IMG/VR virus record: IMGVR_UViG_3300032053_014324 | Location: 1 to 64,000 of that record | Direction: 5' to 3' (one strand) | Length of the DNA: 64,000 bases | DNA from: a virus | Part shown: piece after piece, positions 1 through 64,000 of the stretch | Layout: every line of letters starts with the position of its first letter | How positions within the stretch are numbered: the first letter of the stretch is position 1 | The notes under the pieces: model-generated | Told to the model about the DNA's origin: nothing | The model's input: the letters and a program-made list of their open reading frames with translations, nothing else | Database searches by the model: none | Made by a program: the position numbers and the translations under genes

Positions 1-120
1 GGTTTCGCCAATGTGCTGTATTCTCCCGGCAAACAACTACCGGGAACTGTTTCAATTAGAAATCATGCCGCAGGAGGGAAGCAATACGTGGGAATTACAG
101 CGAATTTTAATAAGAAATAA
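1..120 (+). CDS. C-terminal end of an unidentified protein (partial)
   Basis: An open frame enters from the left edge and ends at TAA 118-120, giving the last 39 residues of a protein. The tail is rich in Gly, Asn and Lys and ends in NFNKK. No domain can be recognised from so short a piece. It reads in the same direction as everything downstream and is probably the last gene of an upstream unit. Function unknown. Confidence 0.5.
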   Translation, partial: GFANVLYSPGKQLPGTVSIRNHAAGGKQYVGITANFNKK

Positions 121-144
121 TAGATATCTGGATACTATAATTAT

Positions 145-298
145 GTAAAATTTCTTTTTTTCAAAAGAAAGTTTCTATCATGTGAAATATGTGGTAGATT
201 AATACCTAAAACAAGATGGATGTTAGATTTGTAAGCAACTCCCGCCTGAAGACGGAAGTGTTCTGTACTGCAAGAAAGATTATGAAAAGGAGGTATAA
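145..298 (+). pseudogene. possible frameshifted small zinc-finger gene
   Basis: Frame 1 encodes a Cys-x2-Cys knuckle (CEICGR, codons 181-198) and stops at TAA 232-234. Frame 2 then encodes ICKQLPPEDGSVLYCKKDY and stops at TAA 296-298. Joined by a single frame change near 220-230, the two halves look like one small zinc-ribbon protein with paired cysteines. Neither half has a good start codon. I infer a decayed gene or a sequencing indel; coincidence cannot be excluded. Confidence 0.3.
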
Positions 299-370
299 AA
301 TAATTATATAACCAGCGCAAATGAATTTCGTACGATGTATTTTATAATTTTATAAAAGGAGAATTTTTAA

Positions 371-1291
371 ATGAAAACTATAAAAAATAAAACAATTCAA
401 GTTTTTGTTATGTTTTTAATAATTGGCATGCCTTGTGCGATTTTTGCAGGAGCACAGGACCATGTTATCACAGCTGAGGGTTCAGATATAGTCAGCTTCA
501 CTGATGATGCAACTACATGGGGTACGGCAGATCTCATTGGGTCAATTGCACTGAGCTGGACTGATGGCTTGATCGGAGACACTATCAATGGTGGCAATAT
601 ACACCTAGTTGTAAAACCCTTTCCTTCAGAAGGAGATTACAAAATTTCCCTGAAAAAGGTTACCGCCAGTACCCCAGAAGCTATTTATGGGGAGTGGGCT
701 GTTGAAAAGAATGGTGTGCTGGTATGCAGTGGTTCAGGGTGTATCGGGGAAGCAACAGGATTAAACGGAGTCGTGGATGTTGATACATTTAAAGTTGTTA
801 TTACCGATGGTTCTAAAGCCTGGGCAGTAAAAAGTATTATAGGATACAGCTTTATCGGAGTTAAACCTCCTACAACAGTTAAAGGCACTCTCTCTCGTGA
901 TAGTCTGCTCGATCCTTTGACAGGTGTTAAAGTTAAAGCAAAATTTAAAGTTCCTGGGTCTCCTGCAGAAAAAGAGAAAGATTCTACCTCGGATGACGGT
1001 ACATATGTATTCGATTTCGGCGATTTAGATCCTGTGAATTTTAAAAAAGTTGTCATGTTTTTCCAAAATACTGATGCTGACGTAGTATTTAAAGGGTACA
1101 TTGGTATTGCAGGCCGACCCCTTGAAGGTGCGACTGTGGTAGTAACAAGTCAGGTAAATGGACATGTTTGGGCAACAGCAACGGTAGATGCAAATGGATT
1201 GTATGAGTTACACGTAGTAGGAGCGGTCAATAAGAAAATCAATGGTCAACTGGTAAAATTAGGTAAAATTGAAATAGAAATAAAAAAATAA
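371..1291 (+). CDS. exported protein with two Ig-like (carboxypeptidase-regulatory-like) repeats
   Basis: A 306-residue protein with a clear Sec signal peptide: basic MKTIKNK, a hydrophobic core at residues about 9-24, and a likely cut after IFA at about residue 27. The mature part is beta-rich. Two C-terminal segments resemble SdrD/CarboxypepD-regulatory Ig folds, each running from a KG-start strand to a DG/NG-Y-x-(F/L) end: about residues 170-220 and 240-290. It starts at ATG behind AAAGGAG (356-362) and is closed by an intrinsic terminator at 1401. The isolated unit and export signal suggest an accessory (moron-like) gene acting at the host envelope, but a virion role is possible. No family name can be assigned safely. 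Confidence 0.7.
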   Translation: MKTIKNKTIQVFVMFLIIGMPCAIFAGAQDHVITAEGSDIVSFTDDATTWGTADLIGSIALSWTDGLIGDTINGGNIHLVVKPFPSEGDYKISLKKVTASTPEAIYGEWAVEKNGVLVCSGSGCIGEATGLNGVVDVDTFKVVITDGSKAWAVKSIIGYSFIGVKPPTTVKGTLSRDSLLDPLTGVKVKAKFKVPGSPAEKEKDSTSDDGTYVFDFGDLDPVNFKKVVMFFQNTDADVVFKGYIGIAGRPLEGATVVVTSQVNGHVWATATVDANGLYELHVVGAVNKKINGQLVKLGKIEIEIKK

Positions 1292-1335
1292 CCAGAATAG
1301 ATTTGTTTTAGTATAATGAGTAAGAATGGTGAATA

Positions 1336-1369
1336 GTGATCACATTCAGAAAAAATTTCATTGTGATCA
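1336..1369 (+). repeat. inverted repeat TGATCACA / TGTGATCA
   Basis: Perfect 8-bp arms (1337-1344 and 1362-1369) flank an A-rich centre. It lies between the stop of the exported-protein gene and the terminator at 1401. It could be an extra RNA hairpin or an operator; there is no T-run after it. Confidence 0.4.
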
Positions 1370-1400
1370 GATGTGAAGATTTTTTATGATACTAATATAA

Positions 1401-1435
1401 AACCCCCACCATTGTAAACCGGCGGGGGTTTTTTT
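1401..1435 (+). terminator. intrinsic terminator
   Basis: A 10-bp stem with one mismatch (AACCCCCACC / GGCGGGGGTT) and an ATTGTAAACC loop is followed by a run of T. It closes the unit of the exported protein. Confidence 0.85.
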
Positions 1436-1521
1436 ACATGTATACATTAAAAAACTGCTGATATTTATTGATTTCTTCTCTTAACAAATAAATCTGCCGA
1501 TACTATATCAAAGGTGCCTCT

Positions 1522-2103
1522 GTGAAAATAATGCATAATTTTGAAAAAATAGCCAGTATGCGCTTAGCTCATATCAATAATCTTAAATTAGATGGGTATA
1601 CGCCTTCCTTTGATAAAGAAGAAACTAAGAAAACAATGGAGATGCACCTTGATCTTTTGAAGAATTATATAAGTAATTTTGGAGTATACCTTTGGATATA
1701 CTACACACAGTCTGGTTTGATTACACGACGGAAACTATTGAGAACGCTGCGCTTTAAAAGGATAAAACAAATTGCTGCTTCCTATACAAAAAAAATTGAA
1801 AGGGATTATGTTACAATTGAAGAAGTTCTTCTTTTGTATGGTACACTCAATTTGAATAAAGACTTTCTCTATTACTTTATATCAAAAACTTGTCTATCAT
1901 ATACTATATATAAAAGTCATGAGATACATCCTGTTGCAGCGGTGAATGAATTAAAAAACGGAGATGATTTATATCCAAAATTTTCTCAATTTGTGTACAG
2001 TATCTTAGTTGAATATACTATATTGCATAATCTCATGTTTGCCAGCGGTCTGAAGTTAAAGGAAATTACAACTATAGATCGTTGGATGGAAGATTTGGAA
2101 TAA
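1522..2103 (+). CDS. hypothetical protein, helical, basic
   Basis: A 193-residue protein, mostly predicted helix, rich in Lys, Tyr, Leu and Ile, with a basic stretch around residues 68-90 (RRKLLRTLRFKRIK). No motif of a known enzyme is visible. A GTG start at 1522 has AAAGGTG five bases upstream; an in-frame ATG at 1531 is an alternative. A relaxed copy of the phage promoter-like element (CTTAACA 1480, TATATCA 1504) sits directly upstream. Function unknown. Confidence 0.6.
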   Translation: MKIMHNFEKIASMRLAHINNLKLDGYTPSFDKEETKKTMEMHLDLLKNYISNFGVYLWIYYTQSGLITRRKLLRTLRFKRIKQIAASYTKKIERDYVTIEEVLLLYGTLNLNKDFLYYFISKTCLSYTIYKSHEIHPVAAVNELKNGDDLYPKFSQFVYSILVEYTILHNLMFASGLKLKEITTIDRWMEDLE

Positions 2104-2143
2104 CCTGGCGCATGCCAGAAATAATATAAGAAAGGAGATATAT

Positions 2144-2362
2144 ATGCAAAAAGTTATCGATTTCTTCAACAATACATTCGGTAGCGAAGGAAAATGGATA
2201 ATGCTCGCAGTTCTCTGCGTTGTTATCATTCTTGCTATCGTTTTGTTTTCGTATGTCATAGCGAATCTGAAATGGGTTCTTCTCGGAGCAGCTATTCTTG
2301 TGGTACTAGCAGCGGTAGGACTTATCCTGTATAAAAAATATGGACCCGTTGCAAAAGCATAA
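2144..2362 (+). CDS. small two-helix membrane protein
   Basis: A 72-residue protein whose two hydrophobic segments (about residues 18-40 and 44-63) are separated by a short NLKW turn. The C-terminus is basic (YKKYGPVAKA). It has a strong AAAGGAGAT ribosome site. Size and topology would fit a class II holin-type or another small phage membrane protein, but there is no lysis gene beside it, so function is not assigned. Confidence 0.7.
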   Translation: MQKVIDFFNNTFGSEGKWIMLAVLCVVIILAIVLFSYVIANLKWVLLGAAILVVLAAVGLILYKKYGPVAKA

Positions 2363-2368
2363 TTTACT

Positions 2369-2395
2369 AAGGGGAGAGGGGGAGTAATCCCCCTC
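2369..2395 (+). promoter_or_regulatory. hairpin between an early AGGGG motif and the next start codon
   Basis: GAGGGGG (2376-2382) can pair with CCCCCTC (2389-2395) around a 6-nt loop; no T-run follows. The next start (2406) has no nearby Shine-Dalgarno. Folding this stem would bring AAGGGGAG (2369-2376) within about 10 nt of the ATG, so it may set translation of the next gene. This is inference. Confidence 0.35.
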
Positions 2396-2405
2396 ACCAA
2401 TTACT

Positions 2406-2777
2406 ATGAATGAATTAACAAAAAAATTATATAAACTTGAGATCGGAAAAATACTTGTACTTAAAAATAAAGATGGTACTAGTGAAGGAACGATCTTGCG
2501 AGTCCCTTCTGGATGGGTATATAGATATACTCTTCGTAATGGGGCATGCTGCTGCTTTATACCATACTCAGAAGACGTAAGTCACTGGGATGTAGACTTA
2601 TTAATAAAAAAGTGTCCGTTCTGTGGTTCTAAAAATATTTTTGTTATTGCTGATGAAATAAAATTCAAAGTGAGCTGTTCTGATTGTAAAGCAACTACTA
2701 AAGAATACGATACCAAACAAGATGCTGTTTCTGTGTGGAATTCAATAATATTGAAAGTACCAGAAAATCCTGCTTGA
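2406..2777 (+). CDS. Lar-like zinc-ribbon protein
   Basis: A 123-residue protein. The C-terminal half (about residues 69-113) has the layout of the Lar restriction-alleviation family: CPFCGS, then about 20 residues, then CSDC, and a closing A-V-x-x-W-N. The N-terminal 65 residues are extra and contain a CCC cluster. In phages such proteins are known or suspected to counter type I restriction, but many Lar-like ribbons are unproven. The family match is fairly clear from the cysteine pattern; an anti-restriction role is inference. Confidence 0.7.
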   Translation: MNELTKKLYKLEIGKILVLKNKDGTSEGTILRVPSGWVYRYTLRNGACCCFIPYSEDVSHWDVDLLIKKCPFCGSKNIFVIADEIKFKVSCSDCKATTKEYDTKQDAVSVWNSIILKVPENPA

Positions 2778-2803
2778 CAGATAATGTATATCTGGTGTAT
2801 ATG
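2774..2803 (+). promoter_or_regulatory. possible sigma70-type promoter
   Basis: A perfect TTGACA at 2774-2779 overlaps the preceding stop codon. An 18-nt spacer leads to TATATG at 2798-2803. It lies just upstream of the DUF3307-like gene. The -10 box is weak (4 of 6). Confidence 0.4.
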
Positions 2804-2829
2804 TTGTGGCATATATAGGGAGGCTGTGT

Positions 2830-3264
2830 ATGCCAGGAGATTTCATATTTCGCATGATTCTTGGTCATCTTGTTGGTGACTATTTTCTTCAAAACAATTG
2901 GATGGCTCTTAACAAAAAAGATCGATTCCTGCCTTGTTTTGTACATTGTATTCTATACACCTTCGCTGTTTGCCTTTTTATACAAACAGAACTTCGTATG
3001 CAATTTCCAAACACTATTGTACTTAATATAATTGGTATCTTTTTATCTCATTTTATTATAGATTATACTAATATTGTTGATAGATATCTTGATTTAATCG
3101 GAGGGCGTAGCTGGAAAAATACAGAGCAGCTTATACGAAAATTAATTAGTATGTATTCACCACATGTGTGCATCGCATACTCTACTATTGTTTCAACAGT
3201 TATTGATAACACATTACATCTACTGTGTATGTATTATTTGTTTACGTTTACAATACAATTTTGA
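2830..3264 (+). CDS. DUF3307-like membrane protein
   Basis: A 144-residue polytopic membrane protein. The N-terminal signature GHLVGDYFLQNNWMA followed by NKK, a membrane segment and a later LSHFIIDY matches the DUF3307 family (histidine and aspartate residues in hydrophobic helices), which is common in phages but of unknown function. The ATG at 2830 is chosen because GGGAGG (2818-2823) lies at correct spacing; an upstream GTG at 2806 is in frame but lacks a ribosome site. No terminator follows before the RHH gene. Confidence 0.7.
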   Translation: MPGDFIFRMILGHLVGDYFLQNNWMALNKKDRFLPCFVHCILYTFAVCLFIQTELRMQFPNTIVLNIIGIFLSHFIIDYTNIVDRYLDLIGGRSWKNTEQLIRKLISMYSPHVCIAYSTIVSTVIDNTLHLLCMYYLFTFTIQF

Positions 3265-3312
3265 AAAAATAAAGATATTTAGGTTTTATAAGAAGACAAA
3301 AATGAGATTTCT

Positions 3313-3522
3313 GTGGATACAATAAAAATTATCCAAAAAGTAAAAAGTGATCCAACAAAAAATACGACAATACTGACGTGTCGTATAGCAGCTGCTCTAT
3401 CTAAAGATTTATCAGATATCTGTCGGGCAGAAAAGTTAAAAAAGTCTTCGATTGTTGAAGCAATTGTAGAAGATTTTGTTGAATCGTATAAGAAAGTCCG
3501 CTACACGGAGAAGAAGAAGTGA
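3313..3522 (+). CDS. ribbon-helix-helix DNA-binding protein
   Basis: A 69-residue protein with the size and pattern of the CopG/Arc ribbon-helix-helix fold: a short strand (TTILTCRI), a helix with ICRAEK, a turn containing KKSS, and a second helix with IVEAIVEDFVESY. It probably acts as a dimeric repressor or modulator. It starts with GTG. Downstream lie two terminators, then an inverted repeat that overlaps the promoter-like element of the structural operon at 3708; that repeat is a plausible target. The assignment rests on pattern only. Confidence 0.65.
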   Translation: MDTIKIIQKVKSDPTKNTTILTCRIAAALSKDLSDICRAEKLKKSSIVEAIVEDFVESYKKVRYTEKKK

Positions 3523-3532
3523 GAAAATGAGG

Positions 3533-3569
3533 GGAGTTGCTTATTCGTTGGGGGCGTACAAGCAACTCC
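3533..3569 (+). ncRNA. strong hairpin, possible structured leader or small RNA
   Basis: Perfect 10-bp arms GGAGTTGCTT (3533-3542) and AAGCAACTCC (3560-3569) enclose a 17-nt loop in a gap without genes. A terminator-like stem follows at 3598. Together they could form a short transcript end or a small RNA. AAGCAACTCC also occurs at 233-242. Confidence 0.3.
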
Positions 3570-3597
3570 GACCAGAAAGATAAAAATGTGCTTCTAA

Positions 3598-3622
3598 CCA
3601 TATCGGAGATATGGAGGTTTTT
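3598..3622 (+). terminator. intrinsic terminator (weak)
   Basis: CCATATC / GATATGG with a GGA loop, then AGG and a T6 run. Confidence 0.55.
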
Positions 3623-3629
3623 TGCAACT

Positions 3630-3667
3630 AAAAAACCCCAAGTTTTTTTAAACTTGGGGTTTTTTAT
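3630..3667 (+). terminator. strong, probably bidirectional terminator
   Basis: A symmetric stem of about 16 bp (arms 3630-3645 and 3650-3665, core ACCCCAAG / CTTGGGGT) has an A-run before and a T-run after it. It separates the accessory region from the structural operon. Confidence 0.9.
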
Positions 3668-3698
3668 TATAAAATATGCCGAAAATAATTTATGATGG

Positions 3699-3731
3699 AT
3701 AGGTATACTTAAAAAAGTATTGCGTACCTAT
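3699..3731 (+). repeat. nested inverted repeat overlapping a promoter-like element
   Basis: Outer arms ATAGGTA (3699-3705) and TACCTAT (3725-3731), inner arms ATACTT (3705-3710) and AAGTAT (3715-3720). The repeat covers the CTTAAAA box at 3708. It could be an operator for the nearby RHH protein. Confidence 0.45.
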
Positions 3732-3737
3732 ATTTTT
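3708..3737 (+). promoter_or_regulatory. phage promoter-like element, site 1
   Basis: CTTAAAA (3708-3714), 16 nt, TATTTTT (3731-3737). It lies 21 nt before the start of the first structural gene and just after a strong terminator, where a promoter is required. Confidence 0.6.
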
Positions 3738-3758
3738 AAAAATGCAAGGAGATATGAT

Positions 3759-4688
3759 ATGAACGAGACGTATTCTAACCTTGATCCTAAACAGATCGAT
3801 CTATTAAACAAAAAAATGCAGCAAGTAAGTAACGACCCAATGCTAGCAGATGACCTCCCCTCATCAAAGCTTGCTGGATTAGGTACTTCAATGTCAGCTG
3901 CTTTCACAGGATCAATTCAAACAACAGCACCACTATCGTCACCAGGAATATCAACAATTGTTTCACCAGACAGTGTTTTTGCAACGCCACAAAAAGCAGA
4001 TGCAATTAAATCAAAAATAGCTGAAATAGAACGCGAACTCGGTTCATTAACAGCAGACCCAGTATCAGAAAGTGATCTTACTTACCGAGATAGTACCGGA
4101 AACGAAACATTTTACGTCAAAAATATCTGCGGTGGTCATTATATTCTGAGTGATATGCAAATGGACAAAATACCGGCAGGAAAGTCGGTAGATTTGCTAC
4201 AAATGGCCCAACTGGAAGATTTGAAAAAATCAAGAGATCTACGAAAAGCTATTCGTGGTGTTGGATCAGAAAGGACTCTGCAACGTCTTACTGAAAGAGA
4301 ATATCTTGAAGAAAAACGAAAAGAATTGGAAAATAAGAAGAGGCTTGATATTCTTCAACAGCAGGATCAATTGAGAAGGATGAACCAACCAAACCAACAA
4401 CAGCAACAGCAGCTACTTCCCCATGAGCGCCAATTCGAACCCAATCTTGCAAATAGAGGAATTCGCCCCGCTATAGAAGCACGATTGGGTAAACTCGCCC
4501 TCAGAACAGATAGCAATGCTGACAATAGGCGACAGGCGATGTCGAGCTATGAATTCATATCCTGGCTTCAACAAGAAAGATTGACTCATGCTGAAATAGA
4601 AAATATAATGGGGCACCCTAGTGTCGTTAACGATCATGACATTAGGGCAGCTCTTCTTGAAAAGAAAAAATCCACACCACCTGAATAG
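3759..4688 (+). CDS. putative virion protein with coiled coil and Gln-rich tract
   Basis: A 309-residue protein. The N-terminal 75 residues are Ser/Thr/Pro-rich and probably flexible. A short helix at about 78-92 is followed by a compact beta segment (YVKNICGGHYIL). A long charged helix at about 155-210 ends in a run of glutamines near residue 212. The C-terminus is helical (EFISWLQQERLTHAEI). ATG 3759 is chosen because AAGGAG lies 7 nt upstream; an in-frame TTG at 3720 falls inside the promoter element. It is first in a two-gene operon with the next protein and is probably a structural or assembly component. No family recognised. Confidence 0.65.
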   Translation: MNETYSNLDPKQIDLLNKKMQQVSNDPMLADDLPSSKLAGLGTSMSAAFTGSIQTTAPLSSPGISTIVSPDSVFATPQKADAIKSKIAEIERELGSLTADPVSESDLTYRDSTGNETFYVKNICGGHYILSDMQMDKIPAGKSVDLLQMAQLEDLKKSRDLRKAIRGVGSERTLQRLTEREYLEEKRKELENKKRLDILQQQDQLRRMNQPNQQQQQQLLPHERQFEPNLANRGIRPAIEARLGKLALRTDSNADNRRQAMSSYEFISWLQQERLTHAEIENIMGHPSVVNDHDIRAALLEKKKSTPPE

Positions 4689-4697
4689 GAGACAAAA

Positions 4698-5633
4698 ATG
4701 CTTAGGTTAGTCAGTGTTTATGAACAAGCGGCGGACCATATTACATTTCAAACAGAAGAATTTACTGGCGAAGCAGTTCCATATGTTATGTTTGATACAA
4801 GTACTGGCGTTTCAATATATTCACCAAATTATACGGAGGATTATCCAGCATGGCGTGCTACTGCTATAGCAACATCCACTGGATCTGCTGTATATAGATT
4901 TACTATTAACAACAGTAATCTCTATCCAGCAACATCTAAAACTATTGCTGATTATACTACCCTCAGTCCTCGTTTGTTCAAAACAATGACTTTGCAGGAG
5001 TATACAATACTTAATGATGTTCTTATTCGATTCGATCTTGTTCGAAGGCGCTTACCAAATCCAGGTATCGGATTAGCATCAACTGATGGTATTGGTGAAG
5101 ATGGAGTAGTTGCTTTTACTGGGGGTCACGAAAAAAAGATGATGATTAGCGAAATCATGTCAATGGGTGAAGGAGCCATTCTTGAAATTAATGGAACTCC
5201 TCCAAGAACACAGTTCTGGCCAGTATATCTAACTCCAGAAAATGATAAAATATATAATCCGTATTATTCAAATGCAGGTATCCCCAATGATATGATGGAG
5301 CTTGCCAAAATGGGAACTCTTATTCGTTGCCTTATAGCTATGGGTATTCTTGAAGTGGATATCAGCTTCTCAACTTCAGATAGCGGACTACAGCTGACAT
5401 TTGACAGAGCAGCAGGTGTTAAAGGATGGCACGATGCCCTCATTACTGAATACAAAGAAATGAAAAGTTTATTCAAATGGAACCACGCCAACCACGCGGG
5501 TGTGGGGGTCGGAACTGTACCATGGTCAGCAACCGGAATTTGGGGTACTCTTATGAATAATGCTACTTCTGGCGGAACATTGGGGCTTACATCATTATTG
5601 GGCTTTACCGCCCGTGGTAATGTTCCACTATAG
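4698..5633 (+). CDS. putative virion structural protein
   Basis: A 311-residue globular protein with no signal peptide, beta-rich at the start and end and helical in the middle (about 195-265). Two STG tripeptides (DTSTGV, ATSTGS) resemble those in the fibre proteins. It follows the coiled-coil protein by 9 nt and is closed by a strong terminator. Position and composition suggest a head or neck virion component. I do not recognise the fold, and it is not obviously an HK97-type capsid protein. Confidence 0.65.
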   Translation: MLRLVSVYEQAADHITFQTEEFTGEAVPYVMFDTSTGVSIYSPNYTEDYPAWRATAIATSTGSAVYRFTINNSNLYPATSKTIADYTTLSPRLFKTMTLQEYTILNDVLIRFDLVRRRLPNPGIGLASTDGIGEDGVVAFTGGHEKKMMISEIMSMGEGAILEINGTPPRTQFWPVYLTPENDKIYNPYYSNAGIPNDMMELAKMGTLIRCLIAMGILEVDISFSTSDSGLQLTFDRAAGVKGWHDALITEYKEMKSLFKWNHANHAGVGVGTVPWSATGIWGTLMNNATSGGTLGLTSLLGFTARGNVPL

Positions 5634-5688
5634 TGTATATTTGTGTAAAGTCAGTTTGGGCGTAAGATCTCCTTTTTGATTACACTTT

Positions 5689-5716
5689 ATTCCCCCTACG
5701 TCAGGGGGAATTTTTT
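5689..5716 (+). terminator. intrinsic terminator
   Basis: ATTCCCCCT (5689-5697), ACGTC loop, AGGGGGAAT, then a T6 run. It ends the two-gene structural operon. Confidence 0.9.
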
Positions 5717-5724
5717 ACAGTTTT

Positions 5725-5754
5725 TTTAAAAAATTGATGTACTTTTTTAAACTT
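5725..5754 (+). promoter_or_regulatory. phage promoter-like element, site 2
   Basis: TTTAAAA (5725-5731), 16 nt, TAAACTT (5748-5754), placed between a terminator and the lipoprotein gene. The first base and the fifth base of the downstream box deviate from the other sites. Confidence 0.45.
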
Positions 5755-5798
5755 TTTTGCATAAAGTGGATTCTAATAAATTACGTGAGGTATTTTTA

Positions 5799-6062
5799 AT
5801 GAAAAAGTTTAATACCCTAGTAATTCTGGTGCTTGTTTTATCAATGATCGCATGCTCATCAATATCGGTAAGCAAAATACAGCCGTCAGGTGATCTGACA
5901 GGGTATATTTTGTTAAAAGATGGTAAGAAAATTTCATTTGAGAAGGCATTCGTCAGTGTTGATGGAAAACTCATCAGAATAAACAGTACCCTTGTTCGCC
6001 AGACAGTTCTTATGGAAAATGTGGCGAGCGTGTGCTTAGGAAAAGATAAGACTAAAAAATAG
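5799..6062 (+). CDS. small lipoprotein (moron-like)
   Basis: An 87-residue protein. The signal sequence starts MKKFNTLVILVLVL and ends in a lipobox-like SMIAC, giving a lipidated Cys at about residue 19. The mature part (about 68 residues) is beta-rich with GYILLKDGKKISF and resembles small outer-membrane lipoproteins. ATG 5799 is chosen for the signal peptide and the upstream GTGAGG; a longer frame upstream is not credible. Terminators on both sides and its own promoter-like element make it a one-gene cassette inside structural genes. Superinfection exclusion or another surface-changing role is the usual guess for such genes; that is inference. Confidence 0.75.
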   Translation: MKKFNTLVILVLVLSMIACSSISVSKIQPSGDLTGYILLKDGKKISFEKAFVSVDGKLIRINSTLVRQTVLMENVASVCLGKDKTKK

Positions 6063-6081
6063 ATAAGACTAAAAAATAGAT
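6045..6081 (+). repeat. short tandem repeat
   Basis: AGATAAGACTAAAAAAT occurs twice in tandem across the lipoprotein stop codon, so the second copy lies just after the gene. Probably a recent slippage duplication. Confidence 0.6.
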
Positions 6082-6112
6082 AAAATCAATGAAACTATCC
6101 CATTCGCAGAAA

Positions 6113-6136
6113 GGCCCCTGGAAACAGGGGTTTTTT
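6113..6136 (+). terminator. intrinsic terminator
   Basis: CCCCTG, GAAA tetraloop, CAGGGG, T6 run. It ends the lipoprotein cassette. Confidence 0.9.
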
Positions 6137-6148
6137 ATTATAGAAATA

Positions 6149-6178
6149 CTTAAAGTTAAATGAATATTTTATATATTT
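6149..6178 (+). promoter_or_regulatory. phage promoter-like element, site 3
   Basis: CTTAAAG (6149-6155), 16 nt, TATATTT (6172-6178), 39 nt before the next start codon and directly after a terminator. Confidence 0.6.
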
Positions 6179-6217
6179 CTATCTTAGAAACCAGACACTA
6201 TATTCAGGAGGACATCA

Positions 6218-6421
6218 ATGGCTTACTCAGGCAACATTAAATTCATATTTGAAACTAATAACGAAGCTCTCGTAGAAGAAACACCATCAGGCGCTACTTC
6301 GTATGATAGGCACGTTAAAGTTAATGCTGATTTCTCTGCAAAAGTTCGGGGAGATGTTATCAGCTATAACTACAATGCTCGTAGCAATTTTAACGATGGT
6401 CACGATATAACCATTGTATAA
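6218..6421 (+). CDS. small hypothetical protein
   Basis: A 67-residue protein with a very good ribosome site (AGGAGG, 6 nt spacing) and an upstream promoter-like element. It is rich in Asn, Asp and Ser with alternating hydrophobic residues, suggesting a small beta structure. It heads a long operon to about 9906. A high level of translation suggests an abundant virion part such as a decoration protein, but nothing in the sequence proves it. Confidence 0.6.
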   Translation: MAYSGNIKFIFETNNEALVEETPSGATSYDRHVKVNADFSAKVRGDVISYNYNARSNFNDGHDITIV

Positions 6422-6436
6422 CATTTTTTGGGTAGC

Positions 6437-7447
6437 ATGATGGCAGACAAAAAATTGGAAAAGATGAAACAAGAGGAATATATGTCTAATGTAGATAGCA
6501 CACTTGATTGGAATGAGTTCCTAAAAAAACCAACAAATCGAGTTAAAAAAATGGCTGCACCAGCATTAGATATTCCCTCTATAGAAAACAAAAAACCTGG
6601 TGAAGCAGGATCACCTCCAGTTCCTACTGGAGGAGTACCTGTACTACCAACAGCAGACGCGCTTCCTCCATTACCAGGCGGCCCTACGGACGCGCTAGCA
6701 CCGCCCTTACCGGAACCACCTAAGCCGAAAAAACCAAAAGAAAAAGATCTTTCATCGAAAGAAAAAGAAGAAGTTCTGTCATCTCTTGATGAGCTGCGTG
6801 AAACAATAAAAACTCTTAAATCTGAACTCGAAATGTCCGTAATGAAAGATGAAATTATCGAAAAGATAAAGAGTCATTACAAAGGCTTAGAAGAAGAACT
6901 AGATTCCTTAAAAAGAAAAGAGATACCAGAACGAAAGTATTTTGACACTGAGGGAGCTTACAGAGATCGTTTGTATGGAATGGCTACAAACATGTTGGAT
7001 GAATTTCTTCCTGACTTATTCGAAGAAATACCGGAATACAATTTCACAGCTACTCAGGTCAGTCGATTGTTTGAAGATGGAACAGTTGCCGATGCTCTTA
7101 TTCTACTCATGGCAACAGTTCCGCGAGAAGGAATGAAGTATGATTTTAAAATCGAAGTACCTGTTCTCAATGGACTAATGCAGTATCCGATGTATATCCA
7201 ACGTGGTCAGAAAATAATCCCCCTCACAAAAGCCGAGATTCAACGAGAGCTCAATTCAATGTCGTATCGAAAGCTTGATATTGAAGAGCCCTTAAAAAAA
7301 GATAATTTATTCAATAATATCGGGGAGAACATTCATCGTAGACCGGACAGCCAAAAATGGTATGAGACTGCCCCTAATACATATAATCAGACAGCAATAC
7401 CACCTGATCACATGCAGCAAGTCCAAAGAGGAAAAAGCATAAAATGA
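6437..7447 (+). CDS. proline-rich and coiled-coil virion or scaffold-like protein
   Basis: A 336-residue protein. Residues about 40-100 are Pro/Lys-rich and low complexity (LPPLPGG, PPLPEPPKPKKPK). A highly charged helix follows at about 105-165, then a compact alpha/beta domain (about 170-275) and a polar tail. This order (flexible linker, coiled coil, globular part) is common in assembly or scaffold-type proteins. The start is uncertain: ATG 6437 or 6440, or 6482 with AAGAGGA upstream. The stop overlaps the next start (ATGA). No family identified. Confidence 0.65.
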   Translation: MMADKKLEKMKQEEYMSNVDSTLDWNEFLKKPTNRVKKMAAPALDIPSIENKKPGEAGSPPVPTGGVPVLPTADALPPLPGGPTDALAPPLPEPPKPKKPKEKDLSSKEKEEVLSSLDELRETIKTLKSELEMSVMKDEIIEKIKSHYKGLEEELDSLKRKEIPERKYFDTEGAYRDRLYGMATNMLDEFLPDLFEEIPEYNFTATQVSRLFEDGTVADALILLMATVPREGMKYDFKIEVPVLNGLMQYPMYIQRGQKIIPLTKAEIQRELNSMSYRKLDIEEPLKKDNLFNNIGENIHRRPDSQKWYETAPNTYNQTAIPPDHMQQVQRGKSIK

Positions 7448-7782
7448 AAAAAGACAATGTCTATATGACACGAGATCTCGCCTCGGCTACATACATTGCC
7501 TATAATGGAATTAAGTTTGCAAAAAACTACGATAAGGCCAATCGATCGTGGATTTTTCAAGATCCAGATGTGTGTGAAGACTTAGATTTGAAGCTACGAA
7601 ATGGGGAAGCTTCTGTCGAAGTTATTAAGTATGAATCGGTGAGACGAAATTTGCTCGGGATGGTTAAAATGACGGGCTCAGATGGTGGAGATGATTTACT
7701 CAGTATGAATGGATATACAAATGGGTCAACAAACGGAAGAAGAGATAAGTCAAATCGAGATACTTCTAGGGATAACCAGTAA
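7444..7782 (+). CDS. DUF5659-like small protein
   Basis: A 112-residue protein. The first 75 residues follow the pattern of a small phage domain I associate with DUF5659: YMTRDLASATYIAYNGI, then a beta strand ending WIFQD, then a helix and a final stretch with R-N-L-L. The last 30 residues are polar and disordered (NGSTNGRRDKSNRDTSRDN). It is translationally coupled to the upstream gene by ATGA. Function unknown; the domain name is from memory and should be treated as tentative. Confidence 0.6.
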   Translation: MKKDNVYMTRDLASATYIAYNGIKFAKNYDKANRSWIFQDPDVCEDLDLKLRNGEASVEVIKYESVRRNLLGMVKMTGSDGGDDLLSMNGYTNGSTNGRRDKSNRDTSRDNQ

Positions 7783-7915
7783 ACTAGATGACGTTAACCG
7801 TCGATTAGGAATAATTGACCACAAATTCTCTAGTTTTATTAATCAGATAAGACCAAAAGACATATCTCCTGCAGCAAAGGTAGAGGAATGGACAGACCGC
7901 TTGAAAAGAAGATAA
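7709..7915 (+). CDS. small coiled-coil protein overlapping its neighbours
   Basis: A 68-residue frame, +2 relative to the upstream gene and overlapping it by 74 nt. Residues about 16-48 form a heptad-like helix (LLGITSKLDDVNRRLGII). The overlapped part lies in the upstream gene's disordered tail, which makes a real overlap believable. A start at 7721 (ATG) is equally possible. It also overlaps the next small RHH gene by 28 nt. Confidence 0.5.
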   Translation: MDIQMGQQTEEEISQIEILLGITSKLDDVNRRLGIIDHKFSSFINQIRPKDISPAAKVEEWTDRLKRR

Positions 7916-8055
7916 AAAACATATTTGTACCTCTCGCATATACATCCTATGAACTATTTAAGCATAAATGCTATAGCGAAGGGTACTCTATGAAGAAAGT
8001 TATAGAGATTCTTGTTGAGCAGTATACAAATGATAAACTTGTTGTTAAAAAATAA
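7888..8055 (+). CDS. short ribbon-helix-helix-like protein
   Basis: A 55-residue frame starting at ATG 7888, with AAAGG seven bases upstream, and ending at TAA 8053-8055. After a basic start (MDRPLEKKIKN) the pattern IFVPLAYTSYELFKHKC, turn EGYS, then MKKVIEILVEQY fits a ribbon-helix-helix strand and two helices. It fills the otherwise empty space between 7915 and 8060. It is probably a DNA-binding dimer or, alternatively, a small protein of the same fold used in assembly. Confidence 0.55.
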   Translation: MDRPLEKKIKNIFVPLAYTSYELFKHKCYSEGYSMKKVIEILVEQYTNDKLVVKK

Positions 8056-8069
8056 TAAGGAGTAATACT

Positions 8070-8099
8070 ATGATAGATTATGGAAGACAATTGAAATAG
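8070..8099 (+). CDS. nine-codon minicistron (MIDYGRQLK)
   Basis: An ATG with an excellent AAGGAG site (8057-8062) opens a nine-codon frame that stops seven bases before the next gene's ATG at 8106. The next gene lacks a good ribosome site of its own, so the minicistron may load ribosomes that re-initiate. It could also be a chance arrangement. Confidence 0.35.
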   Translation: MIDYGRQLK

Positions 8100-8105
8100 T
8101 AAATT

Positions 8106-8840
8106 ATGGATAAAAAATCAGACATGGGAGTATCTGTTTCAGGTGCACCTGATTCTTTAGCAGGAAATCTTAATTATACACTGCCTCAGAAATTTCAAGA
8201 TCCCGGCACAGATATATTTAAAACAGTAGCTCCCTTTGACGTAGTGCATCGAACTCCCGAAAGAGTAGAGTTGCAATATAATGATGCGCTGAAGCCAACG
8301 GTGCTTCCGACAGATTCAAAATATGATAATAACAATAAATCAAATACCGTCGATTCAGGAAATAAACAGGTTGGTGATACTGATTTAGCAGCTAAAGCCA
8401 ATAGATCATCTATGGGATCATGGAGTATTGCTATGAATGAACAACAATTTTCGAAAGTAAGTAACATTGATTCTCTTATAAAAACTGCAGAAGACGATTC
8501 TATTAAAAAGAAAATAATGGAATGCTTCGCTAAAAATGAAAACCCACCTGATGCAAAGATACACAAGATGGCAGAAAAACTTGGTATCGAACCTGATAAA
8601 ATGGAAGAGGCTATTTATAAACTTCTATCTTCTTTTCTATCTCAAGGGAAATCAAAAGATTATACTGGTGAGTATGATCCTGAAGAATTGAGAATGGGTA
8701 TTGAAGTTGAGATGGAGCATACGAATGACAGAGATATTGCAGAACGAATTGCACGGGATCACCTCGCAGAATTCAAGAACTATTACACTGCTCTTAAAAA
8801 GATGGAAGAAGGATTAAAGAATCAATCATTTGAGAAATGA
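8106..8840 (+). CDS. virion-associated protein with SIDELIK motif and DUF5661-like C-terminus
   Basis: A 244-residue protein. The N-terminal 110 residues are polar and low complexity. Residues about 118-128 carry NIDSLIKTAED, one copy of a motif shared by seven proteins here. A helical segment (about 130-180) has a winged-helix-like feel (KMAEKLGIEPDKMEEAIYKLL). The C-terminal 50 residues (YDPEELRMGIEVEMEHT, then RIARDHLAEF and YY) match a domain I know as DUF5661, frequent in phage structural regions. Role unknown; a head-associated protein is the best guess. Confidence 0.6.
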   Translation: MDKKSDMGVSVSGAPDSLAGNLNYTLPQKFQDPGTDIFKTVAPFDVVHRTPERVELQYNDALKPTVLPTDSKYDNNNKSNTVDSGNKQVGDTDLAAKANRSSMGSWSIAMNEQQFSKVSNIDSLIKTAEDDSIKKKIMECFAKNENPPDAKIHKMAEKLGIEPDKMEEAIYKLLSSFLSQGKSKDYTGEYDPEELRMGIEVEMEHTNDRDIAERIARDHLAEFKNYYTALKKMEEGLKNQSFEK

Positions 8841-8841
8841 A

Positions 8842-9123
8842 ATGAATACCGGAATGGTTTTTATGGATAAAGGGAGTTCCTTTAATAAAATCAGTTTTAT
8901 TGTGCATATGAAAGGGCATAAGAACTCATCTGGAGAGATCGCTCCGTATGTAATAAAATCGCACGAAACCAATAAAATTCTATCTTCTCATAAAACTCGT
9001 GGTGAAGCAGAAAAACATTTAAAACAAATGCATGCGCACTCAGGTTCGTTTATAGGTGTAAGAAATATAGATGAACTTATTTCAGGAGGTACATATGAGC
9101 AATGTAACCTTTACCGAAGCTGA
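8842..9123 (+). CDS. small protein ending in a SIDELIK-type motif
   Basis: A 93-residue protein. Its core reads YVIKSHETNKILSSHKT, then EAEKHLKQMH, a recurrent small alpha/beta unit in phage proteins. Near the C-terminus is FIGVRNIDELISGG, a copy of the shared motif. The start is uncertain: ATG 8842 follows the upstream TGA by one base, and ATG 8854 is an alternative. It overlaps the next gene by 29 nt. Function unknown. Confidence 0.55.
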   Translation: MNTGMVFMDKGSSFNKISFIVHMKGHKNSSGEIAPYVIKSHETNKILSSHKTRGEAEKHLKQMHAHSGSFIGVRNIDELISGGTYEQCNLYRS

Positions 9124-9349
9124 TTTTTCTAGCATGGACAAGAAATCAAAAGAGATGCTCGGATGGACATTTAAAGAGAAATTTGGTATGAGCATTAAAG
9201 AAATGGTTGCTGATCCGATTAAAGGACAAGATGCGATAATAGCTGCAAAAAGAAAGGCTGGCTTTGTCGATAGTATACAGATTAAGAAGATAATGGATTT
9301 TTTATCTGAGCCAGATTGGGAACAGACATTGAAGGATAAGCTTGCATAA
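9095..9349 (+). CDS. small hypothetical helical protein
   Basis: An 84-residue protein. ATG 9095 is fixed by a strong AGGAGG (9084-9089) that lies inside the end of the previous gene. The sequence is helical and charged (KSKEMLGWTFKEKFG, IKKIMDFLSEPDWEQTL). The stop overlaps the next start (TAATG). No recognised domain. Confidence 0.6.
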   Translation: MSNVTFTEADFSSMDKKSKEMLGWTFKEKFGMSIKEMVADPIKGQDAIIAAKRKAGFVDSIQIKKIMDFLSEPDWEQTLKDKLA

Positions 9350-9906
9350 TGGAAAAAGATTTGGTTATCATGTGCGATCTCGATGGAGTACTTGCCGACT
9401 TTGCCGGGAGATTCAAAGAATTTGGACACGGTACTATTGGTGCCTTTACAGAAAGGCATGATCATGATGACGCAATTCTTTGGTCGTTCATTAAGAAAAA
9501 AGATCCTGAGTTCTTTCTAAATCTCAAAATGATGTCTGATGGAAAAGAACTATGGAACTATATCAAACAATTCGATCCTATAATCCTAACTAAAATACCT
9601 CGATGGGCGCGTGCTTCCTCAGATAAGAAGAAATGGGTTAAAAAGCATCTTGGAAATGTTAAAGTAATAACCACCACTAAAAAAGAGAAATACGTTGAAC
9701 CTGATGCTATTCTTATTGATGACATGGATGAAAATCTTGAAGCATGGGAAAAAGCTGGCGGTATCGGAATAAAGCATACGTCTGCAGCGAAAACCATAAA
9801 AGAACTCAAAAAAATAATGAAAGAAATTCCTACAAAAGAGGCATCTGAACAATACATGTTTGTAGGTATAAAAAGCATTGAAGACCTACTCGCACACGAA
9901 GCTTAG
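9349..9906 (+). CDS. HAD-family 5'-nucleotidase-like protein with C-terminal SIDELIK motif
   Basis: A 185-residue protein. Motif I is CDLDGVLADF (Asp10 and Asp12 would be nucleophile and acid/base). A conserved Thr in IILTK is motif II, Lys in KKEKY can be motif III, and LIDDMDENLEAW is motif IV. The size and motifs resemble 5'(3')-deoxyribonucleotidases that dephosphorylate dNMPs. Unusually, the last 15 residues (FVGIKSIEDLLAHEA) carry the motif shared by neighbouring small proteins, suggesting that the enzyme is tethered to or packaged with the virion. Enzyme family is sure; substrate and packaging are inference. Confidence 0.8.
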   Translation: MEKDLVIMCDLDGVLADFAGRFKEFGHGTIGAFTERHDHDDAILWSFIKKKDPEFFLNLKMMSDGKELWNYIKQFDPIILTKIPRWARASSDKKKWVKKHLGNVKVITTTKKEKYVEPDAILIDDMDENLEAWEKAGGIGIKHTSAAKTIKELKKIMKEIPTKEASEQYMFVGIKSIEDLLAHEA

Positions 9907-9948
9907 TCTAAAAACAATCAAAAATCATTCCTTTTACAACATAACTCC

Positions 9949-9978
9949 CTTAAAAACAAATGCGTTATCATTATATTT
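9949..9978 (+). promoter_or_regulatory. phage promoter-like element, site 4
   Basis: CTTAAAA (9949-9955), 16 nt, TATATTT (9972-9978). It lies in a gap of 116 nt after the HAD gene. Its position makes an ATG start at 9960 unlikely for the next gene. Confidence 0.6.
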
Positions 9979-10022
9979 CAAGGATAGCACGTAGTATAAT
10001 TATGCTGTATAAGGATAAACCA

Positions 10023-10370
10023 ATGCTTACTAATCGCAAACTTACTGATCAAATAAAAGCCATTGAACGAAGCGGACAAGCAGATGGTCGGTCTAAGGAG
10101 TATATCATGAAAGCACTTATCGGAAATACATCTAAATATGGTGAAAAATCAATGGAACCACACAAGAAATCAATTGAGCTCGATCAAAATGATCGTACAA
10201 GTATTGAAGAAATAATAACAAAAATAGCCGGTGTTAATGATATTAGCAATGTCTCGTTTGTAACCATGAATCTTACACATAATGATTGTGTTGTAAAATT
10301 TAGCTGTGAAGAAAAAAAAGAAAAGAAGAGAACAGAGGAGATGGGAGATGGAGCAAAACTGGAGGCATGA
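10023..10370 (+). CDS. hypothetical protein
   Basis: A 115-residue protein, basic and helical at the start (MLTNRKLTDQIKAIERSG), then an alpha/beta stretch with IEEIITKIAGVNDI and a strand VSFVTMNLTHNDCVVKF, ending in a lysine/glutamate-rich tail. ATG 10023 has AAGGA seven bases upstream; the longer frame from 9960 would run through the promoter-like element. The next start follows its stop by one base. Function unknown. Confidence 0.55.
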   Translation: MLTNRKLTDQIKAIERSGQADGRSKEYIMKALIGNTSKYGEKSMEPHKKSIELDQNDRTSIEEIITKIAGVNDISNVSFVTMNLTHNDCVVKFSCEEKKEKKRTEEMGDGAKLEA

Positions 10371-10371
10371 T

Positions 10372-10638
10372 ATGGCCGAAGTATTGGATGAGAGATTTAG
10401 CAGTGCTCAGTCGCTACAGGACTTAATAAAAAAAGCTGGGTCAGATACTACTATAATTCTTACTCTAAAAGAAATTGAAGATATCATAAAAGCTATGAAT
10501 GTTATTCAACAATCTGCAGCTCTTCTCCCATCTGCCCCTGAATCTGATGTAAAGGATGAGCAAAATATGATATATAGCCAACTTGATACGGTATATCAGA
10601 TACTAACAAAAAAACAAAAATCAGAATCAATAGTATAA
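10372..10638 (+). CDS. small helical protein with SIDELIK-type motif
   Basis: An 88-residue protein. GGAGG at 10361-10365 fixes ATG 10372. Near the N-terminus, SAQSLQDLIKKAGSD is a divergent copy of the shared motif. The rest is helical (LTLKEIEDIIKAM, IYSQLDTVYQILTKKQK) with heptad-like spacing and may form a coiled coil. Confidence 0.6.
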   Translation: MAEVLDERFSSAQSLQDLIKKAGSDTTIILTLKEIEDIIKAMNVIQQSAALLPSAPESDVKDEQNMIYSQLDTVYQILTKKQKSESIV

Positions 10639-10645
10639 GGTATTT

Positions 10646-10984
10646 ATGGCAACATGTAAAGTATACGGATATATTGTAGATGGTTCAGAAATACCTCTTT
10701 CAGGAGTAGCTATTCAGTTTATTCCTGCAGCGCTACCTGCAGTAAACTCAAGTACAGGGAAAGCAATTGTACCGAGAACCGTTGAAGCATTTACAACATC
10801 AACAGGATACTTTGAAACCAATCTTCTAGTTAATACAGATTTTGTTGCTATTATAAACGCACTTGGATTGAAAGAAAAAATACGAATACCTCAAGCAGTA
10901 AGCGCAAATCTTTTTACGCTTACAGGAATGTACACGAGCGGAGATCCTACACCAAGTGATCCTGGAACAGAACCTCAATGGTAG
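10646..10984 (+). CDS. putative Ig-/transthyretin-like virion protein
   Basis: A 112-residue protein. CKVYGYIVDGSEIPLSGVAI, then a strand with F-I-P, and TSTGYFETNL follow the order of carboxypeptidase-regulatory-like (transthyretin) folds: first strand with G, P-L-x-G-V, and a G-Y/F-F closing strand. Such domains are common in phage neck and tail adaptor proteins. It has two STG tripeptides. The C-terminal 20 residues are Pro/Thr-rich. It lies next to a large virion protein, consistent with a structural role. Confidence 0.6.
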   Translation: MATCKVYGYIVDGSEIPLSGVAIQFIPAALPAVNSSTGKAIVPRTVEAFTTSTGYFETNLLVNTDFVAIINALGLKEKIRIPQAVSANLFTLTGMYTSGDPTPSDPGTEPQW

Positions 10985-11014
10985 TATGATTAAAATAAAA
11001 GAGGCACTATTATA

Positions 11015-12043
11015 ATGCGCTGGGCTCATGGAGACAGACTCCCGTCAATAAAAACAGTAATGGATCGATACCGAATATTGAATCGGATGGTCGATCGCAA
11101 CCGCACCAAGATGTGGGCTGCGGGATCTCCCTGCACGTACTGGAGAAATGTATCTGTTGATAAAATGGGTGCTCTTGTTCAGAATCAAACTAAATGCTAT
11201 TGCTGGGCAACCCCCGCAGGCGGAGACAGCCAGCAAAGCCAACCGGATAGAAAGCACTTTCTTTGTATGGGAACTGGGATGTTATCTGGTTATCAAAAAT
11301 ATGGGTATCATGAAATAGCCCTCAGTACACCCTCAAATCTCACAAAATCTTCACCCAATCTTGTTATATCGGGTGATCGAGGAAGCAGCTACATATTGTC
11401 GGGAACAACCTTGGCAGAAACTTTGACAACAGAAAGGCTGGCCTTAACACGTTTTAAAGATGTTACGTTTTTTCTTGCAAACGAATCTACCGATAAAGAT
11501 CAAAACAGAATTGAATATGAATACTCAACAGATGATATAACCTGGACTACGATAGTAATGACTGACTATGTATCTCCATTAGCTAATAAGCAAGGAGCTC
11601 TGTCACTCCCAGCAAATACTGAATATATCCGATTCAGAGTAAGACTGAAAAAAAGAGTTGCTACGGCAACATCACCTAAATGGAACAGCATTCGATTCAG
11701 ATATAGAAATCATGTTATGATTAAAGAGATGGACCCAAGATTCAATTTAGCCATGCCTGCTTTTCTTGCTGCACGAGAACAACAATCTCGATACATCGAA
11801 CAGGGCGAATACGGTTGGATAACGAAGTTCCCCGTTGAATGGTGGACACTTCCTGACGCAGATATTCTTAATACAGATATAATTACATTTCTTCAAGGAA
11901 CGTACTCCGGTTATAAATTTCAGGTAAAAAATCTCAGGGAATTTGCATATGGGGAGAACCTTCAAATACTACACAAGGGATTTGAAAGTTCTCTTATTCG
12001 TGATAAGAATGAGCTGCTTGGTATTATACACTATCTTATGTGA
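11015..12043 (+). CDS. putative virion structural protein
   Basis: A 342-residue globular protein. The basic N-terminus (DRYRILNRMVDRNRTKMW) is followed by a Cys pair region (about 60-85) and a long beta-rich middle (about 95-235) that reads like a jelly-roll or discoidin-like layer (FKDVTFFLAN, IEYEYSTDD, ITWTTIVM, TEYIRFRVRLKKR). The C-terminus has WWTLPDADIL and a short alpha/beta part. It lies between head-side and sheath genes, consistent with a neck or head-tail joining protein. No family assigned. Confidence 0.6.
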   Translation: MRWAHGDRLPSIKTVMDRYRILNRMVDRNRTKMWAAGSPCTYWRNVSVDKMGALVQNQTKCYCWATPAGGDSQQSQPDRKHFLCMGTGMLSGYQKYGYHEIALSTPSNLTKSSPNLVISGDRGSSYILSGTTLAETLTTERLALTRFKDVTFFLANESTDKDQNRIEYEYSTDDITWTTIVMTDYVSPLANKQGALSLPANTEYIRFRVRLKKRVATATSPKWNSIRFRYRNHVMIKEMDPRFNLAMPAFLAAREQQSRYIEQGEYGWITKFPVEWWTLPDADILNTDIITFLQGTYSGYKFQVKNLREFAYGENLQILHKGFESSLIRDKNELLGIIHYLM

Positions 12044-12051
12044 GGATGCAA

Positions 12052-12330
12052 ATGGAATTTCAAGGAATTACTTCTATTGACGAGCTTATCAAACACGCTG
12101 ATGCTAAATTTGAAACAACAGGCATTGGTTCAACTTTAGGTGGAATTGCAGGCGCAATCGTCGGTCAGTTTATTCCAATTCCTATCGTTGATGATATTCT
12201 TCTTTCATGGTTGGGCAGCAAAGCTGGTGATTGGCTAGAACGACACTTCACTGAACCAAAGAGTGAAGAAGAAGCTAAAACTAATCTCGCAAAAGCAAAA
12301 CAACTATATGAAGAGGAAAAAGGTTCATGA
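12052..12330 (+). CDS. SIDELIK-motif protein with glycine-rich membrane-like segment
   Basis: A 92-residue protein starting at ATG 12052 (GAGGA upstream), so it begins MEFQGITSIDELIKHADAK, the cleanest copy of the shared motif. Residues about 27-60 are a Gly/Ala/Ile-rich segment (GSTLGGIAGAIVGQFIPIPI) resembling glycine-zipper membrane-inserting peptides. The tail is charged. A motif plus a membrane-active segment could mean a protein delivered with the DNA or tail, but this is speculative. It overlaps the next gene by ATGA. Confidence 0.65.
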   Translation: MEFQGITSIDELIKHADAKFETTGIGSTLGGIAGAIVGQFIPIPIVDDILLSWLGSKAGDWLERHFTEPKSEEEAKTNLAKAKQLYEEEKGS

Positions 12331-12830
12331 AATTTGCTGGAATAAAATCTCTAAATGAGCTTCTTATCAAAGAAGGAATAGCATCTGATATTGATAATGA
12401 ATTCATCGAAGATTTCACAGAAAATCTGAAAATATTTCCCGATACTGTTGAAACAATACCCACCAGCATAGCCGGACCAGACAGAGATGTTGGTATATTT
12501 AACCCATATATAGAAGAAATGGGAGCATCTATAAAAGCAACGGCACAAATTTCGAAAGAGACTGCTTTGAGTATTGGATTGGGCCAAGGATCGATTAAAG
12601 AGTATATTGAAAATAATGCTGCAGGTGCCGTAAGAAATTTTTCAGAGCAATGGGATATTATAGAAAAGTTATTCGTAAGTTCCATATATAATGACAGAGT
12701 TCAAAACGCAGGAATACCAATACAAGAAATAAAAGATGAGGTTAATCAGGAATTTCGCTGCAGCCTTCTTGAAATTGCTAACAGTGAAGAGGGCAGTTCA
12801 TTTATATTAAAATTAGAATTTTTTGTTTAG
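12327..12830 (+). CDS. SIDELIK-motif protein
   Basis: A 167-residue protein beginning MKFAGIKSLNELLIKEGIA, a second N-terminal copy of the shared motif directly after the first. The remainder is acidic and helical (DNEFIEDFTENLKIF; YIENNAAGAVRNFSEQWDII) with a final beta stretch (SSFILKLEFFV). No recognised family. Its neighbour with the same N-terminus suggests a common route or partner. Confidence 0.6.
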   Translation: MKFAGIKSLNELLIKEGIASDIDNEFIEDFTENLKIFPDTVETIPTSIAGPDRDVGIFNPYIEEMGASIKATAQISKETALSIGLGQGSIKEYIENNAAGAVRNFSEQWDIIEKLFVSSIYNDRVQNAGIPIQEIKDEVNQEFRCSLLEIANSEEGSSFILKLEFFV

Positions 12831-12840
12831 GAGATCTCAC

Positions 12841-13452
12841 ATGGTTAACAAACTGACCTTACATCAACTTAATCTTAAATATGCATCCGAAGGGCTTGAT
12901 CTTTTAAAAGCTGTTCGAGCATGGAAAGACCTTCAATTCACACCTGATTCAATCAGAGATCAAGTAAGAAATGATGTTGGTACTACTATTACCGCATCGG
13001 ATGCTCGAGAACTGTATCATCTTGGATCATCAATGAAATATGATTATGATGCAATGGCTAAACCTTATGAAGTCAGCAAGGGACGAGAAAAGCTTATCCC
13101 AGATAACATAAAAAATGAGCAGCGCAAGCTTAGCCCTGCAGTCAAAATGTCAATGGAGCGTCTTGGTCAGAATCTATATCGAGACAAAAAAGCAAAAACA
13201 TATTGGACTCTCAAAGAGAAAGTTGCTGATAACGGAGAAAAAGCTGTATATCTGGTGGCTATCGAAGAACCAGATGATGTTAAAAAAACTGCAGCGTTGT
13301 CAGGTGTTGATGGAGAACCGGGTACAGCATATTCAAAAGAAAATGTAAAAGCACAGGGCGAAGAATCTCCTGAAAATCCTGTGGGAAAGTCAACGGAACC
13401 AAAAGACAAGGAGCAGTGGAAGAATGAGCTTTCAGAACACGGAAACTATTGA
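12841..13452 (+). CDS. hypothetical virion-associated protein
   Basis: A 203-residue protein. ATG 12841 is set by AGGAG directly after the previous stop. The N-terminus (LTLHQLNLKYASEGLDLLK) is a distant echo of the shared motif. The middle (about 60-145) is a compact alpha/beta domain (MKYDYDAMAKPYEV, YWTLKEKV, AVYLVAI). The last 50 residues are polar and disordered. It overlaps the next gene by 29 nt. Function unknown. Confidence 0.55.
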   Translation: MVNKLTLHQLNLKYASEGLDLLKAVRAWKDLQFTPDSIRDQVRNDVGTTITASDARELYHLGSSMKYDYDAMAKPYEVSKGREKLIPDNIKNEQRKLSPAVKMSMERLGQNLYRDKKAKTYWTLKEKVADNGEKAVYLVAIEEPDDVKKTAALSGVDGEPGTAYSKENVKAQGEESPENPVGKSTEPKDKEQWKNELSEHGNY

Positions 13453-13702
13453 TACCCTCATAAAACAAGCTGAGCTTGAAGTACTTCTGAAGCGTGTGAC
13501 AGTTGAATCAGATAGGGGTACGATTGTTACCCCTGTGCGCTGTCCTGCAAAAGGGAGGGTAGATGATTATCAACGAGATGGAGAAGGAAAACCTGCCTGT
13601 GTATATAATAACAGCAATTGTCATTATTTTGGCAGGTCTATGTTTGATCTCGATGGTTATGTTAAACAAATTATATGTACGTTTGAAGAAGGTCAAAAGT
13701 AG
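13424..13702 (+). CDS. small Cys-containing protein with SIDELIK-type N-terminus
   Basis: A 92-residue protein beginning MSFQNTETIDTLIKQAELE, an N-terminal copy of the shared motif. The rest contains spaced cysteines (RCPAK, ACVYNNSNCHYF, ICTFEE) and one His that may bind a metal, plus a strand-rich centre. It starts inside the end of the upstream gene and is followed two bases later by the gene before the sheath. Function unknown. Confidence 0.6.
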   Translation: MSFQNTETIDTLIKQAELEVLLKRVTVESDRGTIVTPVRCPAKGRVDDYQRDGEGKPACVYNNSNCHYFGRSMFDLDGYVKQIICTFEEGQK

Positions 13703-13704
13703 AT

Positions 13705-14421
13705 ATGGGATTTAGAACTCCTTTTCTTCCTGACAACCAACCAGGTGACTTAGTTGATTTTGGTTTTTACAAGGTACAAAGACACGCCAAGTCTTCTGTA
13801 GTAGGTATGCTCAGAAACTTTTTTGATTCCATTAACACTACATACAAAATTCAAATTCCAGATATATACGAAGTTCAAAATAGCACAGATGTCCAAAAAA
13901 TATTTGTAGAACGAGATTTTCCCTACAAAGAACGAAAAATTCCTATTATTCTTGTTACTATTAAAGGAGCCACTGAAAGAAAATTATATATTGGTGCTGA
14001 TAATACATCAGGGATGCAAGTCATAGAAACTTCTGCTGGAGTTACTGTTGCATCTGATATATATCACGGCGCTGCTGATATAATGATGTCCTTAATCGTA
14101 GTTTGTCAATCTCCTGAGCATAGGATGAAGTTTGCTGAATTGATTAATATGTGTTTTACCCATTATTATCGTTGGCAATATTTCTATACACTTGGAGATG
14201 GAAATACCTTTTCAATAGTACCAAATACGCAACCGTTGGAATTTGGTACAGAATCTGAAGCTACTGATGTATCGCCAGATAGCCTTCTTTATATTATTGA
14301 TATTTCTATGAAGTGTTTTATTGAGTATACCTTCACAGATTCTGTAAATTTGCATGGAATTCTTGAAGATATAACCTTCGATCCTACAAACGGCCCTACC
14401 CAGCACGACGGAAAATTCTAG
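13705..14421 (+). CDS. putative neck or tail-terminator protein
   Basis: A 238-residue alpha/beta protein: MLRNFFDSINTTYKI near the N-terminus, then strands with KIPIILVTIKG and a long segment about ASDIYHGAADIMMSLIVVCQSPEHRMKFAELI. That last pattern, strands around a helix that measures another subunit's ring, is like tail-terminator or head-completion proteins that sit on the sheath/tube end. The gene is directly upstream of the sheath gene, the usual place for these. Assignment is by position and general pattern only. Confidence 0.5.
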   Translation: MGFRTPFLPDNQPGDLVDFGFYKVQRHAKSSVVGMLRNFFDSINTTYKIQIPDIYEVQNSTDVQKIFVERDFPYKERKIPIILVTIKGATERKLYIGADNTSGMQVIETSAGVTVASDIYHGAADIMMSLIVVCQSPEHRMKFAELINMCFTHYYRWQYFYTLGDGNTFSIVPNTQPLEFGTESEATDVSPDSLLYIIDISMKCFIEYTFTDSVNLHGILEDITFDPTNGPTQHDGKF

Positions 14422-14463
14422 TAAAAGAACAGCTAAAATTATAAATTTTTTGGATTTAACAGG

Positions 14464-14493
14464 CTTAAAATCCAATTGGCTATTCATATCTTT
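14464..14493 (+). promoter_or_regulatory. phage promoter-like element, site 5
   Basis: CTTAAAA (14464-14470), 16 nt, TATCTTT (14487-14493), 43 nt before the sheath start in a 115-nt gap. Confidence 0.6.
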
Positions 14494-14536
14494 ACCAATT
14501 AGTACACCACCAAGAAATTTGTAAGGAGCTGCAACT

Positions 14537-15928
14537 ATGGCTGGATTAGGATATCGCTTACCAGGGACTAGAATCGAGGAGCAGACCCTCCCGCAATCAG
14601 TTAATATATCATCTTCACAACGGATACCTTGTTTCATAGGAGTTGCCAGTGACTATATAAAAGTTACGTATGAGCAGGTTGTTCGAAGCTCTACTGGTTT
14701 AGTAGACAGTTTATTATACACTGCGGCAGGAATTCATGAAATTACGCAAGTTGGGTCTCAAAAAGGTTTGAATGACTATGTTCAAGGAACTCATTTTAAT
14801 CTTGTAAATAATCAAATCGTCTGGGTATCAGCTGGAATTGTTACAATAGGAGCAACTTACTTTGTAACATATTCCTATGACCGTCCATATGATCCAATTG
14901 ATATTACTGATGTGACTAAAAATGATTATCGTTACAAAGAATTTACGAATTTTGAAGATGTTGTGACTGATCTAGGAGATGACATTCCTGAACACCCGCT
15001 TGTTATGATAGCTAAAATAGCTCTTCGGTATTACAATGTTCCGATGATAGCAACCGTACAAGTTCGGACCGGATCGTCCTCAGATTATGCAGTTGCGCTT
15101 GAGCTTATAAAATACCGTGACGTTCAAACAATTGTACCCCTTACTACGAATTCTACAGTAAGAACATTAGTTATTAGTCATGTGACTGAAAGAAGTTTAC
15201 CTGATAATATGAGAATGAGGATGGCTTGGTTTGGAACAGCAGCAGGAACTCCGATAGGTTCTGAGTCAGATCCAACGTCTATTCGGGGAATAGCTGCGAG
15301 TGTTAAAAATGAATTGTGTATGGTTGTCAATGCAACACGAGCTAAATATTATTACAATGATCCTGTTACAAAAGAAGAGCTGTATACAGTAGTCGATGGG
15401 TCGTTTATAGCAGCCGCACTTGCCGCATATCGTGATTCCTTCGTGTACCCATCGACTACTTTACTCAATAGAACTGTAGCCGGTCTTGAATTATTCGATG
15501 AAGATTATGATGATTACTATTCAGAGTATCAGCTTACTTTGGCTGGTGGAAGTAGTGTATTTCTTGTTGAGTCTCTTGGTGGAGTAATGCGTGTTGTTGA
15601 CGATTTAACAACTGATAATTCAACTGTTGAACGTAACAATATCAATGTTATCACTGCCAAGCACTACATTGCTAAAGATGTTGCTATTCAAATGAATAGA
15701 ACCTTTAAGGGAAGACTTATTACAGATGCTGGAAGTTATACTAATACAGTATCTTCCTATCTATCGTCGATGTTTGCGGCTTATAAAAAAGCTTCTGTTA
15801 TTGAAAGTATAGGAACCATAAAAGTAAATATAAGCCCAGAAAGACGTGATACCATAGAGATACATTATGAGTATACAGCGGTGTACACGAATAAGTATAT
15901 AGAAGGAACTTACTCACTTCTCGTGTAA
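14537..15928 (+). CDS. contractile tail sheath protein
   Basis: A 463-residue protein. The N-terminus has the sheath hallmark P-G-T-R-I-E-E (residues 9-15). A beta region follows, then the central alpha/beta domain (about 150-330), and a C-terminal domain (ITAKHYIAKDVAIQMNRTF, then IKVNISPERRDTIEIHYEY) as in Phage_sheath families, with the final strand used for subunit linkage. It polymerises round the tube and contracts on infection. It has its own promoter-like element, a strong AAGGAG site and a terminator, as expected for a very abundant protein. Confidence 0.9.
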   Translation: MAGLGYRLPGTRIEEQTLPQSVNISSSQRIPCFIGVASDYIKVTYEQVVRSSTGLVDSLLYTAAGIHEITQVGSQKGLNDYVQGTHFNLVNNQIVWVSAGIVTIGATYFVTYSYDRPYDPIDITDVTKNDYRYKEFTNFEDVVTDLGDDIPEHPLVMIAKIALRYYNVPMIATVQVRTGSSSDYAVALELIKYRDVQTIVPLTTNSTVRTLVISHVTERSLPDNMRMRMAWFGTAAGTPIGSESDPTSIRGIAASVKNELCMVVNATRAKYYYNDPVTKEELYTVVDGSFIAAALAAYRDSFVYPSTTLLNRTVAGLELFDEDYDDYYSEYQLTLAGGSSVFLVESLGGVMRVVDDLTTDNSTVERNNINVITAKHYIAKDVAIQMNRTFKGRLITDAGSYTNTVSSYLSSMFAAYKKASVIESIGTIKVNISPERRDTIEIHYEYTAVYTNKYIEGTYSLLV

Positions 15929-15943
15929 ATTCATAAAAAATAC

Positions 15944-15972
15944 TTGACTGTATCGTTGAAAAACCTTATATT
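15944..15972 (+). promoter_or_regulatory. sigma70-type promoter for the endonuclease
   Basis: TTGACT (15944-15949), 17 nt, TATATT (15967-15972): near-consensus and different from the CTTAAAA elements of the structural genes. It overlaps the terminator after the sheath gene. Confidence 0.45.
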
Positions 15973-15989
15973 ATATATAAGGTTTTTTT
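15959..15989 (+). terminator. intrinsic terminator
   Basis: AAAACCTTATA and TATAAGGTTTT arms (15960-15970, 15976-15986) followed by T-run. It ends the sheath unit. Confidence 0.8.
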
Positions 15990-16013
15990 ATTTTACAGAT
16001 GAGAGTAAATTAT

Positions 16014-17831
16014 ATGAAAGAAAAAATGTGTAGGCATTGTGGCACAAAGGAAAATCTACGAACTAATAAGAATGGTGTCGTTTATAACTGCTGCAAACAT
16101 TGCTATGAAACTATTGAAGTGCCCGATCAAATTAGAAAAGCGAATGAGAGTATTGTTGCGAAGTATGGTGTTTCTGATTTAGGAGAGCTTCGACAAAAAA
16201 GATCAAAGGATAATCCTCCAAAACAAAAGGAGAAAAAAATCGTAACATGCAAGTATTGTGGAACAACAGAAAATCTTGTTGTAACAACAACTAAAAAGAG
16301 AACTATTTCTTTTCATACCTGTAAAGAACACTGGGAGCAGTATCAAAAAGATAAGTATGAAGTAAGAAAAAAATCTAACAAAGAAAAATTTGGAGTTGAG
16401 CAGCCTCTACAGAATAATGACATTAAAAGTAAATTCAAACAAACTATAAATAGTAAGTCTCTTGTAGAAAAAGAGAGCATTAATAAAAAAAGAGAACAAA
16501 CTAATTTAGATAAGTTTGGAGTGACAAATCCCAATAAGTTAAAAGAATTTGCAGATAAAAGAAAAAACACCCTATTAGAAAAATACAGTGTATCGAATCC
16601 TATGGAATCCGCTGAATTTAAAGAAAGGCAGAAAAAGACATTATTAAAAAATTTTGGAGTAGATAATCCTCTCAAATCTAAAGAGATAAGGGATAGAGTA
16701 AAAAAGACTAATTTAGAAAAAAGAGGAGTAGAGTACCCATCACAATCTTTAGAAGTTCAAAATAAAGTTAGAAAAGCAAAAAGAATTGTGTATTGGGACA
16801 TATTTGTAATTCTTCTTAAACAAAAGAATACCCTACCTTTGTTTACAAAAGAAGAATACATTGATGCTACCGGCGAGCTTACATATAAATGTTTAAAATG
16901 TAACTCTGTTTTTAAATCAGAAGGAACAGCTCCACAAAGAATTACCTGCTCTTGCTATCATAGAAAGTCTTTGTATGAGTATGAAATAGAAGATTGGCTT
17001 AGATCTTTAAATATAGAAAATATAAAACCAAACGAAAGACTTTTCGAAAAAGGAGAAGGTAATTTTGAAATAGATGTGTACTTACCAAACTATAATCTAG
17101 GCATAGATTTCAATGGTCTTTACTGGCATTCCAATGTATATCAAAGAAGCACGTATCATAGAGAAAAATATATATTCTTTAAAAAGAAGAACATATCCTT
17201 TATTCAAATTTTTGAAAGTGACTGGTTGTCTAATAAGGATGTAGTGAAATCTATTATTCTAAATAAACTCAGCTCCTCTGAAAAAATACAAGCAAGAAAA
17301 TGTACCGTATCCGACGTTCCTGAAAAAGATTATATGCGCTTTTTGTCAGAGCACCATCTACAGGGGTATGCCTCAGCAAGCATAAAGCTGGGATTATTTT
17401 TTAATAATGAATTAGTGTTTGTTATGTCGTTCGGAAAACCTCGTTTTAGTGAAAAGAAAGGATTTGAAATCATTAGATCCTGTTCTAAAAAAGGATACCT
17501 AATAATAGGTGGGTTTGATAAATTACTTTCTTATTTTGAAAATACCTATGCGCCAGAAAAATTAATCAGTTTTATAGATATTCGATACTTTAATGGAAAT
17601 TCTTATAAGGCATCTGGATTTATTTTAGAACACCATACTGATCCAAACTACTATTACTTTGATCCAAAAAACCCAACAGCCCTATTTAGTAGAATAGCCT
17701 TCCAAAAGCATAAACTCGCTGGAAAACTCAAAGTGTTTGATCCCGCTCTTTCTGAATCTGAGAATATGTATCTCAATGGGTATCTAAAAATATATGATGC
17801 TGGAAACCTAAAGATGGTTAAAAACTATTAA
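16014..17831 (+). CDS. free-standing homing endonuclease with zinc fingers and VSR-like nuclease domain
   Basis: A 605-residue protein. Two Cys-rich modules come first (MCRHCGT...CCKHC; TCKYCGT...TCKEH). Five NUMOD-like DNA-binding repeats of the type K-F-G-V-x-N-P then run over about residues 123-250 (KFGVEQP, KFGVTNP, KYSVSNP, NFGVDNP, KRGVEYP), mostly spaced 22-23 residues. A third Cys cluster precedes a VSR/EDxHD-like nuclease core (YEIEDWL, FEIDVYLP, IGIDFNGLYWHS, then IQIFESDW). A C-terminal half with AGKL resembles phage-associated partners of such nucleases. It lies between sheath and tube genes, interrupting no frame. Role: self-spreading by cutting alleles that lack it. Confidence 0.8.
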   Translation: MKEKMCRHCGTKENLRTNKNGVVYNCCKHCYETIEVPDQIRKANESIVAKYGVSDLGELRQKRSKDNPPKQKEKKIVTCKYCGTTENLVVTTTKKRTISFHTCKEHWEQYQKDKYEVRKKSNKEKFGVEQPLQNNDIKSKFKQTINSKSLVEKESINKKREQTNLDKFGVTNPNKLKEFADKRKNTLLEKYSVSNPMESAEFKERQKKTLLKNFGVDNPLKSKEIRDRVKKTNLEKRGVEYPSQSLEVQNKVRKAKRIVYWDIFVILLKQKNTLPLFTKEEYIDATGELTYKCLKCNSVFKSEGTAPQRITCSCYHRKSLYEYEIEDWLRSLNIENIKPNERLFEKGEGNFEIDVYLPNYNLGIDFNGLYWHSNVYQRSTYHREKYIFFKKKNISFIQIFESDWLSNKDVVKSIILNKLSSSEKIQARKCTVSDVPEKDYMRFLSEHHLQGYASASIKLGLFFNNELVFVMSFGKPRFSEKKGFEIIRSCSKKGYLIIGGFDKLLSYFENTYAPEKLISFIDIRYFNGNSYKASGFILEHHTDPNYYYFDPKNPTALFSRIAFQKHKLAGKLKVFDPALSESENMYLNGYLKIYDAGNLKMVKNY

Positions 17832-17836
17832 ACTGC

Positions 17837-17874
17837 CTTAAAAAAGTCTGCTTCCTTTGTAAACTTAGTCTTTG
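17837..17874 (+). repeat. direct repeat, copy A (contains promoter-like site 6)
   Basis: This segment matches 17986-18023 at 29 of 38 positions. It holds CTTAAAA (17837-17843), 16 nt, TAAACTT (17860-17866). No protein gene follows before a terminator at 17932. It may be a duplicate of the tube promoter created when the endonuclease gene was inserted. Confidence 0.55.
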
Positions 17875-17931
17875 TTCACTTCTTGTGTAGTTTTTGTCTG
17901 CTTTGTGCCTATATAAAAGTCTTAATATTAA

Positions 17932-17961
17932 CCCCCTGTATGATATTATACAGGGGTTTTA
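17932..17961 (+). terminator. intrinsic terminator
   Basis: CCCCTGTAT and ATACAGGGG arms (17933-17941, 17948-17956), then TTTTATTTT. It lies between the endonuclease and the tube gene. Confidence 0.9.
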
Positions 17962-17985
17962 TTTTGATTTTTCTTGCCAAAATGA

Positions 17986-18023
17986 CTTAAAAAAATCTGT
18001 CATCTTTGTAAATTTACCTTTTG
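17986..18023 (+). promoter_or_regulatory. phage promoter-like element, site 7 (direct repeat copy B)
   Basis: CTTAAAA (17986-17992), 16 nt, TAAATTT (18009-18015), 42 nt before the tube start, directly after a terminator. Confidence 0.6.
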
Positions 18024-18057
18024 AAACGTCTTATAGATTCTTATTAGGAGACACACC

Positions 18058-18747
18058 ATGGGTCAATATACCGTAGAAGGGAGAAGGTTACTCCCGCTTC
18101 ATAATGTCAATGAGAATGCCCGCGCACCGCACAGCACTATACAATCTATTACAATGGGTATTCGTATTGGTGATCAAAAATATGCAATAGGATACATACA
18201 TAAATTCACGTTCGATATGAAACGAGATAATAAAACTATATATCAAGTTGAACCATATCCCGATGTACTCGGAGATGATACTGGTGCAGCAGGTATCACC
18301 TCGAGATTTACAACAGCTGAGTTTAATGAAGATACATCATATTGGCCTGGTGAACCTGTGGAAGTTATCCCTGGAAAAATGGGTGTTGTTGAAATTACCC
18401 TTGATCGGTATGCTCTTTATACAGCAAATCTCATGGCGGCAGTTCTTCGTGCAACTGGTGGTGGTGTTTATGACAGCACATCAACTCCTCCTAATCTTCA
18501 AGAATCAGCAGATCCTGTCATAAAATATGTTAATATTTTGCAACAGGTAAGACCCTTTGATATTTATCAAATTTTCGTGTCACCTATAACTGGTTCGGTT
18601 CTGTGGGGCAGGAAATTCGGCGGGTGTTGGTTTAACTCAGTTGGTGAAAATACACCGGAATCTGACAAGAATGAACCTGTTCTTGAGAATGGTAAAATTC
18701 AAGCTACATACATCCGACCCCTGTCTTCTTCCATCGGAAGAGCATAA
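18058..18747 (+). CDS. tail tube protein
   Basis: A 229-residue beta-rich protein with TIQSITMGIRIGDQKYAIG near the N-terminus, a long central loop, VVEITLDRYALYT, and a C-terminal IQATYIRPLSSSIGRA. It follows the sheath (after the mobile endonuclease) and precedes chaperone and tape measure, the normal tube position. It has its own promoter-like element, an AGGAG site and a terminator, fitting high expression. It stacks as hexameric rings inside the sheath. Direct sequence recognition is weaker than the positional argument. Confidence 0.8.
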   Translation: MGQYTVEGRRLLPLHNVNENARAPHSTIQSITMGIRIGDQKYAIGYIHKFTFDMKRDNKTIYQVEPYPDVLGDDTGAAGITSRFTTAEFNEDTSYWPGEPVEVIPGKMGVVEITLDRYALYTANLMAAVLRATGGGVYDSTSTPPNLQESADPVIKYVNILQQVRPFDIYQIFVSPITGSVLWGRKFGGCWFNSVGENTPESDKNEPVLENGKIQATYIRPLSSSIGRA

Positions 18748-18757
18748 TTTATGACTT

Positions 18758-18789
18758 TAAAAAGCTCCTACATATTGTGGGAGCTTTTT
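18758..18789 (+). terminator. intrinsic terminator
   Basis: AAAAAGCTCC and GGAGCTTTTT arms around TACATATTGTG. It ends the tube unit. The following 97 nt to 18887 hold no clear CTTAAAA element. Confidence 0.85.
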
Positions 18790-18886
18790 AACAATAAATC
18801 TTACCCCTTTTGCGTTTCATGCGGTTAGTCATGCCGAAACTATTTATAGCTACATTAATTATATATGATATTAAGGAGATTACTAC

Positions 18887-19579
18887 ATGGAAAAAATGAA
18901 ACCATTCAATCCCATGCCTGAAACCTTGGATGATACTAAAATCAATCCGAATGATATGCTTGGACCAAACAAAACAGATACGTTCGAACAAGAAGGTGTT
19001 TTTGGAGATCCTGATGTACGGCCAACAATAACTCGTCAAAGAGAAATTGATGATATAGTACGGCAACGGCTGACTGACGATGTATTAAATAAAGAAATCC
19101 TCAACGAAAAGATACGGCAGGATGTTGCTGCATCAAAAACTTCTCCCACTCAAAAAGAAGCAAGAACACCCAGAGAATTTTTGAAACTTCTTATTGCCAA
19201 AGGTGAATACAAAGAAGACATCGATATTTTTGGGCAAACCTGGACAATCCGAGCGCTCAATCAAGGAGATATCATAGAAGCTTTTAATGATATAAAAGAC
19301 TGGGCTTCAACAACAGAAGGAAAAATAAATACTATACTGCTGTCTCAAATTGCTTTTTCTATTGAAGCCATGAATGGAGTTTCAGTATATGAATGGTTTT
19401 CTGACGTAGTTCAACGAAGTGAATTCAGTACAACTGAAGAATATAAATTAGCTATTCGACGAGTTCTTAGAAGATATCTGGAACAGATGTCAAACGATGT
19501 TATAAAGCAGTTTGATAATGCATATGCAATCGTAGAATCTAAAAGAAATGAGGCTCTTGCTGAACTAAAAAAATCCTAA
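18887..19579 (+). CDS. tail assembly chaperone (short form)
   Basis: A 230-residue protein. The N-terminal 95 residues are polar and charged. The remainder is a compact helical domain (PREFLKLLIAKGEYKEDIDI, FGQTWTIRALNQGDIIEAF, then a helix bundle with MSNDVIKQFDNAYAIVESK). Its place between tube and tape measure, plus the frameshift site at its end, identifies it as the counterpart of lambda gpG or P2 E: it coats the tape measure before tube assembly. The zero-frame stop is TAA 19577-19579, immediately after A-AAA-AAA. Confidence 0.8.
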   Translation: MEKMKPFNPMPETLDDTKINPNDMLGPNKTDTFEQEGVFGDPDVRPTITRQREIDDIVRQRLTDDVLNKEILNEKIRQDVAASKTSPTQKEARTPREFLKLLIAKGEYKEDIDIFGQTWTIRALNQGDIIEAFNDIKDWASTTEGKINTILLSQIAFSIEAMNGVSVYEWFSDVVQRSEFSTTEEYKLAIRRVLRRYLEQMSNDVIKQFDNAYAIVESKRNEALAELKKS

Positions 19580-19626
19580 GTCACCCCCCACGCGAATGGG
19601 AGGATTTGTCCCAGTTGGTGGGTGAC
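19567..19626 (+). other. programmed -1 ribosomal frameshift signal
   Basis: A perfect slippery heptamer A-AAA-AAA occupies 19567-19573 in the correct zero-frame phase (CTA AAA AAA TCC TAA). Six bases later a hairpin begins: GTCACCC (19580-19586) pairs with GGGTGAC (19620-19626), CCA with TGG inside it after one mismatch, and an inner stem TGGGA (19597-19601) with TCCCA (19609-19613). The -1 frame is open directly from the site and reads ILSHPPREWEDLSQL. This is the textbook arrangement for tail chaperone fusions. Confidence 0.8.
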
Positions 19627-20037
19627 GACTTCATGAAGTTTTATGTATGTATGCATAATAAATGGAATCCATACTCAGACGAAGTAAAGAGTATTCCATT
19701 CGTATACTGGATACTTGCATTTAATTTTATTCAAGTTCAGCAAAACCATGATTGGAAGAATTTCATGCTTCCTCATGCTGAAATGGTGGGGCAACTTACA
19801 CATCCTGAAATTTATAAAGAGTATGACAGAGAAAAGAAAAAACGAGAAGCACTTAACAACACAAAAGAAGGAGAAGACTTCTATAAAGAAAGTGCAAGCG
19901 GTATAGAGGGCGGCGGTGTTGCTACTGTAAGATATGATCCAATTAAAGGTCTTGTAAACGCAGAAGGAACGATTATAATTCCAAAAGAACGATATGATGA
20001 AATGCTTGGTTTAGATGGAGTAGCTATTTCTTTATAA
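19573..20037 (+). CDS. tail assembly chaperone, -1 frameshift extension
   Basis: A 154-codon frame with no ATG or ribosome site of its own at the beginning, continuing the chaperone after a -1 slip (first codons ATC CTA AGT CAC). It starts ILSHPPREWEDL and has a helical body (FVYWILAFNFIQVQQNHDW) and a charged middle, ending in IPKERYDEMLGLDG. It corresponds to the T part of lambda gpGT, which links tape measure and tube subunits. An in-frame TTG at 19606 could be called as a start by software but has no biological support. Confidence 0.75.
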   Translation: MLSHPPREWEDLSQLVGDDFMKFYVCMHNKWNPYSDEVKSIPFVYWILAFNFIQVQQNHDWKNFMLPHAEMVGQLTHPEIYKEYDREKKKREALNNTKEGEDFYKESASGIEGGGVATVRYDPIKGLVNAEGTIIIPKERYDEMLGLDGVAISL

Positions 20038-20049
20038 GAGGATACTGTT

Positions 20050-22170
20050 ATGGCGGAACCAAAAGGAATTAAAGAAGTATTTGATAATTTAATATCTGGT
20101 ATGGGTAAAGGTGGAGGAGCTATGCCAGATATGAGTACAGCCTTGAGTAATATAAAAGCTATTACCTCGAGCCTGACATCTAGTACTACTGATATGGTTA
20201 AAAATCTATCCGCGCTACAAACAAGCATTCGCTCAGGAAATATAACAGGTATTGTTAAAAGTATAGATGAGCTGTCGAAAGCAATGGGCGGCTCCATAAA
20301 AAGTATTGCGGGATTTTTTCTTCGATTTATGGATAGTACTATTTCTGGTCTAATATCAACCCAAACAAAAATTCTTGCAATGACTACAAAAGGAATTACA
20401 GGGGGATTACAAGGAGCTGTCGGAACATTTGGAAATTCTATACAAGATGTAATGAACCAAGCAGCTAAGCAGACAGGCATTCAGTCTTTTTCTGCAGTTG
20501 GAGGTATGGTAAATCAAATAATACAAACTTCTATGGCTGCATTTAGTGTATACTTTCAAGACAGATTATCTCAACAAAAAATGAAATATCTCGCTGCATC
20601 GCAAACAGGTGGTGGTGCTGCTGGAGCAGAAAGAGGAGCTGTCACTGTCTCAACAATGAGATCTCTCTATGGAAATTTTGCGCGGGAAGAAGCAGAGCAA
20701 TGGGCCAATTCTATGTTAAGACAAGGCGCTGTTGTTGAACCCGGCTTAACTGACATGATGATACGTGTTGGAAAACAAATGCAGATTGAGCCAGGAGAGA
20801 TGGGTGGTATCCTCGATAAGATGATGACTATTGCAACAAAAGGTCAAGATCCTGGTAAAATGATGTCAGATTCCTTTAGAGCTTCTATGGGTTTTGCTGA
20901 TAAGTTGGGAGTATCTACACAGAAATTCCAAAAAAATATAATGGATGCTACTGCACAAGCTCGATTTCTGAACGTTGATATGAAAACAGTCTCATCTACA
21001 ATGCAAATGCTGACAAATAATCAAGAAAAGTTTCGAGCTGCTGGTGTATCTATAAGGGAAGATGGTGGTAAAATATTAGGAGAACTTACCGGAGGAAGCA
21101 AGAAATTCTCAGATGCAATGCATGTCTTCTTTGGAACAAAGGGAGGAACAGAGGGTTCTCCTATAGAAGGATTGATAAAATCTAAATTTGGAACAACTTT
21201 CGCATCAACGTTGAAATCAACTGCTGGAGGAGGCTTTTCTGCTAAAGAAGGTACCTCTGGTGACATGACGGTGCAAAGATTAGATATGATGAAAAGTATG
21301 ATGATGGACGCAGCAAAAGGAGCAAAATCCGATGCTGAAAGAATATACCTGCAATCAAAAGTTGCTGAAGAAACATTTGGAATGAGTGAAGAAACCGCCC
21401 GTGTTCTGGCAATGAGTGATAAAGATAATTTAAAGAAGCTTGCAGAAAATCCAAAATTAGCAAATGAGTTTAAATCACAGAAGGAATTAATGGGTGATTT
21501 GGTAAGCATGGAAGCTGTTAATCAAAATGTTCAAAGAACAATGGCTTCGTTGGCAGGGGAGCAAATAAAAAATCTTATAGCTGTCGCAACAAATACAGCT
21601 CTTATGGCAGCAAAAGCTCTGGGTGTTGATGTACCTGGAAAAGATTTAAAAGCAGCTGCAACAGCTTCATTAAAAGCAACAATGGAAAGTAATGTAAAAA
21701 TGCTACAATATTCTGGAAGTTTGGTTAAGATTGTAGTAGATTCTACCGGTGGTAAGAAAAAAGGAGAACCTAGTGATACAGATAATATGCTGGGTGCATT
21801 TGCCAAAATATCAGAGGGGCTCGCGGGTAAGCTACAAACAGGTGGTAATGTATATCCAGCACAAACAGGAAGAAATGTTTATTCAGTAGCAGAAGATGGA
21901 AGACCAGAATTATTTCATAGCGGAAGCGGATCAAATACTCTCTTTGCTCCAGGTGAAGCTGGTAGGATATTTAATGCCAATGAGACAATGAATACATTTC
22001 AAAAAGGATTGGGTGGCGGAGGAGGCGGTGGAGGGGGAGCTCCTACAGTAAACCGAAGTGGTGGTGGAGAAAAAACAGTATTGAATATAACTATAAATGC
22101 AGGAACTCTTGATAAAGGAAGTTTTGCAAAACTTCTTGAAACAGAAATTCTTAATCACATATATCGATAA
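20050..22170 (+). CDS. tape measure protein
   Basis: A 706-residue protein, mostly helical, Ala/Gly/Met/Lys-rich. It has hydrophobic patches (SIAGFFLRFM; VGGMVNQIIQTSMAAFSVYF) and a C-terminal signature typical of tape measures, NVYSVAEDGRPELFHSG followed by GEAGRIFNANE, then a nine-glycine linker and LNITINAG. It spans the tube and sets its length; by the usual 0.15 nm per residue it predicts a tail of about 100 nm, which is an estimate. Residues about 73-85 (IVKSIDELSKAM) resemble the SIDELIK motif, probably by chance. Confidence 0.9.
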   Translation: MAEPKGIKEVFDNLISGMGKGGGAMPDMSTALSNIKAITSSLTSSTTDMVKNLSALQTSIRSGNITGIVKSIDELSKAMGGSIKSIAGFFLRFMDSTISGLISTQTKILAMTTKGITGGLQGAVGTFGNSIQDVMNQAAKQTGIQSFSAVGGMVNQIIQTSMAAFSVYFQDRLSQQKMKYLAASQTGGGAAGAERGAVTVSTMRSLYGNFAREEAEQWANSMLRQGAVVEPGLTDMMIRVGKQMQIEPGEMGGILDKMMTIATKGQDPGKMMSDSFRASMGFADKLGVSTQKFQKNIMDATAQARFLNVDMKTVSSTMQMLTNNQEKFRAAGVSIREDGGKILGELTGGSKKFSDAMHVFFGTKGGTEGSPIEGLIKSKFGTTFASTLKSTAGGGFSAKEGTSGDMTVQRLDMMKSMMMDAAKGAKSDAERIYLQSKVAEETFGMSEETARVLAMSDKDNLKKLAENPKLANEFKSQKELMGDLVSMEAVNQNVQRTMASLAGEQIKNLIAVATNTALMAAKALGVDVPGKDLKAAATASLKATMESNVKMLQYSGSLVKIVVDSTGGKKKGEPSDTDNMLGAFAKISEGLAGKLQTGGNVYPAQTGRNVYSVAEDGRPELFHSGSGSNTLFAPGEAGRIFNANETMNTFQKGLGGGGGGGGGAPTVNRSGGGEKTVLNITINAGTLDKGSFAKLLETEILNHIYR

Positions 22171-22181
22171 GAGGATTAGCT

Positions 22182-22970
22182 ATGGCTCCAAAAATAATAG
22201 GGGACCTTGATAAACTTTACAAAAGCGCGTCATCAACAGTCAGAGCTGACATGTTTAATAACAGAGGATTTACTCCATTTCAGTTCTCCTCTCGAATGAC
22301 TCAAGTAAATACATCACAGCTAGGTGGACTTATACCACAAAATATTATCAGCAATTTGGCAAATGAACGATATGCCTGGTATGAAATGTGGGTCAATCCT
22401 CAAAAGATTGATATCTCTCGGGACTTCTTACATAAGAAAGAAAATACAGCAGGTTCCATTGTTACATTCCACTACCGACCTGATACATATAAAATGAAAG
22501 TTTCTGGAGTATGTGGGTGGATTGCTCTCAATCCTCAAAAAGATAAAGATACCCGATCTCTTGGCTTTGTAAAACCGCAGGATATAAAAAAAGCTAAAAC
22601 AATCTGGGCAGCTAATCGAATAAGGCTTGATCCTGCGTCACGAAATTCACCGCGAATCTTTCTTGAGCGATTGCGAAACATTGCTGAAGAACCTATGTAT
22701 TTTGTGGATTTGCAAGGAGTAGAGCACTACAATATAAAGTACATAAAAATTTTTACAAAACAGTATCCTGATGGAGTTGTGTGTGAAGGCTATTACACCA
22801 ATTTTTCTATTCCTGAAGACGGAGAAGATCCTCAAACAATTACATATTCGTTTGATTTTACTGTTGAAAAAATGACATCAGTGAGCGCTTTACGAAGCAT
22901 GCTTGGTATGTTTGGAACAAGTCCTACACCTGCACGAACGTCAATATCACCTCTGCCAGGAGTAATGTAG
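22182..22970 (+). CDS. baseplate/tail protein upstream of the hub
   Basis: A 262-residue beta-rich protein: NERYAWYEMWVNPQKIDISR, then VTFHYRPDTYKMKVSGVCGW and later SFDFTVEKM. The W-V-N-P phrase followed by strands is seen in distal-tail or tube-to-hub adaptors that follow the tape measure in myophages. It is 12 nt after the tape measure and 1 nt before the hub gene. No exact family is named; role is from position and fold pattern. Confidence 0.65.
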   Translation: MAPKIIGDLDKLYKSASSTVRADMFNNRGFTPFQFSSRMTQVNTSQLGGLIPQNIISNLANERYAWYEMWVNPQKIDISRDFLHKKENTAGSIVTFHYRPDTYKMKVSGVCGWIALNPQKDKDTRSLGFVKPQDIKKAKTIWAANRIRLDPASRNSPRIFLERLRNIAEEPMYFVDLQGVEHYNIKYIKIFTKQYPDGVVCEGYYTNFSIPEDGEDPQTITYSFDFTVEKMTSVSALRSMLGMFGTSPTPARTSISPLPGVM

Positions 22971-22971
22971 T

Positions 22972-25900
22972 ATGGCATCATTTCTGAAATTTGGAGTAGG
23001 TGATCCTGAACAAATTAATGGTTCCGTGTTTGGAACATTCAATGTTCAATATAAGCCAGAAGAATTTGAAAGGATACGTGAAGATGGATTTACTGTCATG
23101 GGTATGGTTCCTGATTGTCGAGTTTTTATTTATGGAGCTGAGTTAACCAAAGACGTATTGGATGTTTCTGTAAATAACTCACTGGAAGGCAACACCTGCG
23201 ATATTACTCTTACTAATCCTCGCGGAAGATATGAAATAACCAAACAAGATTTAATGGGTAAATGGCGAGAAGATAAAGATATTCTTGCCGCATATGATTA
23301 TTCACAATTTAATCGCATGGCTCCGGGTTTGTTTGATAATTTCATGGATAAAATAACAGAAACTGCTTTTGGAAAAAAAGGCGCAACGGCTATCAAACAA
23401 GGAATGAACATTGCCAGAAGCGCAAATTCTCTTATGGGCAGCGGCGGGGGTATTCCAAAAGTGCGTGGTGTTACCCGTCAAATATTTGAAACAAAACATT
23501 ATAGTGGAATAACAAAGCATAATGGTGATGTAGTATTTGACTACAAAGATCCCGTCTATGTTTTCTTTAAGGGTAGATTTTCTCCATTATGGTATTTTGG
23601 ATTTACAGGTATAATTACTGGTTGGGATGATTCCGACGCATATGAACAAACATACAGTATCAAACTTAAGTGTGAAGATATTACTACTCTTTGGAAAAGA
23701 TCGAAATTAACCGAACAGGGCGCAATGTTTGCCTTTTCTCGTGGAGAAGATAGATTTAAAGGAACAAACACAGGTCAATCAACAAATCCCACTCAATTAG
23801 CAGCTACATTCAATTTTTCTGATTTAATTAAAGTTGCTGTGTATTCATATAATTATGGATTAAAAGCATACAATTGTCATGAAAGTAATCCTGGAAAATA
23901 TACAAATCCTGATGTAGGTGCGGCAGCAGTAGCAGGTGCCTCCGTTATTGGAGGAACTTCTTTAAAATCCGGGGGATCATTCAAAAGTAAATTAAAAAAA
24001 TTACAAGATGAAGCTTTCATTGATGCTCGTTATATGTTTACAAGAAGTGTTGGTGGTTGGGGAATCAGTCTTAATGGAAAATCATCTTTTAGCGGATCTA
24101 ATAAAGGCGCATCTGGTAGTTCTATAAGAATCGGCAGTTTGCAAAATGCAGGAATAATTCCTATTTCCGAAATAACATATATCCATAAAAAACAATTCAA
24201 TACTAAAAAATATAAATTAAATGAATCTCCCCTTGGCCCATCGGCACCTATTTATTTTCAGCTTAATGAGATAGAGTTTCCAGAAAAAATTGCATTTACT
24301 GGTGATAATCTAAAATCGATGCTTAATGTCTCTGTTCGCTACTGGGAAGCTGAGCACAGCATAGCATCTTCTTTGAGTTCTGATGCATCAAATATAACTG
24401 GAACAGGATGGAAAGATAATAAAGCTTTTGGTATTGCTGGAGTTCATCCAGCGCTTACGTATGATTTTATAAGTAATTTTAATATTCTTGATGGTATCTG
24501 GCAGCAATGCTATAAATCAAAAAAAGAAATTGATAAAGTAATAATGAGTCCCAATGATAAGATTCGTTCTACTGTTGGAGGTATGCCAACAGAACTTGTG
24601 CGAAACGATGAATTATCGAAGGCAAAATTAGATCCAATTGGAACAGCATTTAATTTTTTTAGACCACGATTATTTATAATACTTCCAAGACGATTTTCTG
24701 ATAGAAATAAAAAAGCGGGTCCAGGGAAATTTCAACAATTCGAAAATCTATTTAAAGAATCAGCAACTAGTGTATATGAATTCTTAAAAGAAAAAACTAA
24801 AAGTGTTGAGTATCTCATGTATGCATCTCCTTGTGGAGATGTCTTTATAGAGCCGGAGTTATATGATTTCCATCCATTAGATTTTTCATCAAAAATAGAA
24901 TCAAAAAATATTATAGTAAAAGAAGTACCAGTTAAAGTAAGAAGCTATAGCGGTTTGACAAATCAACCTGCAACTCGTCAATCAAAAGCATATATGTTTA
25001 ATTCTTACGCAAACCATCCATTTTTCATAATGGAAAAGGATAGAATGCGTACAACACAAACATTTAATCATCAACTTATTCACACGGAGGTAACTGTAAG
25101 AGGAGGAACCATGGAAGGTGGAGGTATTCTTGAAGTAATAGATGAGCAAACTGCAGAAGCCGTAACTGCGGTAGCATCTGGTCGAATGAGTCGTGGATAT
25201 AGTATGCAAACAGCTTTTGCCAATGGAGTATATGTTGCTGATGGGTTTCAAAAGAATTTTGAGCCCACCAGTGCTGTAGCACAAACTCGCACTGCTTATG
25301 AAAAAGCACGAATTGAGTTAGATAAAACCATATTTATGGAAATGTTTTCGATAATTGGATCTCAGCTAGTATCACAAACTGTTAAATCCTACACAAATTA
25401 TATGGCAGCCTTTCCAGATGATCCAGGAGCGGCTCTGTATGATTTATTTTCCGAAGAGTCTATCCGAATAAAAAAGATTGTAAAAGATACCCTAGGAAAA
25501 GCCGTTACTGCATTAAATGATAATGACTATTTAGTAATTCTTGGAGACGAATTTCCAAGTCTTTTGCCTTCATATTCTAAAAACATGGATCAAGTACTAA
25601 ATTCTGAGTTTAATAGACATCAAACAGAGAGTACGAAAGAATTCAAAACAGTATCAAGAAAGTCAGTATTTATGGAAAAACTTAAGGTTAATGAAACTAC
25701 ATATTCTGCCGTTATAGATATGATAACTGATGGAAGCTACAATCCAAAAGATGAATCATTTGCTTTAGTACGAGATATGATTCGATTGGGCACTCCATCT
25801 GTCATAAACACTGTAATGGTTAAACCAGTTGCAGATGCAACAATAAAAGCACTAAAAGAATATAATATACGAGGGGGTTCACAAATTTTAATCAGAAACA

Positions 25901-27249
25901 TAGCAGAAGAGAAAAGAGCTGCTCAGCTAGGCATCTATGATCCTCGTTATGATATGGTAAAACATTACGGATACAATCCAAAGGAACCTCTTAAAAATAC
26001 ATTTATAAAAAATGGTAGTGAAGCGTACGATTATGCACGAACAGTATTTAATAGACTACTGGGGAAAGCATTTCAAATAAGTATGGATATTATAGGAAGG
26101 CCTGAATTCATGTTAAATCGTCCATATTATTGTGAAAGAAAAGACTCAATCGGACTTCTTACAAAATATTCTATCCGCTATCAAGTTCAATCGGCATTTA
26201 CGTCATCAGCAACACTCGAATATGTACGTAAAAATGCTATAACATTTAATTATTCTATGGGTGATTTAGATCCATTTCAAAGCTCAGCTAATAATAAATA
26301 TTTTAAAGCACAGGCAGATTACTACTATAAACTAAATCGATTTGCTACTAATTTTGCAGGTAGAACAACTGATGCAATAACTGGAGGTGTTGCTGGAAAA
26401 AATCCAGGATTTGGCAGAGCCCTAGGAGCAAAAGTTGTGGGTAACGCTGCTTCAAAACTTATGGGTAGCTTACTTCCAGCAGGTGGTGTATTTTCAATGC
26501 ACGATAGAATAGGACATATTCCGTTTGATACTCGTTTTTCGGACAGCACAACAACAACGACTGCCTTACCAGGAAGTCTTCCTGGAGATACAAATGCAGA
26601 TAAGTCAATTAAAGGCTCATCTATGGCAGCTCTATATGAAAAAACTATACAGATTTCTCAAACACTAGAAAATAGAAAAACTAATGAAGTTAAAAGAGAT
26701 CAATACAAAACAGAAGGTAAGCAAGTACAAGTTGATATTCTTCAGGATATCAAAACAATAGATGAAAAGAATAAAACACTTAGTACTCTTCCTGTAAATC
26801 AAGAACGTATCACTCTTATAAAAGAAATAAGAGCATTAGAAATTAGTATTACCAAGAAACAATCGAATTATAAAGCCAAAGAAACAGAGTATAAATTAGC
26901 TCTTACGGCTATAGATGAAGCCAATAAATTACTTTATGGAGTTCCTCTTGATAAACGGACAGATATAAGTAATATTGTTTTAGCTACGTATAAAGCAGTA
27001 CGACCTGGTGGAAGAATTACAGCAGATTCTGCACTATATTCAAATGGGTTGTTCTATCAATTATTTGAAATATATATGGCACGTAGCGTTCAACTTGTTC
27101 CCGATCAATGGTACATTGATGAAAATAGTAAACACACAGTTAAATTTGAAGGTTTGGCTGAGAATATTACATTTTATATTTTAAGAAAGCAAGCACCCCC
27201 TGCTGTAGCTAAGAGCGGATCAAGAGGTAGAACTACAGCGATTGCCTAG
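22972..27249 (+). CDS. large baseplate hub protein
   Basis: A very long (1425 residues) protein. The N-terminal 110 residues (CRVFIYGAELTKDVLDVSV, then CDITLTNPRGRYEI) match the first barrel of hub proteins of the gp27/gpD type. A second such segment (PVYVFFKGRFSPLWYFGFTG, then DDSDAYEQTYSIKLKCEDI) completes the core by about residue 240. Several alpha/beta regions follow (about 330-720), a helical stretch, and a coiled coil at about 1225-1325 (SQTLENRKTNEVKRDQ). Most hubs are 350-500 residues, so two-thirds is extra and may hold cell-wall or membrane-contact functions. No peptidase or lysozyme motif is evident. Confidence 0.75.
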   Translation: MASFLKFGVGDPEQINGSVFGTFNVQYKPEEFERIREDGFTVMGMVPDCRVFIYGAELTKDVLDVSVNNSLEGNTCDITLTNPRGRYEITKQDLMGKWREDKDILAAYDYSQFNRMAPGLFDNFMDKITETAFGKKGATAIKQGMNIARSANSLMGSGGGIPKVRGVTRQIFETKHYSGITKHNGDVVFDYKDPVYVFFKGRFSPLWYFGFTGIITGWDDSDAYEQTYSIKLKCEDITTLWKRSKLTEQGAMFAFSRGEDRFKGTNTGQSTNPTQLAATFNFSDLIKVAVYSYNYGLKAYNCHESNPGKYTNPDVGAAAVAGASVIGGTSLKSGGSFKSKLKKLQDEAFIDARYMFTRSVGGWGISLNGKSSFSGSNKGASGSSIRIGSLQNAGIIPISEITYIHKKQFNTKKYKLNESPLGPSAPIYFQLNEIEFPEKIAFTGDNLKSMLNVSVRYWEAEHSIASSLSSDASNITGTGWKDNKAFGIAGVHPALTYDFISNFNILDGIWQQCYKSKKEIDKVIMSPNDKIRSTVGGMPTELVRNDELSKAKLDPIGTAFNFFRPRLFIILPRRFSDRNKKAGPGKFQQFENLFKESATSVYEFLKEKTKSVEYLMYASPCGDVFIEPELYDFHPLDFSSKIESKNIIVKEVPVKVRSYSGLTNQPATRQSKAYMFNSYANHPFFIMEKDRMRTTQTFNHQLIHTEVTVRGGTMEGGGILEVIDEQTAEAVTAVASGRMSRGYSMQTAFANGVYVADGFQKNFEPTSAVAQTRTAYEKARIELDKTIFMEMFSIIGSQLVSQTVKSYTNYMAAFPDDPGAALYDLFSEESIRIKKIVKDTLGKAVTALNDNDYLVILGDEFPSLLPSYSKNMDQVLNSEFNRHQTESTKEFKTVSRKSVFMEKLKVNETTYSAVIDMITDGSYNPKDESFALVRDMIRLGTPSVINTVMVKPVADATIKALKEYNIRGGSQILIRNIAEEKRAAQLGIYDPRYDMVKHYGYNPKEPLKNTFIKNGSEAYDYARTVFNRLLGKAFQISMDIIGRPEFMLNRPYYCERKDSIGLLTKYSIRYQVQSAFTSSATLEYVRKNAITFNYSMGDLDPFQSSANNKYFKAQADYYYKLNRFATNFAGRTTDAITGGVAGKNPGFGRALGAKVVGNAASKLMGSLLPAGGVFSMHDRIGHIPFDTRFSDSTTTTTALPGSLPGDTNADKSIKGSSMAALYEKTIQISQTLENRKTNEVKRDQYKTEGKQVQVDILQDIKTIDEKNKTLSTLPVNQERITLIKEIRALEISITKKQSNYKAKETEYKLALTAIDEANKLLYGVPLDKRTDISNIVLATYKAVRPGGRITADSALYSNGLFYQLFEIYMARSVQLVPDQWYIDENSKHTVKFEGLAENITFYILRKQAPPAVAKSGSRGRTTAIA

Positions 27250-27284
27250 ATAGATTAAAAATTAAACAGTAACGGTAATACACT

Positions 27285-28655
27285 ATGCGCGGAGCATTAA
27301 CAAATAATGAAACAGTACGATTCAACGATAAAATAGAAGCTGACAGCATCATGTGGGGTCTAGTTGACAAAGTAGATACCCAAACTCAAATGATGAAAGT
27401 TCTTGTTCCTGCAAATCCAAATGCAAAACCCAAAGCTATTGATGTATCTATAGGAAATGCAGTTACTAATTACGGTTCTGGATTTCGACTTATACCTTTT
27501 TCTGGAGGAAGAACTGGAGTATTCATATATGAGGATACTGGAGGAAAATATCACCATATAGGGTATGTCTTAGATAATATAAAAAATATTACTGATGATA
27601 TGACTGGAGATGCACAAGAAAATGCTAATAGAGTACTTATTCGTCACCTCGAAGAAGGTGAAGTTCAAATGGCGGGTGCATATGGAAATGAATTTTATTT
27701 GTCCGTTGACGGCAGCGCCTTAGTAAAAACTCAATTTGGATCTTATCTCAAACTTGATAATTACATGAGTCGTTTGGAAGGAAATTTTTCTAATTTAAAA
27801 TATGAAATGGACGGTGTTCGTCTTCGTATGGGTAATGTGATTCGACCCACACGAACTGACACAACAGAAGATCAATATATTGTATATGGTGGAGATGGAA
27901 TATTAAAAGGAGCTGACAAAATTACAGATGGTGAAACATGGACACCCCTTAAAGAATTTACGATACAAGTTGGTACAGTCCCTAATTCAGCAAATAAATA
28001 TGTTGATTATACAGATCCTTTTCTAAGTCCTACCGTTGGTACATTTTCAATAGCCGATACTTTTGTAAAGGAAGATGGAACAGGAGTATATTCAGGAGGA
28101 TCTCCTGTAAAATGTTATCTTCGTATGGCCAGTGGTGGTGGTTTTATGGTAACAGAAGATGGGTCATTCTCTATTATGGATTTTACAAACTGGAGTTCTG
28201 TTAAATTCCCAGCACAAAGTCCAGAAAGATCGTTACGATTACGAAAAAGTAGTATATCTGTTGCTGAATCCGTAGATGAAGAAGCGCAGTTCAAAACTGA
28301 AATACTGCTTGCGCACGAAAGCAATGCTCAGATTGAAGTTCGAGAAGGCTATGTTCAATTAACCGAAGCGACCGGTCGCTATCTGAAACTTGATAATTTT
28401 GGACTTGCAGTAACAGTACCGAAGGCTACTGTCTCCATAAATGCAAAAGACATTCAGCTTTCTGTTGATGGAGGAAGTGTAAGTATTGGGGGAATGCCTA
28501 TAGATGGCGTTTTAAAAGCAACACAAACATCTTTGATGTTTGACACACATACGCATGCAGGACCAGCGGGTCCACCTCTTCCTACATTTCAATGGACACC
28601 ATCGTTACAAATACCTAATTCTCCGTTTATGGCGCAAAGTTTTAAAGTTATGTAG
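27285..28655 (+). CDS. baseplate spike protein (gpV/gp5-like)
   Basis: A 456-residue protein. An N-terminal OB-like domain (about 20-105: IMWGLVDKVDTQTQMMKVLV, FRLIPFSGGRTGVFIYED) links to the hub. A long beta region with repeating short strands (about 120-410) would form the triple helix needle. The C-terminal HTHAGPAGPPLP is typical for spike proteins, where the histidines can bind a metal at the tip. It follows the hub, as usual. It punctures the outer envelope on contraction. Confidence 0.85.
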   Translation: MRGALTNNETVRFNDKIEADSIMWGLVDKVDTQTQMMKVLVPANPNAKPKAIDVSIGNAVTNYGSGFRLIPFSGGRTGVFIYEDTGGKYHHIGYVLDNIKNITDDMTGDAQENANRVLIRHLEEGEVQMAGAYGNEFYLSVDGSALVKTQFGSYLKLDNYMSRLEGNFSNLKYEMDGVRLRMGNVIRPTRTDTTEDQYIVYGGDGILKGADKITDGETWTPLKEFTIQVGTVPNSANKYVDYTDPFLSPTVGTFSIADTFVKEDGTGVYSGGSPVKCYLRMASGGGFMVTEDGSFSIMDFTNWSSVKFPAQSPERSLRLRKSSISVAESVDEEAQFKTEILLAHESNAQIEVREGYVQLTEATGRYLKLDNFGLAVTVPKATVSINAKDIQLSVDGGSVSIGGMPIDGVLKATQTSLMFDTHTHAGPAGPPLPTFQWTPSLQIPNSPFMAQSFKVM

Positions 28656-28666
28656 GAGGAACATGC

Positions 28667-29047
28667 ATGCCTATTGATTTATCCGTATGGGAACAAAAAG
28701 TATTTGATTTTGGTGTAGATATACCATTACCACCCATGCCGGAACCGCCAGCAGAATGGGGATTACCTGGGGTTGGATTAGACCTTAAAGCAACATGTCC
28801 AGGTGCTCCTTTTTGTGGAAATCCTGATGCTGACAAAAATTGTTCCAAGGGTGTTAAAAAACCACTGACAATACCAGAATACATACCTGCAATACCTTTT
28901 CCACCTGAAATAAACATACCTCCTATGAAATTTAGAGTAGTGTTTCCTCCAACATCAATAATACCAACACCACCAAAAGGTAGTGGAGGAGTTCCAGGAA
29001 AAGGGGGAGGTTGTCCTAATTATCCAGATAAAGAGGCTCATGGATGA
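28667..29047 (+). CDS. proline- and cysteine-rich small spike-tip candidate
   Basis: A 126-residue protein with about one quarter proline (PLPPMPEPPAEW, IPAIPFPPEINIPP). Cysteines occur at KATCPGAPFCGNP, KNCSKG and GGCPNYP, a spacing that could hold a metal or disulphides. Such a protein directly after a spike gene suggests a cap or sharpening tip like PAAR proteins, but the PAAR repeat pattern is not present. It overlaps the next gene by ATGA. Not a recognised family. Confidence 0.6.
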   Translation: MPIDLSVWEQKVFDFGVDIPLPPMPEPPAEWGLPGVGLDLKATCPGAPFCGNPDADKNCSKGVKKPLTIPEYIPAIPFPPEINIPPMKFRVVFPPTSIIPTPPKGSGGVPGKGGGCPNYPDKEAHG

Positions 29048-29508
29048 TAAAACCAGAATTAATTACTGCACTTAAAGCATTCAGATTTTCAACTATGGGT
29101 AGAGACCATATCGCTAAAGTATTTCCAGAGTTACTTGCAAACTCTTGCAGAACTATGGCTATCGTAGATATATTTGGAAACAAAAAAGAAGTTATCTTTA
29201 ATTGGGGTAAATTAATGGAATATAAGATTAACTTCAGTTCTGCTATTTATAATAATAGTTATGACATGCTGGATAATATACTCATCGAATTTTTTAAATC
29301 ATACAATTATAAGATAATTGTACCACCAGGAAAACTTGTCATGTTTCATATTGATTTTCCTGATGAAGCTGTACAAAAGTTTGAAAATACCTGTAATGCT
29401 TTCAAAGGAAAACAGTGGGATGATATAATAGATACTTTTCTTGATTCCTTTTATGAATTTGTATCAACAGCCACTGTACACGGAGATTGCTTTACCTCAT
29501 GGCATTAG
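29044..29508 (+). CDS. hypothetical baseplate-region protein
   Basis: A 154-residue alpha/beta protein (HIAKVFPELLANSCRTMAIV, IFGNKKEVIFNWGKLMEY). The C-terminal part is helical and acidic (DDIIDTFLDSFYEFVSTA). It is tightly coupled to the tip candidate upstream and overlaps the next gene by 10 nt. No signal peptide or enzyme motif. Probably a baseplate or assembly component; function unknown. Confidence 0.55.
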   Translation: MIKPELITALKAFRFSTMGRDHIAKVFPELLANSCRTMAIVDIFGNKKEVIFNWGKLMEYKINFSSAIYNNSYDMLDNILIEFFKSYNYKIIVPPGKLVMFHIDFPDEAVQKFENTCNAFKGKQWDDIIDTFLDSFYEFVSTATVHGDCFTSWH

Positions 29509-30083
29509 TAGTAGATACATTAAAGACTCAAATAAAAGCAGCTTTTCAAACGATTGACTGGGCTGTATGTGCAACACAGTTAGCCAGCGCAATTGATAAC
29601 TTTATTAAAACAGCAACTACAACTACAACTGTTACTGCTAATATACAAGTTCCTTCCAGTACTGTTGTCGCAGCGGGTATTGCTAATACAATAGCAACTA
29701 CTGGGCTGGCTGCAATGCAATCAGCAATATTAGCAAAATTCCAAAATCCGTCTACGTTATGGGCTGACCTTGGACCTGCTATCGCTACAGCAATAAGTAC
29801 GAATGTTAAAACAGGTACTGTTACTACAACTGTAACTGGAGCTGCGTCTGGAGTAGGAACTGGCGTTCCCGGATGCGTAAATGATTCTTCTGGGTTAAGT
29901 GGTCTCATAGCAAATATTACAACTGCATTTACAACCCAAGCATTCTCATCAGATTGGAATATCGTTGCTGATAAGATAGGAGATTCCATTGACCAATATC
30001 TAAAGGCAGCAACTGTAACAACAGTAGATAGCGGAGCAACACCAAGTTCTTGGAGTGGTTCTGGGATAGGAAAAATATCATAG
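29499..30083 (+). CDS. baseplate-region protein with an internal duplication
   Basis: A 194-residue Ala/Thr-rich protein. Residues about 7-45 (LKTQIKAAFQTIDWAVCATQ, IDNFIKTATTTTTV) and 133-180 (LIANITTAFTTQAFSSDWN, IDQYLKAATVTTV) are related: helix with AF, then W, then A-x-x-I-x-x-x-I-D-x-(F/Y)-(L/I)-K and a Thr-rich strand. A third, weaker unit lies between (residues about 68-112: AMQSAILAKF, TAISTNVKTGTVTT). The gene is inside the baseplate module. Function unknown; the repeated fold suggests symmetric binding. Confidence 0.6.
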   Translation: MALVVDTLKTQIKAAFQTIDWAVCATQLASAIDNFIKTATTTTTVTANIQVPSSTVVAAGIANTIATTGLAAMQSAILAKFQNPSTLWADLGPAIATAISTNVKTGTVTTTVTGAASGVGTGVPGCVNDSSGLSGLIANITTAFTTQAFSSDWNIVADKIGDSIDQYLKAATVTTVDSGATPSSWSGSGIGKIS

Positions 30084-30092
30084 GAGTATATT

Positions 30093-30536
30093 ATGGCAAC
30101 AACAGAAGAACTTTTACAAAAATTATCAGTTGTTGAGAAACAAAGCTATAAAGATATAATAAACATATCCATAAAAGAATACGGAGGAAAAGAAGTAACA
30201 TTTACCATGCTTAATAATTCCATCACAAAATCTTTAAACAGAGCAACAGCTTTATTAGACGGATACTCAACTAAGTACAAAAATGCTGATGTTACCAATA
30301 GTTATAATGTGTTTAGAAGTATTACTGAGAATATAAGTGGCCAAGTAGCAGAATTAGATAAAACAAACGGTCTTATTAATATGATGGTTTATGGTGATGC
30401 AAAAACACAAAGGGAACTTAAACGATATATCTCTGAATTAAGTAAACGAGGTTCTTTATTGAATACTCAAATATTAAATGATATCGATACAGCAAAAACA
30501 AGCTTATCAACGTTACTGAGTCTAATCCCTGCATAA
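30093..30536 (+). CDS. hypothetical helical protein
   Basis: A 147-residue protein, nearly all helix and low in aromatic residues (LLQKLSVVEKQSYKDIINI; ELKRYISELSKRGSLLNTQIL). It has a ribosome site AGGAG and is last before a promoter-like element. Could be a small baseplate chaperone or coiled-coil structural part; not identified. Confidence 0.55.
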   Translation: MATTEELLQKLSVVEKQSYKDIINISIKEYGGKEVTFTMLNNSITKSLNRATALLDGYSTKYKNADVTNSYNVFRSITENISGQVAELDKTNGLINMMVYGDAKTQRELKRYISELSKRGSLLNTQILNDIDTAKTSLSTLLSLIPA

Positions 30537-30541
30537 ATTTA

Positions 30542-30571
30542 CTTAAAATTACCGGGATATATGCTATATTT
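30542..30571 (+). promoter_or_regulatory. phage promoter-like element, site 8
   Basis: CTTAAAA (30542-30548), 16 nt, TATATTT (30565-30571) followed by G. It lies in the 53-nt gap before the gp25-like gene, only 18 nt from its ATG. Confidence 0.6.
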
Positions 30572-30589
30572 GTATGTCAGAGGTGCGTT

Positions 30590-31036
30590 ATGGCAGTAGG
30601 ATTAAAAATAGTTAACGGGGATTTTATAATAGGACAAGGCGGCACTATTGAAATGGTTAGTGAGGTTACTAAATGCACTAGAGATTTCGGTAAAATGCTC
30701 GTTACTGAAAAAGAGTATACCACCAACATTACAACGTACGAAAGATATAATCCAGAATATGGAACTGAGCTAAACAATAAAGCTCAATATGTTGGCCTAT
30801 CTCGAATGGGAAAACGAGATTCTGTTACTATGCTCTTAAATGATGCGATAGCAAGTTATCTAAAATTGCAAGAAAGTAGAGATAATCTCGATTTTGGTGA
30901 AGTTATTACAAATGTTGATTTCGATGCATTTTATGACGTACGAGATATGCGTAATTTAATAATAGAAATTAGTTTTGAAACTGCCTTCGGCGGCCAACCA
31001 GTGTCATTAGGACAGTATATACAAAATGTTGAATAA
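30590..31036 (+). CDS. gp25/XkdS-like baseplate wedge protein
   Basis: A 148-residue protein: GLKIVNGDFIIGQGGTIEMV, then a long helix after KCTRDFGKMLVTEKEY, and a final strand IIEISFETAF. This order (short strands with a G-D-F hairpin, R-D-helix-L-x-T) is that of the gp25 / DUF2634 / XkdS group at the sheath-baseplate junction. It lies just before the gp6/J-like gene, as in many myophages. It helps anchor the sheath. Confidence 0.7.
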   Translation: MAVGLKIVNGDFIIGQGGTIEMVSEVTKCTRDFGKMLVTEKEYTTNITTYERYNPEYGTELNNKAQYVGLSRMGKRDSVTMLLNDAIASYLKLQESRDNLDFGEVITNVDFDAFYDVRDMRNLIIEISFETAFGGQPVSLGQYIQNVE

Positions 31037-31047
31037 AGAGGGATGCT

Positions 31048-32511
31048 ATGATTTCTAAATCAAGTAGCGATGTCAGAAGTGAAATAATAGAATCATTACT
31101 CGGACGACTTCCAAACTTAGATCTCACAGAAGGCTCGCCAGAACGAGATATGTTTGTAGAAGCTCCCTTAGAAGGTCAACTTAACTCCTTGTGGGATAGA
31201 ATTATCTATGCAGCAAAATTACATGCACCACATGTATACCAATCAGATATAGAAGATACTGATTTAATAAATTATATGACTAATTACGGGATTAGTCAAT
31301 CTTCTGCAACATATGCATCCGGCGTTGTTACATTTTATGCAAATGCTCAACCTACTCAAGATGTAGTAATACCATCTGGAACTATAGTTAAAACGCAAGA
31401 AGTAACCCCGGTTGAATTTTCTGTGCAAGGCGATTATACTATGTATTTTAGCATAGCTTCTTCTTATTTTAATGCAAATACACAGAGATATGAAATAAAT
31501 TGTGCGGTGAAGGCTCTCGCAGCAGGATCATCTAATAAAGCTGGTGCAAATACTATAGTAGGTATGGCGACAGCAATAAGTGGTATTTCAGGAGTTACCA
31601 ATGCCAATCCAATTACTGGAGGGCAAGATGAAGAATCTGTAACAGACGCTCTTGCTCGAGTTATTCAAACATTCCAAGGAAGAGGATTAGGACCAACCCA
31701 GGGTCTTATCAATTTTATAAAACCTTATGTTGAGGCTGTAAATGTTGTTGGCGCAAATGACCCTGAAATGGTTAGAGATGAGGGTCTCGGAGGCGCAATA
31801 GATTTTTATGTCATTGGAGAAAGTCTTATAACAGCAGTAGATACAGTAACAGTAACATCGACAGGATTATCTACTGGAATAAATGTTTCATATACATCAA
31901 CAGGGATGATACTTTTAAACCAGCCAGTTAACATTCTATTATCAGTTATTTCTAATGGTATTGTTATCTATCCAACATATTATACCTTAACTCTTGATAC
32001 TGGAATTTTATCAAAATCTACACGCGCATCTGATATGGTTACAGTTACCTCTACAGGTATTTCTAACGGATTTTGGTTCAAGGCAAATGATATTGTTGAG
32101 GTGGCATATCAATACAATAGCTTGCTTGCAACAATAGAAGATGATTTGAATTCAGTTGAAAATCATTATCAAAACAGAGATTATTTACTTCGAGAAATGA
32201 CTGCAGTTACAATAACTGTATACATGCGAATAAAAGAGACAGCTGGGCAAGATTTTGATGCGGTCGCATCTGATGTAGAAACAACTGTATCTAGCTTTAT
32301 AAATTCAATCATGAATGGTGGATCACTTGAACTAGCCGATGTCGTTGGAGCGGCTAAAGCTATCAATACTGTTGATAATATAGATCTTACTACAGTCTCA
32401 ATGACCCCCACGGGGGGTGGTACAAAGACAGCTCAGGGCGATATTCTATTTAATAAGAATGAATATCCTGTTGCGGGTGCCATAACAATAGAACGTTGGA
32501 CCAACGAATAA
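31048..32511 (+). CDS. baseplate J/gp6-like wedge protein
   Basis: A 487-residue protein. The N-terminus has the J-like form LDLTEGSPERDMFVEAPLEG followed by a helix. VVIPSGTIVKTQEVTPVEF, then the GGQDEESVTDALARVIQTF and GLGPTQGLINFI segments are hallmark J/gp6 phrases. The C-terminal domain (VTITVYMRIKE, then EIADVVGA-like SLELADVVGAAKAI) closes the iris-like ring. A beta insertion at about 268-360 contains four STG tripeptides (TVTSTGLSTGINV, SYTSTGM, TVTSTGIS) not usual for this family. Confidence 0.85.
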   Translation: MISKSSSDVRSEIIESLLGRLPNLDLTEGSPERDMFVEAPLEGQLNSLWDRIIYAAKLHAPHVYQSDIEDTDLINYMTNYGISQSSATYASGVVTFYANAQPTQDVVIPSGTIVKTQEVTPVEFSVQGDYTMYFSIASSYFNANTQRYEINCAVKALAAGSSNKAGANTIVGMATAISGISGVTNANPITGGQDEESVTDALARVIQTFQGRGLGPTQGLINFIKPYVEAVNVVGANDPEMVRDEGLGGAIDFYVIGESLITAVDTVTVTSTGLSTGINVSYTSTGMILLNQPVNILLSVISNGIVIYPTYYTLTLDTGILSKSTRASDMVTVTSTGISNGFWFKANDIVEVAYQYNSLLATIEDDLNSVENHYQNRDYLLREMTAVTITVYMRIKETAGQDFDAVASDVETTVSSFINSIMNGGSLELADVVGAAKAINTVDNIDLTTVSMTPTGGGTKTAQGDILFNKNEYPVAGAITIERWTNE

Positions 32512-32570
32512 AATCATTAGAAATTTTTTAAAAATATTTCAATTCGTATCTTATAAATAGAGTGCGTGCC

Positions 32571-32598
32571 GATACTTTAATTGAGTAAAGATAGTATC
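32571..32598 (+). promoter_or_regulatory. hairpin in the leader of the sugar island
   Basis: GATACT (32571-32576) can pair with AGTATC (32593-32598), with CTTTA/TAAAG inside as an alternative. It precedes GCAGGAG at 32606. Upstream is a relaxed promoter-like element (TTTAAAA 32527, TATAAAT 32552, 25-nt offset). A regulated leader for the island is possible. Confidence 0.3.
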
Positions 32599-32617
32599 TT
32601 CTGTAGCAGGAGAAGCA

Positions 32618-33970
32618 ATGAAAGTATGTATTATCAGTCCTGATACTGTACCACTACCATTAAAGGATAATCCTCCAGAATTTATAACAGAAAATGGCCA
32701 AGAATATTTACTAAAAAACAAATGTTTACGAGCAACTGGTCTTGGAAAAAGAGCATGGAAGCTTGCTGAAGCTTTATCAAAAGAAAACGATTTCGAAGTT
32801 ACCCTCCTTGTTCCCGATCTCAATTGTCCAAAAAATGATCTTATCGACAAATCGAAACTTACATTTGACATAGAACAATATAATTTCAAGGTTGCAACAT
32901 GGAATTGGTCGGAGGAGCTTGATAAGAAATTACTTAAGTATGATTTTGTGATTGTTCAGTCCGCAGCAGGAACAGGATTTAAAAACTGTTCCGTGCTACC
33001 AGGAAGCATCAATGTCATTATGGATGGGTTCGTCCCACTGTTTGCAGAGCTTCCCTGCACAATCCTTGGAAAATCAACAATTTCTCGAAAGGTCTTCTGG
33101 GAATCATTTCGTCAGCAATACTTGAATCTGATCACACGGGCAAACTGCACACTCTACGCAACGGATCGTCAGTATTATTACTATGAGGGGCAGTTCTTTG
33201 CAACGGATAAGTTGAACTGGAAAGCTTTTAAATTTTCTCCGTTGTTGAAAGTTCCCCTGGGTGTTGACATTGTTGAAAAAGTGCAGAAGGAGAACACATC
33301 GACTCGATTGAAATTGCTCTGGTTTGGTCCCATCTATCCCTGGTACCGACCGGAAAAATTGTTGGAAATAGCACCTGATCTGAAAAACACAGACATTGAT
33401 TTTGTCGGAGTGAAACATCCCCGCTACGGCAACACCTACAATAACTTCTTTAAGAAATTCTTTGAATCAAATTCTTCATCGTATAACATCACGGTGACTG
33501 AGGAATTTTGTGATGATCCTGCAGAACTCTATACACATTACGACGCAGGTATTATTCTGGCCTGGGATTGGCTCGAGGAGAAATACTCAGTGCGCGGCAG
33601 AATCCTGGACATGATCTCCCATGGACTCCCAGTGATCATCAATGAGAATAATTCATTCTTCAATGAACTCAGATATATCAATGATTCCATCTATCCCACA
33701 AGCGCACACACATTGCGACGAGACATCCAGAGATACGAAACTAATAAATCTTTCCTCACCGTGTCTGATCGATCTCACAAATTGTTGCAGAAAAATCTCT
33801 CATGGTCTGCTGTCGCTTCTCCCTTGATAGAATATATTCGACGATTCTCTCTGGATTCACTCGAGGAAGAAAATAAACTTATTCGAAAAGAGAATGTATA
33901 TAATCAAACTGAAGAGAGCGATTCACCGCGTTTAAAAAATTTTAATTCGAAAAATGAAATAACAATATGA
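32618..33970 (+). CDS. GT-B glycosyltransferase
   Basis: A 450-residue protein with a two-lobed GT-B plan. The N-lobe starts MKVCIISPDTVP and has GLGKRAWKLAEALSKE. The C-lobe starts about residue 225 (LKLLWFGPIYPWYRPEKLLE) and has the donor-side phrase SVRGRILDMISHGLPVI. It likely transfers an activated sugar to a growing glycan in the cytoplasm. It is the first gene of the sugar island and overlaps the next by ATGA. Base composition is clearly higher in G+C than in the next genes (28 of 60 at 33301-33360 against 19 of 60 at 35581-35640), a sign of different origin. Acceptor unknown. Confidence 0.8.
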   Translation: MKVCIISPDTVPLPLKDNPPEFITENGQEYLLKNKCLRATGLGKRAWKLAEALSKENDFEVTLLVPDLNCPKNDLIDKSKLTFDIEQYNFKVATWNWSEELDKKLLKYDFVIVQSAAGTGFKNCSVLPGSINVIMDGFVPLFAELPCTILGKSTISRKVFWESFRQQYLNLITRANCTLYATDRQYYYYEGQFFATDKLNWKAFKFSPLLKVPLGVDIVEKVQKENTSTRLKLLWFGPIYPWYRPEKLLEIAPDLKNTDIDFVGVKHPRYGNTYNNFFKKFFESNSSSYNITVTEEFCDDPAELYTHYDAGIILAWDWLEEKYSVRGRILDMISHGLPVIINENNSFFNELRYINDSIYPTSAHTLRRDIQRYETNKSFLTVSDRSHKLLQKNLSWSAVASPLIEYIRRFSLDSLEEENKLIRKENVYNQTEESDSPRLKNFNSKNEITI

Positions 33971-36216
33971 CAGATTCTGACGAAAGACCATTAATATCTA
34001 TCATCACGCCTGTATACAATGGCACCATTGCTTACATCCGGGCTGCTTTTGATTCCCTTAAAAAACAGACATACGGAAACTGGGAATGGTGCGTCTGTGA
34101 TGATGGTTCAACTGATCCTGCAGTTGTAAGTTACGTGCGCTCACTCAGTGATGACAAACGAGCATCAGTAAAATTTCTCAATAAAAATTCAGGAATTGCC
34201 TTTGCGAGCAACGAAGCGGTCAAACTAGCTTCTGGTCGTGTCATAGCTTTTCTTGATCATGATGATGAGCTTCATGAAGATGCTCTTATGGAAATTGCTA
34301 CAATCTTTAAAGATTTCGCTGCCGACATTGTGTACACCGATGAAGCTTTGAAATATGAAGATAGACTCGTAGAACATAGAAAGCCTCGGTTCTCTCCCCA
34401 TTACCTCCTCTCAACCAATTATATCTGTCACTTTCTTGCAGTAAAAAAAGATTTATTTAATAGCATAGGTGGCTTCAGAGCAGGTTTCGAAGGTTCCCAG
34501 GATCATGACCTTGTTCTTCGATTAACGAATGCATCAAGAAAAGTTTTCCATATTCCAAAAATTCTTTATTATTGGAGACGCCATGCTGGATCATTTAGTG
34601 ATGTTTCAAAAGGACTTAGTATAGCTGCCACAAACGGAATTAAGGCAGTATCAGATGAACTTCGACGAAGAGGCATTCTTGCTGAAGTTACGAATCCTGG
34701 TGGTAAGACTCACTATAAAATAAAACCAATGCTTTTGAACAACCCTCTTGTAAGTATAGTAATTGCCACGCACGCTGCAGACAGAAATATTAATGTTGCT
34801 GTTGATTCAATTGTAAACAAAACAATCTATGACAATTATGAAATTGTTATATTATCAGATAATATAGATAGTCTTAAAAATATCTATAAGGGTGATGCTC
34901 GTATAAAAACCATACATGACAAATCGAGCGATTTCAAATTATCAAGAAAACTTAATTCCGCTATAAAGTATGCAGCAGGACAGCATGTTGTAGTAGTACA
35001 TGATGATATAAGAATAACAGATTCCAATTGGATAGAGTGGCTTCTGAGCTATTCACAAGATCCATTAGTAGGAGTTGTAGGATGTAAAATTCTTAATCAA
35101 AATGGAACAGTTCAAAATTTTGGATTAGCTGTAGATTCAATTAATTTTATATCTCAACTTTTTTCTGGATTAGATAAAGACGAAATGGGGCACATGGGAA
35201 GAGCTATTCTCACTCAAAATGTCTCAGCATTACCTTCAGCATTGATGATGTTTAAAAGAGAAGTATTTGATAAAGTTGGTGGATTTGATGAGAATTTTTA
35301 TGGATTTCACTTTGATGTTGATCTTTGTATACGAATTAAAGATACAGGATTGTTTAATATTGCTGTTCCCTATTGCACCGTTACTCATTTAGGAACAAAT
35401 ACTCGATATAAGTCTCATGGTGCAAAGACACCTGCTTTACAAGAATTAGATAAAAAGATTTTTAAAACAAAGCACGAACATTCATTAAGGAATGGTGATC
35501 CCTATTACAATCCATTTATAATTTCGGAATCTGTACTACCAGAACAGCTTAATCAACAAGAAAATAAAGAAACATTTATTGTCCAAGAAGAAATTGGTAA
35601 AACACAACAACATATTGCTAAATCCACTAAAGAACATTCTAAAGGACTAGTTTCATACATTGTACCATGGTATCAACAAGCACCTGTTGCCATACCATCT
35701 TTGCTTGCACAATCATATACTAATATAGAAATTATAATAGTATATGATGGTCCTATGAAACCTGAAATTAGAAGACAAATTGAATATATCAATGATAGTC
35801 GAATACATCTTTTAAGTACTCCAAAACGATATAACGATTGGGGACATACACCACGAAATTTTGGTATTGATATACTATCAAGCAAAAGTGAGGGTGTCAT
35901 ATTTACGGGAATCGATAATTATTATTTTCCAACATTTACAGAAGAAGTTTTTTACCCTATTGCCACAAGTGATGTTATTGTGGCATCATATTGCAACATG
36001 ATACATAATGGTAAAAATTGGATGCATGTTGAGGTTAGTCTTGACTATGGAAAAATAGATTGTGGGTGCTTTATTATTCGTTCAGACATAGCTCGAGAAT
36101 TTCGTTGGGGAAGTCGCGTTTCATGGGAAGATTGGGTATTCATTGAAAAAGTAATTAAGAAGTATGGGATGAATCGAATAGCAAAAGTACCGAGAATGTT
36201 GTATATACATAATTAA
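33967..36216 (+). CDS. triple-domain GT2-type glycosyltransferase
   Basis: A 749-residue protein with three GT-A (family 2) domains. Domain 1 (about 8-235): ISIITPVYNG, DDGSTDP, FLDHDDELHED as metal-binding DxD region, and a QDHD-type ED. Domain 2 (about 258-500): VSIVIATHAAD, VVVHDDIRITD, GGFDENFYGFHFDVDL. Domain 3 (about 557-749): VSYIVPWYQQAP, FTGIDNYYFP, WEDWVFIEK, weaker in the DxD. It could add three sugars or act as a polymerase-like enzyme. A linker rich in Gln/Lys (about 530-555) lies before domain 3. No membrane segment. Confidence 0.85.
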   Translation: MTDSDERPLISIITPVYNGTIAYIRAAFDSLKKQTYGNWEWCVCDDGSTDPAVVSYVRSLSDDKRASVKFLNKNSGIAFASNEAVKLASGRVIAFLDHDDELHEDALMEIATIFKDFAADIVYTDEALKYEDRLVEHRKPRFSPHYLLSTNYICHFLAVKKDLFNSIGGFRAGFEGSQDHDLVLRLTNASRKVFHIPKILYYWRRHAGSFSDVSKGLSIAATNGIKAVSDELRRRGILAEVTNPGGKTHYKIKPMLLNNPLVSIVIATHAADRNINVAVDSIVNKTIYDNYEIVILSDNIDSLKNIYKGDARIKTIHDKSSDFKLSRKLNSAIKYAAGQHVVVVHDDIRITDSNWIEWLLSYSQDPLVGVVGCKILNQNGTVQNFGLAVDSINFISQLFSGLDKDEMGHMGRAILTQNVSALPSALMMFKREVFDKVGGFDENFYGFHFDVDLCIRIKDTGLFNIAVPYCTVTHLGTNTRYKSHGAKTPALQELDKKIFKTKHEHSLRNGDPYYNPFIISESVLPEQLNQQENKETFIVQEEIGKTQQHIAKSTKEHSKGLVSYIVPWYQQAPVAIPSLLAQSYTNIEIIIVYDGPMKPEIRRQIEYINDSRIHLLSTPKRYNDWGHTPRNFGIDILSSKSEGVIFTGIDNYYFPTFTEEVFYPIATSDVIVASYCNMIHNGKNWMHVEVSLDYGKIDCGCFIIRSDIAREFRWGSRVSWEDWVFIEKVIKKYGMNRIAKVPRMLYIHN

Positions 36217-36229
36217 TCAGGAGGAAAGA

Positions 36230-36853
36230 ATGAAAATTATACAATCAAAAGATTTAGCAGTACCTGGAGTTAAAGTCATAAAATTTGGAAAATTTTATGA
36301 TCACCGTGGATATTTTGCTGAAACATTTAGAAAGAGCGATATGGCAAAAGAAGTAGGATTTGACATTGTTCAGATGAATGAAAGTTTATCGAAGAAAAAT
36401 GTTGTGCGTGGCTTGCATTTTCAATGGAATCCCTACATGGGAAAACTGGTTAGAACAGTGAAAGGCCACATGGTTGATTTGATTCTGGATATACGAAAAG
36501 GAAGTCCCACATACGGGAAGGCCATCGCATATGATATGCCTGTAAGTTTGGATTTTGAATCTGAATCTGAGTGGATATGGATACCTGCAGGATGTGCACA
36601 TGGTAATTTTTTCAAGGAAGTAACAATGATTGAATATCTGTGCTCAGGTGAATACTCTCAAGGATGTGAAGCATCAATTTCTCCTGCATCAAATGATATT
36701 GATTGGTCACTCTGCGAACCAAAATTGCATGAAGAGATAGTAGCTCTTTTAAAAGATGATGCTGTCCTGTCGGATAAGGATAAGCAGGGTTTTTCATTAC
36801 ATCAGTGGGAGAACAAAAAAGAATCTGACAATTTTATATATGGTGAATGCTAA
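36230..36853 (+). CDS. rmlC: dTDP-4-dehydrorhamnose 3,5-epimerase-like protein (RmlC family)
   Basis: A 207-residue cupin. Key features of RmlC are visible: DHRGYFAETFR at the start, VRGLHFQ with catalytic His63, GKLVR with Lys72, DLILDIRKGSPTYG, and IPAGCAHG followed by Tyr136. It epimerises C3 and/or C5 of dTDP-4-keto-6-deoxyhexoses. RmlA and RmlB are absent from the window, so substrate must come from the host or from genes elsewhere. Its length (207 against about 180-190) includes a C-terminal extension. The gene name marks the family; strict rhamnose specificity is not proven. Confidence 0.8.
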   Translation: MKIIQSKDLAVPGVKVIKFGKFYDHRGYFAETFRKSDMAKEVGFDIVQMNESLSKKNVVRGLHFQWNPYMGKLVRTVKGHMVDLILDIRKGSPTYGKAIAYDMPVSLDFESESEWIWIPAGCAHGNFFKEVTMIEYLCSGEYSQGCEASISPASNDIDWSLCEPKLHEEIVALLKDDAVLSDKDKQGFSLHQWENKKESDNFIYGEC

Positions 36854-38830
36854 ATGCAAAGTATCCCTTCCTTCAGCATAGTAACAACAGTTTTTAAAAA
36901 AGAAAAAGAAGTAGGCATTTTTTTAGAAGCTGTACTTAATCAAAACTATAATGGCAAATGGGAAGTTATCGTATTTAATGATAATTCTCCCGATAATTCA
37001 AAAGAAGTTATAGATTCTTTTGTATCTCTCTATGAAAATAAAGGAATTGGTTTAAAAGTAATAAATAACGAAGAAAATATTGGTCAGTGCGTTTGCAGAA
37101 ATGTGGGGGTGCAGCTATCTACTGGTGACATTATAATAATAATTGATTCTGATTGTATTATGGATAATACTTATTTAGCAAACTTTGCGCGTCTCTATTC
37201 ATTTGATGATTGTGATGTTGTCATCGGACCGCAAAATATTGAAGTTTTAGACAGGAATGTATCTATAGTATTAGCTGAGTGCAGAAATGAAGTTACTGTT
37301 AGAAAGCTAACAGATATGCAAGATCCTGTTAATAAAAGAAGTTTTGTTAACTGCATAACTCGTAACTTCTCTATTAAAAAAAGTTTTATAACTGAAGATT
37401 TATTTGATGCTGCACTATCGCATAAAGCATCTGACCCAAAAACAGGATTTGGGTGGGATGATGTTGAAATGGGATATCGTCTTTATAAGAAAGGAGCGCG
37501 TATCAAATATAGTAATTCTGTCTATACAGTTCATATGAATCACCCACCGTCAATTGAAGATCCTGCGTCCATCCCGTTGCGAAGCATGAAAAATTACAGA
37601 ATAATGCATGAAAAACATCCTGAAATGAAGGATGTTGCTCGTTGGTGGTCGATGGATATTTATGATAAAGTACAAAAATGGGCGGACAGATATAATATTG
37701 ATTATTCTAAGAATGAAGATTATTTATTTTTAAAGAATCATTTCAAAAATCAAATTCCATACATCTATGAACCTATCAAAAGAAAAAGATTAAAAATTTT
37801 AACGTATTGCTGGCATCTTCCTCATCAGTACGAACTCCATAAATTACCTCATGATTTTACTCTTATTACTGACCTCGGAACAAGTCATTGCTACAGATGG
37901 GGTTATTCAAAAAGACCGTTTCCTGCAAACGACACTCTAAAAAAAATAAGAGATATAAATGTAAAAAACTATGACCTTGCAATTTTGCATTTTGATGAAA
38001 ACTGCCTTCATCCAGAATATACTAATAATGTTATTAGTGCTAATTGGGGATTAAATTTTAGATACTTTGTAGAAAAGCTTGGAGAAATTCCAAAAATAGG
38101 AATTTGTCACGGAACACCTCAATTTTATGGAGCGTACACGCCAGATTATGCTGGTGCTGATCTCTTGCAAGTGATTGAATCCGCTCGCCAAGATTTAGTT
38201 AATTATTTAAAAGATATAATGGTTATATGCAACTCCCATCAGGCAGAGCGTGAGTGGAAATTTTATAAGTCTCGTGTTATATGGCATGGGTTTGACCCTG
38301 CTGAGTTTCCAAGATCATTGTATCATAAAGCTGTTCTAGGTCTTACTAATATGATAGGACGACCACATTACAGAGGTTTACATATATTAAATGCTGTAAA
38401 TTCATATCTACCAGAACATCTGCAAGTAGAAGGTGTGGTAACACCTGAACCCACACAGTATAAAGATAAAGAAAATAATGATTATGCTTTCTCAAAATAT
38501 AGAAACTATGTTGATGCTATTCGGGAATATTCAATTTATTTCAATCCAACAATACGATCTCCCATGCCACGATCGAGAACAGAAGCAATGATGTGTGGAC
38601 TTGTTACAGTAAGCTACAAATCCCATGATGTTGGTATGTTTATACGTAACGGAATTAATGGTTTTTATTCTGAAGACCCTAAAGAATTGGCTGAATTTAT
38701 AATATTTCTTTCAGAGGATAGCAGTGCGTTCAAAAAAATTGCTAAAGAAAGTTATAAAACGGCAATAGACATATTCAATAACGACCGATACTTGCATGAT
38801 TGGCAAGAAACAATTTTCAGAATTATCTGA
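36854..38830 (+). CDS. bifunctional glycosyltransferase: GT2 domain fused to GT-B domain
   Basis: A 658-residue protein. The N-terminal GT-A domain (about 5-240) has FSIVTTVFKKE, FNDNSPDNS, DSDCIMDN as DxD, and FGWDDVEMGYRL. After a helical linker a GT-B domain begins near residue 315 (KRLKILTYCWHLPHQYEL) with ICHGTPQFYG, VIWHGFDPAEFP and RTEAMMCGLVTVSYKSHDV, the last being the donor-site Glu region of GT4-like enzymes. Two linkages may thus be formed by one polypeptide. Start codon directly follows the upstream stop. Confidence 0.85.
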   Translation: MQSIPSFSIVTTVFKKEKEVGIFLEAVLNQNYNGKWEVIVFNDNSPDNSKEVIDSFVSLYENKGIGLKVINNEENIGQCVCRNVGVQLSTGDIIIIIDSDCIMDNTYLANFARLYSFDDCDVVIGPQNIEVLDRNVSIVLAECRNEVTVRKLTDMQDPVNKRSFVNCITRNFSIKKSFITEDLFDAALSHKASDPKTGFGWDDVEMGYRLYKKGARIKYSNSVYTVHMNHPPSIEDPASIPLRSMKNYRIMHEKHPEMKDVARWWSMDIYDKVQKWADRYNIDYSKNEDYLFLKNHFKNQIPYIYEPIKRKRLKILTYCWHLPHQYELHKLPHDFTLITDLGTSHCYRWGYSKRPFPANDTLKKIRDINVKNYDLAILHFDENCLHPEYTNNVISANWGLNFRYFVEKLGEIPKIGICHGTPQFYGAYTPDYAGADLLQVIESARQDLVNYLKDIMVICNSHQAEREWKFYKSRVIWHGFDPAEFPRSLYHKAVLGLTNMIGRPHYRGLHILNAVNSYLPEHLQVEGVVTPEPTQYKDKENNDYAFSKYRNYVDAIREYSIYFNPTIRSPMPRSRTEAMMCGLVTVSYKSHDVGMFIRNGINGFYSEDPKELAEFIIFLSEDSSAFKKIAKESYKTAIDIFNNDRYLHDWQETIFRII

Positions 38831-38863
38831 TAAAAATAGATATTGGATAAGAAGGAGATAAAA

Positions 38864-39586
38864 GTGTCACACAACAATTCTGAACACTATTCTAAAAAAA
38901 GCATAGATGCTTTGTCTGGAGCAAAATTTGATTTCTATGTAAAAACATTATATAATACATACAAATCAATAGCAGGAGCTATGCAAAAAAAGAATCCGAC
39001 AGCGATAGGAGATGATACATATGTACTAGCAACCAATTCTGAAGAAATGCTTTATATTGCGCGTTATATTTATCAAACACATCAATTGGCTGTTCCTGGA
39101 GATATCATGGAGTGCGGTTGCTTCCAAGGATATTCTTCATGCTGCCTAAGTTGGGCTGTATCTTATTTTTCTAAGAAACTTGTCATAGCTGATTCTTTTG
39201 AAGGACTACCTGATGTAGGTCATAAGGTATATAAGCCGCATGAATATAAGGGTGATTTTGATATTGTTAAGAATAATATAAATACATACGGAGTTCTGCA
39301 AAACGTTGAATTTATAAAAGGCTGGTATGAAGACTCTCTCAAAGGGTTTTCTAAAAAATTATCCATACTATGGATGGATGTGGATCTCAAAGAATCAACT
39401 ATGGATGTATTAAATAATGTGTATGCTTGCCTTGATGAAAGAGGTGTTATATTATCGCATGAGTATAAAGATAATTTAGAAACATCAGAAGTATACGAAG
39501 CTATCCAAAAATTCTTTTTTGATAAAAAGATAAAAATAAAAATAGAGAAACTGCATAACCATTTAGGTGTTATCTATACAGTGTAG
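38864..39586 (+). CDS. TylF/macrocin-type O-methyltransferase
   Basis: A 240-residue SAM-dependent enzyme. DIMECGCFQGYSSCCLSWAV is the glycine-rich SAM loop, VIADSFEGLPDVGHKVY is the TylF signature, and LSILWMDVDLKEST contains the metal-binding Asp region. The family methylates sugar hydroxyls. GTG 38864 is chosen since AAGGAG lies eight bases upstream; an in-frame TTG at 38843 has no site. In this island it likely O-methylates a glycan or a nucleotide sugar. Confidence 0.8.
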   Translation: MSHNNSEHYSKKSIDALSGAKFDFYVKTLYNTYKSIAGAMQKKNPTAIGDDTYVLATNSEEMLYIARYIYQTHQLAVPGDIMECGCFQGYSSCCLSWAVSYFSKKLVIADSFEGLPDVGHKVYKPHEYKGDFDIVKNNINTYGVLQNVEFIKGWYEDSLKGFSKKLSILWMDVDLKESTMDVLNNVYACLDERGVILSHEYKDNLETSEVYEAIQKFFFDKKIKIKIEKLHNHLGVIYTV

Positions 39587-39624
39587 TCACCTCAAAATAA
39601 AAATCCAATTGGAGGGCATGATTA

Positions 39625-40383
39625 ATGGCAAACGAAAGGTCCTTGGTATTTAAAAATAGAGAACATGGTAGATACTGGTGGTTTAAGGCAGAGGGAGCAA
39701 CATATGTTCCTCCAGTGTACTCATTCTTATCTGACGCTGAATGGAAAGTTATGGATGAATGGTATACAGAAACTGATGAAAAGAATCTTGCGGCAGAATG
39801 TAATGTATCTCTTATGTGTGTTCTTCAGGGATTTATTATGGGAAGTATAGTAAAACGTGTGGTGCAGTTTGGAACATCTCAGGGATACTCTGCGTTGTTA
39901 ATAGGATTTATGCTACGAAAAATGGGATTAAAAAATTCTTTTGTTACTGTGGACAACAATAAACAAGCAAATGAATTTACGAATAGATATGTAGAAAAAG
40001 CCGGGTTAGCGGAATATATAAAAGTTGTAACAGCAGATTCTGCTGATCCTCGTTTACTAGAATATTGTAAACACCATATGAACGGAAATCCTCAAATTAT
40101 TGTAATCGATTCGTCGCATCAATATAAACATACGTTGCAGGAGCTTGAACTATGGTATCCCTATTTGTCAGCAAATGGTCTTATTTTTCTGCATGATACC
40201 AGTAAAAAAGCTATTGATTATGATTCTACACAAGCAGGGGGTGTGCAGAAAGCTCTTAACGAATGGTCTGAAAAAAATAATATAAATTATATAAATATAA
40301 ATAAGCTAGCAGAAGTTCATACTAAAGCTTCTGAGTTGACATATCTCGATGGATGTGGATTGGGAATAATTCAAAAAATTTAA
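39625..40383 (+). CDS. SAM-dependent methyltransferase (Methyltransf_24 / CmcI-like)
   Basis: A 252-residue class I fold: VVQFGTSQGYSALLIGFML is the SAM loop, FVTVDNNKQAN the acidic strand 2, IIVIDSSHQYKHTLQELELW and GLIFLHDTSKK are typical of the cephalosporin-hydroxylase-like/Methyltransf_24 group that modifies sugars. It has a good GGAGGG ribosome site. It is the second methyltransferase in a row, so two positions on the sugar may be methylated. Confidence 0.75.
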   Translation: MANERSLVFKNREHGRYWWFKAEGATYVPPVYSFLSDAEWKVMDEWYTETDEKNLAAECNVSLMCVLQGFIMGSIVKRVVQFGTSQGYSALLIGFMLRKMGLKNSFVTVDNNKQANEFTNRYVEKAGLAEYIKVVTADSADPRLLEYCKHHMNGNPQIIVIDSSHQYKHTLQELELWYPYLSANGLIFLHDTSKKAIDYDSTQAGGVQKALNEWSEKNNINYININKLAEVHTKASELTYLDGCGLGIIQKI

Positions 40384-40396
40384 GGAGATTTCTTTT

Positions 40397-41095
40397 ATGA
40401 TCAACAATATAACTTTAGCTACTCCTTATTACAATGCGGCAGATGTACTTCCATTACAATTGGAATATTGGAATGCATACACTGACAATATAAAAAAGAA
40501 TCTTAAGATTGTTCTTGTGGATGATTGTTCTAATGATGCACAAAAACTCTCAAACGTATTCAAAAAAATACCTGATTTGGATATAGAAATATATGAAGTT
40601 CTTGAAGACATACCATGGAATGATGGCGGTGCTGGAAATTTAAGTGTATTTGTAACTAAAACAGACTGGGTTTTAAGAACAGATATAGACTACCTCGTAC
40701 CAACTGATACTATGGAATACATTTTAAATACTGAATTTGATCCCACAAAATATTATACGTTTGATGCTATGTATCATCACAATAAGCAAAAAATAGGTAT
40801 TCATCCAAGTACACTTCTTATAACTAAAAAATTATTTATTGATTCGGGGGCGTACGATGAAGATTTTACGGGAAATCATGGATATACTGACAATTTCCTC
40901 AGATTAAGATTAGATAACATAGCAAAAAATAACCATCTGAATAATGTTTATATCGAAGGAATATTGAATGGGTCAACTCACAAATTAATACGAAATGATA
41001 CAATTAATTACGATCTTCTTATAAAAAAAATAAATAATGGATTACCTATACCGACATCCCATTTAAGATTCAAATGGAAAAAGGTAGATTTATGA
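40397..41095 (+). CDS. GT2-family glycosyltransferase
   Basis: A 232-residue single GT-A domain: ITLATPYYNAADVLPLQLEY, VLVDDCSNDAQ, LRTDIDYLVPTD as DxD, and later DEDFTGNHGYTD in the acceptor region. It is short but complete for this family. Its stop overlaps the next start (ATGA). Donor and acceptor unknown. Confidence 0.75.
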   Translation: MINNITLATPYYNAADVLPLQLEYWNAYTDNIKKNLKIVLVDDCSNDAQKLSNVFKKIPDLDIEIYEVLEDIPWNDGGAGNLSVFVTKTDWVLRTDIDYLVPTDTMEYILNTEFDPTKYYTFDAMYHHNKQKIGIHPSTLLITKKLFIDSGAYDEDFTGNHGYTDNFLRLRLDNIAKNNHLNNVYIEGILNGSTHKLIRNDTINYDLLIKKINNGLPIPTSHLRFKWKKVDL

Positions 41096-41619
41096 AACTT
41101 CATATAGCTTGCGGAGAAAGATATTATACAGGGTGGGTTAATATAGATATTGGTCAATACAAAGTCGATTTGCACCATGATGTAACAAAACCATTTCCTT
41201 TTGAAAAGGATAGCGTCGATGTTGCGTACTGTGAACACTTTATCGAACACCTTACCGTTGAAGAATGTAAAAATATGTTGAATAACTGCTATGCTGTTTT
41301 GAAGCACGGAGGTGTTTTTAGAATAGCAACATTTGATTTGGATGAAGTTATCCAAAAGTATGTTACTGATTGGAAGGATCAGTGCTGGATTCCAAGCCAC
41401 GCATTTATAAAGAATAAAGCTGAAATGCTCAATATAGCTTTTACTTGGTGGGGGCATCACTGGCTTTACAATGAAGAAGAACTTATTCGTCGTATAAATG
41501 ATTCAAATTTTAAAAGCAACATTCGAAAAGCTACATTGGGAATGAGCGAAAATAAAGATTTATGTAATGTGGAAACACGATTGAATTCAACACTAATAAT
41601 AGAAGCAATAAAAAATTAA
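41092..41619 (+). CDS. type 11 SAM methyltransferase
   Basis: A 175-residue protein beginning KLHIACGERYYTGWVNIDI, the form found in sugar- or glycan-linked methyltransferases. VDVAYCEHFIEHLTVEE and LKHGGVFRIATFDL complete the Methyltransf_11 pattern. ATG 41092 overlaps the upstream TGA. Third methyltransferase in the island. Confidence 0.75.
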   Translation: MKLHIACGERYYTGWVNIDIGQYKVDLHHDVTKPFPFEKDSVDVAYCEHFIEHLTVEECKNMLNNCYAVLKHGGVFRIATFDLDEVIQKYVTDWKDQCWIPSHAFIKNKAEMLNIAFTWWGHHWLYNEEELIRRINDSNFKSNIRKATLGMSENKDLCNVETRLNSTLIIEAIKN

Positions 41620-41623
41620 AAAT

Positions 41624-42253
41624 ATGTCCAATAAAATATATGTATACGGTTGTGGCGGATTTGGTCAAGAAGTCACTGCACTTGCTGAAAGAGTTGGATA
41701 TACTGTAGTTGCATTTATCGATGATGCATACAAATTTAAAACATACGAAGGAAAACCTGTTTTAGATATAAATTCAATAAAAAATACGAGTAATATAACC
41801 ATTGGTATAGGAAATCCAAAAGTAAGATTTAATTTATATAGCAAATTGACAAATCTTGGATTTGAACACTTTCCAAATCTCATAGATCAAACAGCCGTTA
41901 TTATGAAAAATTCAATTGTTGAAATGGGCTCTATTGTGTGCGCTGGAGTAGTAATTACAACTAGTGTCTATATAGAAAAATTTTCCATAGTTAACATAAA
42001 TGCAACTATCGGCCACAGAACAGTTGTAGGATGTTTTAGCAATATAGCACCCTTAGCAGCATTAAGCGGCGATTGTCACATAGGAAAACAATGTTTTTTA
42101 GGAACAGGATCAAGCATACGAGAAAAAATAAAAATAGGTAACAATATTATAGTAGGAGCTGGTTCTGTGGTAGTAAATAACCTTATATATGATAACTCCA
42201 TATATGTTGGTAATCCAGCTAGATTTAAAAAAAAATTAGGAGCAACAAAATGA
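41624..42253 (+). CDS. NeuD/PglD-type sugar O- or N-acetyltransferase
   Basis: A 209-residue protein. The N-terminal Rossmann-like part (YVYGCGGFGQEV, FIDD) binds the sugar nucleotide. The left-handed beta-helix (about 85-200) has hexapeptide repeats, with NINATIGHRTVVG giving His131 as the likely base. It acetylates an amino sugar such as a sialic-acid-like or 4-amino-4,6-dideoxy sugar. It overlaps the aminotransferase gene by four bases, strongly suggesting consecutive steps. Confidence 0.85.
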   Translation: MSNKIYVYGCGGFGQEVTALAERVGYTVVAFIDDAYKFKTYEGKPVLDINSIKNTSNITIGIGNPKVRFNLYSKLTNLGFEHFPNLIDQTAVIMKNSIVEMGSIVCAGVVITTSVYIEKFSIVNINATIGHRTVVGCFSNIAPLAALSGDCHIGKQCFLGTGSSIREKIKIGNNIIVGAGSVVVNNLIYDNSIYVGNPARFKKKLGATK

Positions 42254-43323
42254 TACCTTTTTACAAACCAAGTATAGATATAGATATGGTTGAAGAACGC
42301 GTAGTAGACGCTCTTAAAACAGGTCAAGTTACCAATTGGGGACTTTATACAAAAGATCTTGAGTCAGAAATAGGAGAATATCTTGGAAAGCCTGTTGTGC
42401 TTACTGCGTGCGGAACCCACGCACTAACTTTTGGATTGCTTGCCCTTGCTCATTATGGCTTGATTCCAAAGAATGCAAGGGTGCTTGTACCATCATTTAC
42501 ATTTTATGCGAGTGTCCATGCAATCATCTGGGCAAATATGATTCCAGTATTCTGTGACATACATCAAGATACATATACTATGGATATTGACTCAGCTGTT
42601 GGACAGTTTGATGCTGTAATGCCTGTCAATGTTTTTGGTGTTCACTATGATATTGATTATATTAAGAAAAAAACTAATAAACCAATAATAGGTGATAATA
42701 GTCATGGATTCGGAGGCTCTTTTTCTAGTAAGAGAAATGGAACATTAGAAGATGTATCTTGCTTTAGCTCAAGTATTACAAAACCGATGCAAACAATTGA
42801 AGGCGGTATTCTTGCTGCCAATGCTAATATAGTTGAATTTGTACGAGATTTTAGAAACTGGGGGAGTCCCCACGGTCAGTATGATTGTAAGTACGCCGGG
42901 CAGTGGTCAAAGATAACAGAAATAAACGCAATAGTTGGTTTGAGTAGTATGATGCATCTGTCAACCTCAGTTGATAGAAAAAATGAAATTGCCGATATGT
43001 ATAAAGAGAAATTAAACTCATATGTTGAATTTCAAGTAATCCCTGAAAATATAAAAACAACATACAAAGATTTTTCTATTTTGTTCACAGAAAATTCAAT
43101 ACGGGATAAAGTGAGTAGTATTCTTGATGAAAATAAAATAGGAAATAAAAAATATTTTTATCCTCCCGTACATAAAATGCAGTGCTTTGGCAATACCTAC
43201 TTATCTGAAAAACTTCCTATTACAAATAATATCTCAGACAGAATACTTTGTTTACCAATGTATGATTCTATTACCGAAGAAGACATTGATCATATTTGCA
43301 AAACAATTATCTCTGCGCTCTAA
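42250..43323 (+). CDS. DegT/DnrJ/EryC1/StrS-family aminotransferase
   Basis: A 357-residue PLP enzyme. TACGTHALTFGLLAL is the substrate/PLP N-part, VPSFTFYASVHAI the next signature, GDNSHGFGG takes the place of EDxAHA (shifted but with Asp and His), and CFSSSITKPMQTIEGG gives Lys178 as Schiff-base residue. It transaminates a keto-sugar nucleotide, for example dTDP-4-keto-6-deoxyglucose, yielding the amino group that the neighbouring acetyltransferase can modify. Exact regiochemistry cannot be told. Confidence 0.85.
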   Translation: MIPFYKPSIDIDMVEERVVDALKTGQVTNWGLYTKDLESEIGEYLGKPVVLTACGTHALTFGLLALAHYGLIPKNARVLVPSFTFYASVHAIIWANMIPVFCDIHQDTYTMDIDSAVGQFDAVMPVNVFGVHYDIDYIKKKTNKPIIGDNSHGFGGSFSSKRNGTLEDVSCFSSSITKPMQTIEGGILAANANIVEFVRDFRNWGSPHGQYDCKYAGQWSKITEINAIVGLSSMMHLSTSVDRKNEIADMYKEKLNSYVEFQVIPENIKTTYKDFSILFTENSIRDKVSSILDENKIGNKKYFYPPVHKMQCFGNTYLSEKLPITNNISDRILCLPMYDSITEEDIDHICKTIISAL

Positions 43324-43347
43324 TAAATTATATACGAGTAAAAATAT

Positions 43348-45102
43348 ATGTGTGGAATAGCAGGAATATTATACAAAAAGTCTGGAATGCTTAATACGCA
43401 GCAAGTATTGACTCAGTTTCAGAAAGTACTAAAACACCGTGGGCCAGATGATGAAGGAATTCATATTGATTCAACCTTTGGTTGCGCCCATGTACGTTTA
43501 TCTATTGTTGATATTTCTGGCGGAAAGCAACCAATGTACACAGATGACTCCAAAAAAATAGGTATTGTGTACAATGGAGAAATATATAATTATAAAGAAT
43601 TAAGAGATACTCTTATACAAAAAGGATGTCGGTTCAAAACTACTTCTGATACCGAAGTAGTTTTACGGTTATACGAAACTTTTGGAAAAGATTCATTTGA
43701 AATGCTTAATGGCATGTTCGCTTTTTGTATTTGGGATAATCATGCTGATGCTATATATCTTGTAAGAGATCATATGGGGATAAAACCACTCTATATATAT
43801 GAAGATAATAATGTACTTATATTTTCTTCAGAAATTAAAGCTATTCTCAGCGTTCCAAACATTGATCTTTCTCTAGATGTTTATGGATTTCAAGATTACT
43901 TAATGTTTCGGTATATGCATGCTCCCTGTACGTTGTTTAAGAACATCTATCGTTTGACTGCGGGAACTTATATAGAATTCAAAGATATGCGTGCAGCAGC
44001 TCATGTATATTGGGATGTAGTATACAATCCTGATGAAACAACAACTATAGAGAATTTCAAAGAAGAAATACTATATACACTTGATACAATTATACAATCT
44101 CAACTTATGGGTGAAGTTCCTATTGGAATGCTTCTGAGCGGCGGTGTAGATTCAAGTATTATATCATACTTCATTCATAAAAACAATTCCAACCTCAAAA
44201 CTTTTAATATTGGGTACCCTGAAGTAAATGAATTTGAATTTTCCCGTGAAGTTGCTAACCAACTCAGATTAGATCATATTGAAGTCGTAACAACACCTGA
44301 TTCGTTCGTTAAGGATTTCCACAAAATAGCTATGAATCTTGATGAGCCTCTAGCTGATCCCGCGAGCTTTCCCTTATTTGTTTTGTGTGAAGAATTAAAA
44401 AAACATGTTACTGTTGTTCTATCTGGTGAAGGGGGAGACGAACTATTTGCAGGATATCCACAATATGGTAGAACCATGAAAACCCAGGGAGAGGACAAAT
44501 GGAAATTTGCATTATTCTTATCAAATAGCCATTACTATCTTAATTCTCATAAATTTATGCTAGATACGTCTCATGTAATGCAAGCACAAGAAAAATATAA
44601 AGAATACTTTGATAGAAACGGTGTGTTGAATGGAATGATGGCCTACGATCTTAAAACGTGGGTTCCTGAAGATTTGATGATGAAGACTGATAAAATTATG
44701 ATGGCGCATTCCCTAGAAGGCAGATTTCCTTTTCTAGATAAACGAATAATAGAGTTAGCTCATAGAATACCTGAAAAGTACAAATTTAATGGTGTAACAA
44801 CAAAATGGATTTTAAAAGAAGCCATTAAAGGAAAAATTCCAGAAAAGATAATTAATCGTCCAAAAATGGGATTTACTGTGCCAGTTGCAACAATGCTTGA
44901 ACGAATGAAGCCGATAATATTAGAAACGTACTATGTGGCTAAATCAACTGAGCTAAGAAATGTTTTGAATATAGAAGAACTGCTTAATAATGCAGTAAGA
45001 TACTATTCAAAGGATGCAACTATTTCTTCAACAAATGTGTGGACTCATTTTATATTGTTATACTGGTTCACGCGAGTATTTCCTGAATTTAAGAGGTTAT
45101 AA
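43348..45102 (+). CDS. asnB: asparagine synthetase (glutamine-hydrolysing) family
   Basis: A 584-residue protein with catalytic Cys2 (MCGIAGI), RGPDDEG, VYNGEIYNY of the N-terminal amidotransferase domain, and the ATP pyrophosphatase loop LLSGGVDSS (about 261-269), SGEGGDELFAGYPQY in the C-terminal synthetase domain. In polysaccharide clusters such proteins often amidate uronic acids or unknown acceptors rather than aspartate, so a glycan-tailoring role is likely. The name denotes the family. The stop overlaps the next start (TAATG). Confidence 0.85.
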   Translation: MCGIAGILYKKSGMLNTQQVLTQFQKVLKHRGPDDEGIHIDSTFGCAHVRLSIVDISGGKQPMYTDDSKKIGIVYNGEIYNYKELRDTLIQKGCRFKTTSDTEVVLRLYETFGKDSFEMLNGMFAFCIWDNHADAIYLVRDHMGIKPLYIYEDNNVLIFSSEIKAILSVPNIDLSLDVYGFQDYLMFRYMHAPCTLFKNIYRLTAGTYIEFKDMRAAAHVYWDVVYNPDETTTIENFKEEILYTLDTIIQSQLMGEVPIGMLLSGGVDSSIISYFIHKNNSNLKTFNIGYPEVNEFEFSREVANQLRLDHIEVVTTPDSFVKDFHKIAMNLDEPLADPASFPLFVLCEELKKHVTVVLSGEGGDELFAGYPQYGRTMKTQGEDKWKFALFLSNSHYYLNSHKFMLDTSHVMQAQEKYKEYFDRNGVLNGMMAYDLKTWVPEDLMMKTDKIMMAHSLEGRFPFLDKRIIELAHRIPEKYKFNGVTTKWILKEAIKGKIPEKIINRPKMGFTVPVATMLERMKPIILETYYVAKSTELRNVLNIEELLNNAVRYYSKDATISSTNVWTHFILLYWFTRVFPEFKRL

Positions 45103-45839
45103 TGAATACACAAAATATATTATTTACCGGAGGATCTGGACTTCTTGGTAAAGAAATGAAAAAAGTAATACCAGATGCACTATTTCCATCCTCAAAAGAT
45201 TTTGATGTCACTGATGTTGACGGAATGAATACTACACTTGCAGTAATAAATCAAGTTGGAGACCCTATAAAAACAATGGTTCATGCAGCAGCATTCGTAT
45301 CCCCTCCAAAAATTGAACAAGATCCTATGAAAGCATTAGCAGTTAATATTATTGGAACATCTAATATTGTTACGGTATGCCAGCAGTACAATATTCGCCT
45401 TGTTTATATATCTACTGATTATGTTTTTAGCGGGGAAAAGGGAAACTATGGTGAAGAAGATCCCATATATCCAGTAAATAAATATGCTTGGAGTAAGCTT
45501 GGTGGGGAGTGTGCAGTTAGATTATATGATAAGCACGTCATAATCAGACTTTCTTTTGGACCTACTGAATTTCCCTATGAAGGAGCGTTCGTTGATCAAT
45601 TGACTTCTCGAGAGCCTGTAAATGAAATAGCTCAGAAAATAGCAAAAATAGCAAAAAGCGATTTTCTCGGAATAATGCATATTGGTTCTAAAGGAAGAAC
45701 CGTGTATGATTATGCGAAATATGTCAGTCCAGAAAAACCAATAAAAGAAATATCTATAAAAGATATGAAAACAAAAGTTCCAAGAGATACTTCTCTCAAT
45801 ACCAATAAATTTGATACATTCATAGCAGGAGGTTGGTAA
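45102..45839 (+). CDS. RmlD-like sugar-nucleotide reductase (SDR)
   Basis: A 245-residue protein, shorter than typical RmlD (about 280-300). NAD(P) site FTGGSGLLG, the RmlD-like YISTDYVFSG, and catalytic Tyr128-x3-Lys132 (YAWSK). It likely reduces a 4-keto group of a dTDP-6-deoxy sugar, working after the RmlC-like epimerase 9 kb upstream. The C-terminal substrate part is reduced, so function could differ. Its stop overlaps the next start by one base. Confidence 0.75.
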   Translation: MNTQNILFTGGSGLLGKEMKKVIPDALFPSSKDFDVTDVDGMNTTLAVINQVGDPIKTMVHAAAFVSPPKIEQDPMKALAVNIIGTSNIVTVCQQYNIRLVYISTDYVFSGEKGNYGEEDPIYPVNKYAWSKLGGECAVRLYDKHVIIRLSFGPTEFPYEGAFVDQLTSREPVNEIAQKIAKIAKSDFLGIMHIGSKGRTVYDYAKYVSPEKPIKEISIKDMKTKVPRDTSLNTNKFDTFIAGGW

Positions 45840-46018
45840 TGATTGACGATTACTACTGTGAACATTGTAAAAAGATATTTGAATACAAAAAACCCTATGG
45901 TGAGGAAAAATTTCCAAATCACCCACAGTGTCCTGTGTGTAATACAAGAAAAACACGCAGAAAAATATCATTCAACGCTATTATTCCAGATGATTTTAAA
46001 TCTGTAAATAGTAGATAA
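45839..46018 (+). CDS. small zinc-ribbon protein (FmdB-like)
   Basis: A 59-residue protein. YYCEHCKKIFEY, then HPQCPVCNTRKT: two CxxC knuckles 22 residues apart as in FmdB/CxxC-SSSS regulatory-type zinc ribbons. GGAGG precedes the ATG. It may regulate or be a structural zinc module; such small ribbons occur in phages and in sugar clusters next to AsnB-like proteins. Confidence 0.65.
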   Translation: MIDDYYCEHCKKIFEYKKPYGEEKFPNHPQCPVCNTRKTRRKISFNAIIPDDFKSVNSR

Positions 46019-46039
46019 AAACAAAACAAGGAGTATTTT

Positions 46040-47023
46040 ATGAAACTCATGGTTTTTGGCGGCGCAGGATACGTTGGAAGTGCCTTGGTTCCTGTATTAT
46101 TGGATCACGGGTATGATGTAACTGTTATTGATCTACTGTGGTTTGGAAATCGCCTTCCAAAAGAAGTCAATGTTATCCAAAAAGATTTATTTTCTTGTAC
46201 CGAGAAAGACTTAGAAGGATTTGATCAATGCATTTTCCTCGGAGGTTTATCAAATGATCCGATGAGTGAATTTGACCCAGTTAGAAGTTTTATTTACAAT
46301 GCCTCGCTTCCGTCATATCTCGCATACATATCCCGACAAGCAGGAGTTAAGAGATTTATTTATGCATCGTCTTGTTCCGTGTACGGCTATACGGTTGATA
46401 AATTGTTCGATGAGACATCGAAAATTTCCTGCTTTTATCCGTATGGAATCGGAAAGCTTCAAGGAGAGAAAGGAGTCATGCATCTTCAGGAGGATGACTT
46501 TTCAGTAATTTGCCTCAGAAAAGGAACCGTCTCAGGTTACAGCCCCCGACTTCGCTTAGATCTCATCGTAAATACCATGGTTCTCAATGCACTTACCAAA
46601 GGAGTGGTTACGATTAGTAATCCAGCTATCTGGAGGCCAATCTTATCAATGCGGGACTGTGTCTCAGCCTATCTCAGAAGTATCCAAGCAAATTATTCCG
46701 TTTCTGGCGTTTTTAACATCGCTTTTGATAATTTTACTGTTGGAGAAGTTGGCTATACTGTAAAAGATGTCATTGAAAAGAGATATCCAGACAGACACAT
46801 AAAACTTGATGTTAAGAATGTTCAAGATGTAAGAAATTACAAAGTAACCATCGAAAAAGCACGAACAACTCTGGGGTTTCATCCAAGATACTCTGTTGCT
46901 GACATTGTTACTGAGTTGCTAGACAAGTGGGATACAATTCTTCCGCTAATCGACAAAGACGAATCCTATAACATTCGTATATGCAAGAAACTTTTCTCTG
47001 ATAAAGAAATTCGGATAGCGTAG
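46040..47023 (+). CDS. NAD-dependent sugar epimerase/dehydratase (extended SDR)
   Basis: A 327-residue protein. GGAGYVGSAL is the NAD loop, YASSCSVYG gives the Ser/Thr, and Tyr135-x3-Lys139 (YGIGK) is catalytic. RPILSMRDCVSAYL is typical of sugar-nucleotide epimerases. It may be a GDP/dTDP-sugar epimerase; it is not a clear RmlB because the specific DE pair after the TGxD part is not evident. G+C is raised (27 of 60 at 46441-46500) like the first island gene. Confidence 0.75.
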   Translation: MKLMVFGGAGYVGSALVPVLLDHGYDVTVIDLLWFGNRLPKEVNVIQKDLFSCTEKDLEGFDQCIFLGGLSNDPMSEFDPVRSFIYNASLPSYLAYISRQAGVKRFIYASSCSVYGYTVDKLFDETSKISCFYPYGIGKLQGEKGVMHLQEDDFSVICLRKGTVSGYSPRLRLDLIVNTMVLNALTKGVVTISNPAIWRPILSMRDCVSAYLRSIQANYSVSGVFNIAFDNFTVGEVGYTVKDVIEKRYPDRHIKLDVKNVQDVRNYKVTIEKARTTLGFHPRYSVADIVTELLDKWDTILPLIDKDESYNIRICKKLFSDKEIRIA

Positions 47024-47033
47024 GTATATTGAA

Positions 47034-48023
47034 ATGCTCACTAAAACAGTAAGTAACCCTGAAATTGCAGAGCGTCTGAAGAAAGATCCCTTTATCACTC
47101 TGTGGAAAAATAATTATGCAGAAAATCAAGCAAAGGGATACTTGTCTACCGAGAAGTCCCGTCCGCTACTGTTTATAAAAAATACCAGACCGTATGCAAA
47201 TTTACCAGTAGTCATTGTTGCTGCTGGACCTTCCTTGGATAAGAACATTCATCTCTTAAAAGAATATCAAAATAATTGCATCATTCTTTGTGCGGATGTC
47301 ATCCTCTTTAAATTACTACAGAACGAGATCAAACCGGATTTCGTTGTTAATATTGATCCGCATGAGTCTCTCAAAAAATTCTGGAATAATATTGATACTA
47401 CAGAATTCACTCTGGCCTGTCCGACAACAACCAACCCTCGAACACTGGAAGCATGGAAAGGGCATGTCTATTTTTTCAATCAATCTGATCTTGATAAATC
47501 TCCAAAAGGAGAGGCGCTTAAGAAACTTATAAAACCAACAGAAGGGTGGGGTGTCCTTTCCAACAAATTCTTTGTTGGTGCGACAATGTTTCAGTTTTCT
47601 ACCTATCTCAGTCCATCAGCTGTAATCTTAATTGGGCACGATTTTTGCTACACCGACGATAAGGCCTTCTGTGATGGTTTCCTTGATATAAAAATTCATC
47701 ATGACGAGCATCCCATTGGATCAGAAGAACATAGATATATGATCGAAAAACTTAAAGCAGAAGAGATACATAGAGATGTCTCAATTAATCTTTCACCAAC
47801 GGAGACCGTATGGACTTCTCAAACGCTACATCTTTATAAGAACACATTAGTAGGATTAATCAATACAGCTAAGTTGAAAGTTATTAATGCAACTGAAGGC
47901 GGAATTCTGACAGAAATAGAAAAAATGTCATTTAAAGATAGCCTCGAAAAATTCTGTCAAAATCCTATTACTAAGTTCGATACGTTCTCTATGCAAAAAA
48001 GAAAACACAAAAAGAGACGATAA
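47034..48023 (+). CDS. Maf/DUF115-like glycosyltransferase (MptE-like domain)
   Basis: A 329-residue protein. Core VVIVAAGPSLDKNIHLLKEY, IILCADVILFKLLQNEIKPD, FVVNIDPHE and later VILIGHDFCY match the 6-hydroxymethylpterin pyrophosphokinase MptE-like / Maf_flag10 domain. Maf proteins transfer nonulosonic acids to Ser/Thr of flagellins. It has a C-terminal basic tail (KRKHKKRR). As the final island gene, just before giant fibre genes, it is a candidate for attaching sugar to a virion protein. Family fairly sure; acceptor is inference. Confidence 0.75.
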   Translation: MLTKTVSNPEIAERLKKDPFITLWKNNYAENQAKGYLSTEKSRPLLFIKNTRPYANLPVVIVAAGPSLDKNIHLLKEYQNNCIILCADVILFKLLQNEIKPDFVVNIDPHESLKKFWNNIDTTEFTLACPTTTNPRTLEAWKGHVYFFNQSDLDKSPKGEALKKLIKPTEGWGVLSNKFFVGATMFQFSTYLSPSAVILIGHDFCYTDDKAFCDGFLDIKIHHDEHPIGSEEHRYMIEKLKAEEIHRDVSINLSPTETVWTSQTLHLYKNTLVGLINTAKLKVINATEGGILTEIEKMSFKDSLEKFCQNPITKFDTFSMQKRKHKKRR

Positions 48024-48028
48024 TCAAC

Positions 48029-48058
48029 CTTAAAAATAGCACCTATCAAGTTATTTTT
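48029..48058 (+). promoter_or_regulatory. phage promoter-like element, site 9
   Basis: CTTAAAA (48029-48035), 16 nt, TATTTTT (48052-48058) followed by G. It lies in the gap between the sugar island and the fibre genes, 59 nt before the next ATG. Confidence 0.6.
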
Positions 48059-48117
48059 GATGTTAGCGACCTACCAAGTGTTCTTTAATCTGAAATTATT
48101 GCTATGAGAAAATATTA

Positions 48118-50316
48118 ATGATAGACCCCATAACCAATTTTGTAATAGCTTCTACAACACTTGAAGACAACTTAACCAAGTTTACGTTCAGTTTTACTAA
48201 ACCTACGGGTGACATCGGTGGCTATTATTTATTCATGAGCTCTACAGGTGTCGCCTATATTAGCGTAAAAACTCGTATAGATGCGTCACAACCACAAATA
48301 GATGAAGATCGAACGTATGATATCGATGGTGTATCGTATTTTGAATATACTACCGAATCTGATTATCATGACGGAAAAATGCTGTATTTTAAAATGCAAG
48401 CTCTCTCTGCTGCTCGAGAATTATCGGTTTTTTCTTCAGTTGAAATAGGATATTCTTATCCATCACAACCATTAAATCTTTTTGTACAATATAATGGAAT
48501 TGATGCTACTCTTACATGGGATGAGATTGATTTTACAAACAATAAAAATTCAACATTCACTAATTACAATATTTATCGAGATCTTGCTATACCATTAAAT
48601 GGTACAACATTTGATTCTACTACAAATATCCTATCAAATACTCAATTTACTACAGGCAGTCTCATTTGGGTAATAGATATATTTAAGAAATCCCAGTGGT
48701 TTGGCGCAGTTGTAGAAGAAGGAGTGTTTGATCTTACATCAACAGGACTTATTGGATACAGTGATACTTCATCTACATATACACCAAATATAGATAACCT
48801 GAAAATATATATCGATTATAAAAACCCTGCTTTTATTGGAACATCTTCTACAGGACTTTATACGGATACAGCATTTATATTTGATCGATATTATATTTAT
48901 TCAATTCGTTCAGCAGGATTGGGGGTGCGCCTTAGCTTTAGTACTCCTTATATGTGTTATGCAATTGACACTACAAATGCGTATCCATATTTAAGATCGA
49001 TTGAGAACTCATCGACAGAAATTTTAAATGATCCTTATTGGAAAACATTAAAAGCTGTTCTTATCGATAAGAATTTTTATGATAAAACACCGTTTGCTAT
49101 TCCTTATTCTAAGGATACCACTTACAATCTAAAAGGTTATTTAGGCGTAAGTGAATGCAAATTTGATGTATTTGTTAATGATATATACAGTTTTACTACA
49201 TCAACTGGAGTTTACGGAGAATTTGAGATCAATTATATTTTTCCTAAAGGAAATATTTCAATGGTATTTCAAGCACGGGATAAATATAATATAAAATTTT
49301 CTCGTAAAAGCGCTCCATATAGCATCAGAACCCTGAATTTGTATACATGGTATGCTGCAGTACTCGGCAGTCAGTATAAACAAATTGATATTGAAGCGAC
49401 AGCGATTAAATCAGATGTTTCTATAGAAACATGTCGCTATTCATATTTTGAAGACAGATTTTCTCCCTTTGTAGGATTGTATAAAGAAGGAGATGAAGCT
49501 GAAGCTAAATTTACCAGTCTTGCTTCAACAAATTTCAAAGCATTTGAATATGCATCATATGATAAGTCTCTCCAAATGATGTTTGATTCATTCCAGGAAA
49601 ACCTACTTGAACTTGATCATTATGAAATTCATTATAATATGAATTTATATGACACACAGAAAACAGCGTATACTTTCACAGCAACTTCTACTGGACTTGG
49701 AAGAGGTGACTATTGGTATGGTATAGCAGCATGTACACGCGATGGAGAAGAAACATCAGTAATTACCCTACGAGTGGATAGACGATGGTGGCCAGAACCT
49801 TATATGAATGAAAACGTAATTATGTGGGATTATGTGTATGGAGCTGAATTTTATAAAATATATAGAGGAACCACCGAAGCAGACCTTTATTTTCTAACAT
49901 CAACTGGAATGAATGTTGCTGTTGATATTAATGGAGAAACTCCCAATCCTGAAATTACACCAGTTCCATATAATTTTACAGATATGTTGGAACCCGTTAA
50001 CGTTAAACTGTATGATAAATACGGAGTAAATAATTTGTTCCTGAGACTTAAAAAAACATCGTCATTGATTATTCTTTTGTTTGGAGCAGGAAATAATGTT
50101 ATTGCTGAGTTTGACTTGCAAAGAATTTTGTATCTTCTGAAAAAATTCATCCCACCTGAACTAAAATATTCGATAGTTTTTTCAAATGATACGAAGGTTA
50201 TCTTATATCCAGATGGAATTGAAATCAATCTGGTCGAACCTGATCCAATATACGCTTATTATGATTTATCGTATTATTATAACCCAAGTCTGGAAGTTGT
50301 TGAGGTCTACTCGTGA
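48118..50316 (+). CDS. baseplate or fibre protein with fibronectin-like domains
   Basis: A 732-residue beta protein. Several FN3/Ig-like units are suggested, such as PSQPLNLFVQYNGIDATLTW with YNIYRD (about 120-160) and PEPYMNENVIMWDYVYGAEF with YKIYRG (about 560-590). Six STG tripeptides occur (SSTGV, TSTGL, SSTGL, TSTGV, TSTGL, TSTGM). The start has only a weak ribosome site. Its stop overlaps the next GTG (GTGA). It probably forms a baseplate arm or fibre connector. Confidence 0.65.
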   Translation: MIDPITNFVIASTTLEDNLTKFTFSFTKPTGDIGGYYLFMSSTGVAYISVKTRIDASQPQIDEDRTYDIDGVSYFEYTTESDYHDGKMLYFKMQALSAARELSVFSSVEIGYSYPSQPLNLFVQYNGIDATLTWDEIDFTNNKNSTFTNYNIYRDLAIPLNGTTFDSTTNILSNTQFTTGSLIWVIDIFKKSQWFGAVVEEGVFDLTSTGLIGYSDTSSTYTPNIDNLKIYIDYKNPAFIGTSSTGLYTDTAFIFDRYYIYSIRSAGLGVRLSFSTPYMCYAIDTTNAYPYLRSIENSSTEILNDPYWKTLKAVLIDKNFYDKTPFAIPYSKDTTYNLKGYLGVSECKFDVFVNDIYSFTTSTGVYGEFEINYIFPKGNISMVFQARDKYNIKFSRKSAPYSIRTLNLYTWYAAVLGSQYKQIDIEATAIKSDVSIETCRYSYFEDRFSPFVGLYKEGDEAEAKFTSLASTNFKAFEYASYDKSLQMMFDSFQENLLELDHYEIHYNMNLYDTQKTAYTFTATSTGLGRGDYWYGIAACTRDGEETSVITLRVDRRWWPEPYMNENVIMWDYVYGAEFYKIYRGTTEADLYFLTSTGMNVAVDINGETPNPEITPVPYNFTDMLEPVNVKLYDKYGVNNLFLRLKKTSSLIILLFGAGNNVIAEFDLQRILYLLKKFIPPELKYSIVFSNDTKVILYPDGIEINLVEPDPIYAYYDLSYYYNPSLEVVEVYS

Positions 50317-52487
50317 GAAAAAGACAGTTTGGTACTAAACGGTTAATATACGCAAGTGACCATAACACTGCTCAAACCTATGGCGAGCTAAATACTCGTG
50401 AAGTAGCAGTGGATGGTGGGATTAAAGGTATTATTTATGGCGGGGTACTTATACCAAATACCGAAATTGAATATACAATAATCCTTGAAGAAACTGTAGC
50501 AAGAACACTTGCTGGTGAAAGAATAGTAGTACCTTCCTCATCTAACCCTGTTGTAAATATTTTTATAAAACCATCTATCGATCCAGGATTCGGAAACGAA
50601 GTTTGGGTAACAGCCTATATTGAATATACATATCAATTAGGAGAATTGGATATAGATGGCGACAACATACCCTATTACAAAGATTACCAAAATGGTTTTC
50701 AGATCGGAACTGTGCAAGGCGTAATTGCTCCGATAGGCACTGCAATAAAACCAAACATACCTTATGGAGCTGTTCTTCTTTGTGATATCCTGTACAACGC
50801 AAATCTCTATCTTACTGGAGCGATTCAGCAATCTGATATAAATACAGCTCGGCAAGATAGATTTGATAGCCAATCTTTTGTCAATCTTCTTGTAACAGGT
50901 ACTGCCGATATATATGGTGTCATTATTGCACGAAGCGGTATCGATATGATCGGTACTAACTTCTTTAATGTGTCTGATCCTGTAATAGGAAGCGATGTTG
51001 GCGATAGAGATTATAATGATGTTCGCTACATTCTAAAGTCCGGTGATACGATGACAGGTACGCTCAATGTGCCAGATCTTAATGTCAGCGCCAGCATGAC
51101 TATTCAAAATCTTACTGCCAATGGCAATCTTCTTGTTGGGGGAAGCAGCGTATTCAGTGACAATGTTAATATTGCTGGAAATTTGGCTGTTAACTCCGGT
51201 GGAGTATCCATTGGCCAGGATTTACGTGTCATCGGATCAATTGAGGGAAAAAGCGTTATTATACCGTGGCAAACAGCAGTAGATTACACTATTGGAGAAG
51301 TAGTTGTTTTTGAAGAAGGAATTTATAAATGCAAGGTAGATCATACCTCAACTGATTTCCTACTTCAAATTGTAAATTGGGAATCAATTGGTGGGGGCGG
51401 CGGAACAACGCACCGAGTGACTATAATAGATCATGGATTTGTTGTTGGAGATGTTTTAAGATATGATAGCCATGCTGATCCCAATGGATACACCAAAGCT
51501 AAAGCTGATAATCCTCACACACTGGGTCAATTTGTTGTTATTCGCATTCTTGATGCGGATAATTTTATAATATCGAGTGGCGGTTACTTTGAAGATACCA
51601 GCGCCACTCTTAATCTCATACCAAATACATGGTACTACTTATCTGATTCAACAGTTGGATTACTTACAGTAACAGAACCTCCGATATCAAATCCAATATT
51701 GTATGCTGTAGCAGCGCATGAAGCATATGTTTTTATATTCAGACCGGCAGTTGGTGCGATGCTTGCTGTTGATGAATATATTGCAGAAACAGGACAAACA
51801 AAATTTGAATTATCTGTATTACCCATTCACCAGGATTATGTAACTGTTTCTATTGATGGATATGTCCAAAGCAAAAGTATATATACATTTTTCTCTTCAA
51901 CTGGAATAGTTGCCGGAATTCAATTTAACACACCCCTATCTGGTGGAGAAGAAATTAGATTTCAAATAGTCAGCAATGTTTTTTCTGAAGCTGGCGCAAA
52001 TCTCGTAACTGATACTATTACTGCAACAACTGATGGTCAATTTACTGTTACAATGTCACGAGTACCTATCTCCAAAGAATATATATTGGTATCAATTGAT
52101 GGTGTTTTTCAACACAAAAGCGCGTTTGATTTCACTGACACGGTATTAACATTTGCAGATCCTCTTCTTACTGGAAACGAAGTTCAAATTATACATGTAG
52201 TTGGTATGAATATAGCTCTCGATCCTGCAGTAGTAAATTCTTTTGTTATCAATTCGTCAACGGGACAAGTCAGTATGAAAAATCTTTCTGTTTCTAACGA
52301 TGCTGGCGCGGGATTAGCAAATATAACAACATTTACTAATGCAAAAGACAATATATTGAGCACGGGTACAGGTTCTATAAAATTGAAAGGTACGGGGACA
52401 ACACAAGATAGTGCTGGTTGGCTTAAGGTATATATCGGAACTACTGCTTGCTATCTCCCCTATTTTACTAATATAACAGGCGTGTAG
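50313..52487 (+). CDS. tail fibre protein
   Basis: A 724-residue protein starting with GTG. The N-terminal part (about 1-190) is a baseplate-binding module. YILKSGDTMTGTLNV is the phage fibre signature GDTMTG-L, followed by short beta repeats (about 250-310). A carbohydrate-binding-like segment (IPWQTAVDYTIGEVVVFEEG, YKCKVDH) and a GGGG hinge lead to C-terminal beta domains with repeats (FELSVLPIHQDYVTVSIDG and FTVTMSRVPISKEYILVSI). It recognises host surface sugars, likely. Confidence 0.75.
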   Translation: MRKRQFGTKRLIYASDHNTAQTYGELNTREVAVDGGIKGIIYGGVLIPNTEIEYTIILEETVARTLAGERIVVPSSSNPVVNIFIKPSIDPGFGNEVWVTAYIEYTYQLGELDIDGDNIPYYKDYQNGFQIGTVQGVIAPIGTAIKPNIPYGAVLLCDILYNANLYLTGAIQQSDINTARQDRFDSQSFVNLLVTGTADIYGVIIARSGIDMIGTNFFNVSDPVIGSDVGDRDYNDVRYILKSGDTMTGTLNVPDLNVSASMTIQNLTANGNLLVGGSSVFSDNVNIAGNLAVNSGGVSIGQDLRVIGSIEGKSVIIPWQTAVDYTIGEVVVFEEGIYKCKVDHTSTDFLLQIVNWESIGGGGGTTHRVTIIDHGFVVGDVLRYDSHADPNGYTKAKADNPHTLGQFVVIRILDADNFIISSGGYFEDTSATLNLIPNTWYYLSDSTVGLLTVTEPPISNPILYAVAAHEAYVFIFRPAVGAMLAVDEYIAETGQTKFELSVLPIHQDYVTVSIDGYVQSKSIYTFFSSTGIVAGIQFNTPLSGGEEIRFQIVSNVFSEAGANLVTDTITATTDGQFTVTMSRVPISKEYILVSIDGVFQHKSAFDFTDTVLTFADPLLTGNEVQIIHVVGMNIALDPAVVNSFVINSSTGQVSMKNLSVSNDAGAGLANITTFTNAKDNILSTGTGSIKLKGTGTTQDSAGWLKVYIGTTACYLPYFTNITGV

Positions 52488-52494
52488 GGCAACC

Positions 52495-55400
52495 ATGGAC
52501 AAAATAGTATTCGATGCCAAAATACAAAATCTCTATAGTCCTGATTATGAGTATCTTCAGAATACTATAGATACTGAAATAAAGAAATCATTCAGACAGA
52601 ATATTCAAAATCCTTTTGTCAGTGCTATCATTAAAGGATTTAATCTTCAAGCAAGTCTGACTGATCCTTCAAAAATTTTAGTATATCATGAAACCGGATA
52701 CGGTGGTGTTATTACATCTACCGGTGAGCTTATTGAATCATCAAATAATATCGATCTTGTCGCACCTGCGGATAGTACACCCGGTGTAGTAAATTATGCA
52801 TATATTCGGATATATTCTGTCTATGGTACATTTAATAAAAAGAATGAGGTAATAGAAGAAGGTGTTCAGAAAAATATAGATTTATATAACTATACAAAAA
52901 CGTATGATCGTCTTATTACAAAATGGGAAATTAAAGTTTATACACAGAGCCAGTATCTTGCTTTAACTGACGCTGAAAAAGCTGAATTGCTTGGTCTTGG
53001 TTCTTTTGTTGCAAACGGAACGAATCCTATCACAGAAATAAGTACCGCTGGTCGTGTTTATACTCGCTCATTCATACAACAAAATTCTATAAAAACTGGA
53101 ATGATTTCAAGCACGGGTTTTGTTATTACGCAACATAATGTTTCCACCTCAGAACAGACTGACGATCATTACGCAGGAACTCCCGTTTATCTCCAAGATG
53201 ATGTTAATGAATTACGTACTCTTGTTCGTGAAATAAAAGGAACAGCAAATTACGATGATTTCATAGATAACTCGCTTCTTACATCTGACTCATCGGCCAA
53301 TAGATTGCATGGTAACGGTGTTCTCGCAGATGAATGGGATGAGCTTGAAGTAATTCCAAACAGTACTGGGCTTGCTGTTGTTGTTAAAGCTGGTAAAGCA
53401 ATCGTTCGTGGTGGTGTATCTCACGTTCTTGAAAATGAAACAAAGCTTCTTATTCTTGAACCACAGGTTAACTATCAAGTTGGCGATTGGGCAACAAGAA
53501 CGGGTGAAGAACATATTGTTGGGCACAAACCAACATCATTCTCTCTTGCTTATCAGAATGTTGGTAATCTCAAAATAACTGACATCTATAATGAACCCTA
53601 TCCAGAAGGTTTTGACGAAGGCATTGACTATATAGTTGATTATGAAAATGGTATTGTATATATTCCATTAATAGGAAGCAGGATAGCTGAAGAGAGAGTC
53701 AAGTGTTACTATCAATGGGGATATACTCGATACGACCTTGTTGAAATAGGTACAGGAAGTGATGTTAAATTAAAAACGGGTGTTGCCGGACCAAATGCGC
53801 AACCAGAAGCACCGGACACAAATTATCTTTTATTATATCAATTGAAAGTAGATCCTTTTGATAGAACAATACCGCTTGATCATATAATTGATACAAGAGT
53901 ATTTTCTCAATATATAAGAAATCTTTATGAAATAAATTCAACAGCAGAAAGTAAATATAATTTTACTATAAACAAGGCAACATTTCTTACATCATCAGGA
54001 GAATACGATAGTTTACATGCGCAATGGAGTATAACAACATACCGTGATGAAGATGTAGCAATTACCTCTACTGGCGGTACTAGAATATTGACAGCCGTTA
54101 GTTGTCTTCCTAACGATGAAGTTTGGCTTATTGTTGATAAAACTCCCTGGACGAATGCTATTACAGTAGAGCTTAATCCTGTTGCTGGATATCAGGAAGT
54201 AGGGCTTGAGGTAGCATCAACTGATACGTCTGGTTTGTATGAATACTCCGACTATTATTTTAAATTAAATGGAACAGAGTATAAAACGACAACTTCCAAT
54301 AGTGTTACCTATGAAGCAGTAGCTGCATTAATGCAAAGTGTTCTTTCCGGGTATCAGTACAATGTAAACTTTATAGTAAATGATATTCGAGTTTCTGATA
54401 GCTATTACATAGGTACCGATTCCACAATTAATTTAAACCACTGTGCTACAAATTCTGGGGACTTGTTTCATAGTCTTACCGGATTTACTGCATTTGAACT
54501 TCCCTTTAGCAATTACCAAAAACTTGGTTTAACAACCTCAACAGGCGCTGCTTCTGGATTGGAAGCAAACACAACATATTATTTTAAAGTTAATTCTGTA
54601 GAATATAGAATTCAAACTGCTACAAGTTTAACAATTAATGGCATAACAATATTAATAAATTTAGCAATAGCTGATGCTGGATTTAGTGCAGTGGTAGACA
54701 CAGATGATATTAAAATTTCATCTGAAACAGGAGCAGTCGCTCTTGATTTTTCAAATGGAGATTTATTTACCCATCTTACAGGTTTTTCTGATTTTGAACC
54801 TTCTGTTGATGGAGTCCTCGCAGTAGACACGTACCATGACATTGATCTTTCGTATAAAGACCATGTAGAAAAATTTCCAATACTTATTGAAGATAAACTT
54901 TCTGAAGGATTTCATAATATTAGATTAACTGTTAATTCCGTTAATGAAACTTTTACATTCTATAGTTTTTTAAGCGGTCGTTGCGATATTCTATATGATA
55001 AAGGTTTTCTTTATAGTGCAGATGAGACAGAACCGTATAAAGTTACGAACTACCGTGGTGTTCACTCAAAATTTTATGTAGATCCAACAAACACAAGAAA
55101 AGCTCTTATCTACCTCGATAATAAAGAAATTTGCAGTTCTACTGGATTCTATCAAAACTATTGGGATGTTGAACAAGCATATCCAGTAAGTAGAGTAGAT
55201 AATCAAAATATTGTAACGGGCGGTACGCTGGCAATAACTGATTATATATTACCTACTGTTGACAATACAATGACATATACAGTAGGTAGTACAACAGTTA
55301 CATGTAACTCTACAAGCATAATCAGCCTCCAAAATTATGACAGACTTTTTGCAACAACATGTGTTCCTTTGGGAGCATATGTGACTGGAATTACAGATTT

Positions 55401-56559
55401 AACTCATTTTGAAATGTCAGCCCCCGCAATTGAAAGTGGATCTAACATAGTAACAACAATAGAACACTTCACCAATACAGTTATGATTTTCTTTACTCCT
55501 ACAACAACACTGCTCGCATCAGAGAATCATCAAAGAGCCGGTGTGTATTTAACCTATTTAGGGACAGGTGGTGAAGGATATCCTTGGGATCAGCTAAGCA
55601 TTCGCATTCACGATGCCCATAATAATCAAGTTGGAGATATTGCATATAAGAATTATTCTAGTACTATCGTAGGATGGAATTATTTTGAGATACCTGCTGC
55701 ACTAATCGCAGGAAATCAATATCACTACCACGTATTAGTTCATGGAAGAGATGGAAGCAATCCCACAATACGAACTGCAACTGGAAATACTACAAGCAGA
55801 TGCTATGTTGAAATGTATAAACCATATACTGGTATGTACAAAGATTCTGATGTTATTAACATTATAAATTCAGCTGGATCATCTATTGTTGCTATTCGAG
55901 CATCAACAGAAGATTCAGAGAATTCTCGGCATGATCAAAGTATTCTCGATATCATGGGTGTTGATTTCTCTGACAACACTATTTGGGCTAACTGGTCGTA
56001 TGAAACATATATAGGTATCGATGTAAAAACAGGTCGTGTTAAATTTCCTACTGGGTATGACGCAAATAATTATTGGGTAGAGTTCAATGCAAAACAACGA
56101 ACTTCTGATTTTGATGCAAAAACAATAATGCGACATGGCGAGACAGAAACTGTTGAAGATACCTTTAGAAGACTCACACACGAAGCATATACAATAACAA
56201 TGAGGAGTGATGGAACACTGAGTGAAGGCGCACTTGTAAGAATCCATCCGAGTACGGGACTTGCTTCGTCAATAACAGACTATAGTCAATGGCAGTCCTT
56301 CATCGGAATTTGTCATAGGATTCCTACTGTAAATAAATTGGGATATTCAAATCCTGTTGAAATTGCCGTAAGAGGAATTACCGTTCTGGCTACTAGTGTT
56401 GCTGCTATTAGTGGTTCTCCTATTGTTGGGGATGAAATATATATAACAGCAATCGGATTAGCTGATAATGCAACAACAATTCATATTGGTTCTGGAAAGA
56501 GAGTTGGTGTCATAATGCAAATTATTGACACAATGCACGTAAGACTATTCATCACGTAG
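52495..56559 (+). CDS. giant baseplate/tail fibre protein with tandem repeats
   Basis: A 1354-residue protein. The N-terminal 250 residues (DAKIQNLYSPDYEYLQNTI, VAPADSTPGVVNYAYIRIY) resemble baseplate-attached fibre stems. Two tandem units of about 95 residues lie at about 565-760, each with a Y-Y-F-K-(L/V)-N strand and ending in DLF-H-LTGF. The C-terminal part has jelly-roll-like strands (YPWDQLSIRIHDA, YHYHVLVHGRDG) and an EAYTITMRSDG tail-like end. Seven STG tripeptides occur. Ordinary proteins of this place in other phages are shorter. Confidence 0.65.
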   Translation: MDKIVFDAKIQNLYSPDYEYLQNTIDTEIKKSFRQNIQNPFVSAIIKGFNLQASLTDPSKILVYHETGYGGVITSTGELIESSNNIDLVAPADSTPGVVNYAYIRIYSVYGTFNKKNEVIEEGVQKNIDLYNYTKTYDRLITKWEIKVYTQSQYLALTDAEKAELLGLGSFVANGTNPITEISTAGRVYTRSFIQQNSIKTGMISSTGFVITQHNVSTSEQTDDHYAGTPVYLQDDVNELRTLVREIKGTANYDDFIDNSLLTSDSSANRLHGNGVLADEWDELEVIPNSTGLAVVVKAGKAIVRGGVSHVLENETKLLILEPQVNYQVGDWATRTGEEHIVGHKPTSFSLAYQNVGNLKITDIYNEPYPEGFDEGIDYIVDYENGIVYIPLIGSRIAEERVKCYYQWGYTRYDLVEIGTGSDVKLKTGVAGPNAQPEAPDTNYLLLYQLKVDPFDRTIPLDHIIDTRVFSQYIRNLYEINSTAESKYNFTINKATFLTSSGEYDSLHAQWSITTYRDEDVAITSTGGTRILTAVSCLPNDEVWLIVDKTPWTNAITVELNPVAGYQEVGLEVASTDTSGLYEYSDYYFKLNGTEYKTTTSNSVTYEAVAALMQSVLSGYQYNVNFIVNDIRVSDSYYIGTDSTINLNHCATNSGDLFHSLTGFTAFELPFSNYQKLGLTTSTGAASGLEANTTYYFKVNSVEYRIQTATSLTINGITILINLAIADAGFSAVVDTDDIKISSETGAVALDFSNGDLFTHLTGFSDFEPSVDGVLAVDTYHDIDLSYKDHVEKFPILIEDKLSEGFHNIRLTVNSVNETFTFYSFLSGRCDILYDKGFLYSADETEPYKVTNYRGVHSKFYVDPTNTRKALIYLDNKEICSSTGFYQNYWDVEQAYPVSRVDNQNIVTGGTLAITDYILPTVDNTMTYTVGSTTVTCNSTSIISLQNYDRLFATTCVPLGAYVTGITDLTHFEMSAPAIESGSNIVTTIEHFTNTVMIFFTPTTTLLASENHQRAGVYLTYLGTGGEGYPWDQLSIRIHDAHNNQVGDIAYKNYSSTIVGWNYFEIPAALIAGNQYHYHVLVHGRDGSNPTIRTATGNTTSRCYVEMYKPYTGMYKDSDVINIINSAGSSIVAIRASTEDSENSRHDQSILDIMGVDFSDNTIWANWSYETYIGIDVKTGRVKFPTGYDANNYWVEFNAKQRTSDFDAKTIMRHGETETVEDTFRRLTHEAYTITMRSDGTLSEGALVRIHPSTGLASSITDYSQWQSFIGICHRIPTVNKLGYSNPVEIAVRGITVLATSVAAISGSPIVGDEIYITAIGLADNATTIHIGSGKRVGVIMQIIDTMHVRLFIT

Positions 56560-56567
56560 AGGATTCT

Positions 56568-59500
56568 ATGGGAATTACAAAAGCAACTAAAAATGTAATA
56601 AATTATAGAGAAATAGTTGATATTACTATGAAGGATGCTGATATAGTTGGTATAAATCAACGCGCCGATGCAGCAGACAGAAAAAACCTCGAGCAAGAAA
56701 TACGTTTAAATTATCTTGAAGGAAGACAAAATTCTTCTTCTACTATTATGTCAGAATTGTATCTTGATGAATCTAAAACCGATTTAACATATCTCAATGA
56801 TGTGAAACCAGCGGAAATAATGGATGATAACGACTGGAATAACAATTGGAAAGAAACGCAACTACCTAGCCCTGTATATAAAAACGGATACATGCGCCCT
56901 CGACAAATTCCATACATGCTTGAAAACATGGATGAATACAATTTACTTGATATTTTAAATGGTGACATGGGAGGCATGTCGAGGTATGATTCACAAAATG
57001 ATTGTTATTGGATAATATCTAATCAAGGTGGTTCTAATACACAAGGTGAGATAACTCAAATAAGCCCGAAATTAAAAGATGGAAAAATAGAAGTTTTACG
57101 AAGATGGATGTTACCCGCACACGCACTAAAAACATGGTCAGGAATAGACTTTTATTATTTAGATAGTGTTACTACATATGTAATTGCTGTGGCACAAGGA
57201 ACAGCAACAACAACATCTATACTACATGGTTGGGCATATAAGCATTATCTAGCAGGGTATCCGCAATATTCGTATGTTATGGGTACGTCTAACGCTCAAA
57301 ATGGAGATACACTTGCTCCATATCTTTTATATCTTACGGGTACTATGGCAATAGGCTCTCCAACAATAGCAACTGCCAATACAGCAAGTCTTAGAGTAGG
57401 AATGTGGATATCCGGCACAGGAATAACCTCTTGGCAACAGATAACTGCAATAAACAGTGCTACTTTTTTTACCATAAGCGCTCCATGTATTTCTCCTGCA
57501 GGTCCTCAAGCTCTTGGATACTATGATAATAATGGTGCCTTATACATATCTAATTCTTCTCCTGACATTGGATATTACAATGATGTGGTTGAGTATGATA
57601 CTACTTCATATGCGGTTTTAACATGTAATGGCACATCGGCTGTAAATCTTATAAGAAGAGATAAAAATAATTGGTCGATTATAAGTGCAATACTAGGTTT
57701 TGAAAAATTTGTTGGAGGTTCTACTTCTGTACAAAGATCAATAACGAAGTCAGGAAATAATATTTATATACGTGTGAATGATGCGGTTGATAATAAAAGA
57801 TTTATTTATAAGTTTAATATAACTACAGATATTATATCGGGTGTAGCTGTAACCTGCTCTGGAAGATATGAACTTTCAAGAGATATAGATGATAGGTATG
57901 CCTCAGCAACTAATGCAGCTCCAGGTGGTATTGGTGTATCCAAAGAAGGAGATATCCTTGAAGTAACATCAACCCTGAATAATGGAAGATTTATATCACG
58001 CCGAGCTGTAAAAAATGCATTGATAGCGGAAAATCAAGTTACGGGTGTAACAAAACCATTAGGTGCCTTGGGAGCTGCCCAACCATACGGACCATCTGCA
58101 TGCATGGTTGACACTGATGGTAATTATTGGACGGGTGACTATTATGTTTGGGTTGGGTATGTACCAAATAATACAGCAAGACTATATAGATATAAAAAAT
58201 CTACCGGCGCAGTAACATCAGTGACCTTCACAAATGTAGGTGGGGGAGTAAATGCTATAATTGATGCATGCCACGATGGTACGAGCGTATATATAGTTTT
58301 TTATTACGGTACCGGCGCAATTTACAGAATTGCAAAAGGTCCTCTTTCAACTTTGCTAGCAGGTATACTACCCAGTTCAATAGCTATAGGTTCTGGCGGG
58401 TGGTCATATCTTACATTCCCATCAGCAGCAAATACTGCACCTATATACGGATTAGCCTATGATTCCGATGCAGGTGTTCTTTTAGCGACATTATCAACAA
58501 ATTATATTGCAACTATACCAACAGACGGTTCATCTTTTAATACAACTTCATATAAGTTACCTGCACCTACTAATAATTGGTGGGGATGTGCTTATAAAAA
58601 CGGAAATATCTATGTAAATGAAATGACGTTTGCAGCAACCCCATGTCGAGTCTCAGTTTTTGTTAAATCAAAAATGACATCTACTACATGGTTTAGATCA
58701 CATATTTATCAAGATCCACAAGATTCATTTGCTTCAAATTATTATAATCAAGGAAGATACGGTATTGACTTTGATGGAAATGATTTAATAAGCATAAGCT
58801 ATACAGCCAAGGTATTTACAAAGCATGCGACTCTCGTTGATCCTGATGTAATGCAATTGCATACATTTATTGATGGAAATAACATACTACCGACAAGCAC
58901 AGTATGCTCTGCAACTCCCATAGTAGAAAGATACTTTGAACCAAATGAATTTTCTGATCCACGAGATGTCCCCGATAAAAATTATATGGTTTTGGGCTAT
59001 GGTAAAGTATCCACAACCTACGGTGGATTCTCAGAACTGCATCTTGATGAATACTTATCTGACAAAAGCATTACCGGAAAAGATAGGTACGATGTAAGTA
59101 AAATAAGAACCAGACATTATTTGGGAGTAGCAACAAGCCCAAATAATATTGTAGGGTATTATACAGGATGGAACGGAGGTGTTCCTTCTACAACCTCTGT
59201 GTTTGTAGATAGAGACATGATTTTTGCAAGTATATGGAATCCAGGTGGTACGTCTGACTCAGGCCCAACTGTGTACATGATTGATTTACTAAAAAGTAAA
59301 GCATTTTGCCTTGGTTCAGCATTTAATGTATCATATGGCAGAGCAAGTTACTGGGGAGCTCGATATAATGGAAACCTATCCCAACGAAATGATAACCTTG
59401 GATATAATATGAGCTCATCCCCTGAATTAGCTTTGAACACTAATGGAAATGCATATCATTATATATCATATGTGCATGCACGAACATTTACAAAAGATGA

Positions 59501-60431
59501 TATATCTGATTATTCTCTTGAAAGTCCGAGAACATATGTTTCAATAAATCACACGCTTGGAAATGATATATTAGTTATTACGTGGGATTCTTCAAATAAT
59601 AGAATTCCTATAAGAACATGGACTAACGTCTTCAATGCAGCCGCTATAGGGGGCGGTACTTTTCATGTTGCGACAAATTCCATTATTACTCAGTCTGGTT
59701 ACCTCTTTGCAGCGTGGTATACTGCTTACGGAACCATGAAAAGAGGGTTAAACTACATATGGAATTTGGCTGAGAATCTCGGATACGATAACGCAAATGC
59801 CCAAAAGTGTATAACATATGCAACGTCAAACTATCTAAGTACGTATCAAAGTTACATATCTCCTAATAGTTTATGCTGGAAAACTCCAAGCGGCCTGTGG
59901 CGACATATTATAACTATCGCAATCAGCGAAGGTCAGGGTATAATGGTATATGATTGCGAAAATAATACCAGAATGGATGTTTGCTACCGACCAGTAGGAT
60001 CTACCGGGCATAGCTTCATTGATAACTATGAAGATAGAATATTTTATATAGAAGCAAATGCTTCATCAGCTGGCTATTTAAATGCTATGGCAACTATGAA
60101 AAGATTACACTTTGATGATAAGTACCAGCATGGGGGTCCCGGTGGCAACACAGATATAGTCGATTATAATGGATGGCATGCACAAGATTATATTCACTAT
60201 GCTACAAGACCTCGTTTTGGTTTACCTTTTAGATGGATCAACGGCGATGGTTTAAAGTATCAGCATAAAATGGTATACTCTCCGCTAGTCAATAAATTAA
60301 ATTTCAGCAGTCATCTGTATGGCACATGCTTGTACCATTATTATTATGAAGAGCAAAGTACACATAAATCTATAGAATTTGAAATGGATAGTCCGTCAAA
60401 GTATGTTTATAAGAAAACTCTAAGGAACTAA
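56568..60431 (+). CDS. large fibre protein, possible beta-propeller
   Basis: A 1287-residue protein. A short helical N-terminal stem (ADAADRKNLEQEIRLNYLEG) is followed by a very long beta region with repeated sheets such as GISRYDSQND-like MSRYDSQNDCYWIIS, IDACHDGTSVYIVFYYG, IYGLAYDSDAGVLLATLS and WGCAYKNGNIYVNEM. Spacing near 45-60 residues and the turn pattern suggest one or two beta-propellers. It probably forms the receptor-binding head of a fibre. No enzyme motif for polysaccharide lysis is certain. Confidence 0.6.
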   Translation: MGITKATKNVINYREIVDITMKDADIVGINQRADAADRKNLEQEIRLNYLEGRQNSSSTIMSELYLDESKTDLTYLNDVKPAEIMDDNDWNNNWKETQLPSPVYKNGYMRPRQIPYMLENMDEYNLLDILNGDMGGMSRYDSQNDCYWIISNQGGSNTQGEITQISPKLKDGKIEVLRRWMLPAHALKTWSGIDFYYLDSVTTYVIAVAQGTATTTSILHGWAYKHYLAGYPQYSYVMGTSNAQNGDTLAPYLLYLTGTMAIGSPTIATANTASLRVGMWISGTGITSWQQITAINSATFFTISAPCISPAGPQALGYYDNNGALYISNSSPDIGYYNDVVEYDTTSYAVLTCNGTSAVNLIRRDKNNWSIISAILGFEKFVGGSTSVQRSITKSGNNIYIRVNDAVDNKRFIYKFNITTDIISGVAVTCSGRYELSRDIDDRYASATNAAPGGIGVSKEGDILEVTSTLNNGRFISRRAVKNALIAENQVTGVTKPLGALGAAQPYGPSACMVDTDGNYWTGDYYVWVGYVPNNTARLYRYKKSTGAVTSVTFTNVGGGVNAIIDACHDGTSVYIVFYYGTGAIYRIAKGPLSTLLAGILPSSIAIGSGGWSYLTFPSAANTAPIYGLAYDSDAGVLLATLSTNYIATIPTDGSSFNTTSYKLPAPTNNWWGCAYKNGNIYVNEMTFAATPCRVSVFVKSKMTSTTWFRSHIYQDPQDSFASNYYNQGRYGIDFDGNDLISISYTAKVFTKHATLVDPDVMQLHTFIDGNNILPTSTVCSATPIVERYFEPNEFSDPRDVPDKNYMVLGYGKVSTTYGGFSELHLDEYLSDKSITGKDRYDVSKIRTRHYLGVATSPNNIVGYYTGWNGGVPSTTSVFVDRDMIFASIWNPGGTSDSGPTVYMIDLLKSKAFCLGSAFNVSYGRASYWGARYNGNLSQRNDNLGYNMSSSPELALNTNGNAYHYISYVHARTFTKDDISDYSLESPRTYVSINHTLGNDILVITWDSSNNRIPIRTWTNVFNAAAIGGGTFHVATNSIITQSGYLFAAWYTAYGTMKRGLNYIWNLAENLGYDNANAQKCITYATSNYLSTYQSYISPNSLCWKTPSGLWRHIITIAISEGQGIMVYDCENNTRMDVCYRPVGSTGHSFIDNYEDRIFYIEANASSAGYLNAMATMKRLHFDDKYQHGGPGGNTDIVDYNGWHAQDYIHYATRPRFGLPFRWINGDGLKYQHKMVYSPLVNKLNFSSHLYGTCLYHYYYEEQSTHKSIEFEMDSPSKYVYKKTLRN

Positions 60432-60453
60432 CGTATAAAAGAGAGATAAAAGT

Positions 60454-62883
60454 ATGTCTAAAGTAAATGCAATACAAAGACTTGATCCCCGCGTAAGCTA
60501 CGTTGGTGCTGCGTGGAGTAATACAGGTTCAGCAGTGCAAGATCCTGCTGCCGGAGGAGTCACTCCCGCAACTAATGCAATTGCAGGACGAGGCCAATTT
60601 GGTACAGGATCTCAACCATTAGATGGACATAATATAGCAAAAGGAACTGGCGGCGGCGTCACACCAATGGTTCCCACTATTGATTTTACGTATGATAGAA
60701 GATTGGATTCTACAGAAGGTAGCGGTGTCGACGTGTATGATACCGCGTCTGTTGGAAACCTTTCCAGTGGAACATATTTTCGAATAGTAGAAAATGGAAG
60801 TAATATAAGAAATATGCTATATCCACGATCTCCTGGTGTGCCAAGCTATGGCCTTCAAATTATTGCCAAAGATCTATCTACAGAGATATCTCCTATAGAG
60901 ACTCAATGCTATGTTGATCCCGTCCTCGGAAAATTTGTATTACCACGACCGGTGTATTGGAGCAAATGTGAGAGTGTAGCTAATGTATTAACGTCTGCAG
61001 AAATTGGAAGCGCAACAGCAACCGATTCTAATTTTGATGTTACCTCCACTAGTACTATGGCTAAATTTAATAATGCGATATATCAATACTCTACAGGCAA
61101 TCTTGGTCATAGAACAGTATTCTCAATAGATAATTGCATTTTGAATGCAGGTACTATTTCCTTTTGGGGGATGAATAGCGGATATCATAAAATCTATCTT
61201 GATGTTGCTACAAATACATATGTTAAACTACATACGTCCAGCTCAATTTATATAAACGGGGAAGAAGTGGCCACACAAAGTGGTGTAGCAACTGCTTTAA
61301 AACATATATATATTATTTGGGATAGTAATCAAAATATTACAGGGGGGAAATCAATTGTCGTATTTATAAATGGAGTGGAAGTTTTATCAACTACACATGA
61401 TTTAACTACGTTTACAAGTGATGTACTTTTTGGTTATTACATAAACAATGGTACCGTATCTTGGGATAACATAAAAATTTGGCAGGATGTTATAGCAGAC
61501 CCGTCTTTTGAATATAATGGGGGAGGTGGAAGAGAACTAGCGATGCATGCTATGTATGGATCAGCAAATAATTATATACCTGTAATAACAGGAACAAATA
61601 ATGGTGTATGCTATAATTATCTTCCTTTACCAGCTGATCCTGTAAAATTAATTAAGGGAAGTAACATAACTGCAACATTAGAAAATGCTTCAAATGTAAT
61701 GGATGGATCTGGTAGCTTTGGAGGTACATCAAGTTTATATACCAGTGCTTTTGTGCAACTTTATGATGGAACACATTTCCAATATGATAAGAAATTGGAT
61801 GCATCAGTTATGCAAGACCCTATAAATGGATTTGGATCTACCCCTGGAGGAATAATCGATACCGGAATATCCGGTTCTCTAGCTTCGGGTAAATACATAC
61901 GAGTAGTTGATAATACAAAAAATATAGTTGATGTCACAGGTCTCAATTTGGATGTATATGCAAAACATATTATTAATCCTAAATTAGTAACCCCTTCTTC
62001 AACGCAGTGCTATATTGATCCTACTACTGGAATATTTATTTTGCCAAGACCTATTTTTTTTGATAAGTGTGACGTATCTCCTTTAACACCGTCTCCACAG
62101 ATAACGTCAGATTTAACTCCTACGTATGTTCCATATGAATATGCCTACTTATCCACACCAAGCTGGCATCTTCCAACTGGAGGTAAATTTGGAGGATGCT
62201 ACATCGCAGATCATGCTTTTGATCACTATGCTACTAATACTTTAACTATCAGTCCTTTCGCTATCAAAACATTTCCGCCAAGAGGAGTTTGGTCTTTTTG
62301 GTCGAGCGTAGAGGGTGGGTGGAGGGGAAGGGGCAATGATACTAACGGGTGGGCGTGGTTTAAACTATATCTATCTCCCAATACATATATTCAAGCGTAT
62401 AGTAGAAGTTATACATATGAACATTATGTTTACATAAATAACATCCAGGTATATTATTTAAGTGTTGGGACATCCGGTATTTTTAGGCACTACATGGTTG
62501 CATACGATACAAGCGGAGGACTGCAAGGAGGAGGATATTTAAAATTTTATGTTAATGGAGCTCTTATTTATACCCATGCTTCTGCGTTTCCTTATCAAAA
62601 TGAATATCCTAAAATTGAGATTATGGGCGGCTGTAGTGACACAGGAGATTACAATGCATATTCATATACAAAGTTAGATAATTTAAAAATATGGAATGAA
62701 GGTACTTCTGATCATTTAACTGATTTTTTAAGTATGGAGTATAATGCGGGAGCGGGAATAGAAAACGCCCTTCATTATATATATGGGCCAGCAAATAACT
62801 ATGCTCCTAAATTAGTATCTCCTGGAGGAGTTGGGTATTTCAAGTCAGGGTCATCAGGAAGTTATACTAAACTGACATTTTAG
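60454..62883 (+). CDS. fibre protein with two LamG-like domains
   Basis: An 809-residue protein with an internal duplication: copy 1 about 155-375 and copy 2 about 510-785. Each starts with CYVDP/CYIDP, goes through FVLPRPVYW/FILPRPIFF, then a concanavalin-like beta sandwich (GTISFWGM; GVWSFWSS), a YINGEEV/YINNIQV strand, and ends in WDNIKIW/LDNLKIW, EYNGGGG/EYNAGAG and YGSANNY/YGPANNY. LamG-like domains bind sugars or proteins. The repeated plan suggests doubled receptor contacts. Confidence 0.7.
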   Translation: MSKVNAIQRLDPRVSYVGAAWSNTGSAVQDPAAGGVTPATNAIAGRGQFGTGSQPLDGHNIAKGTGGGVTPMVPTIDFTYDRRLDSTEGSGVDVYDTASVGNLSSGTYFRIVENGSNIRNMLYPRSPGVPSYGLQIIAKDLSTEISPIETQCYVDPVLGKFVLPRPVYWSKCESVANVLTSAEIGSATATDSNFDVTSTSTMAKFNNAIYQYSTGNLGHRTVFSIDNCILNAGTISFWGMNSGYHKIYLDVATNTYVKLHTSSSIYINGEEVATQSGVATALKHIYIIWDSNQNITGGKSIVVFINGVEVLSTTHDLTTFTSDVLFGYYINNGTVSWDNIKIWQDVIADPSFEYNGGGGRELAMHAMYGSANNYIPVITGTNNGVCYNYLPLPADPVKLIKGSNITATLENASNVMDGSGSFGGTSSLYTSAFVQLYDGTHFQYDKKLDASVMQDPINGFGSTPGGIIDTGISGSLASGKYIRVVDNTKNIVDVTGLNLDVYAKHIINPKLVTPSSTQCYIDPTTGIFILPRPIFFDKCDVSPLTPSPQITSDLTPTYVPYEYAYLSTPSWHLPTGGKFGGCYIADHAFDHYATNTLTISPFAIKTFPPRGVWSFWSSVEGGWRGRGNDTNGWAWFKLYLSPNTYIQAYSRSYTYEHYVYINNIQVYYLSVGTSGIFRHYMVAYDTSGGLQGGGYLKFYVNGALIYTHASAFPYQNEYPKIEIMGGCSDTGDYNAYSYTKLDNLKIWNEGTSDHLTDFLSMEYNAGAGIENALHYIYGPANNYAPKLVSPGGVGYFKSGSSGSYTKLTF

Positions 62884-62897
62884 TGAGGAAATAAAAT

Positions 62898-63665
62898 ATG
62901 GCGGAGCAGGATAAAAAATATGTTGGTGTTGCGCTTAGAACGCATGATGAAGCTGGTATAGTTCGAATAACAATAATTAATGTATCAGCGGCAACAACTG
63001 TTTTAAATACTACAGATATTGATTTATATGATAAAAACTTTGATAGAAGTGCAATACCTAATCAGTACAAGTTGTGGTGCTTTTGGTGGAAGGTTGAACC
63101 TGCCTCCGATATCTATTCGATACATATTGAATTATCTCCTAATACTATAACAGGAAGATACTTAGAAATTGAGTATTATCTTGAAAATATTCCTATACTT
63201 GATGGATATGTAACAACTACTATGCGTACGTGGCATGAGGATTTTGAATTTGATACATATACGTATTCGTTAGATGAAGACACGGTTACTTCTCTTGAAC
63301 AAACATATAGTATTGACGCTGATGGCAGCACAACAATATTTTCTCTGCCCCCTACAGTGCATGCACATGATTTCAAATTATTCAAAACAAGTACCGGCGA
63401 CACTTGGAAATATCCAACAAGTATAGCTATCACTTGGGGGACGAGTGGATCTAATTATGAAAATGAGACGATAGATCCTAATGGAAATTTTGGAATTAAG
63501 TTTTACACAGCACCCTTAGTTGGAAGTACTATAACATTTACATACATCCCTAAAGTAAATAAATATGCATTAAGAAGAGTAATGAAACAACCTTATCTAG
63601 AAAGCTACAAGGATAATCGAAGAGAAGTTCGTTTACTTGATGATAGTATTGAGCTAATACCGTAA
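62898..63665 (+). CDS. beta-rich fibre-region protein
   Basis: A 255-residue protein. The first half is a beta sandwich (YKLWCFWWKVEPASDIYSIH; YLEIEYYLENIPIL). The second half (TYSIDADGSTTIFSLPPTVH, FTYIPKVNKYALR) is like the linker domain used by many baseplate proteins to attach fibres. One STG. It ends in a basic/acidic tail (KDNRREVRLLDDSIEL). Probably a fibre tip or connector. Confidence 0.55.
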   Translation: MAEQDKKYVGVALRTHDEAGIVRITIINVSAATTVLNTTDIDLYDKNFDRSAIPNQYKLWCFWWKVEPASDIYSIHIELSPNTITGRYLEIEYYLENIPILDGYVTTTMRTWHEDFEFDTYTYSLDEDTVTSLEQTYSIDADGSTTIFSLPPTVHAHDFKLFKTSTGDTWKYPTSIAITWGTSGSNYENETIDPNGNFGIKFYTAPLVGSTITFTYIPKVNKYALRRVMKQPYLESYKDNRREVRLLDDSIELIP

Positions 63666-63677
63666 AAGAAGCATAGC

Positions 63678-63932
63678 ATGAATACCAATAAAGATTTAAA
63701 AGATATTTACTATGAATATATGAATGACTCAAGTTTACCTGTTTACAATGAGGATGATTCTTTCTTTGATAAACTTACTGATCCAGAAAAATTAGCCTAT
63801 CTCTATCAATCTTCAAAAAAAACATTGGGAATGTTTTATAAACAAAGAGATTATAATGATATTCTGATGAAAGAAGTACTCGAACTCAGACAAAAAATTA
63901 AAAATATAGAAAAACAATTAAGTCGAATATAG
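63678..63932 (+). CDS. small coiled-coil protein
   Basis: An 84-residue protein: an acidic N-terminus (DIYYEYMNDSSLPVY), then KLTDPEKLAYLYQSSKK and a C-terminal heptad helix (LMKEVLELRQKIKNIEKQL). It could be a fibre chaperone or adaptor by position. Not recognised. Confidence 0.55.
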   Translation: MNTNKDLKDIYYEYMNDSSLPVYNEDDSFFDKLTDPEKLAYLYQSSKKTLGMFYKQRDYNDILMKEVLELRQKIKNIEKQLSRI

Positions 63933-64000
63933 CAAGAATACATGTTAAAGGTTCATTAATTCCTGCAATTGAAGCAGATGCACATATTACAGTAGCATAC
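63929..64000 (+). CDS. start of an open frame, possible 2H-phosphoesterase (partial)
   Basis: A frame open to the right edge encodes ARIHVKGSLIPAIEADAH then ITVAY. The H-x-T-hydrophobic pattern (HITVAY) resembles the first motif of 2'-5' RNA ligase-like 2H phosphoesterases. No ATG, GTG or TTG is available; ATA 63929 overlapping the previous TAG, or ATT 63917, would have to start it, or a sequence error hides the start. The rest lies outside the window. Confidence 0.3.
   Translation, partial: MARIHVKGSLIPAIEADAHITVAY

Follow-up and report, generated by a model that had tools for sequence, protein, structure and literature searches.

A recurrent two-box element, a candidate phage sigma promoter, before structural and packaging genes of large contractile-tail phages

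A fixed-spacing element in the gaps of a structural module

The window, i.e., the whole 64,000-nucleotide stretch of viral DNA analyzed here, comprises almost all of a 64,197-base IMG/VR record. On its + strand it encodes a tail sheath protein (14537..15928; PHROG 279, E 4e-16), a homing endonuclease whose ORF lies between the sheath gene and the next virion gene (15999..17831; PHROG 3339, E 3e-116) and a gpJ-like baseplate wedge protein (31048..32511; PHROG 6, E 2e-28), which identifies it as the structural module of a contractile-tail phage. No close DNA match to the first 25 kb of the window was found in the phage collection searched, where sheath matches are at most 29% identical, and no sheath relatives were found in bacterial genomes. 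Between the baseplate and tail-fibre-type genes lies a cargo block (32618-47023) with glycosyltransferase, aminotransferase, asparagine synthetase and sugar-nucleotide-type genes, most of which have no homologue in two of the related phages described below (G003 and G004). The closest match of the asparagine synthetase comes from a Nitrospirota MAG (51%), the rest being at most 41% identical among the matches listed, a weak hint of a Nitrospirota host.

The first-pass annotation had listed nine copies of a pair of boxes, CTTAAAA-N16-TAnnYTT, in the gaps of this module. All nine lie where they had been placed, with 23 nt between the starts of the two boxes, but only seven are exact. Exact copies precede a gene with a 322-aa ORF (element 3708..3737, with TATTTTT as second box; likely ATG 3759), a gene with its ATG at 10023 (9949..9978), the tail sheath gene at 14537 (14464..14493), the gene at 18058 (17986..18015), a 148-aa gene at 30590 that immediately precedes the wedge gene at 31048 (30542..30571) and the gene at 48118 (48029..48058); the seventh exact copy, 17837..17866, lies in the upstream copy of a 45-nt direct repeat. 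The two one-mismatch copies carry the first box TTTAAAA at 5725..5754, 5' of a gene with its ATG at 5799, and CTTAAAG at 6149..6178, 5' of a 67-aa gene at 6218. An additional exact match, missing from the earlier list, is located at 50047..50076 inside ORF 48118-50316, where it falls in frame 0 and encodes LKKTSSLIIL. Two supposed relaxed copies at 1480 and 32527 were dropped, the second box being misplaced at both.

The comparison with shuffled sequence proposed alongside that list sets the window clearly above expectation: eight exact matches on both strands together versus 0.14 +/- 0.38 in 100 dinucleotide shuffles, none of which reached 8. With up to one mismatch allowed, the window holds 11 matches versus 3.3 +/- 2.1 (100 shuffles, none reaching 11). 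All of these window matches lie on the + strand, as do nearly all window genes, and seven of the eight exact copies occupy short gaps immediately 5' of gene starts. Likewise, the looser pattern CTTAAA-N17-TANNNTT occurs seven times on the + strand of intergenic segments and never on the - strand, compared with 0.06 in mononucleotide shuffles. When CTTAAA...TANNNTT pairs in the window were counted at spacings from 16 to 31, the spacing of 23 was the single outlier, with nine occurrences and no more than four at any other.

The second box of the window elements ends before the Shine-Dalgarno site, 18 to 59 nt 5' of the likely ATGs. The earlier observation that several elements follow a terminator was borne out by rho-independent-type hairpins on the + strand at 5689..5711, just upstream of element 5725, and, with a T tail, at 17933..17956, between elements 17837 and 17986; further hairpins upstream of elements were seen by eye at ~6115-6130 and ~3636-3659. 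Judged by its arrangement, an element with a preceding hairpin is the layout expected of operon starts. These features bear on the idea that the element is a regulator binding site or an RNA-level signal and not a promoter, which we regard as highly improbable: the element is directional, has -35/-10 geometry and a fixed spacing, stands just before the Shine-Dalgarno site and in places after terminators, and co-occurs with phage sigma factors (see below).

The element in related phages and the genes behind it

Relatives were drawn from IMG/VR, namely G001 (38 kb), G002 (48 kb), G003 (253 kb) and G004 (218 kb), the window being G000; G006 (179 kb) and a short contig, L076, were reached through the baseplate gene. 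The matrix scan suggested in the first-pass annotation converged on the same element in G003 and G004. Iteration led to ACCTTAAA-N15-CTATYATTTAA in G003, with ~20 intergenic sites well apart from background, and to CTTAAAA-N15-TTATNWTTTAA in G004, with ~20 sites in sharp separation from background. Because only intergenic sites were retained in every round for these matrices, spacing counts and a dyad search constitute the less biased evidence. The motif-free dyad search in G003 and G004 ranked CTTA-N18-CTAT and CTTA-N18-TTAT first or close to first, alongside the Shine-Dalgarno/ATG pair, and when box pairs around gene starts were counted with their orientation, the maximum fell at a spacing of 23 in G000, G001, G003 and G004. 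In G006 the peak lies at 22 (nine sites, plus four at 23), so that the boxes are mostly one base closer, and in G002, a close relative with a 64% identical sheath, these oriented counts gave no clear peak. The element is absent from the distant relative Rctr197k.

The first box is nearly invariant in the window, G003 and G004; the second differs between relatives. Since the second box has drifted, a matrix trained on G003 and G004 alone detects sites in the window only weakly: its counts above threshold there exceed the shuffle mean, not the shuffle maximum. Most upstream regions lack a site; in G003 one is present in about 20 of 211. A search for a second promoter dyad in regions without the motif found none, only hairpin-Shine-Dalgarno pairs. 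In one such region (L017, G003 100-130 kb), ~9 genes carry a GC-rich hairpin just 5' of a AGGAGGTA Shine-Dalgarno site, perhaps reflecting RNA processing or translation control.

Sites recur before orthologous genes whose proteins are about 33-73% identical. The sheath gene is preceded by a site in four of five phages (G000, G001, G003 and G004). Five of the contigs examined (G000, G001, G003, G004 and L076) include the 148-aa gene ahead of the baseplate gene, and in each of them that gene has a site. The 322-aa gene has sites in G000, G003 (233535) and G004 (95112), and the 67-aa gene in G000 and G004 (125787). G003 and G004 share sites before the terminase gene, a 774/677-aa gene and the upstream neighbour of the latter. 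Other annotated genes behind G003 sites encode an SLT-domain protein, an NAD-dependent DNA ligase, a pol-beta-type protein, a metallophosphoesterase/DNA-transfer-like protein and a PfkB kinase. The prominence of packaging and virion genes suggests a mainly late class, a timing deduced from gene content, and the sites before replication or metabolic genes, namely those for the DNA ligase, the pol-beta-type protein and PfkB, indicate that the class may not be purely late.

Two further features were observed in these genomes. The terminase large subunit genes of G003 (L050) and G004 (L067) contain a Hint/LAGLIDADG intein-like insertion. Additionally, ARAGORN called a tRNA with an amber (cta) anticodon in G004 (L045, 3400-3473); TAG is an ordinary stop in many ORFs, so recoding is not evident.

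Matches inside genes were also considered as conserved internal promoters, a reading that was rejected. All of them, i.e., 50047 and 53428 in the window, 52404 and 55124 in G003, and 168340 and 171048 in G004, fall in frame 0 and, 53428 apart, encode LK..-type peptides common to homologues, for which reason they were treated as coding. In particular, peptides similar to that encoded at 50047 occur at the same place in relatives, and this exact match is probably a coding coincidence.

The copies at 17837 and 17986 stand in tandem within the 45-nt direct repeat (76% identity) and flank the terminator 3' of the endonuclease ORF, giving a promoter-terminator-promoter arrangement (17830-18023). Element 17837 is followed by this terminator and not by a clear gene of its own, and transcription from it would end after roughly 90 nt, giving a short RNA. 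In relatives, gene 18058 lies close behind the sheath gene without a site of its own, and in the window it is separated from the sheath gene by ORF 15999-17831. The arrival of the endonuclease ORF seems to have gone together with a dedicated promoter for the gene behind it.

Phage sigma factors as candidate readers

The first-pass annotation had proposed a phage-specific and possibly late promoter, with either a phage factor or an alternative host sigma to recognize it. Enrichment, strand specificity, intergenic location, fixed spacing and recurrence before orthologous genes in divergent relatives all support this proposal, and the existence of a promoter class, as read from these patterns, is well supported. 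A phage sigma gene, which had been named as something to look for, was found in three relatives (G003, G004 and G006), each encoding a sigma-70-family protein. Of the features that mark a phage-sigma promoter class, a recurrent fixed-spacing element is present, and a sigma gene is present in G003, G004 and G006.

Two sigma-like proteins, homologous to each other, occur in G003 as well as in G004: sigma A, 58% identical between these phages, and its paralogue sigma B, 32% identical. In both, the sigma A gene has a 480-486-aa gene on one side and, on the other, the terminase gene that is preceded by the element; its G006 orthologue adjoins a helicase-like gene. Sigma A matches PHROG sigma families, and its match to Pfam Sigma70_r2 lies below the cut-off for G003 and above it for G004. 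A profile of the four sigma proteins matched SigH (1.3e-6) and FliA (6e-4) in the PDB. The AlphaFold model of sigma A is of moderate confidence (pLDDT 69), and in a fold search with it the PDB matches were sigma factors among the matches listed, none below E 0.001; phage sigmas were among the viral fold matches. Two other proteins resemble sigma-70 region 2 and have no BLAST match to sigma A or B: a 148-aa protein of G002 over the Pfam cut-off (L036, 1444-1890) and a weaker case in G003 (L038, 143088-143741).

The element is probably a -35/-10 promoter that is specific to the phage, used mainly late and read by the host polymerase with phage sigma A. In the simplest mechanism, the host core RNA polymerase would carry the phage-encoded, sigma-70-family sigma A, region 4 of which would bind CTTAAA and region 2 of which would melt the TA-rich second box; the predicted start would lie a few bases downstream of the second box, just before the strong Shine-Dalgarno site. 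By this proposal, transcription of the later operons in this phage group, the structural and packaging ones among them, would begin at the element. Counted against this explanation are the lack of a clear spacing peak in G002, the presence of two sigma paralogues and the fact that no sigma gene was found within the 64-kb window, whose phage would carry sigma A outside this fragment.

Which paralogue reads the promoters is a question raised by sigma B, which is homologous to sigma A and conserved in G003 and G004, so that it, or both sigmas, could do so instead. We consider this unlikely: sigma B is far less conserved than sigma A while the first box is constant, and in G003 its gene belongs to a series of + genes that follows a site, which is where a target would be expected. 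Furthermore, a search of G006 with the profile of the four sigma proteins found a single sigma, the sigma A orthologue, and the element is present there. We infer that sigma A is the reader, because G006 has the element with only sigma A found and because sigma A and the CTTAAA box are both the conserved members. A two-sigma cascade is a more tentative and rather doubtful extension, in which sigma A would read CTTAAA / TAnnNTT, sigma B, expressed from that regulon, would read a further class, and the spacer and second box would have drifted with sigma A (23 nt; 22 in G006; perhaps 25-26 in G002). If true, it would provide a natural series of sigma-promoter co-evolution within the group.

Alternatively, the reader could be a host sigma, whether a housekeeping factor whose consensus is unusual or an alternative factor, for instance of the sigma-28 type. 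Early in infection most phages rely on host promoters, and the -35 box of sigma-28 also contains TAAA. This reading is nonetheless very unlikely, given that most upstream regions lack a site and packaging and virion genes stand out among the targets, that the second box differs between relatives and that relatives encode their own sigmas. As had been noted from the sites themselves, their boxes differ from the host sigma-70 consensus, and a housekeeping promoter of the form TTGACA-N16-18-TATAAT was rejected: such sites occur at shuffle level in window positions 1-19500 (78 versus 72.9 +/- 10), and sigma-70-like sites show at most a slight intergenic excess in G003 and G004.

On the favored reading, this large virus of bacteria sets its structural and packaging genes apart by a transcription start signal of its own, which it has in common with related viruses that also encode a sigma factor, the type of protein by which such signals are read. 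For a group of large uncultured contractile-tail phages with only remote named relatives in the collection searched, this offers a promoter code together with a candidate for its reader, and sequence by itself could then show which of their operons belong to the regulon. The relatives also provide a ready-made panel in which joint changes of a phage sigma and its promoters can be followed.

Relation to known promoter systems

Several known systems were compared with the element and set aside. Promoters of the phiKZ/AR9 type, read by a phage multi-subunit polymerase, were rejected since no RNA polymerase beta/beta' homologues were detected in G003 and G004, where controls were positive. Bacteroidota promoters consist of TTG near -33 and TAnnTTTG near -7. 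The second box in the window, TAnn(T)TT, resembles the latter, but the window element lacks a conserved G after TTT, the base after YTT being variable, and its first box is CTTAAAA. The earlier argument that strong Shine-Dalgarno sites speak against a Bacteroidota host holds, such sites being found before genes, and this promoter type was rejected as well. The T4 late promoter, TATAAATA, is read by gp55 and has no -35 box. Both systems place a TA-rich box before late genes; the T4 type was rejected because here the first box is nearly invariant and is the more constant of the two. In the Bacillus phage SPO1, middle and late promoters are read with gp28 and gp33-gp34, respectively, through the boxes AGGAGA/TTTnTTT and CGTTAGA/GATATT. 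The likeness lies in a two-box promoter and in a phage sigma replacing the host sigma, the latter being predicted here, whereas the boxes differ.

In phiEco32 and Salmonella phage 7-11, phage sigma promoters consist of a short intergenic element present in low copy before middle and late genes, which was found through intergenic sequence comparison and matched to the phage sigma (PMC4331800). The element described here is likewise short, conserved, intergenic and of low copy, and the sigma likeness is one of shared family; in contrast, the 7-11 element has a TGATGT core, and phiEco32 and 7-11 are enterobacterial phages of smaller size that possess an anti-sigma gene. By this analogy, phage-encoded-sigma promoters are already known in kind, to which this putative member and its phage group are added; the existence of such systems makes the finding informative and not surprising. 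Group 2 jumbo phages encode sigma factors without an RNA polymerase and were proposed to recruit the host polymerase (PMC7824862). G003 and G004 resemble them in gene content, being large and sigma-encoding with no RNA polymerase detected. That survey lists genes (PMC7824862), whereas here a matching promoter element was identified.

Follow-up and report, generated by a model that had tools for sequence, protein, structure and literature searches.

A peptide of about 15 residues was found seven times in proteins encoded by the window, that is, the whole stretch of 64,000 nt of viral DNA that was analysed, and it is probably a capsid-targeting tag like that of phage T4, by which cargo would be loaded into the assembling phage head. 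We infer the encapsidation and cleavage of the tagged proteins from comparative sequence evidence.

The motif and its carriers in the window

The seven copies were all located in the genes named by the original prediction, and their positions agreed with it in that they appeared at either terminus or internally, on an enzyme as well as on small proteins (Table 1). The consensus was roughly F-x-x-I/V-x-[S/T/N]-[I/L]-[D/N]-[E/D]-L-[I/L]-[K/R]-x-[A/S], with a hydrophobic anchor (F/Y) at position 2, a helix-capping residue and then [S/T/N]-I-D-E-L-I-K-x-A, while the G-I with which the motif had been said to start did not hold as an invariant part of it. As also claimed, the seven carriers were otherwise unrelated, giving no mutual BLASTP match at E<=1 once the motif was masked. 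In the protein with the internal copy, the tag was followed by a DUF5661 domain, while in the 8842-9123 protein it came after a KGHKNSxGE domain. The 12052-12330 product was a small glycine-rich protein, and the cysteine-rich 13424-13702 protein was conserved among relatives with a variable N-terminus, its homologues in L007, L009 and L011 being without the tag region. The structure prediction of this cysteine-rich family was poor (mean pLDDT 57.5) and was left out as evidence.

Table 1. Tag copies and genes bordering or placing them in the window.
Feature	Position	Strand	Carrier or context	Tag
Conserved gene	3720..4688	+	In relatives, homologues directly follow the major capsid protein gene	
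Second conserved gene	4698..5633	+	In relatives, on the downstream side of the major capsid gene	
Tag copy, internal	8445..8489	+	Residues 114-128 of 244, protein 8106-8840	QFSKVSNIDSLIKTA
Tag copy near C-terminus	9046..9090	+	Residues 69-83 of 93, protein 8842-9123	SFIGVRNIDELISGG
Tag copy, extreme C-terminus	9856..9903	+	Residue 170 of 185 to the final residue, HAD deoxyribonucleotidase 9349-9906	MFVGIKSIEDLLAHEA
Tag copy near N-terminus	10393..10437	+	Residues 8-22 of 88, protein 10372-10638	RFSSAQSLQDLIKKA
Conserved gene	11015..12043	+	Used to find relatives	
Tag copy, N-terminus	12055..12099	+	Residues 2-16 of 92, protein 12052-12330	EFQGITSIDELIKHA
Tag copy, N-terminus	12330..12374	+	Residues 2-16 of 167, protein 12327-12830	KFAGIKSLNELLIKE
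Tag copy, N-terminus	13427..13471	+	Residues 2-16 of 92, protein 13424-13702	SFQNTETIDTLIKQA
Tail sheath protein	14537..15928	+	3' border of the tagged block	

Each copy was scored with a profile built from the other six, against the window proteome and 300 shuffled proteomes. Every copy outscored all other real window proteins, and the maximum of the shuffled proteome reached the score of the copy in 0 to 5% of the 300 trials.

The tag in related phages

Relatives were located through the sheath, the 11015 protein, the capsid and the protease, while searching directly with the 12040 protein turned up no relatives of it. A profile search of genome contigs with the tail sheath gave no match and so pointed to no host or prophage. 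A profile made from the seven window copies only was then used to search about 1,600 proteins of these relatives as a held-out test. At a score >=18, 8 matches were found vs. 0.15 expected, all of them terminal and on non-homologous carriers; at a score >=14, there were 18 matches vs. 0.95 expected (13 N-terminal, 3 C-terminal and 2 internal), against a background in which N-terminal windows made up 6% of the positions and C-terminal windows 18%. An over-loose profile iteration, which yielded non-terminal look-alikes such as SLSEIKSLDDLKEKL, was dropped and the held-out test used in its place. Moreover, a later profile picked up an almost perfect copy at an N-terminus in one more, previously unseen phage (L077:1343, MHFAGITNIDELLKNA; 0 expected), its gene sitting directly upstream of the protease gene, and a weaker N-terminal tag on a Nudix hydrolase (L074:924) encoded between the protease and core genes.

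A chance likeness of generic amphipathic helices might be suspected, as I-D-E-L-I-K is a common type of helix sequence and weak matches (score 12-13) occurred internally in unrelated proteins. However, this is contradicted by the excess and terminal placement of the held-out matches, by the leave-one-out significance of each copy and by the copy in the unseen phage, and such an origin is extremely unlikely. Thus, leave-one-out scoring, shuffling and the held-out search agreed that the shared motif proposed originally is real.

Overall, at least eight contigs of related large phages encoded tagged, otherwise unrelated proteins, the tag being mostly N-terminal but C-terminal in at least five proteins. 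All the relatives belonged to one clade. Neither Rctr197k, the nearest named relative, nor Bacillus phage G over its first 50 kb had the tag; both have related capsid or protease genes.

Among homologues of the HAD nucleotidase being 39-45% identical, the tag was C-terminal in the window, N-terminal in G003 and G007 and absent in G005. The AlphaFold2 prediction for the window nucleotidase was good and put the tag after a low-confidence linker, outside the confident fold. Similarly, the KGHKNSxGE domain carried the tag C-terminally in the window and N-terminally in G003. Proteins without homology to each other share this portable tag, which also moves from one end to the other of the same enzyme. 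A functionless remnant of exon-like shuffling or of gene duplication, which would be in line with the six adjacent G007 genes that begin with near-identical MNF-type tags, is very improbable: the codons of those six tags differ widely, phages with strongly diverged head proteins have retained the tag, and within a single enzyme family it can be found at either end.

Gene neighbourhood and the K-x-A pattern

The homologues of the 3720..4688 gene adjoin the capsid gene in relatives, putting the window within the head module, and the window carriers are located between post-capsid genes and the tail sheath. The capsid, portal, protease and scaffold genes fall outside the contig of the window. The portal, head maturation protease and major capsid were identified by PHROGs in G005, with homologues in relatives; a PHROGs 'integrase' match of the 6428 protein (E=7e-4) was rejected as a probable chance match of a coiled coil. 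Next to the homologues of the 11015 gene, the relatives have different, non-homologous tagged genes in the slot that is occupied here by 12052 and 12327. In four large contigs, the block from portal to sheath, with its portal, protease, scaffold, capsid, neck and sheath genes, held 9 of the 15 carriers (9 of 11 with one operon counted once) vs. 201 of 1,288 genes (P=1e-4, or P=2e-6 with one gene per operon), while five of the six carriers outside the block belonged to one operon. Judged by gene location, equal frequency of the motif in non-virion proteins, which the original prediction had named as a refutation, was not seen.

Docking to the neck, tail, baseplate or a phage-organised compartment in the infected cell, and not to the prohead core, is an unlikely alternative, to which the position of the window carriers next to the tail sheath lends some weight, as do the carriers far from head genes (G007:25-30 kb and G003:76860). 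Against it, carriers elsewhere lie upstream of the portal gene or in the portal-protease and protease-scaffold intervals; the enzyme cargo would suit head loading better than tail docking; and the tag finishes in a pattern that was most enriched in the scaffold and also enriched in the protease.

In particular, the last residues of the tag, LIKxA, match hydrophobic-K/R-x-A (hKxA), which ranked highest when nine scaffold-like proteins were scanned without bias for 885 short patterns. The method is supported by a control scan of the T4 scaffold, gp22, which returned the known T4 protease motif (hxE/LxE); moreover, the [LI]xE pattern put gp22 first of 254 T4 ORFs. The hKxA enrichment was 4.1x in the scaffold (assigned solely by position, composition and hKxA content), 3.8x in the protease and 3.2x in a second core protein, compared to 1.0x in the capsid, 1.3x in the portal, 1.2x in other proteins and about 1x for most permuted patterns. 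In further phages, it was again found in the scaffold (3.5x) and the protease (3.6x), but it was not repeated in the second core protein (1.2x). By hKxA, the scaffold ranked first in three genomes (among 62, 80 and 79 proteins, respectively) and second among the 80 proteins of a fourth. Part of the enrichment in helical proteins might stem from helix amphipathicity, against which the permuted controls argue. Furthermore, a sequence of the LLK[VI]A type just past the catalytic domain was conserved in all six proteases, and prohead proteases are known to autocleave just after this domain (PMC5694885). A conserved scaffold segment related to the tag, KEAFxxFMxKxIDEFIKIAKF, lies about 60 residues from the C-terminus; its resemblance to the tag was individually significant in only three of nine scaffolds, so that a tag copying a scaffold segment is no more than suggested.

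In a tally of N-terminal or internal tags, 19 of 20 finished in hydrophobic-K/R-x-A/S, and prohead protease motifs are very short (PMC9026906), both of which would fit a motif serving as a protease recognition sequence only, with the head proteins entering by other means. This is nevertheless quite improbable, given that conservation reaches about 10 residues upstream of the putative cleavage site (F..I..I.EL) and that three of five C-terminal tags (8842, 9349 and G002:18257) keep the upstream part without the K-x-A site, which is unexpected for a pure cleavage site. The portability of the tag, the enrichment of its carriers between portal and sheath and the match of LIKxA to the scaffold and protease pattern together support both options offered originally, a docking or packaging peptide resembling the T4 capsid-targeting sequence (CTS) or a prohead protease-related tag, as halves of one element.

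Proposed function and comparison with known systems

During prohead assembly the tag, probably a short amphipathic helix, would bind the scaffold core or the shell interior and so enclose the cargo in the prohead, this cargo comprising the deoxyribonucleotidase, the Nudix hydrolase, DUF5661, DUF5662, DUF6582 and KGHKNSxGE proteins, and others. The prohead protease would then cleave behind LIKxA or close to it, which would strip N-terminal tags and release the cargo into the head interior; from there the cargo may exit together with the DNA at ejection. Tags at the very C-terminal end, mostly without the K-x-A site, would remain attached. A wider and more tentative proposal, quite possible by our estimate, is that these large uncultured phages of one clade share a general system for loading the head, in which an interchangeable either-end tag, apparently modelled on a scaffold segment, and a K-x-A (not x-x-E) prohead protease load fast-changing enzymes and unknown proteins for delivery with the genome.

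In uncultured giant phages, the proteins inside the head normally stay hidden without virion proteomics. If the proposed function is true, a tag of 15 residues would list them directly from sequence, and the deoxyribonucleotidase, the Nudix hydrolase and the DUF5661, DUF5662 and DUF6582 proteins would travel in the virion. Moreover, the predicted K-x-A specificity would depart from the x-x-E rule of the T4, phiKZ and SPN3US proteases, and an either-end tag would be useful for filling phage heads with proteins of choice.

No description of this tag was found in the openly licensed literature, in which precedents from T4, P1, SPN3US and encapsulins were found. As in the CTS of the T4 internal proteins (IPI-III) and the propeptides of gp24 and Alt, a short terminal peptide is common to unrelated proteins, and the phages of this clade likewise encode a portal, a prohead protease and a putative scaffold core. 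In T4 IPIII, no more than the first 10 residues are required, with residues 4 and 7 acting in targeting and 8 and 10 in processing; gp21 cleaves after L/I-x-E, and Alt undergoes processing at both termini (PMC9026906). The T4 tag TYQEFIAEA aligns with SIDELIKxA, and KINELLRES of gp24 looks similar in its residue pattern; when the tag profile was run on 265 T4 N-termini, the gp24 propeptide came first, with IPII and IPIII only at ranks 24-25. The T4 tag finishes in the local protease motif, and the present one may do so too, with a predicted motif, hydrophobic-K/R-x-A/S, in place of the L/I-x-E of T4 and no conserved E at the tag end. Furthermore, T4 tags are N-terminal, while those described here are also C-terminal and internal, and the cargo, whose encapsidation is predicted here, differs.

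The large myoviruses phiKZ and SPN3US also trim many head-loaded proteins with a gp21-like protease, which autocleaves near its own C-terminus (PMC5694885, PMC10052503). However, their propeptides are mostly >100 residues long and cleaved after S/A-x-E, compared to a single portable 15-mer here. In phage P1, the N-terminal 30 residues of DarB are sufficient to carry a reporter into the capsid (PMC9024508), but the Dar proteins have no common consensus, while here one consensus is found on many carriers. Finally, encapsulins likewise use short terminal cargo-loading peptides to direct enzymes into a shell of the HK97 fold, although encapsulins are not virions but stand-alone cellular nanocompartments without portal or protease, and their tags are not cut off, whereas here the partner would be the prohead core or shell of a phage whose head genes include both.

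Recurrence and portability of the tag

The original prediction described seven proteins, encoded between 8.1 and 13.7 kb, that share a motif of some 12 residues; all seven copies were found in place in the window, which represents nearly the whole of a 64,197-base IMG/VR contig. Each copy outscored all other window proteins when the profile was built from the remaining six, and the best score in a shuffled window proteome reached that of the copy in ≤5% of trials. With the motif masked, the carriers had no mutual similarity at E≤1. According to gene starts from our own ORF calls, the tag began at residue 2 in three of the seven copies and at residue 8 in one; another extended to the last residue, one stopped 10 residues short of the C-terminus and one was internal.

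The tag also recurs in related phages, on other proteins. Searches with the tail sheath, the conserved 11015 protein, the capsid protein and the protease identified these relatives, and seven contigs of up to 253 kb were read tile by tile. When relatives were scanned with a profile made of the window's seven copies only, 8 matches scored ≥18 (0.15 expected), every one of them terminal, and 18 scored ≥14 (0.95 expected). Moreover, a further, previously unused phage set yielded a near-perfect N-terminal copy, MHFAGITNIDELLKNA, in sequence L077, whose carrier gene lies immediately upstream of that for the protease. A Nudix hydrolase encoded between the protease and core genes opens with a weaker copy, MFNWYKMSSISELVKVG (0.3 expected). 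No tag was found in Rctr197k, the nearest named relative, or at the start of phage G, and no cultured clade member appeared among the records searched.

Judged by sequence comparison, the tag is portable, most clearly in the HAD deoxyribonucleotidase (NT5C; phrog_2643), where it forms a C-terminal extension in the window and an N-terminal one in the homologues of contigs G003 (MNLKGIATIKELLRKA..., 45% identical to the window protein) and G007 (MNFRNMKTINDLIKVS..., 39%), while the G005 homologue (41%) has neither extension. AlphaFold2 modelled the window enzyme with a confident core (~90), a linker at 161-174 that fell below 50, and the tag as a short helix of low confidence outside the fold. 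The KGHKNSxGE domain provides a second case, tagged C-terminally in the window and N-terminally in G003. In the conserved 13424 family, the window member is tagged, two homologues (L003 and L004) have tag-like N-termini, and those in L007 and L009 begin directly at the core. Furthermore, MNF-type tags open six adjacent genes in G007, and five of these tags pass the profile; given the wide differences between their codons, this run is not a recent DNA duplication.

Features located in the window and in sequences of related phages (G and L handles)
Location	Feature	Remarks
Window 13424-13702	Conserved small protein (and homologues)	Fixed cysteines; its gene always immediately precedes gene 13705, which lies upstream of the sheath
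Window 15999-17831	610-residue protein inserted behind the sheath gene	'KFGVxNPxxS'-type repeats, DUF7487 match; looks like a homing endonuclease; none there in the three closest relatives (L003-L005); similar 652-residue protein behind the capsid in L077
Window 32618-47023	Cluster of sugar and glycan genes within the tail region	Glycosyltransferases, dTDP-4-dehydrorhamnose 3,5-epimerase, DegT aminotransferase, asparagine synthase, NAD-dependent epimerase; the phage possibly makes glycans, either for its virion or for the surface of the host
L035:7901-9613 (-) (= G007:26901-28613)	Intein interrupting a tagged DUF5662 protein	C2H2 zinc fingers and HNH-like part
G004:45072-47891, 47896-48267; G005:152001-153959	Looser tag-like segments in long head-module proteins	Examples KFSTFDEFMKEV, RYSSYEDFLQQ, RFKNLDEFLKYG; resemble a fusion of several tagged pieces of cargo
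G003:239655-240362, 243631-244740; G005:135674-136540, 102605-103138	Shorter proteins matching the major capsid protein (phmmer)	Perhaps vertex-protein paralogues
L098:10804-12318, 19282-19536; L099:23789-41097	Rctr197k annotation	Two CRISPR arrays and ~40 tRNA genes

Location of the carrier genes

In the four largest contigs, the portal-to-sheath block, with borders set by us from the portal and sheath positions, held 9 of 15 carriers compared to 201 of 1,288 genes (P=1e-4), or 9 of 11 carriers when the G007 operon was counted once (P=2e-6). The head genes recognised in G005 and traced to homologues in the relatives were those for the portal (phrog_16240), the head maturation protease (phrog_18299) and the major capsid protein (phrog_2522). 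The window genes 3720 and 4698 are homologues of genes just downstream of capsid, which places the tagged block in the head-to-tail region even though the window's contig lacks the capsid gene.

The tag end and the prohead protease

The last residues of the tag resemble a protease site. A hydrophobic-K/R-x-A or -S ending was present in 19 of 20 N-terminal or internal copies and in only 2 of 5 C-terminal ones (Fisher P=0.016, a small and post hoc comparison). Enrichment of hydrophobic-K/R-x-A was 4.1-fold across six scaffold-like proteins, 3.8-fold for the protease and 3.2-fold for a second core protein; most reordered or acidic variants of the pattern stayed near 1, and other proteins reached 1.2. 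In the previously unused phages the enrichment was repeated in the scaffold (3.5) and protease (3.6), but not in the second core protein (1.2). When 885 short patterns were compared without bias over nine scaffolds, hydrophobic-K/R-x-A ranked first (z=12.3), although such z-scores overstate the evidence because homologous proteins are not independent. Ranking within single genomes is free of this flaw, and by this pattern the scaffold came first in three of four whole genomes and second in the remaining one. For T4 gp22, the scan of 885 patterns yielded hxE and LxE, the known motif of gp21, which cleaves after L/I-x-E (PMC9026906); among 254 T4 ORFs ranked by [LI]xE, gp22 was first and gp21 third. 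Finally, directly after the catalytic domain, all six protease sequences carry LLK[VI]A, which takes the form VLKIA in the most distant; phage prohead proteases self-cleave in this region (PMC5694885).

Proposed role and comparison with T4

The proposal that the motif is a peptide for docking or packaging, akin to the T4 capsid-targeting sequence (CTS), or a prohead-protease tag, thus gained comparative support: at the sequence level the tag recurs, is portable, is placed terminally and is concentrated in one gene block, and its end is identical with the pattern for which scaffold and protease are enriched. The tag would bring proteins into the prohead, presumably by binding scaffold or shell; the prohead protease may cut at the tag, and the host may receive the cargo by ejection. 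Tags at the C-terminus that lack K-x-A would stay attached. The clade scaffold has a tag-related segment at one fixed place (KEAFxxFMxKxIDEFIKIAKF, individually significant in 3 of 9), suggesting mimicry of a scaffold contact by the tag.

In T4, a 10-residue N-terminal CTS brings internal proteins into the prohead core, with residues 4 and 7 serving targeting and 8 and 10 processing (PMC9026906). The N-terminus of IPII and IPIII is MKTYQEFIAEA, and its T-Y-Q-E-F-I-A-E-A agrees with S-I-D-E-L-I-K-x-A in the residue that caps the helix, in the hydrophobic-x-x-hydrophobic-I spacing and in the last A. When T4 N-termini were scored with the nine-residue core of the tag profile, gp24 (KINELLRES) came out best, but IPII and IPIII ranked only 24-25 of 265; the processed propeptide of gp24 is classed with the CTS-like sequences (PMC5694885). 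The resemblance between the T4 CTS and the tag is therefore one of design rather than of demonstrated common descent.
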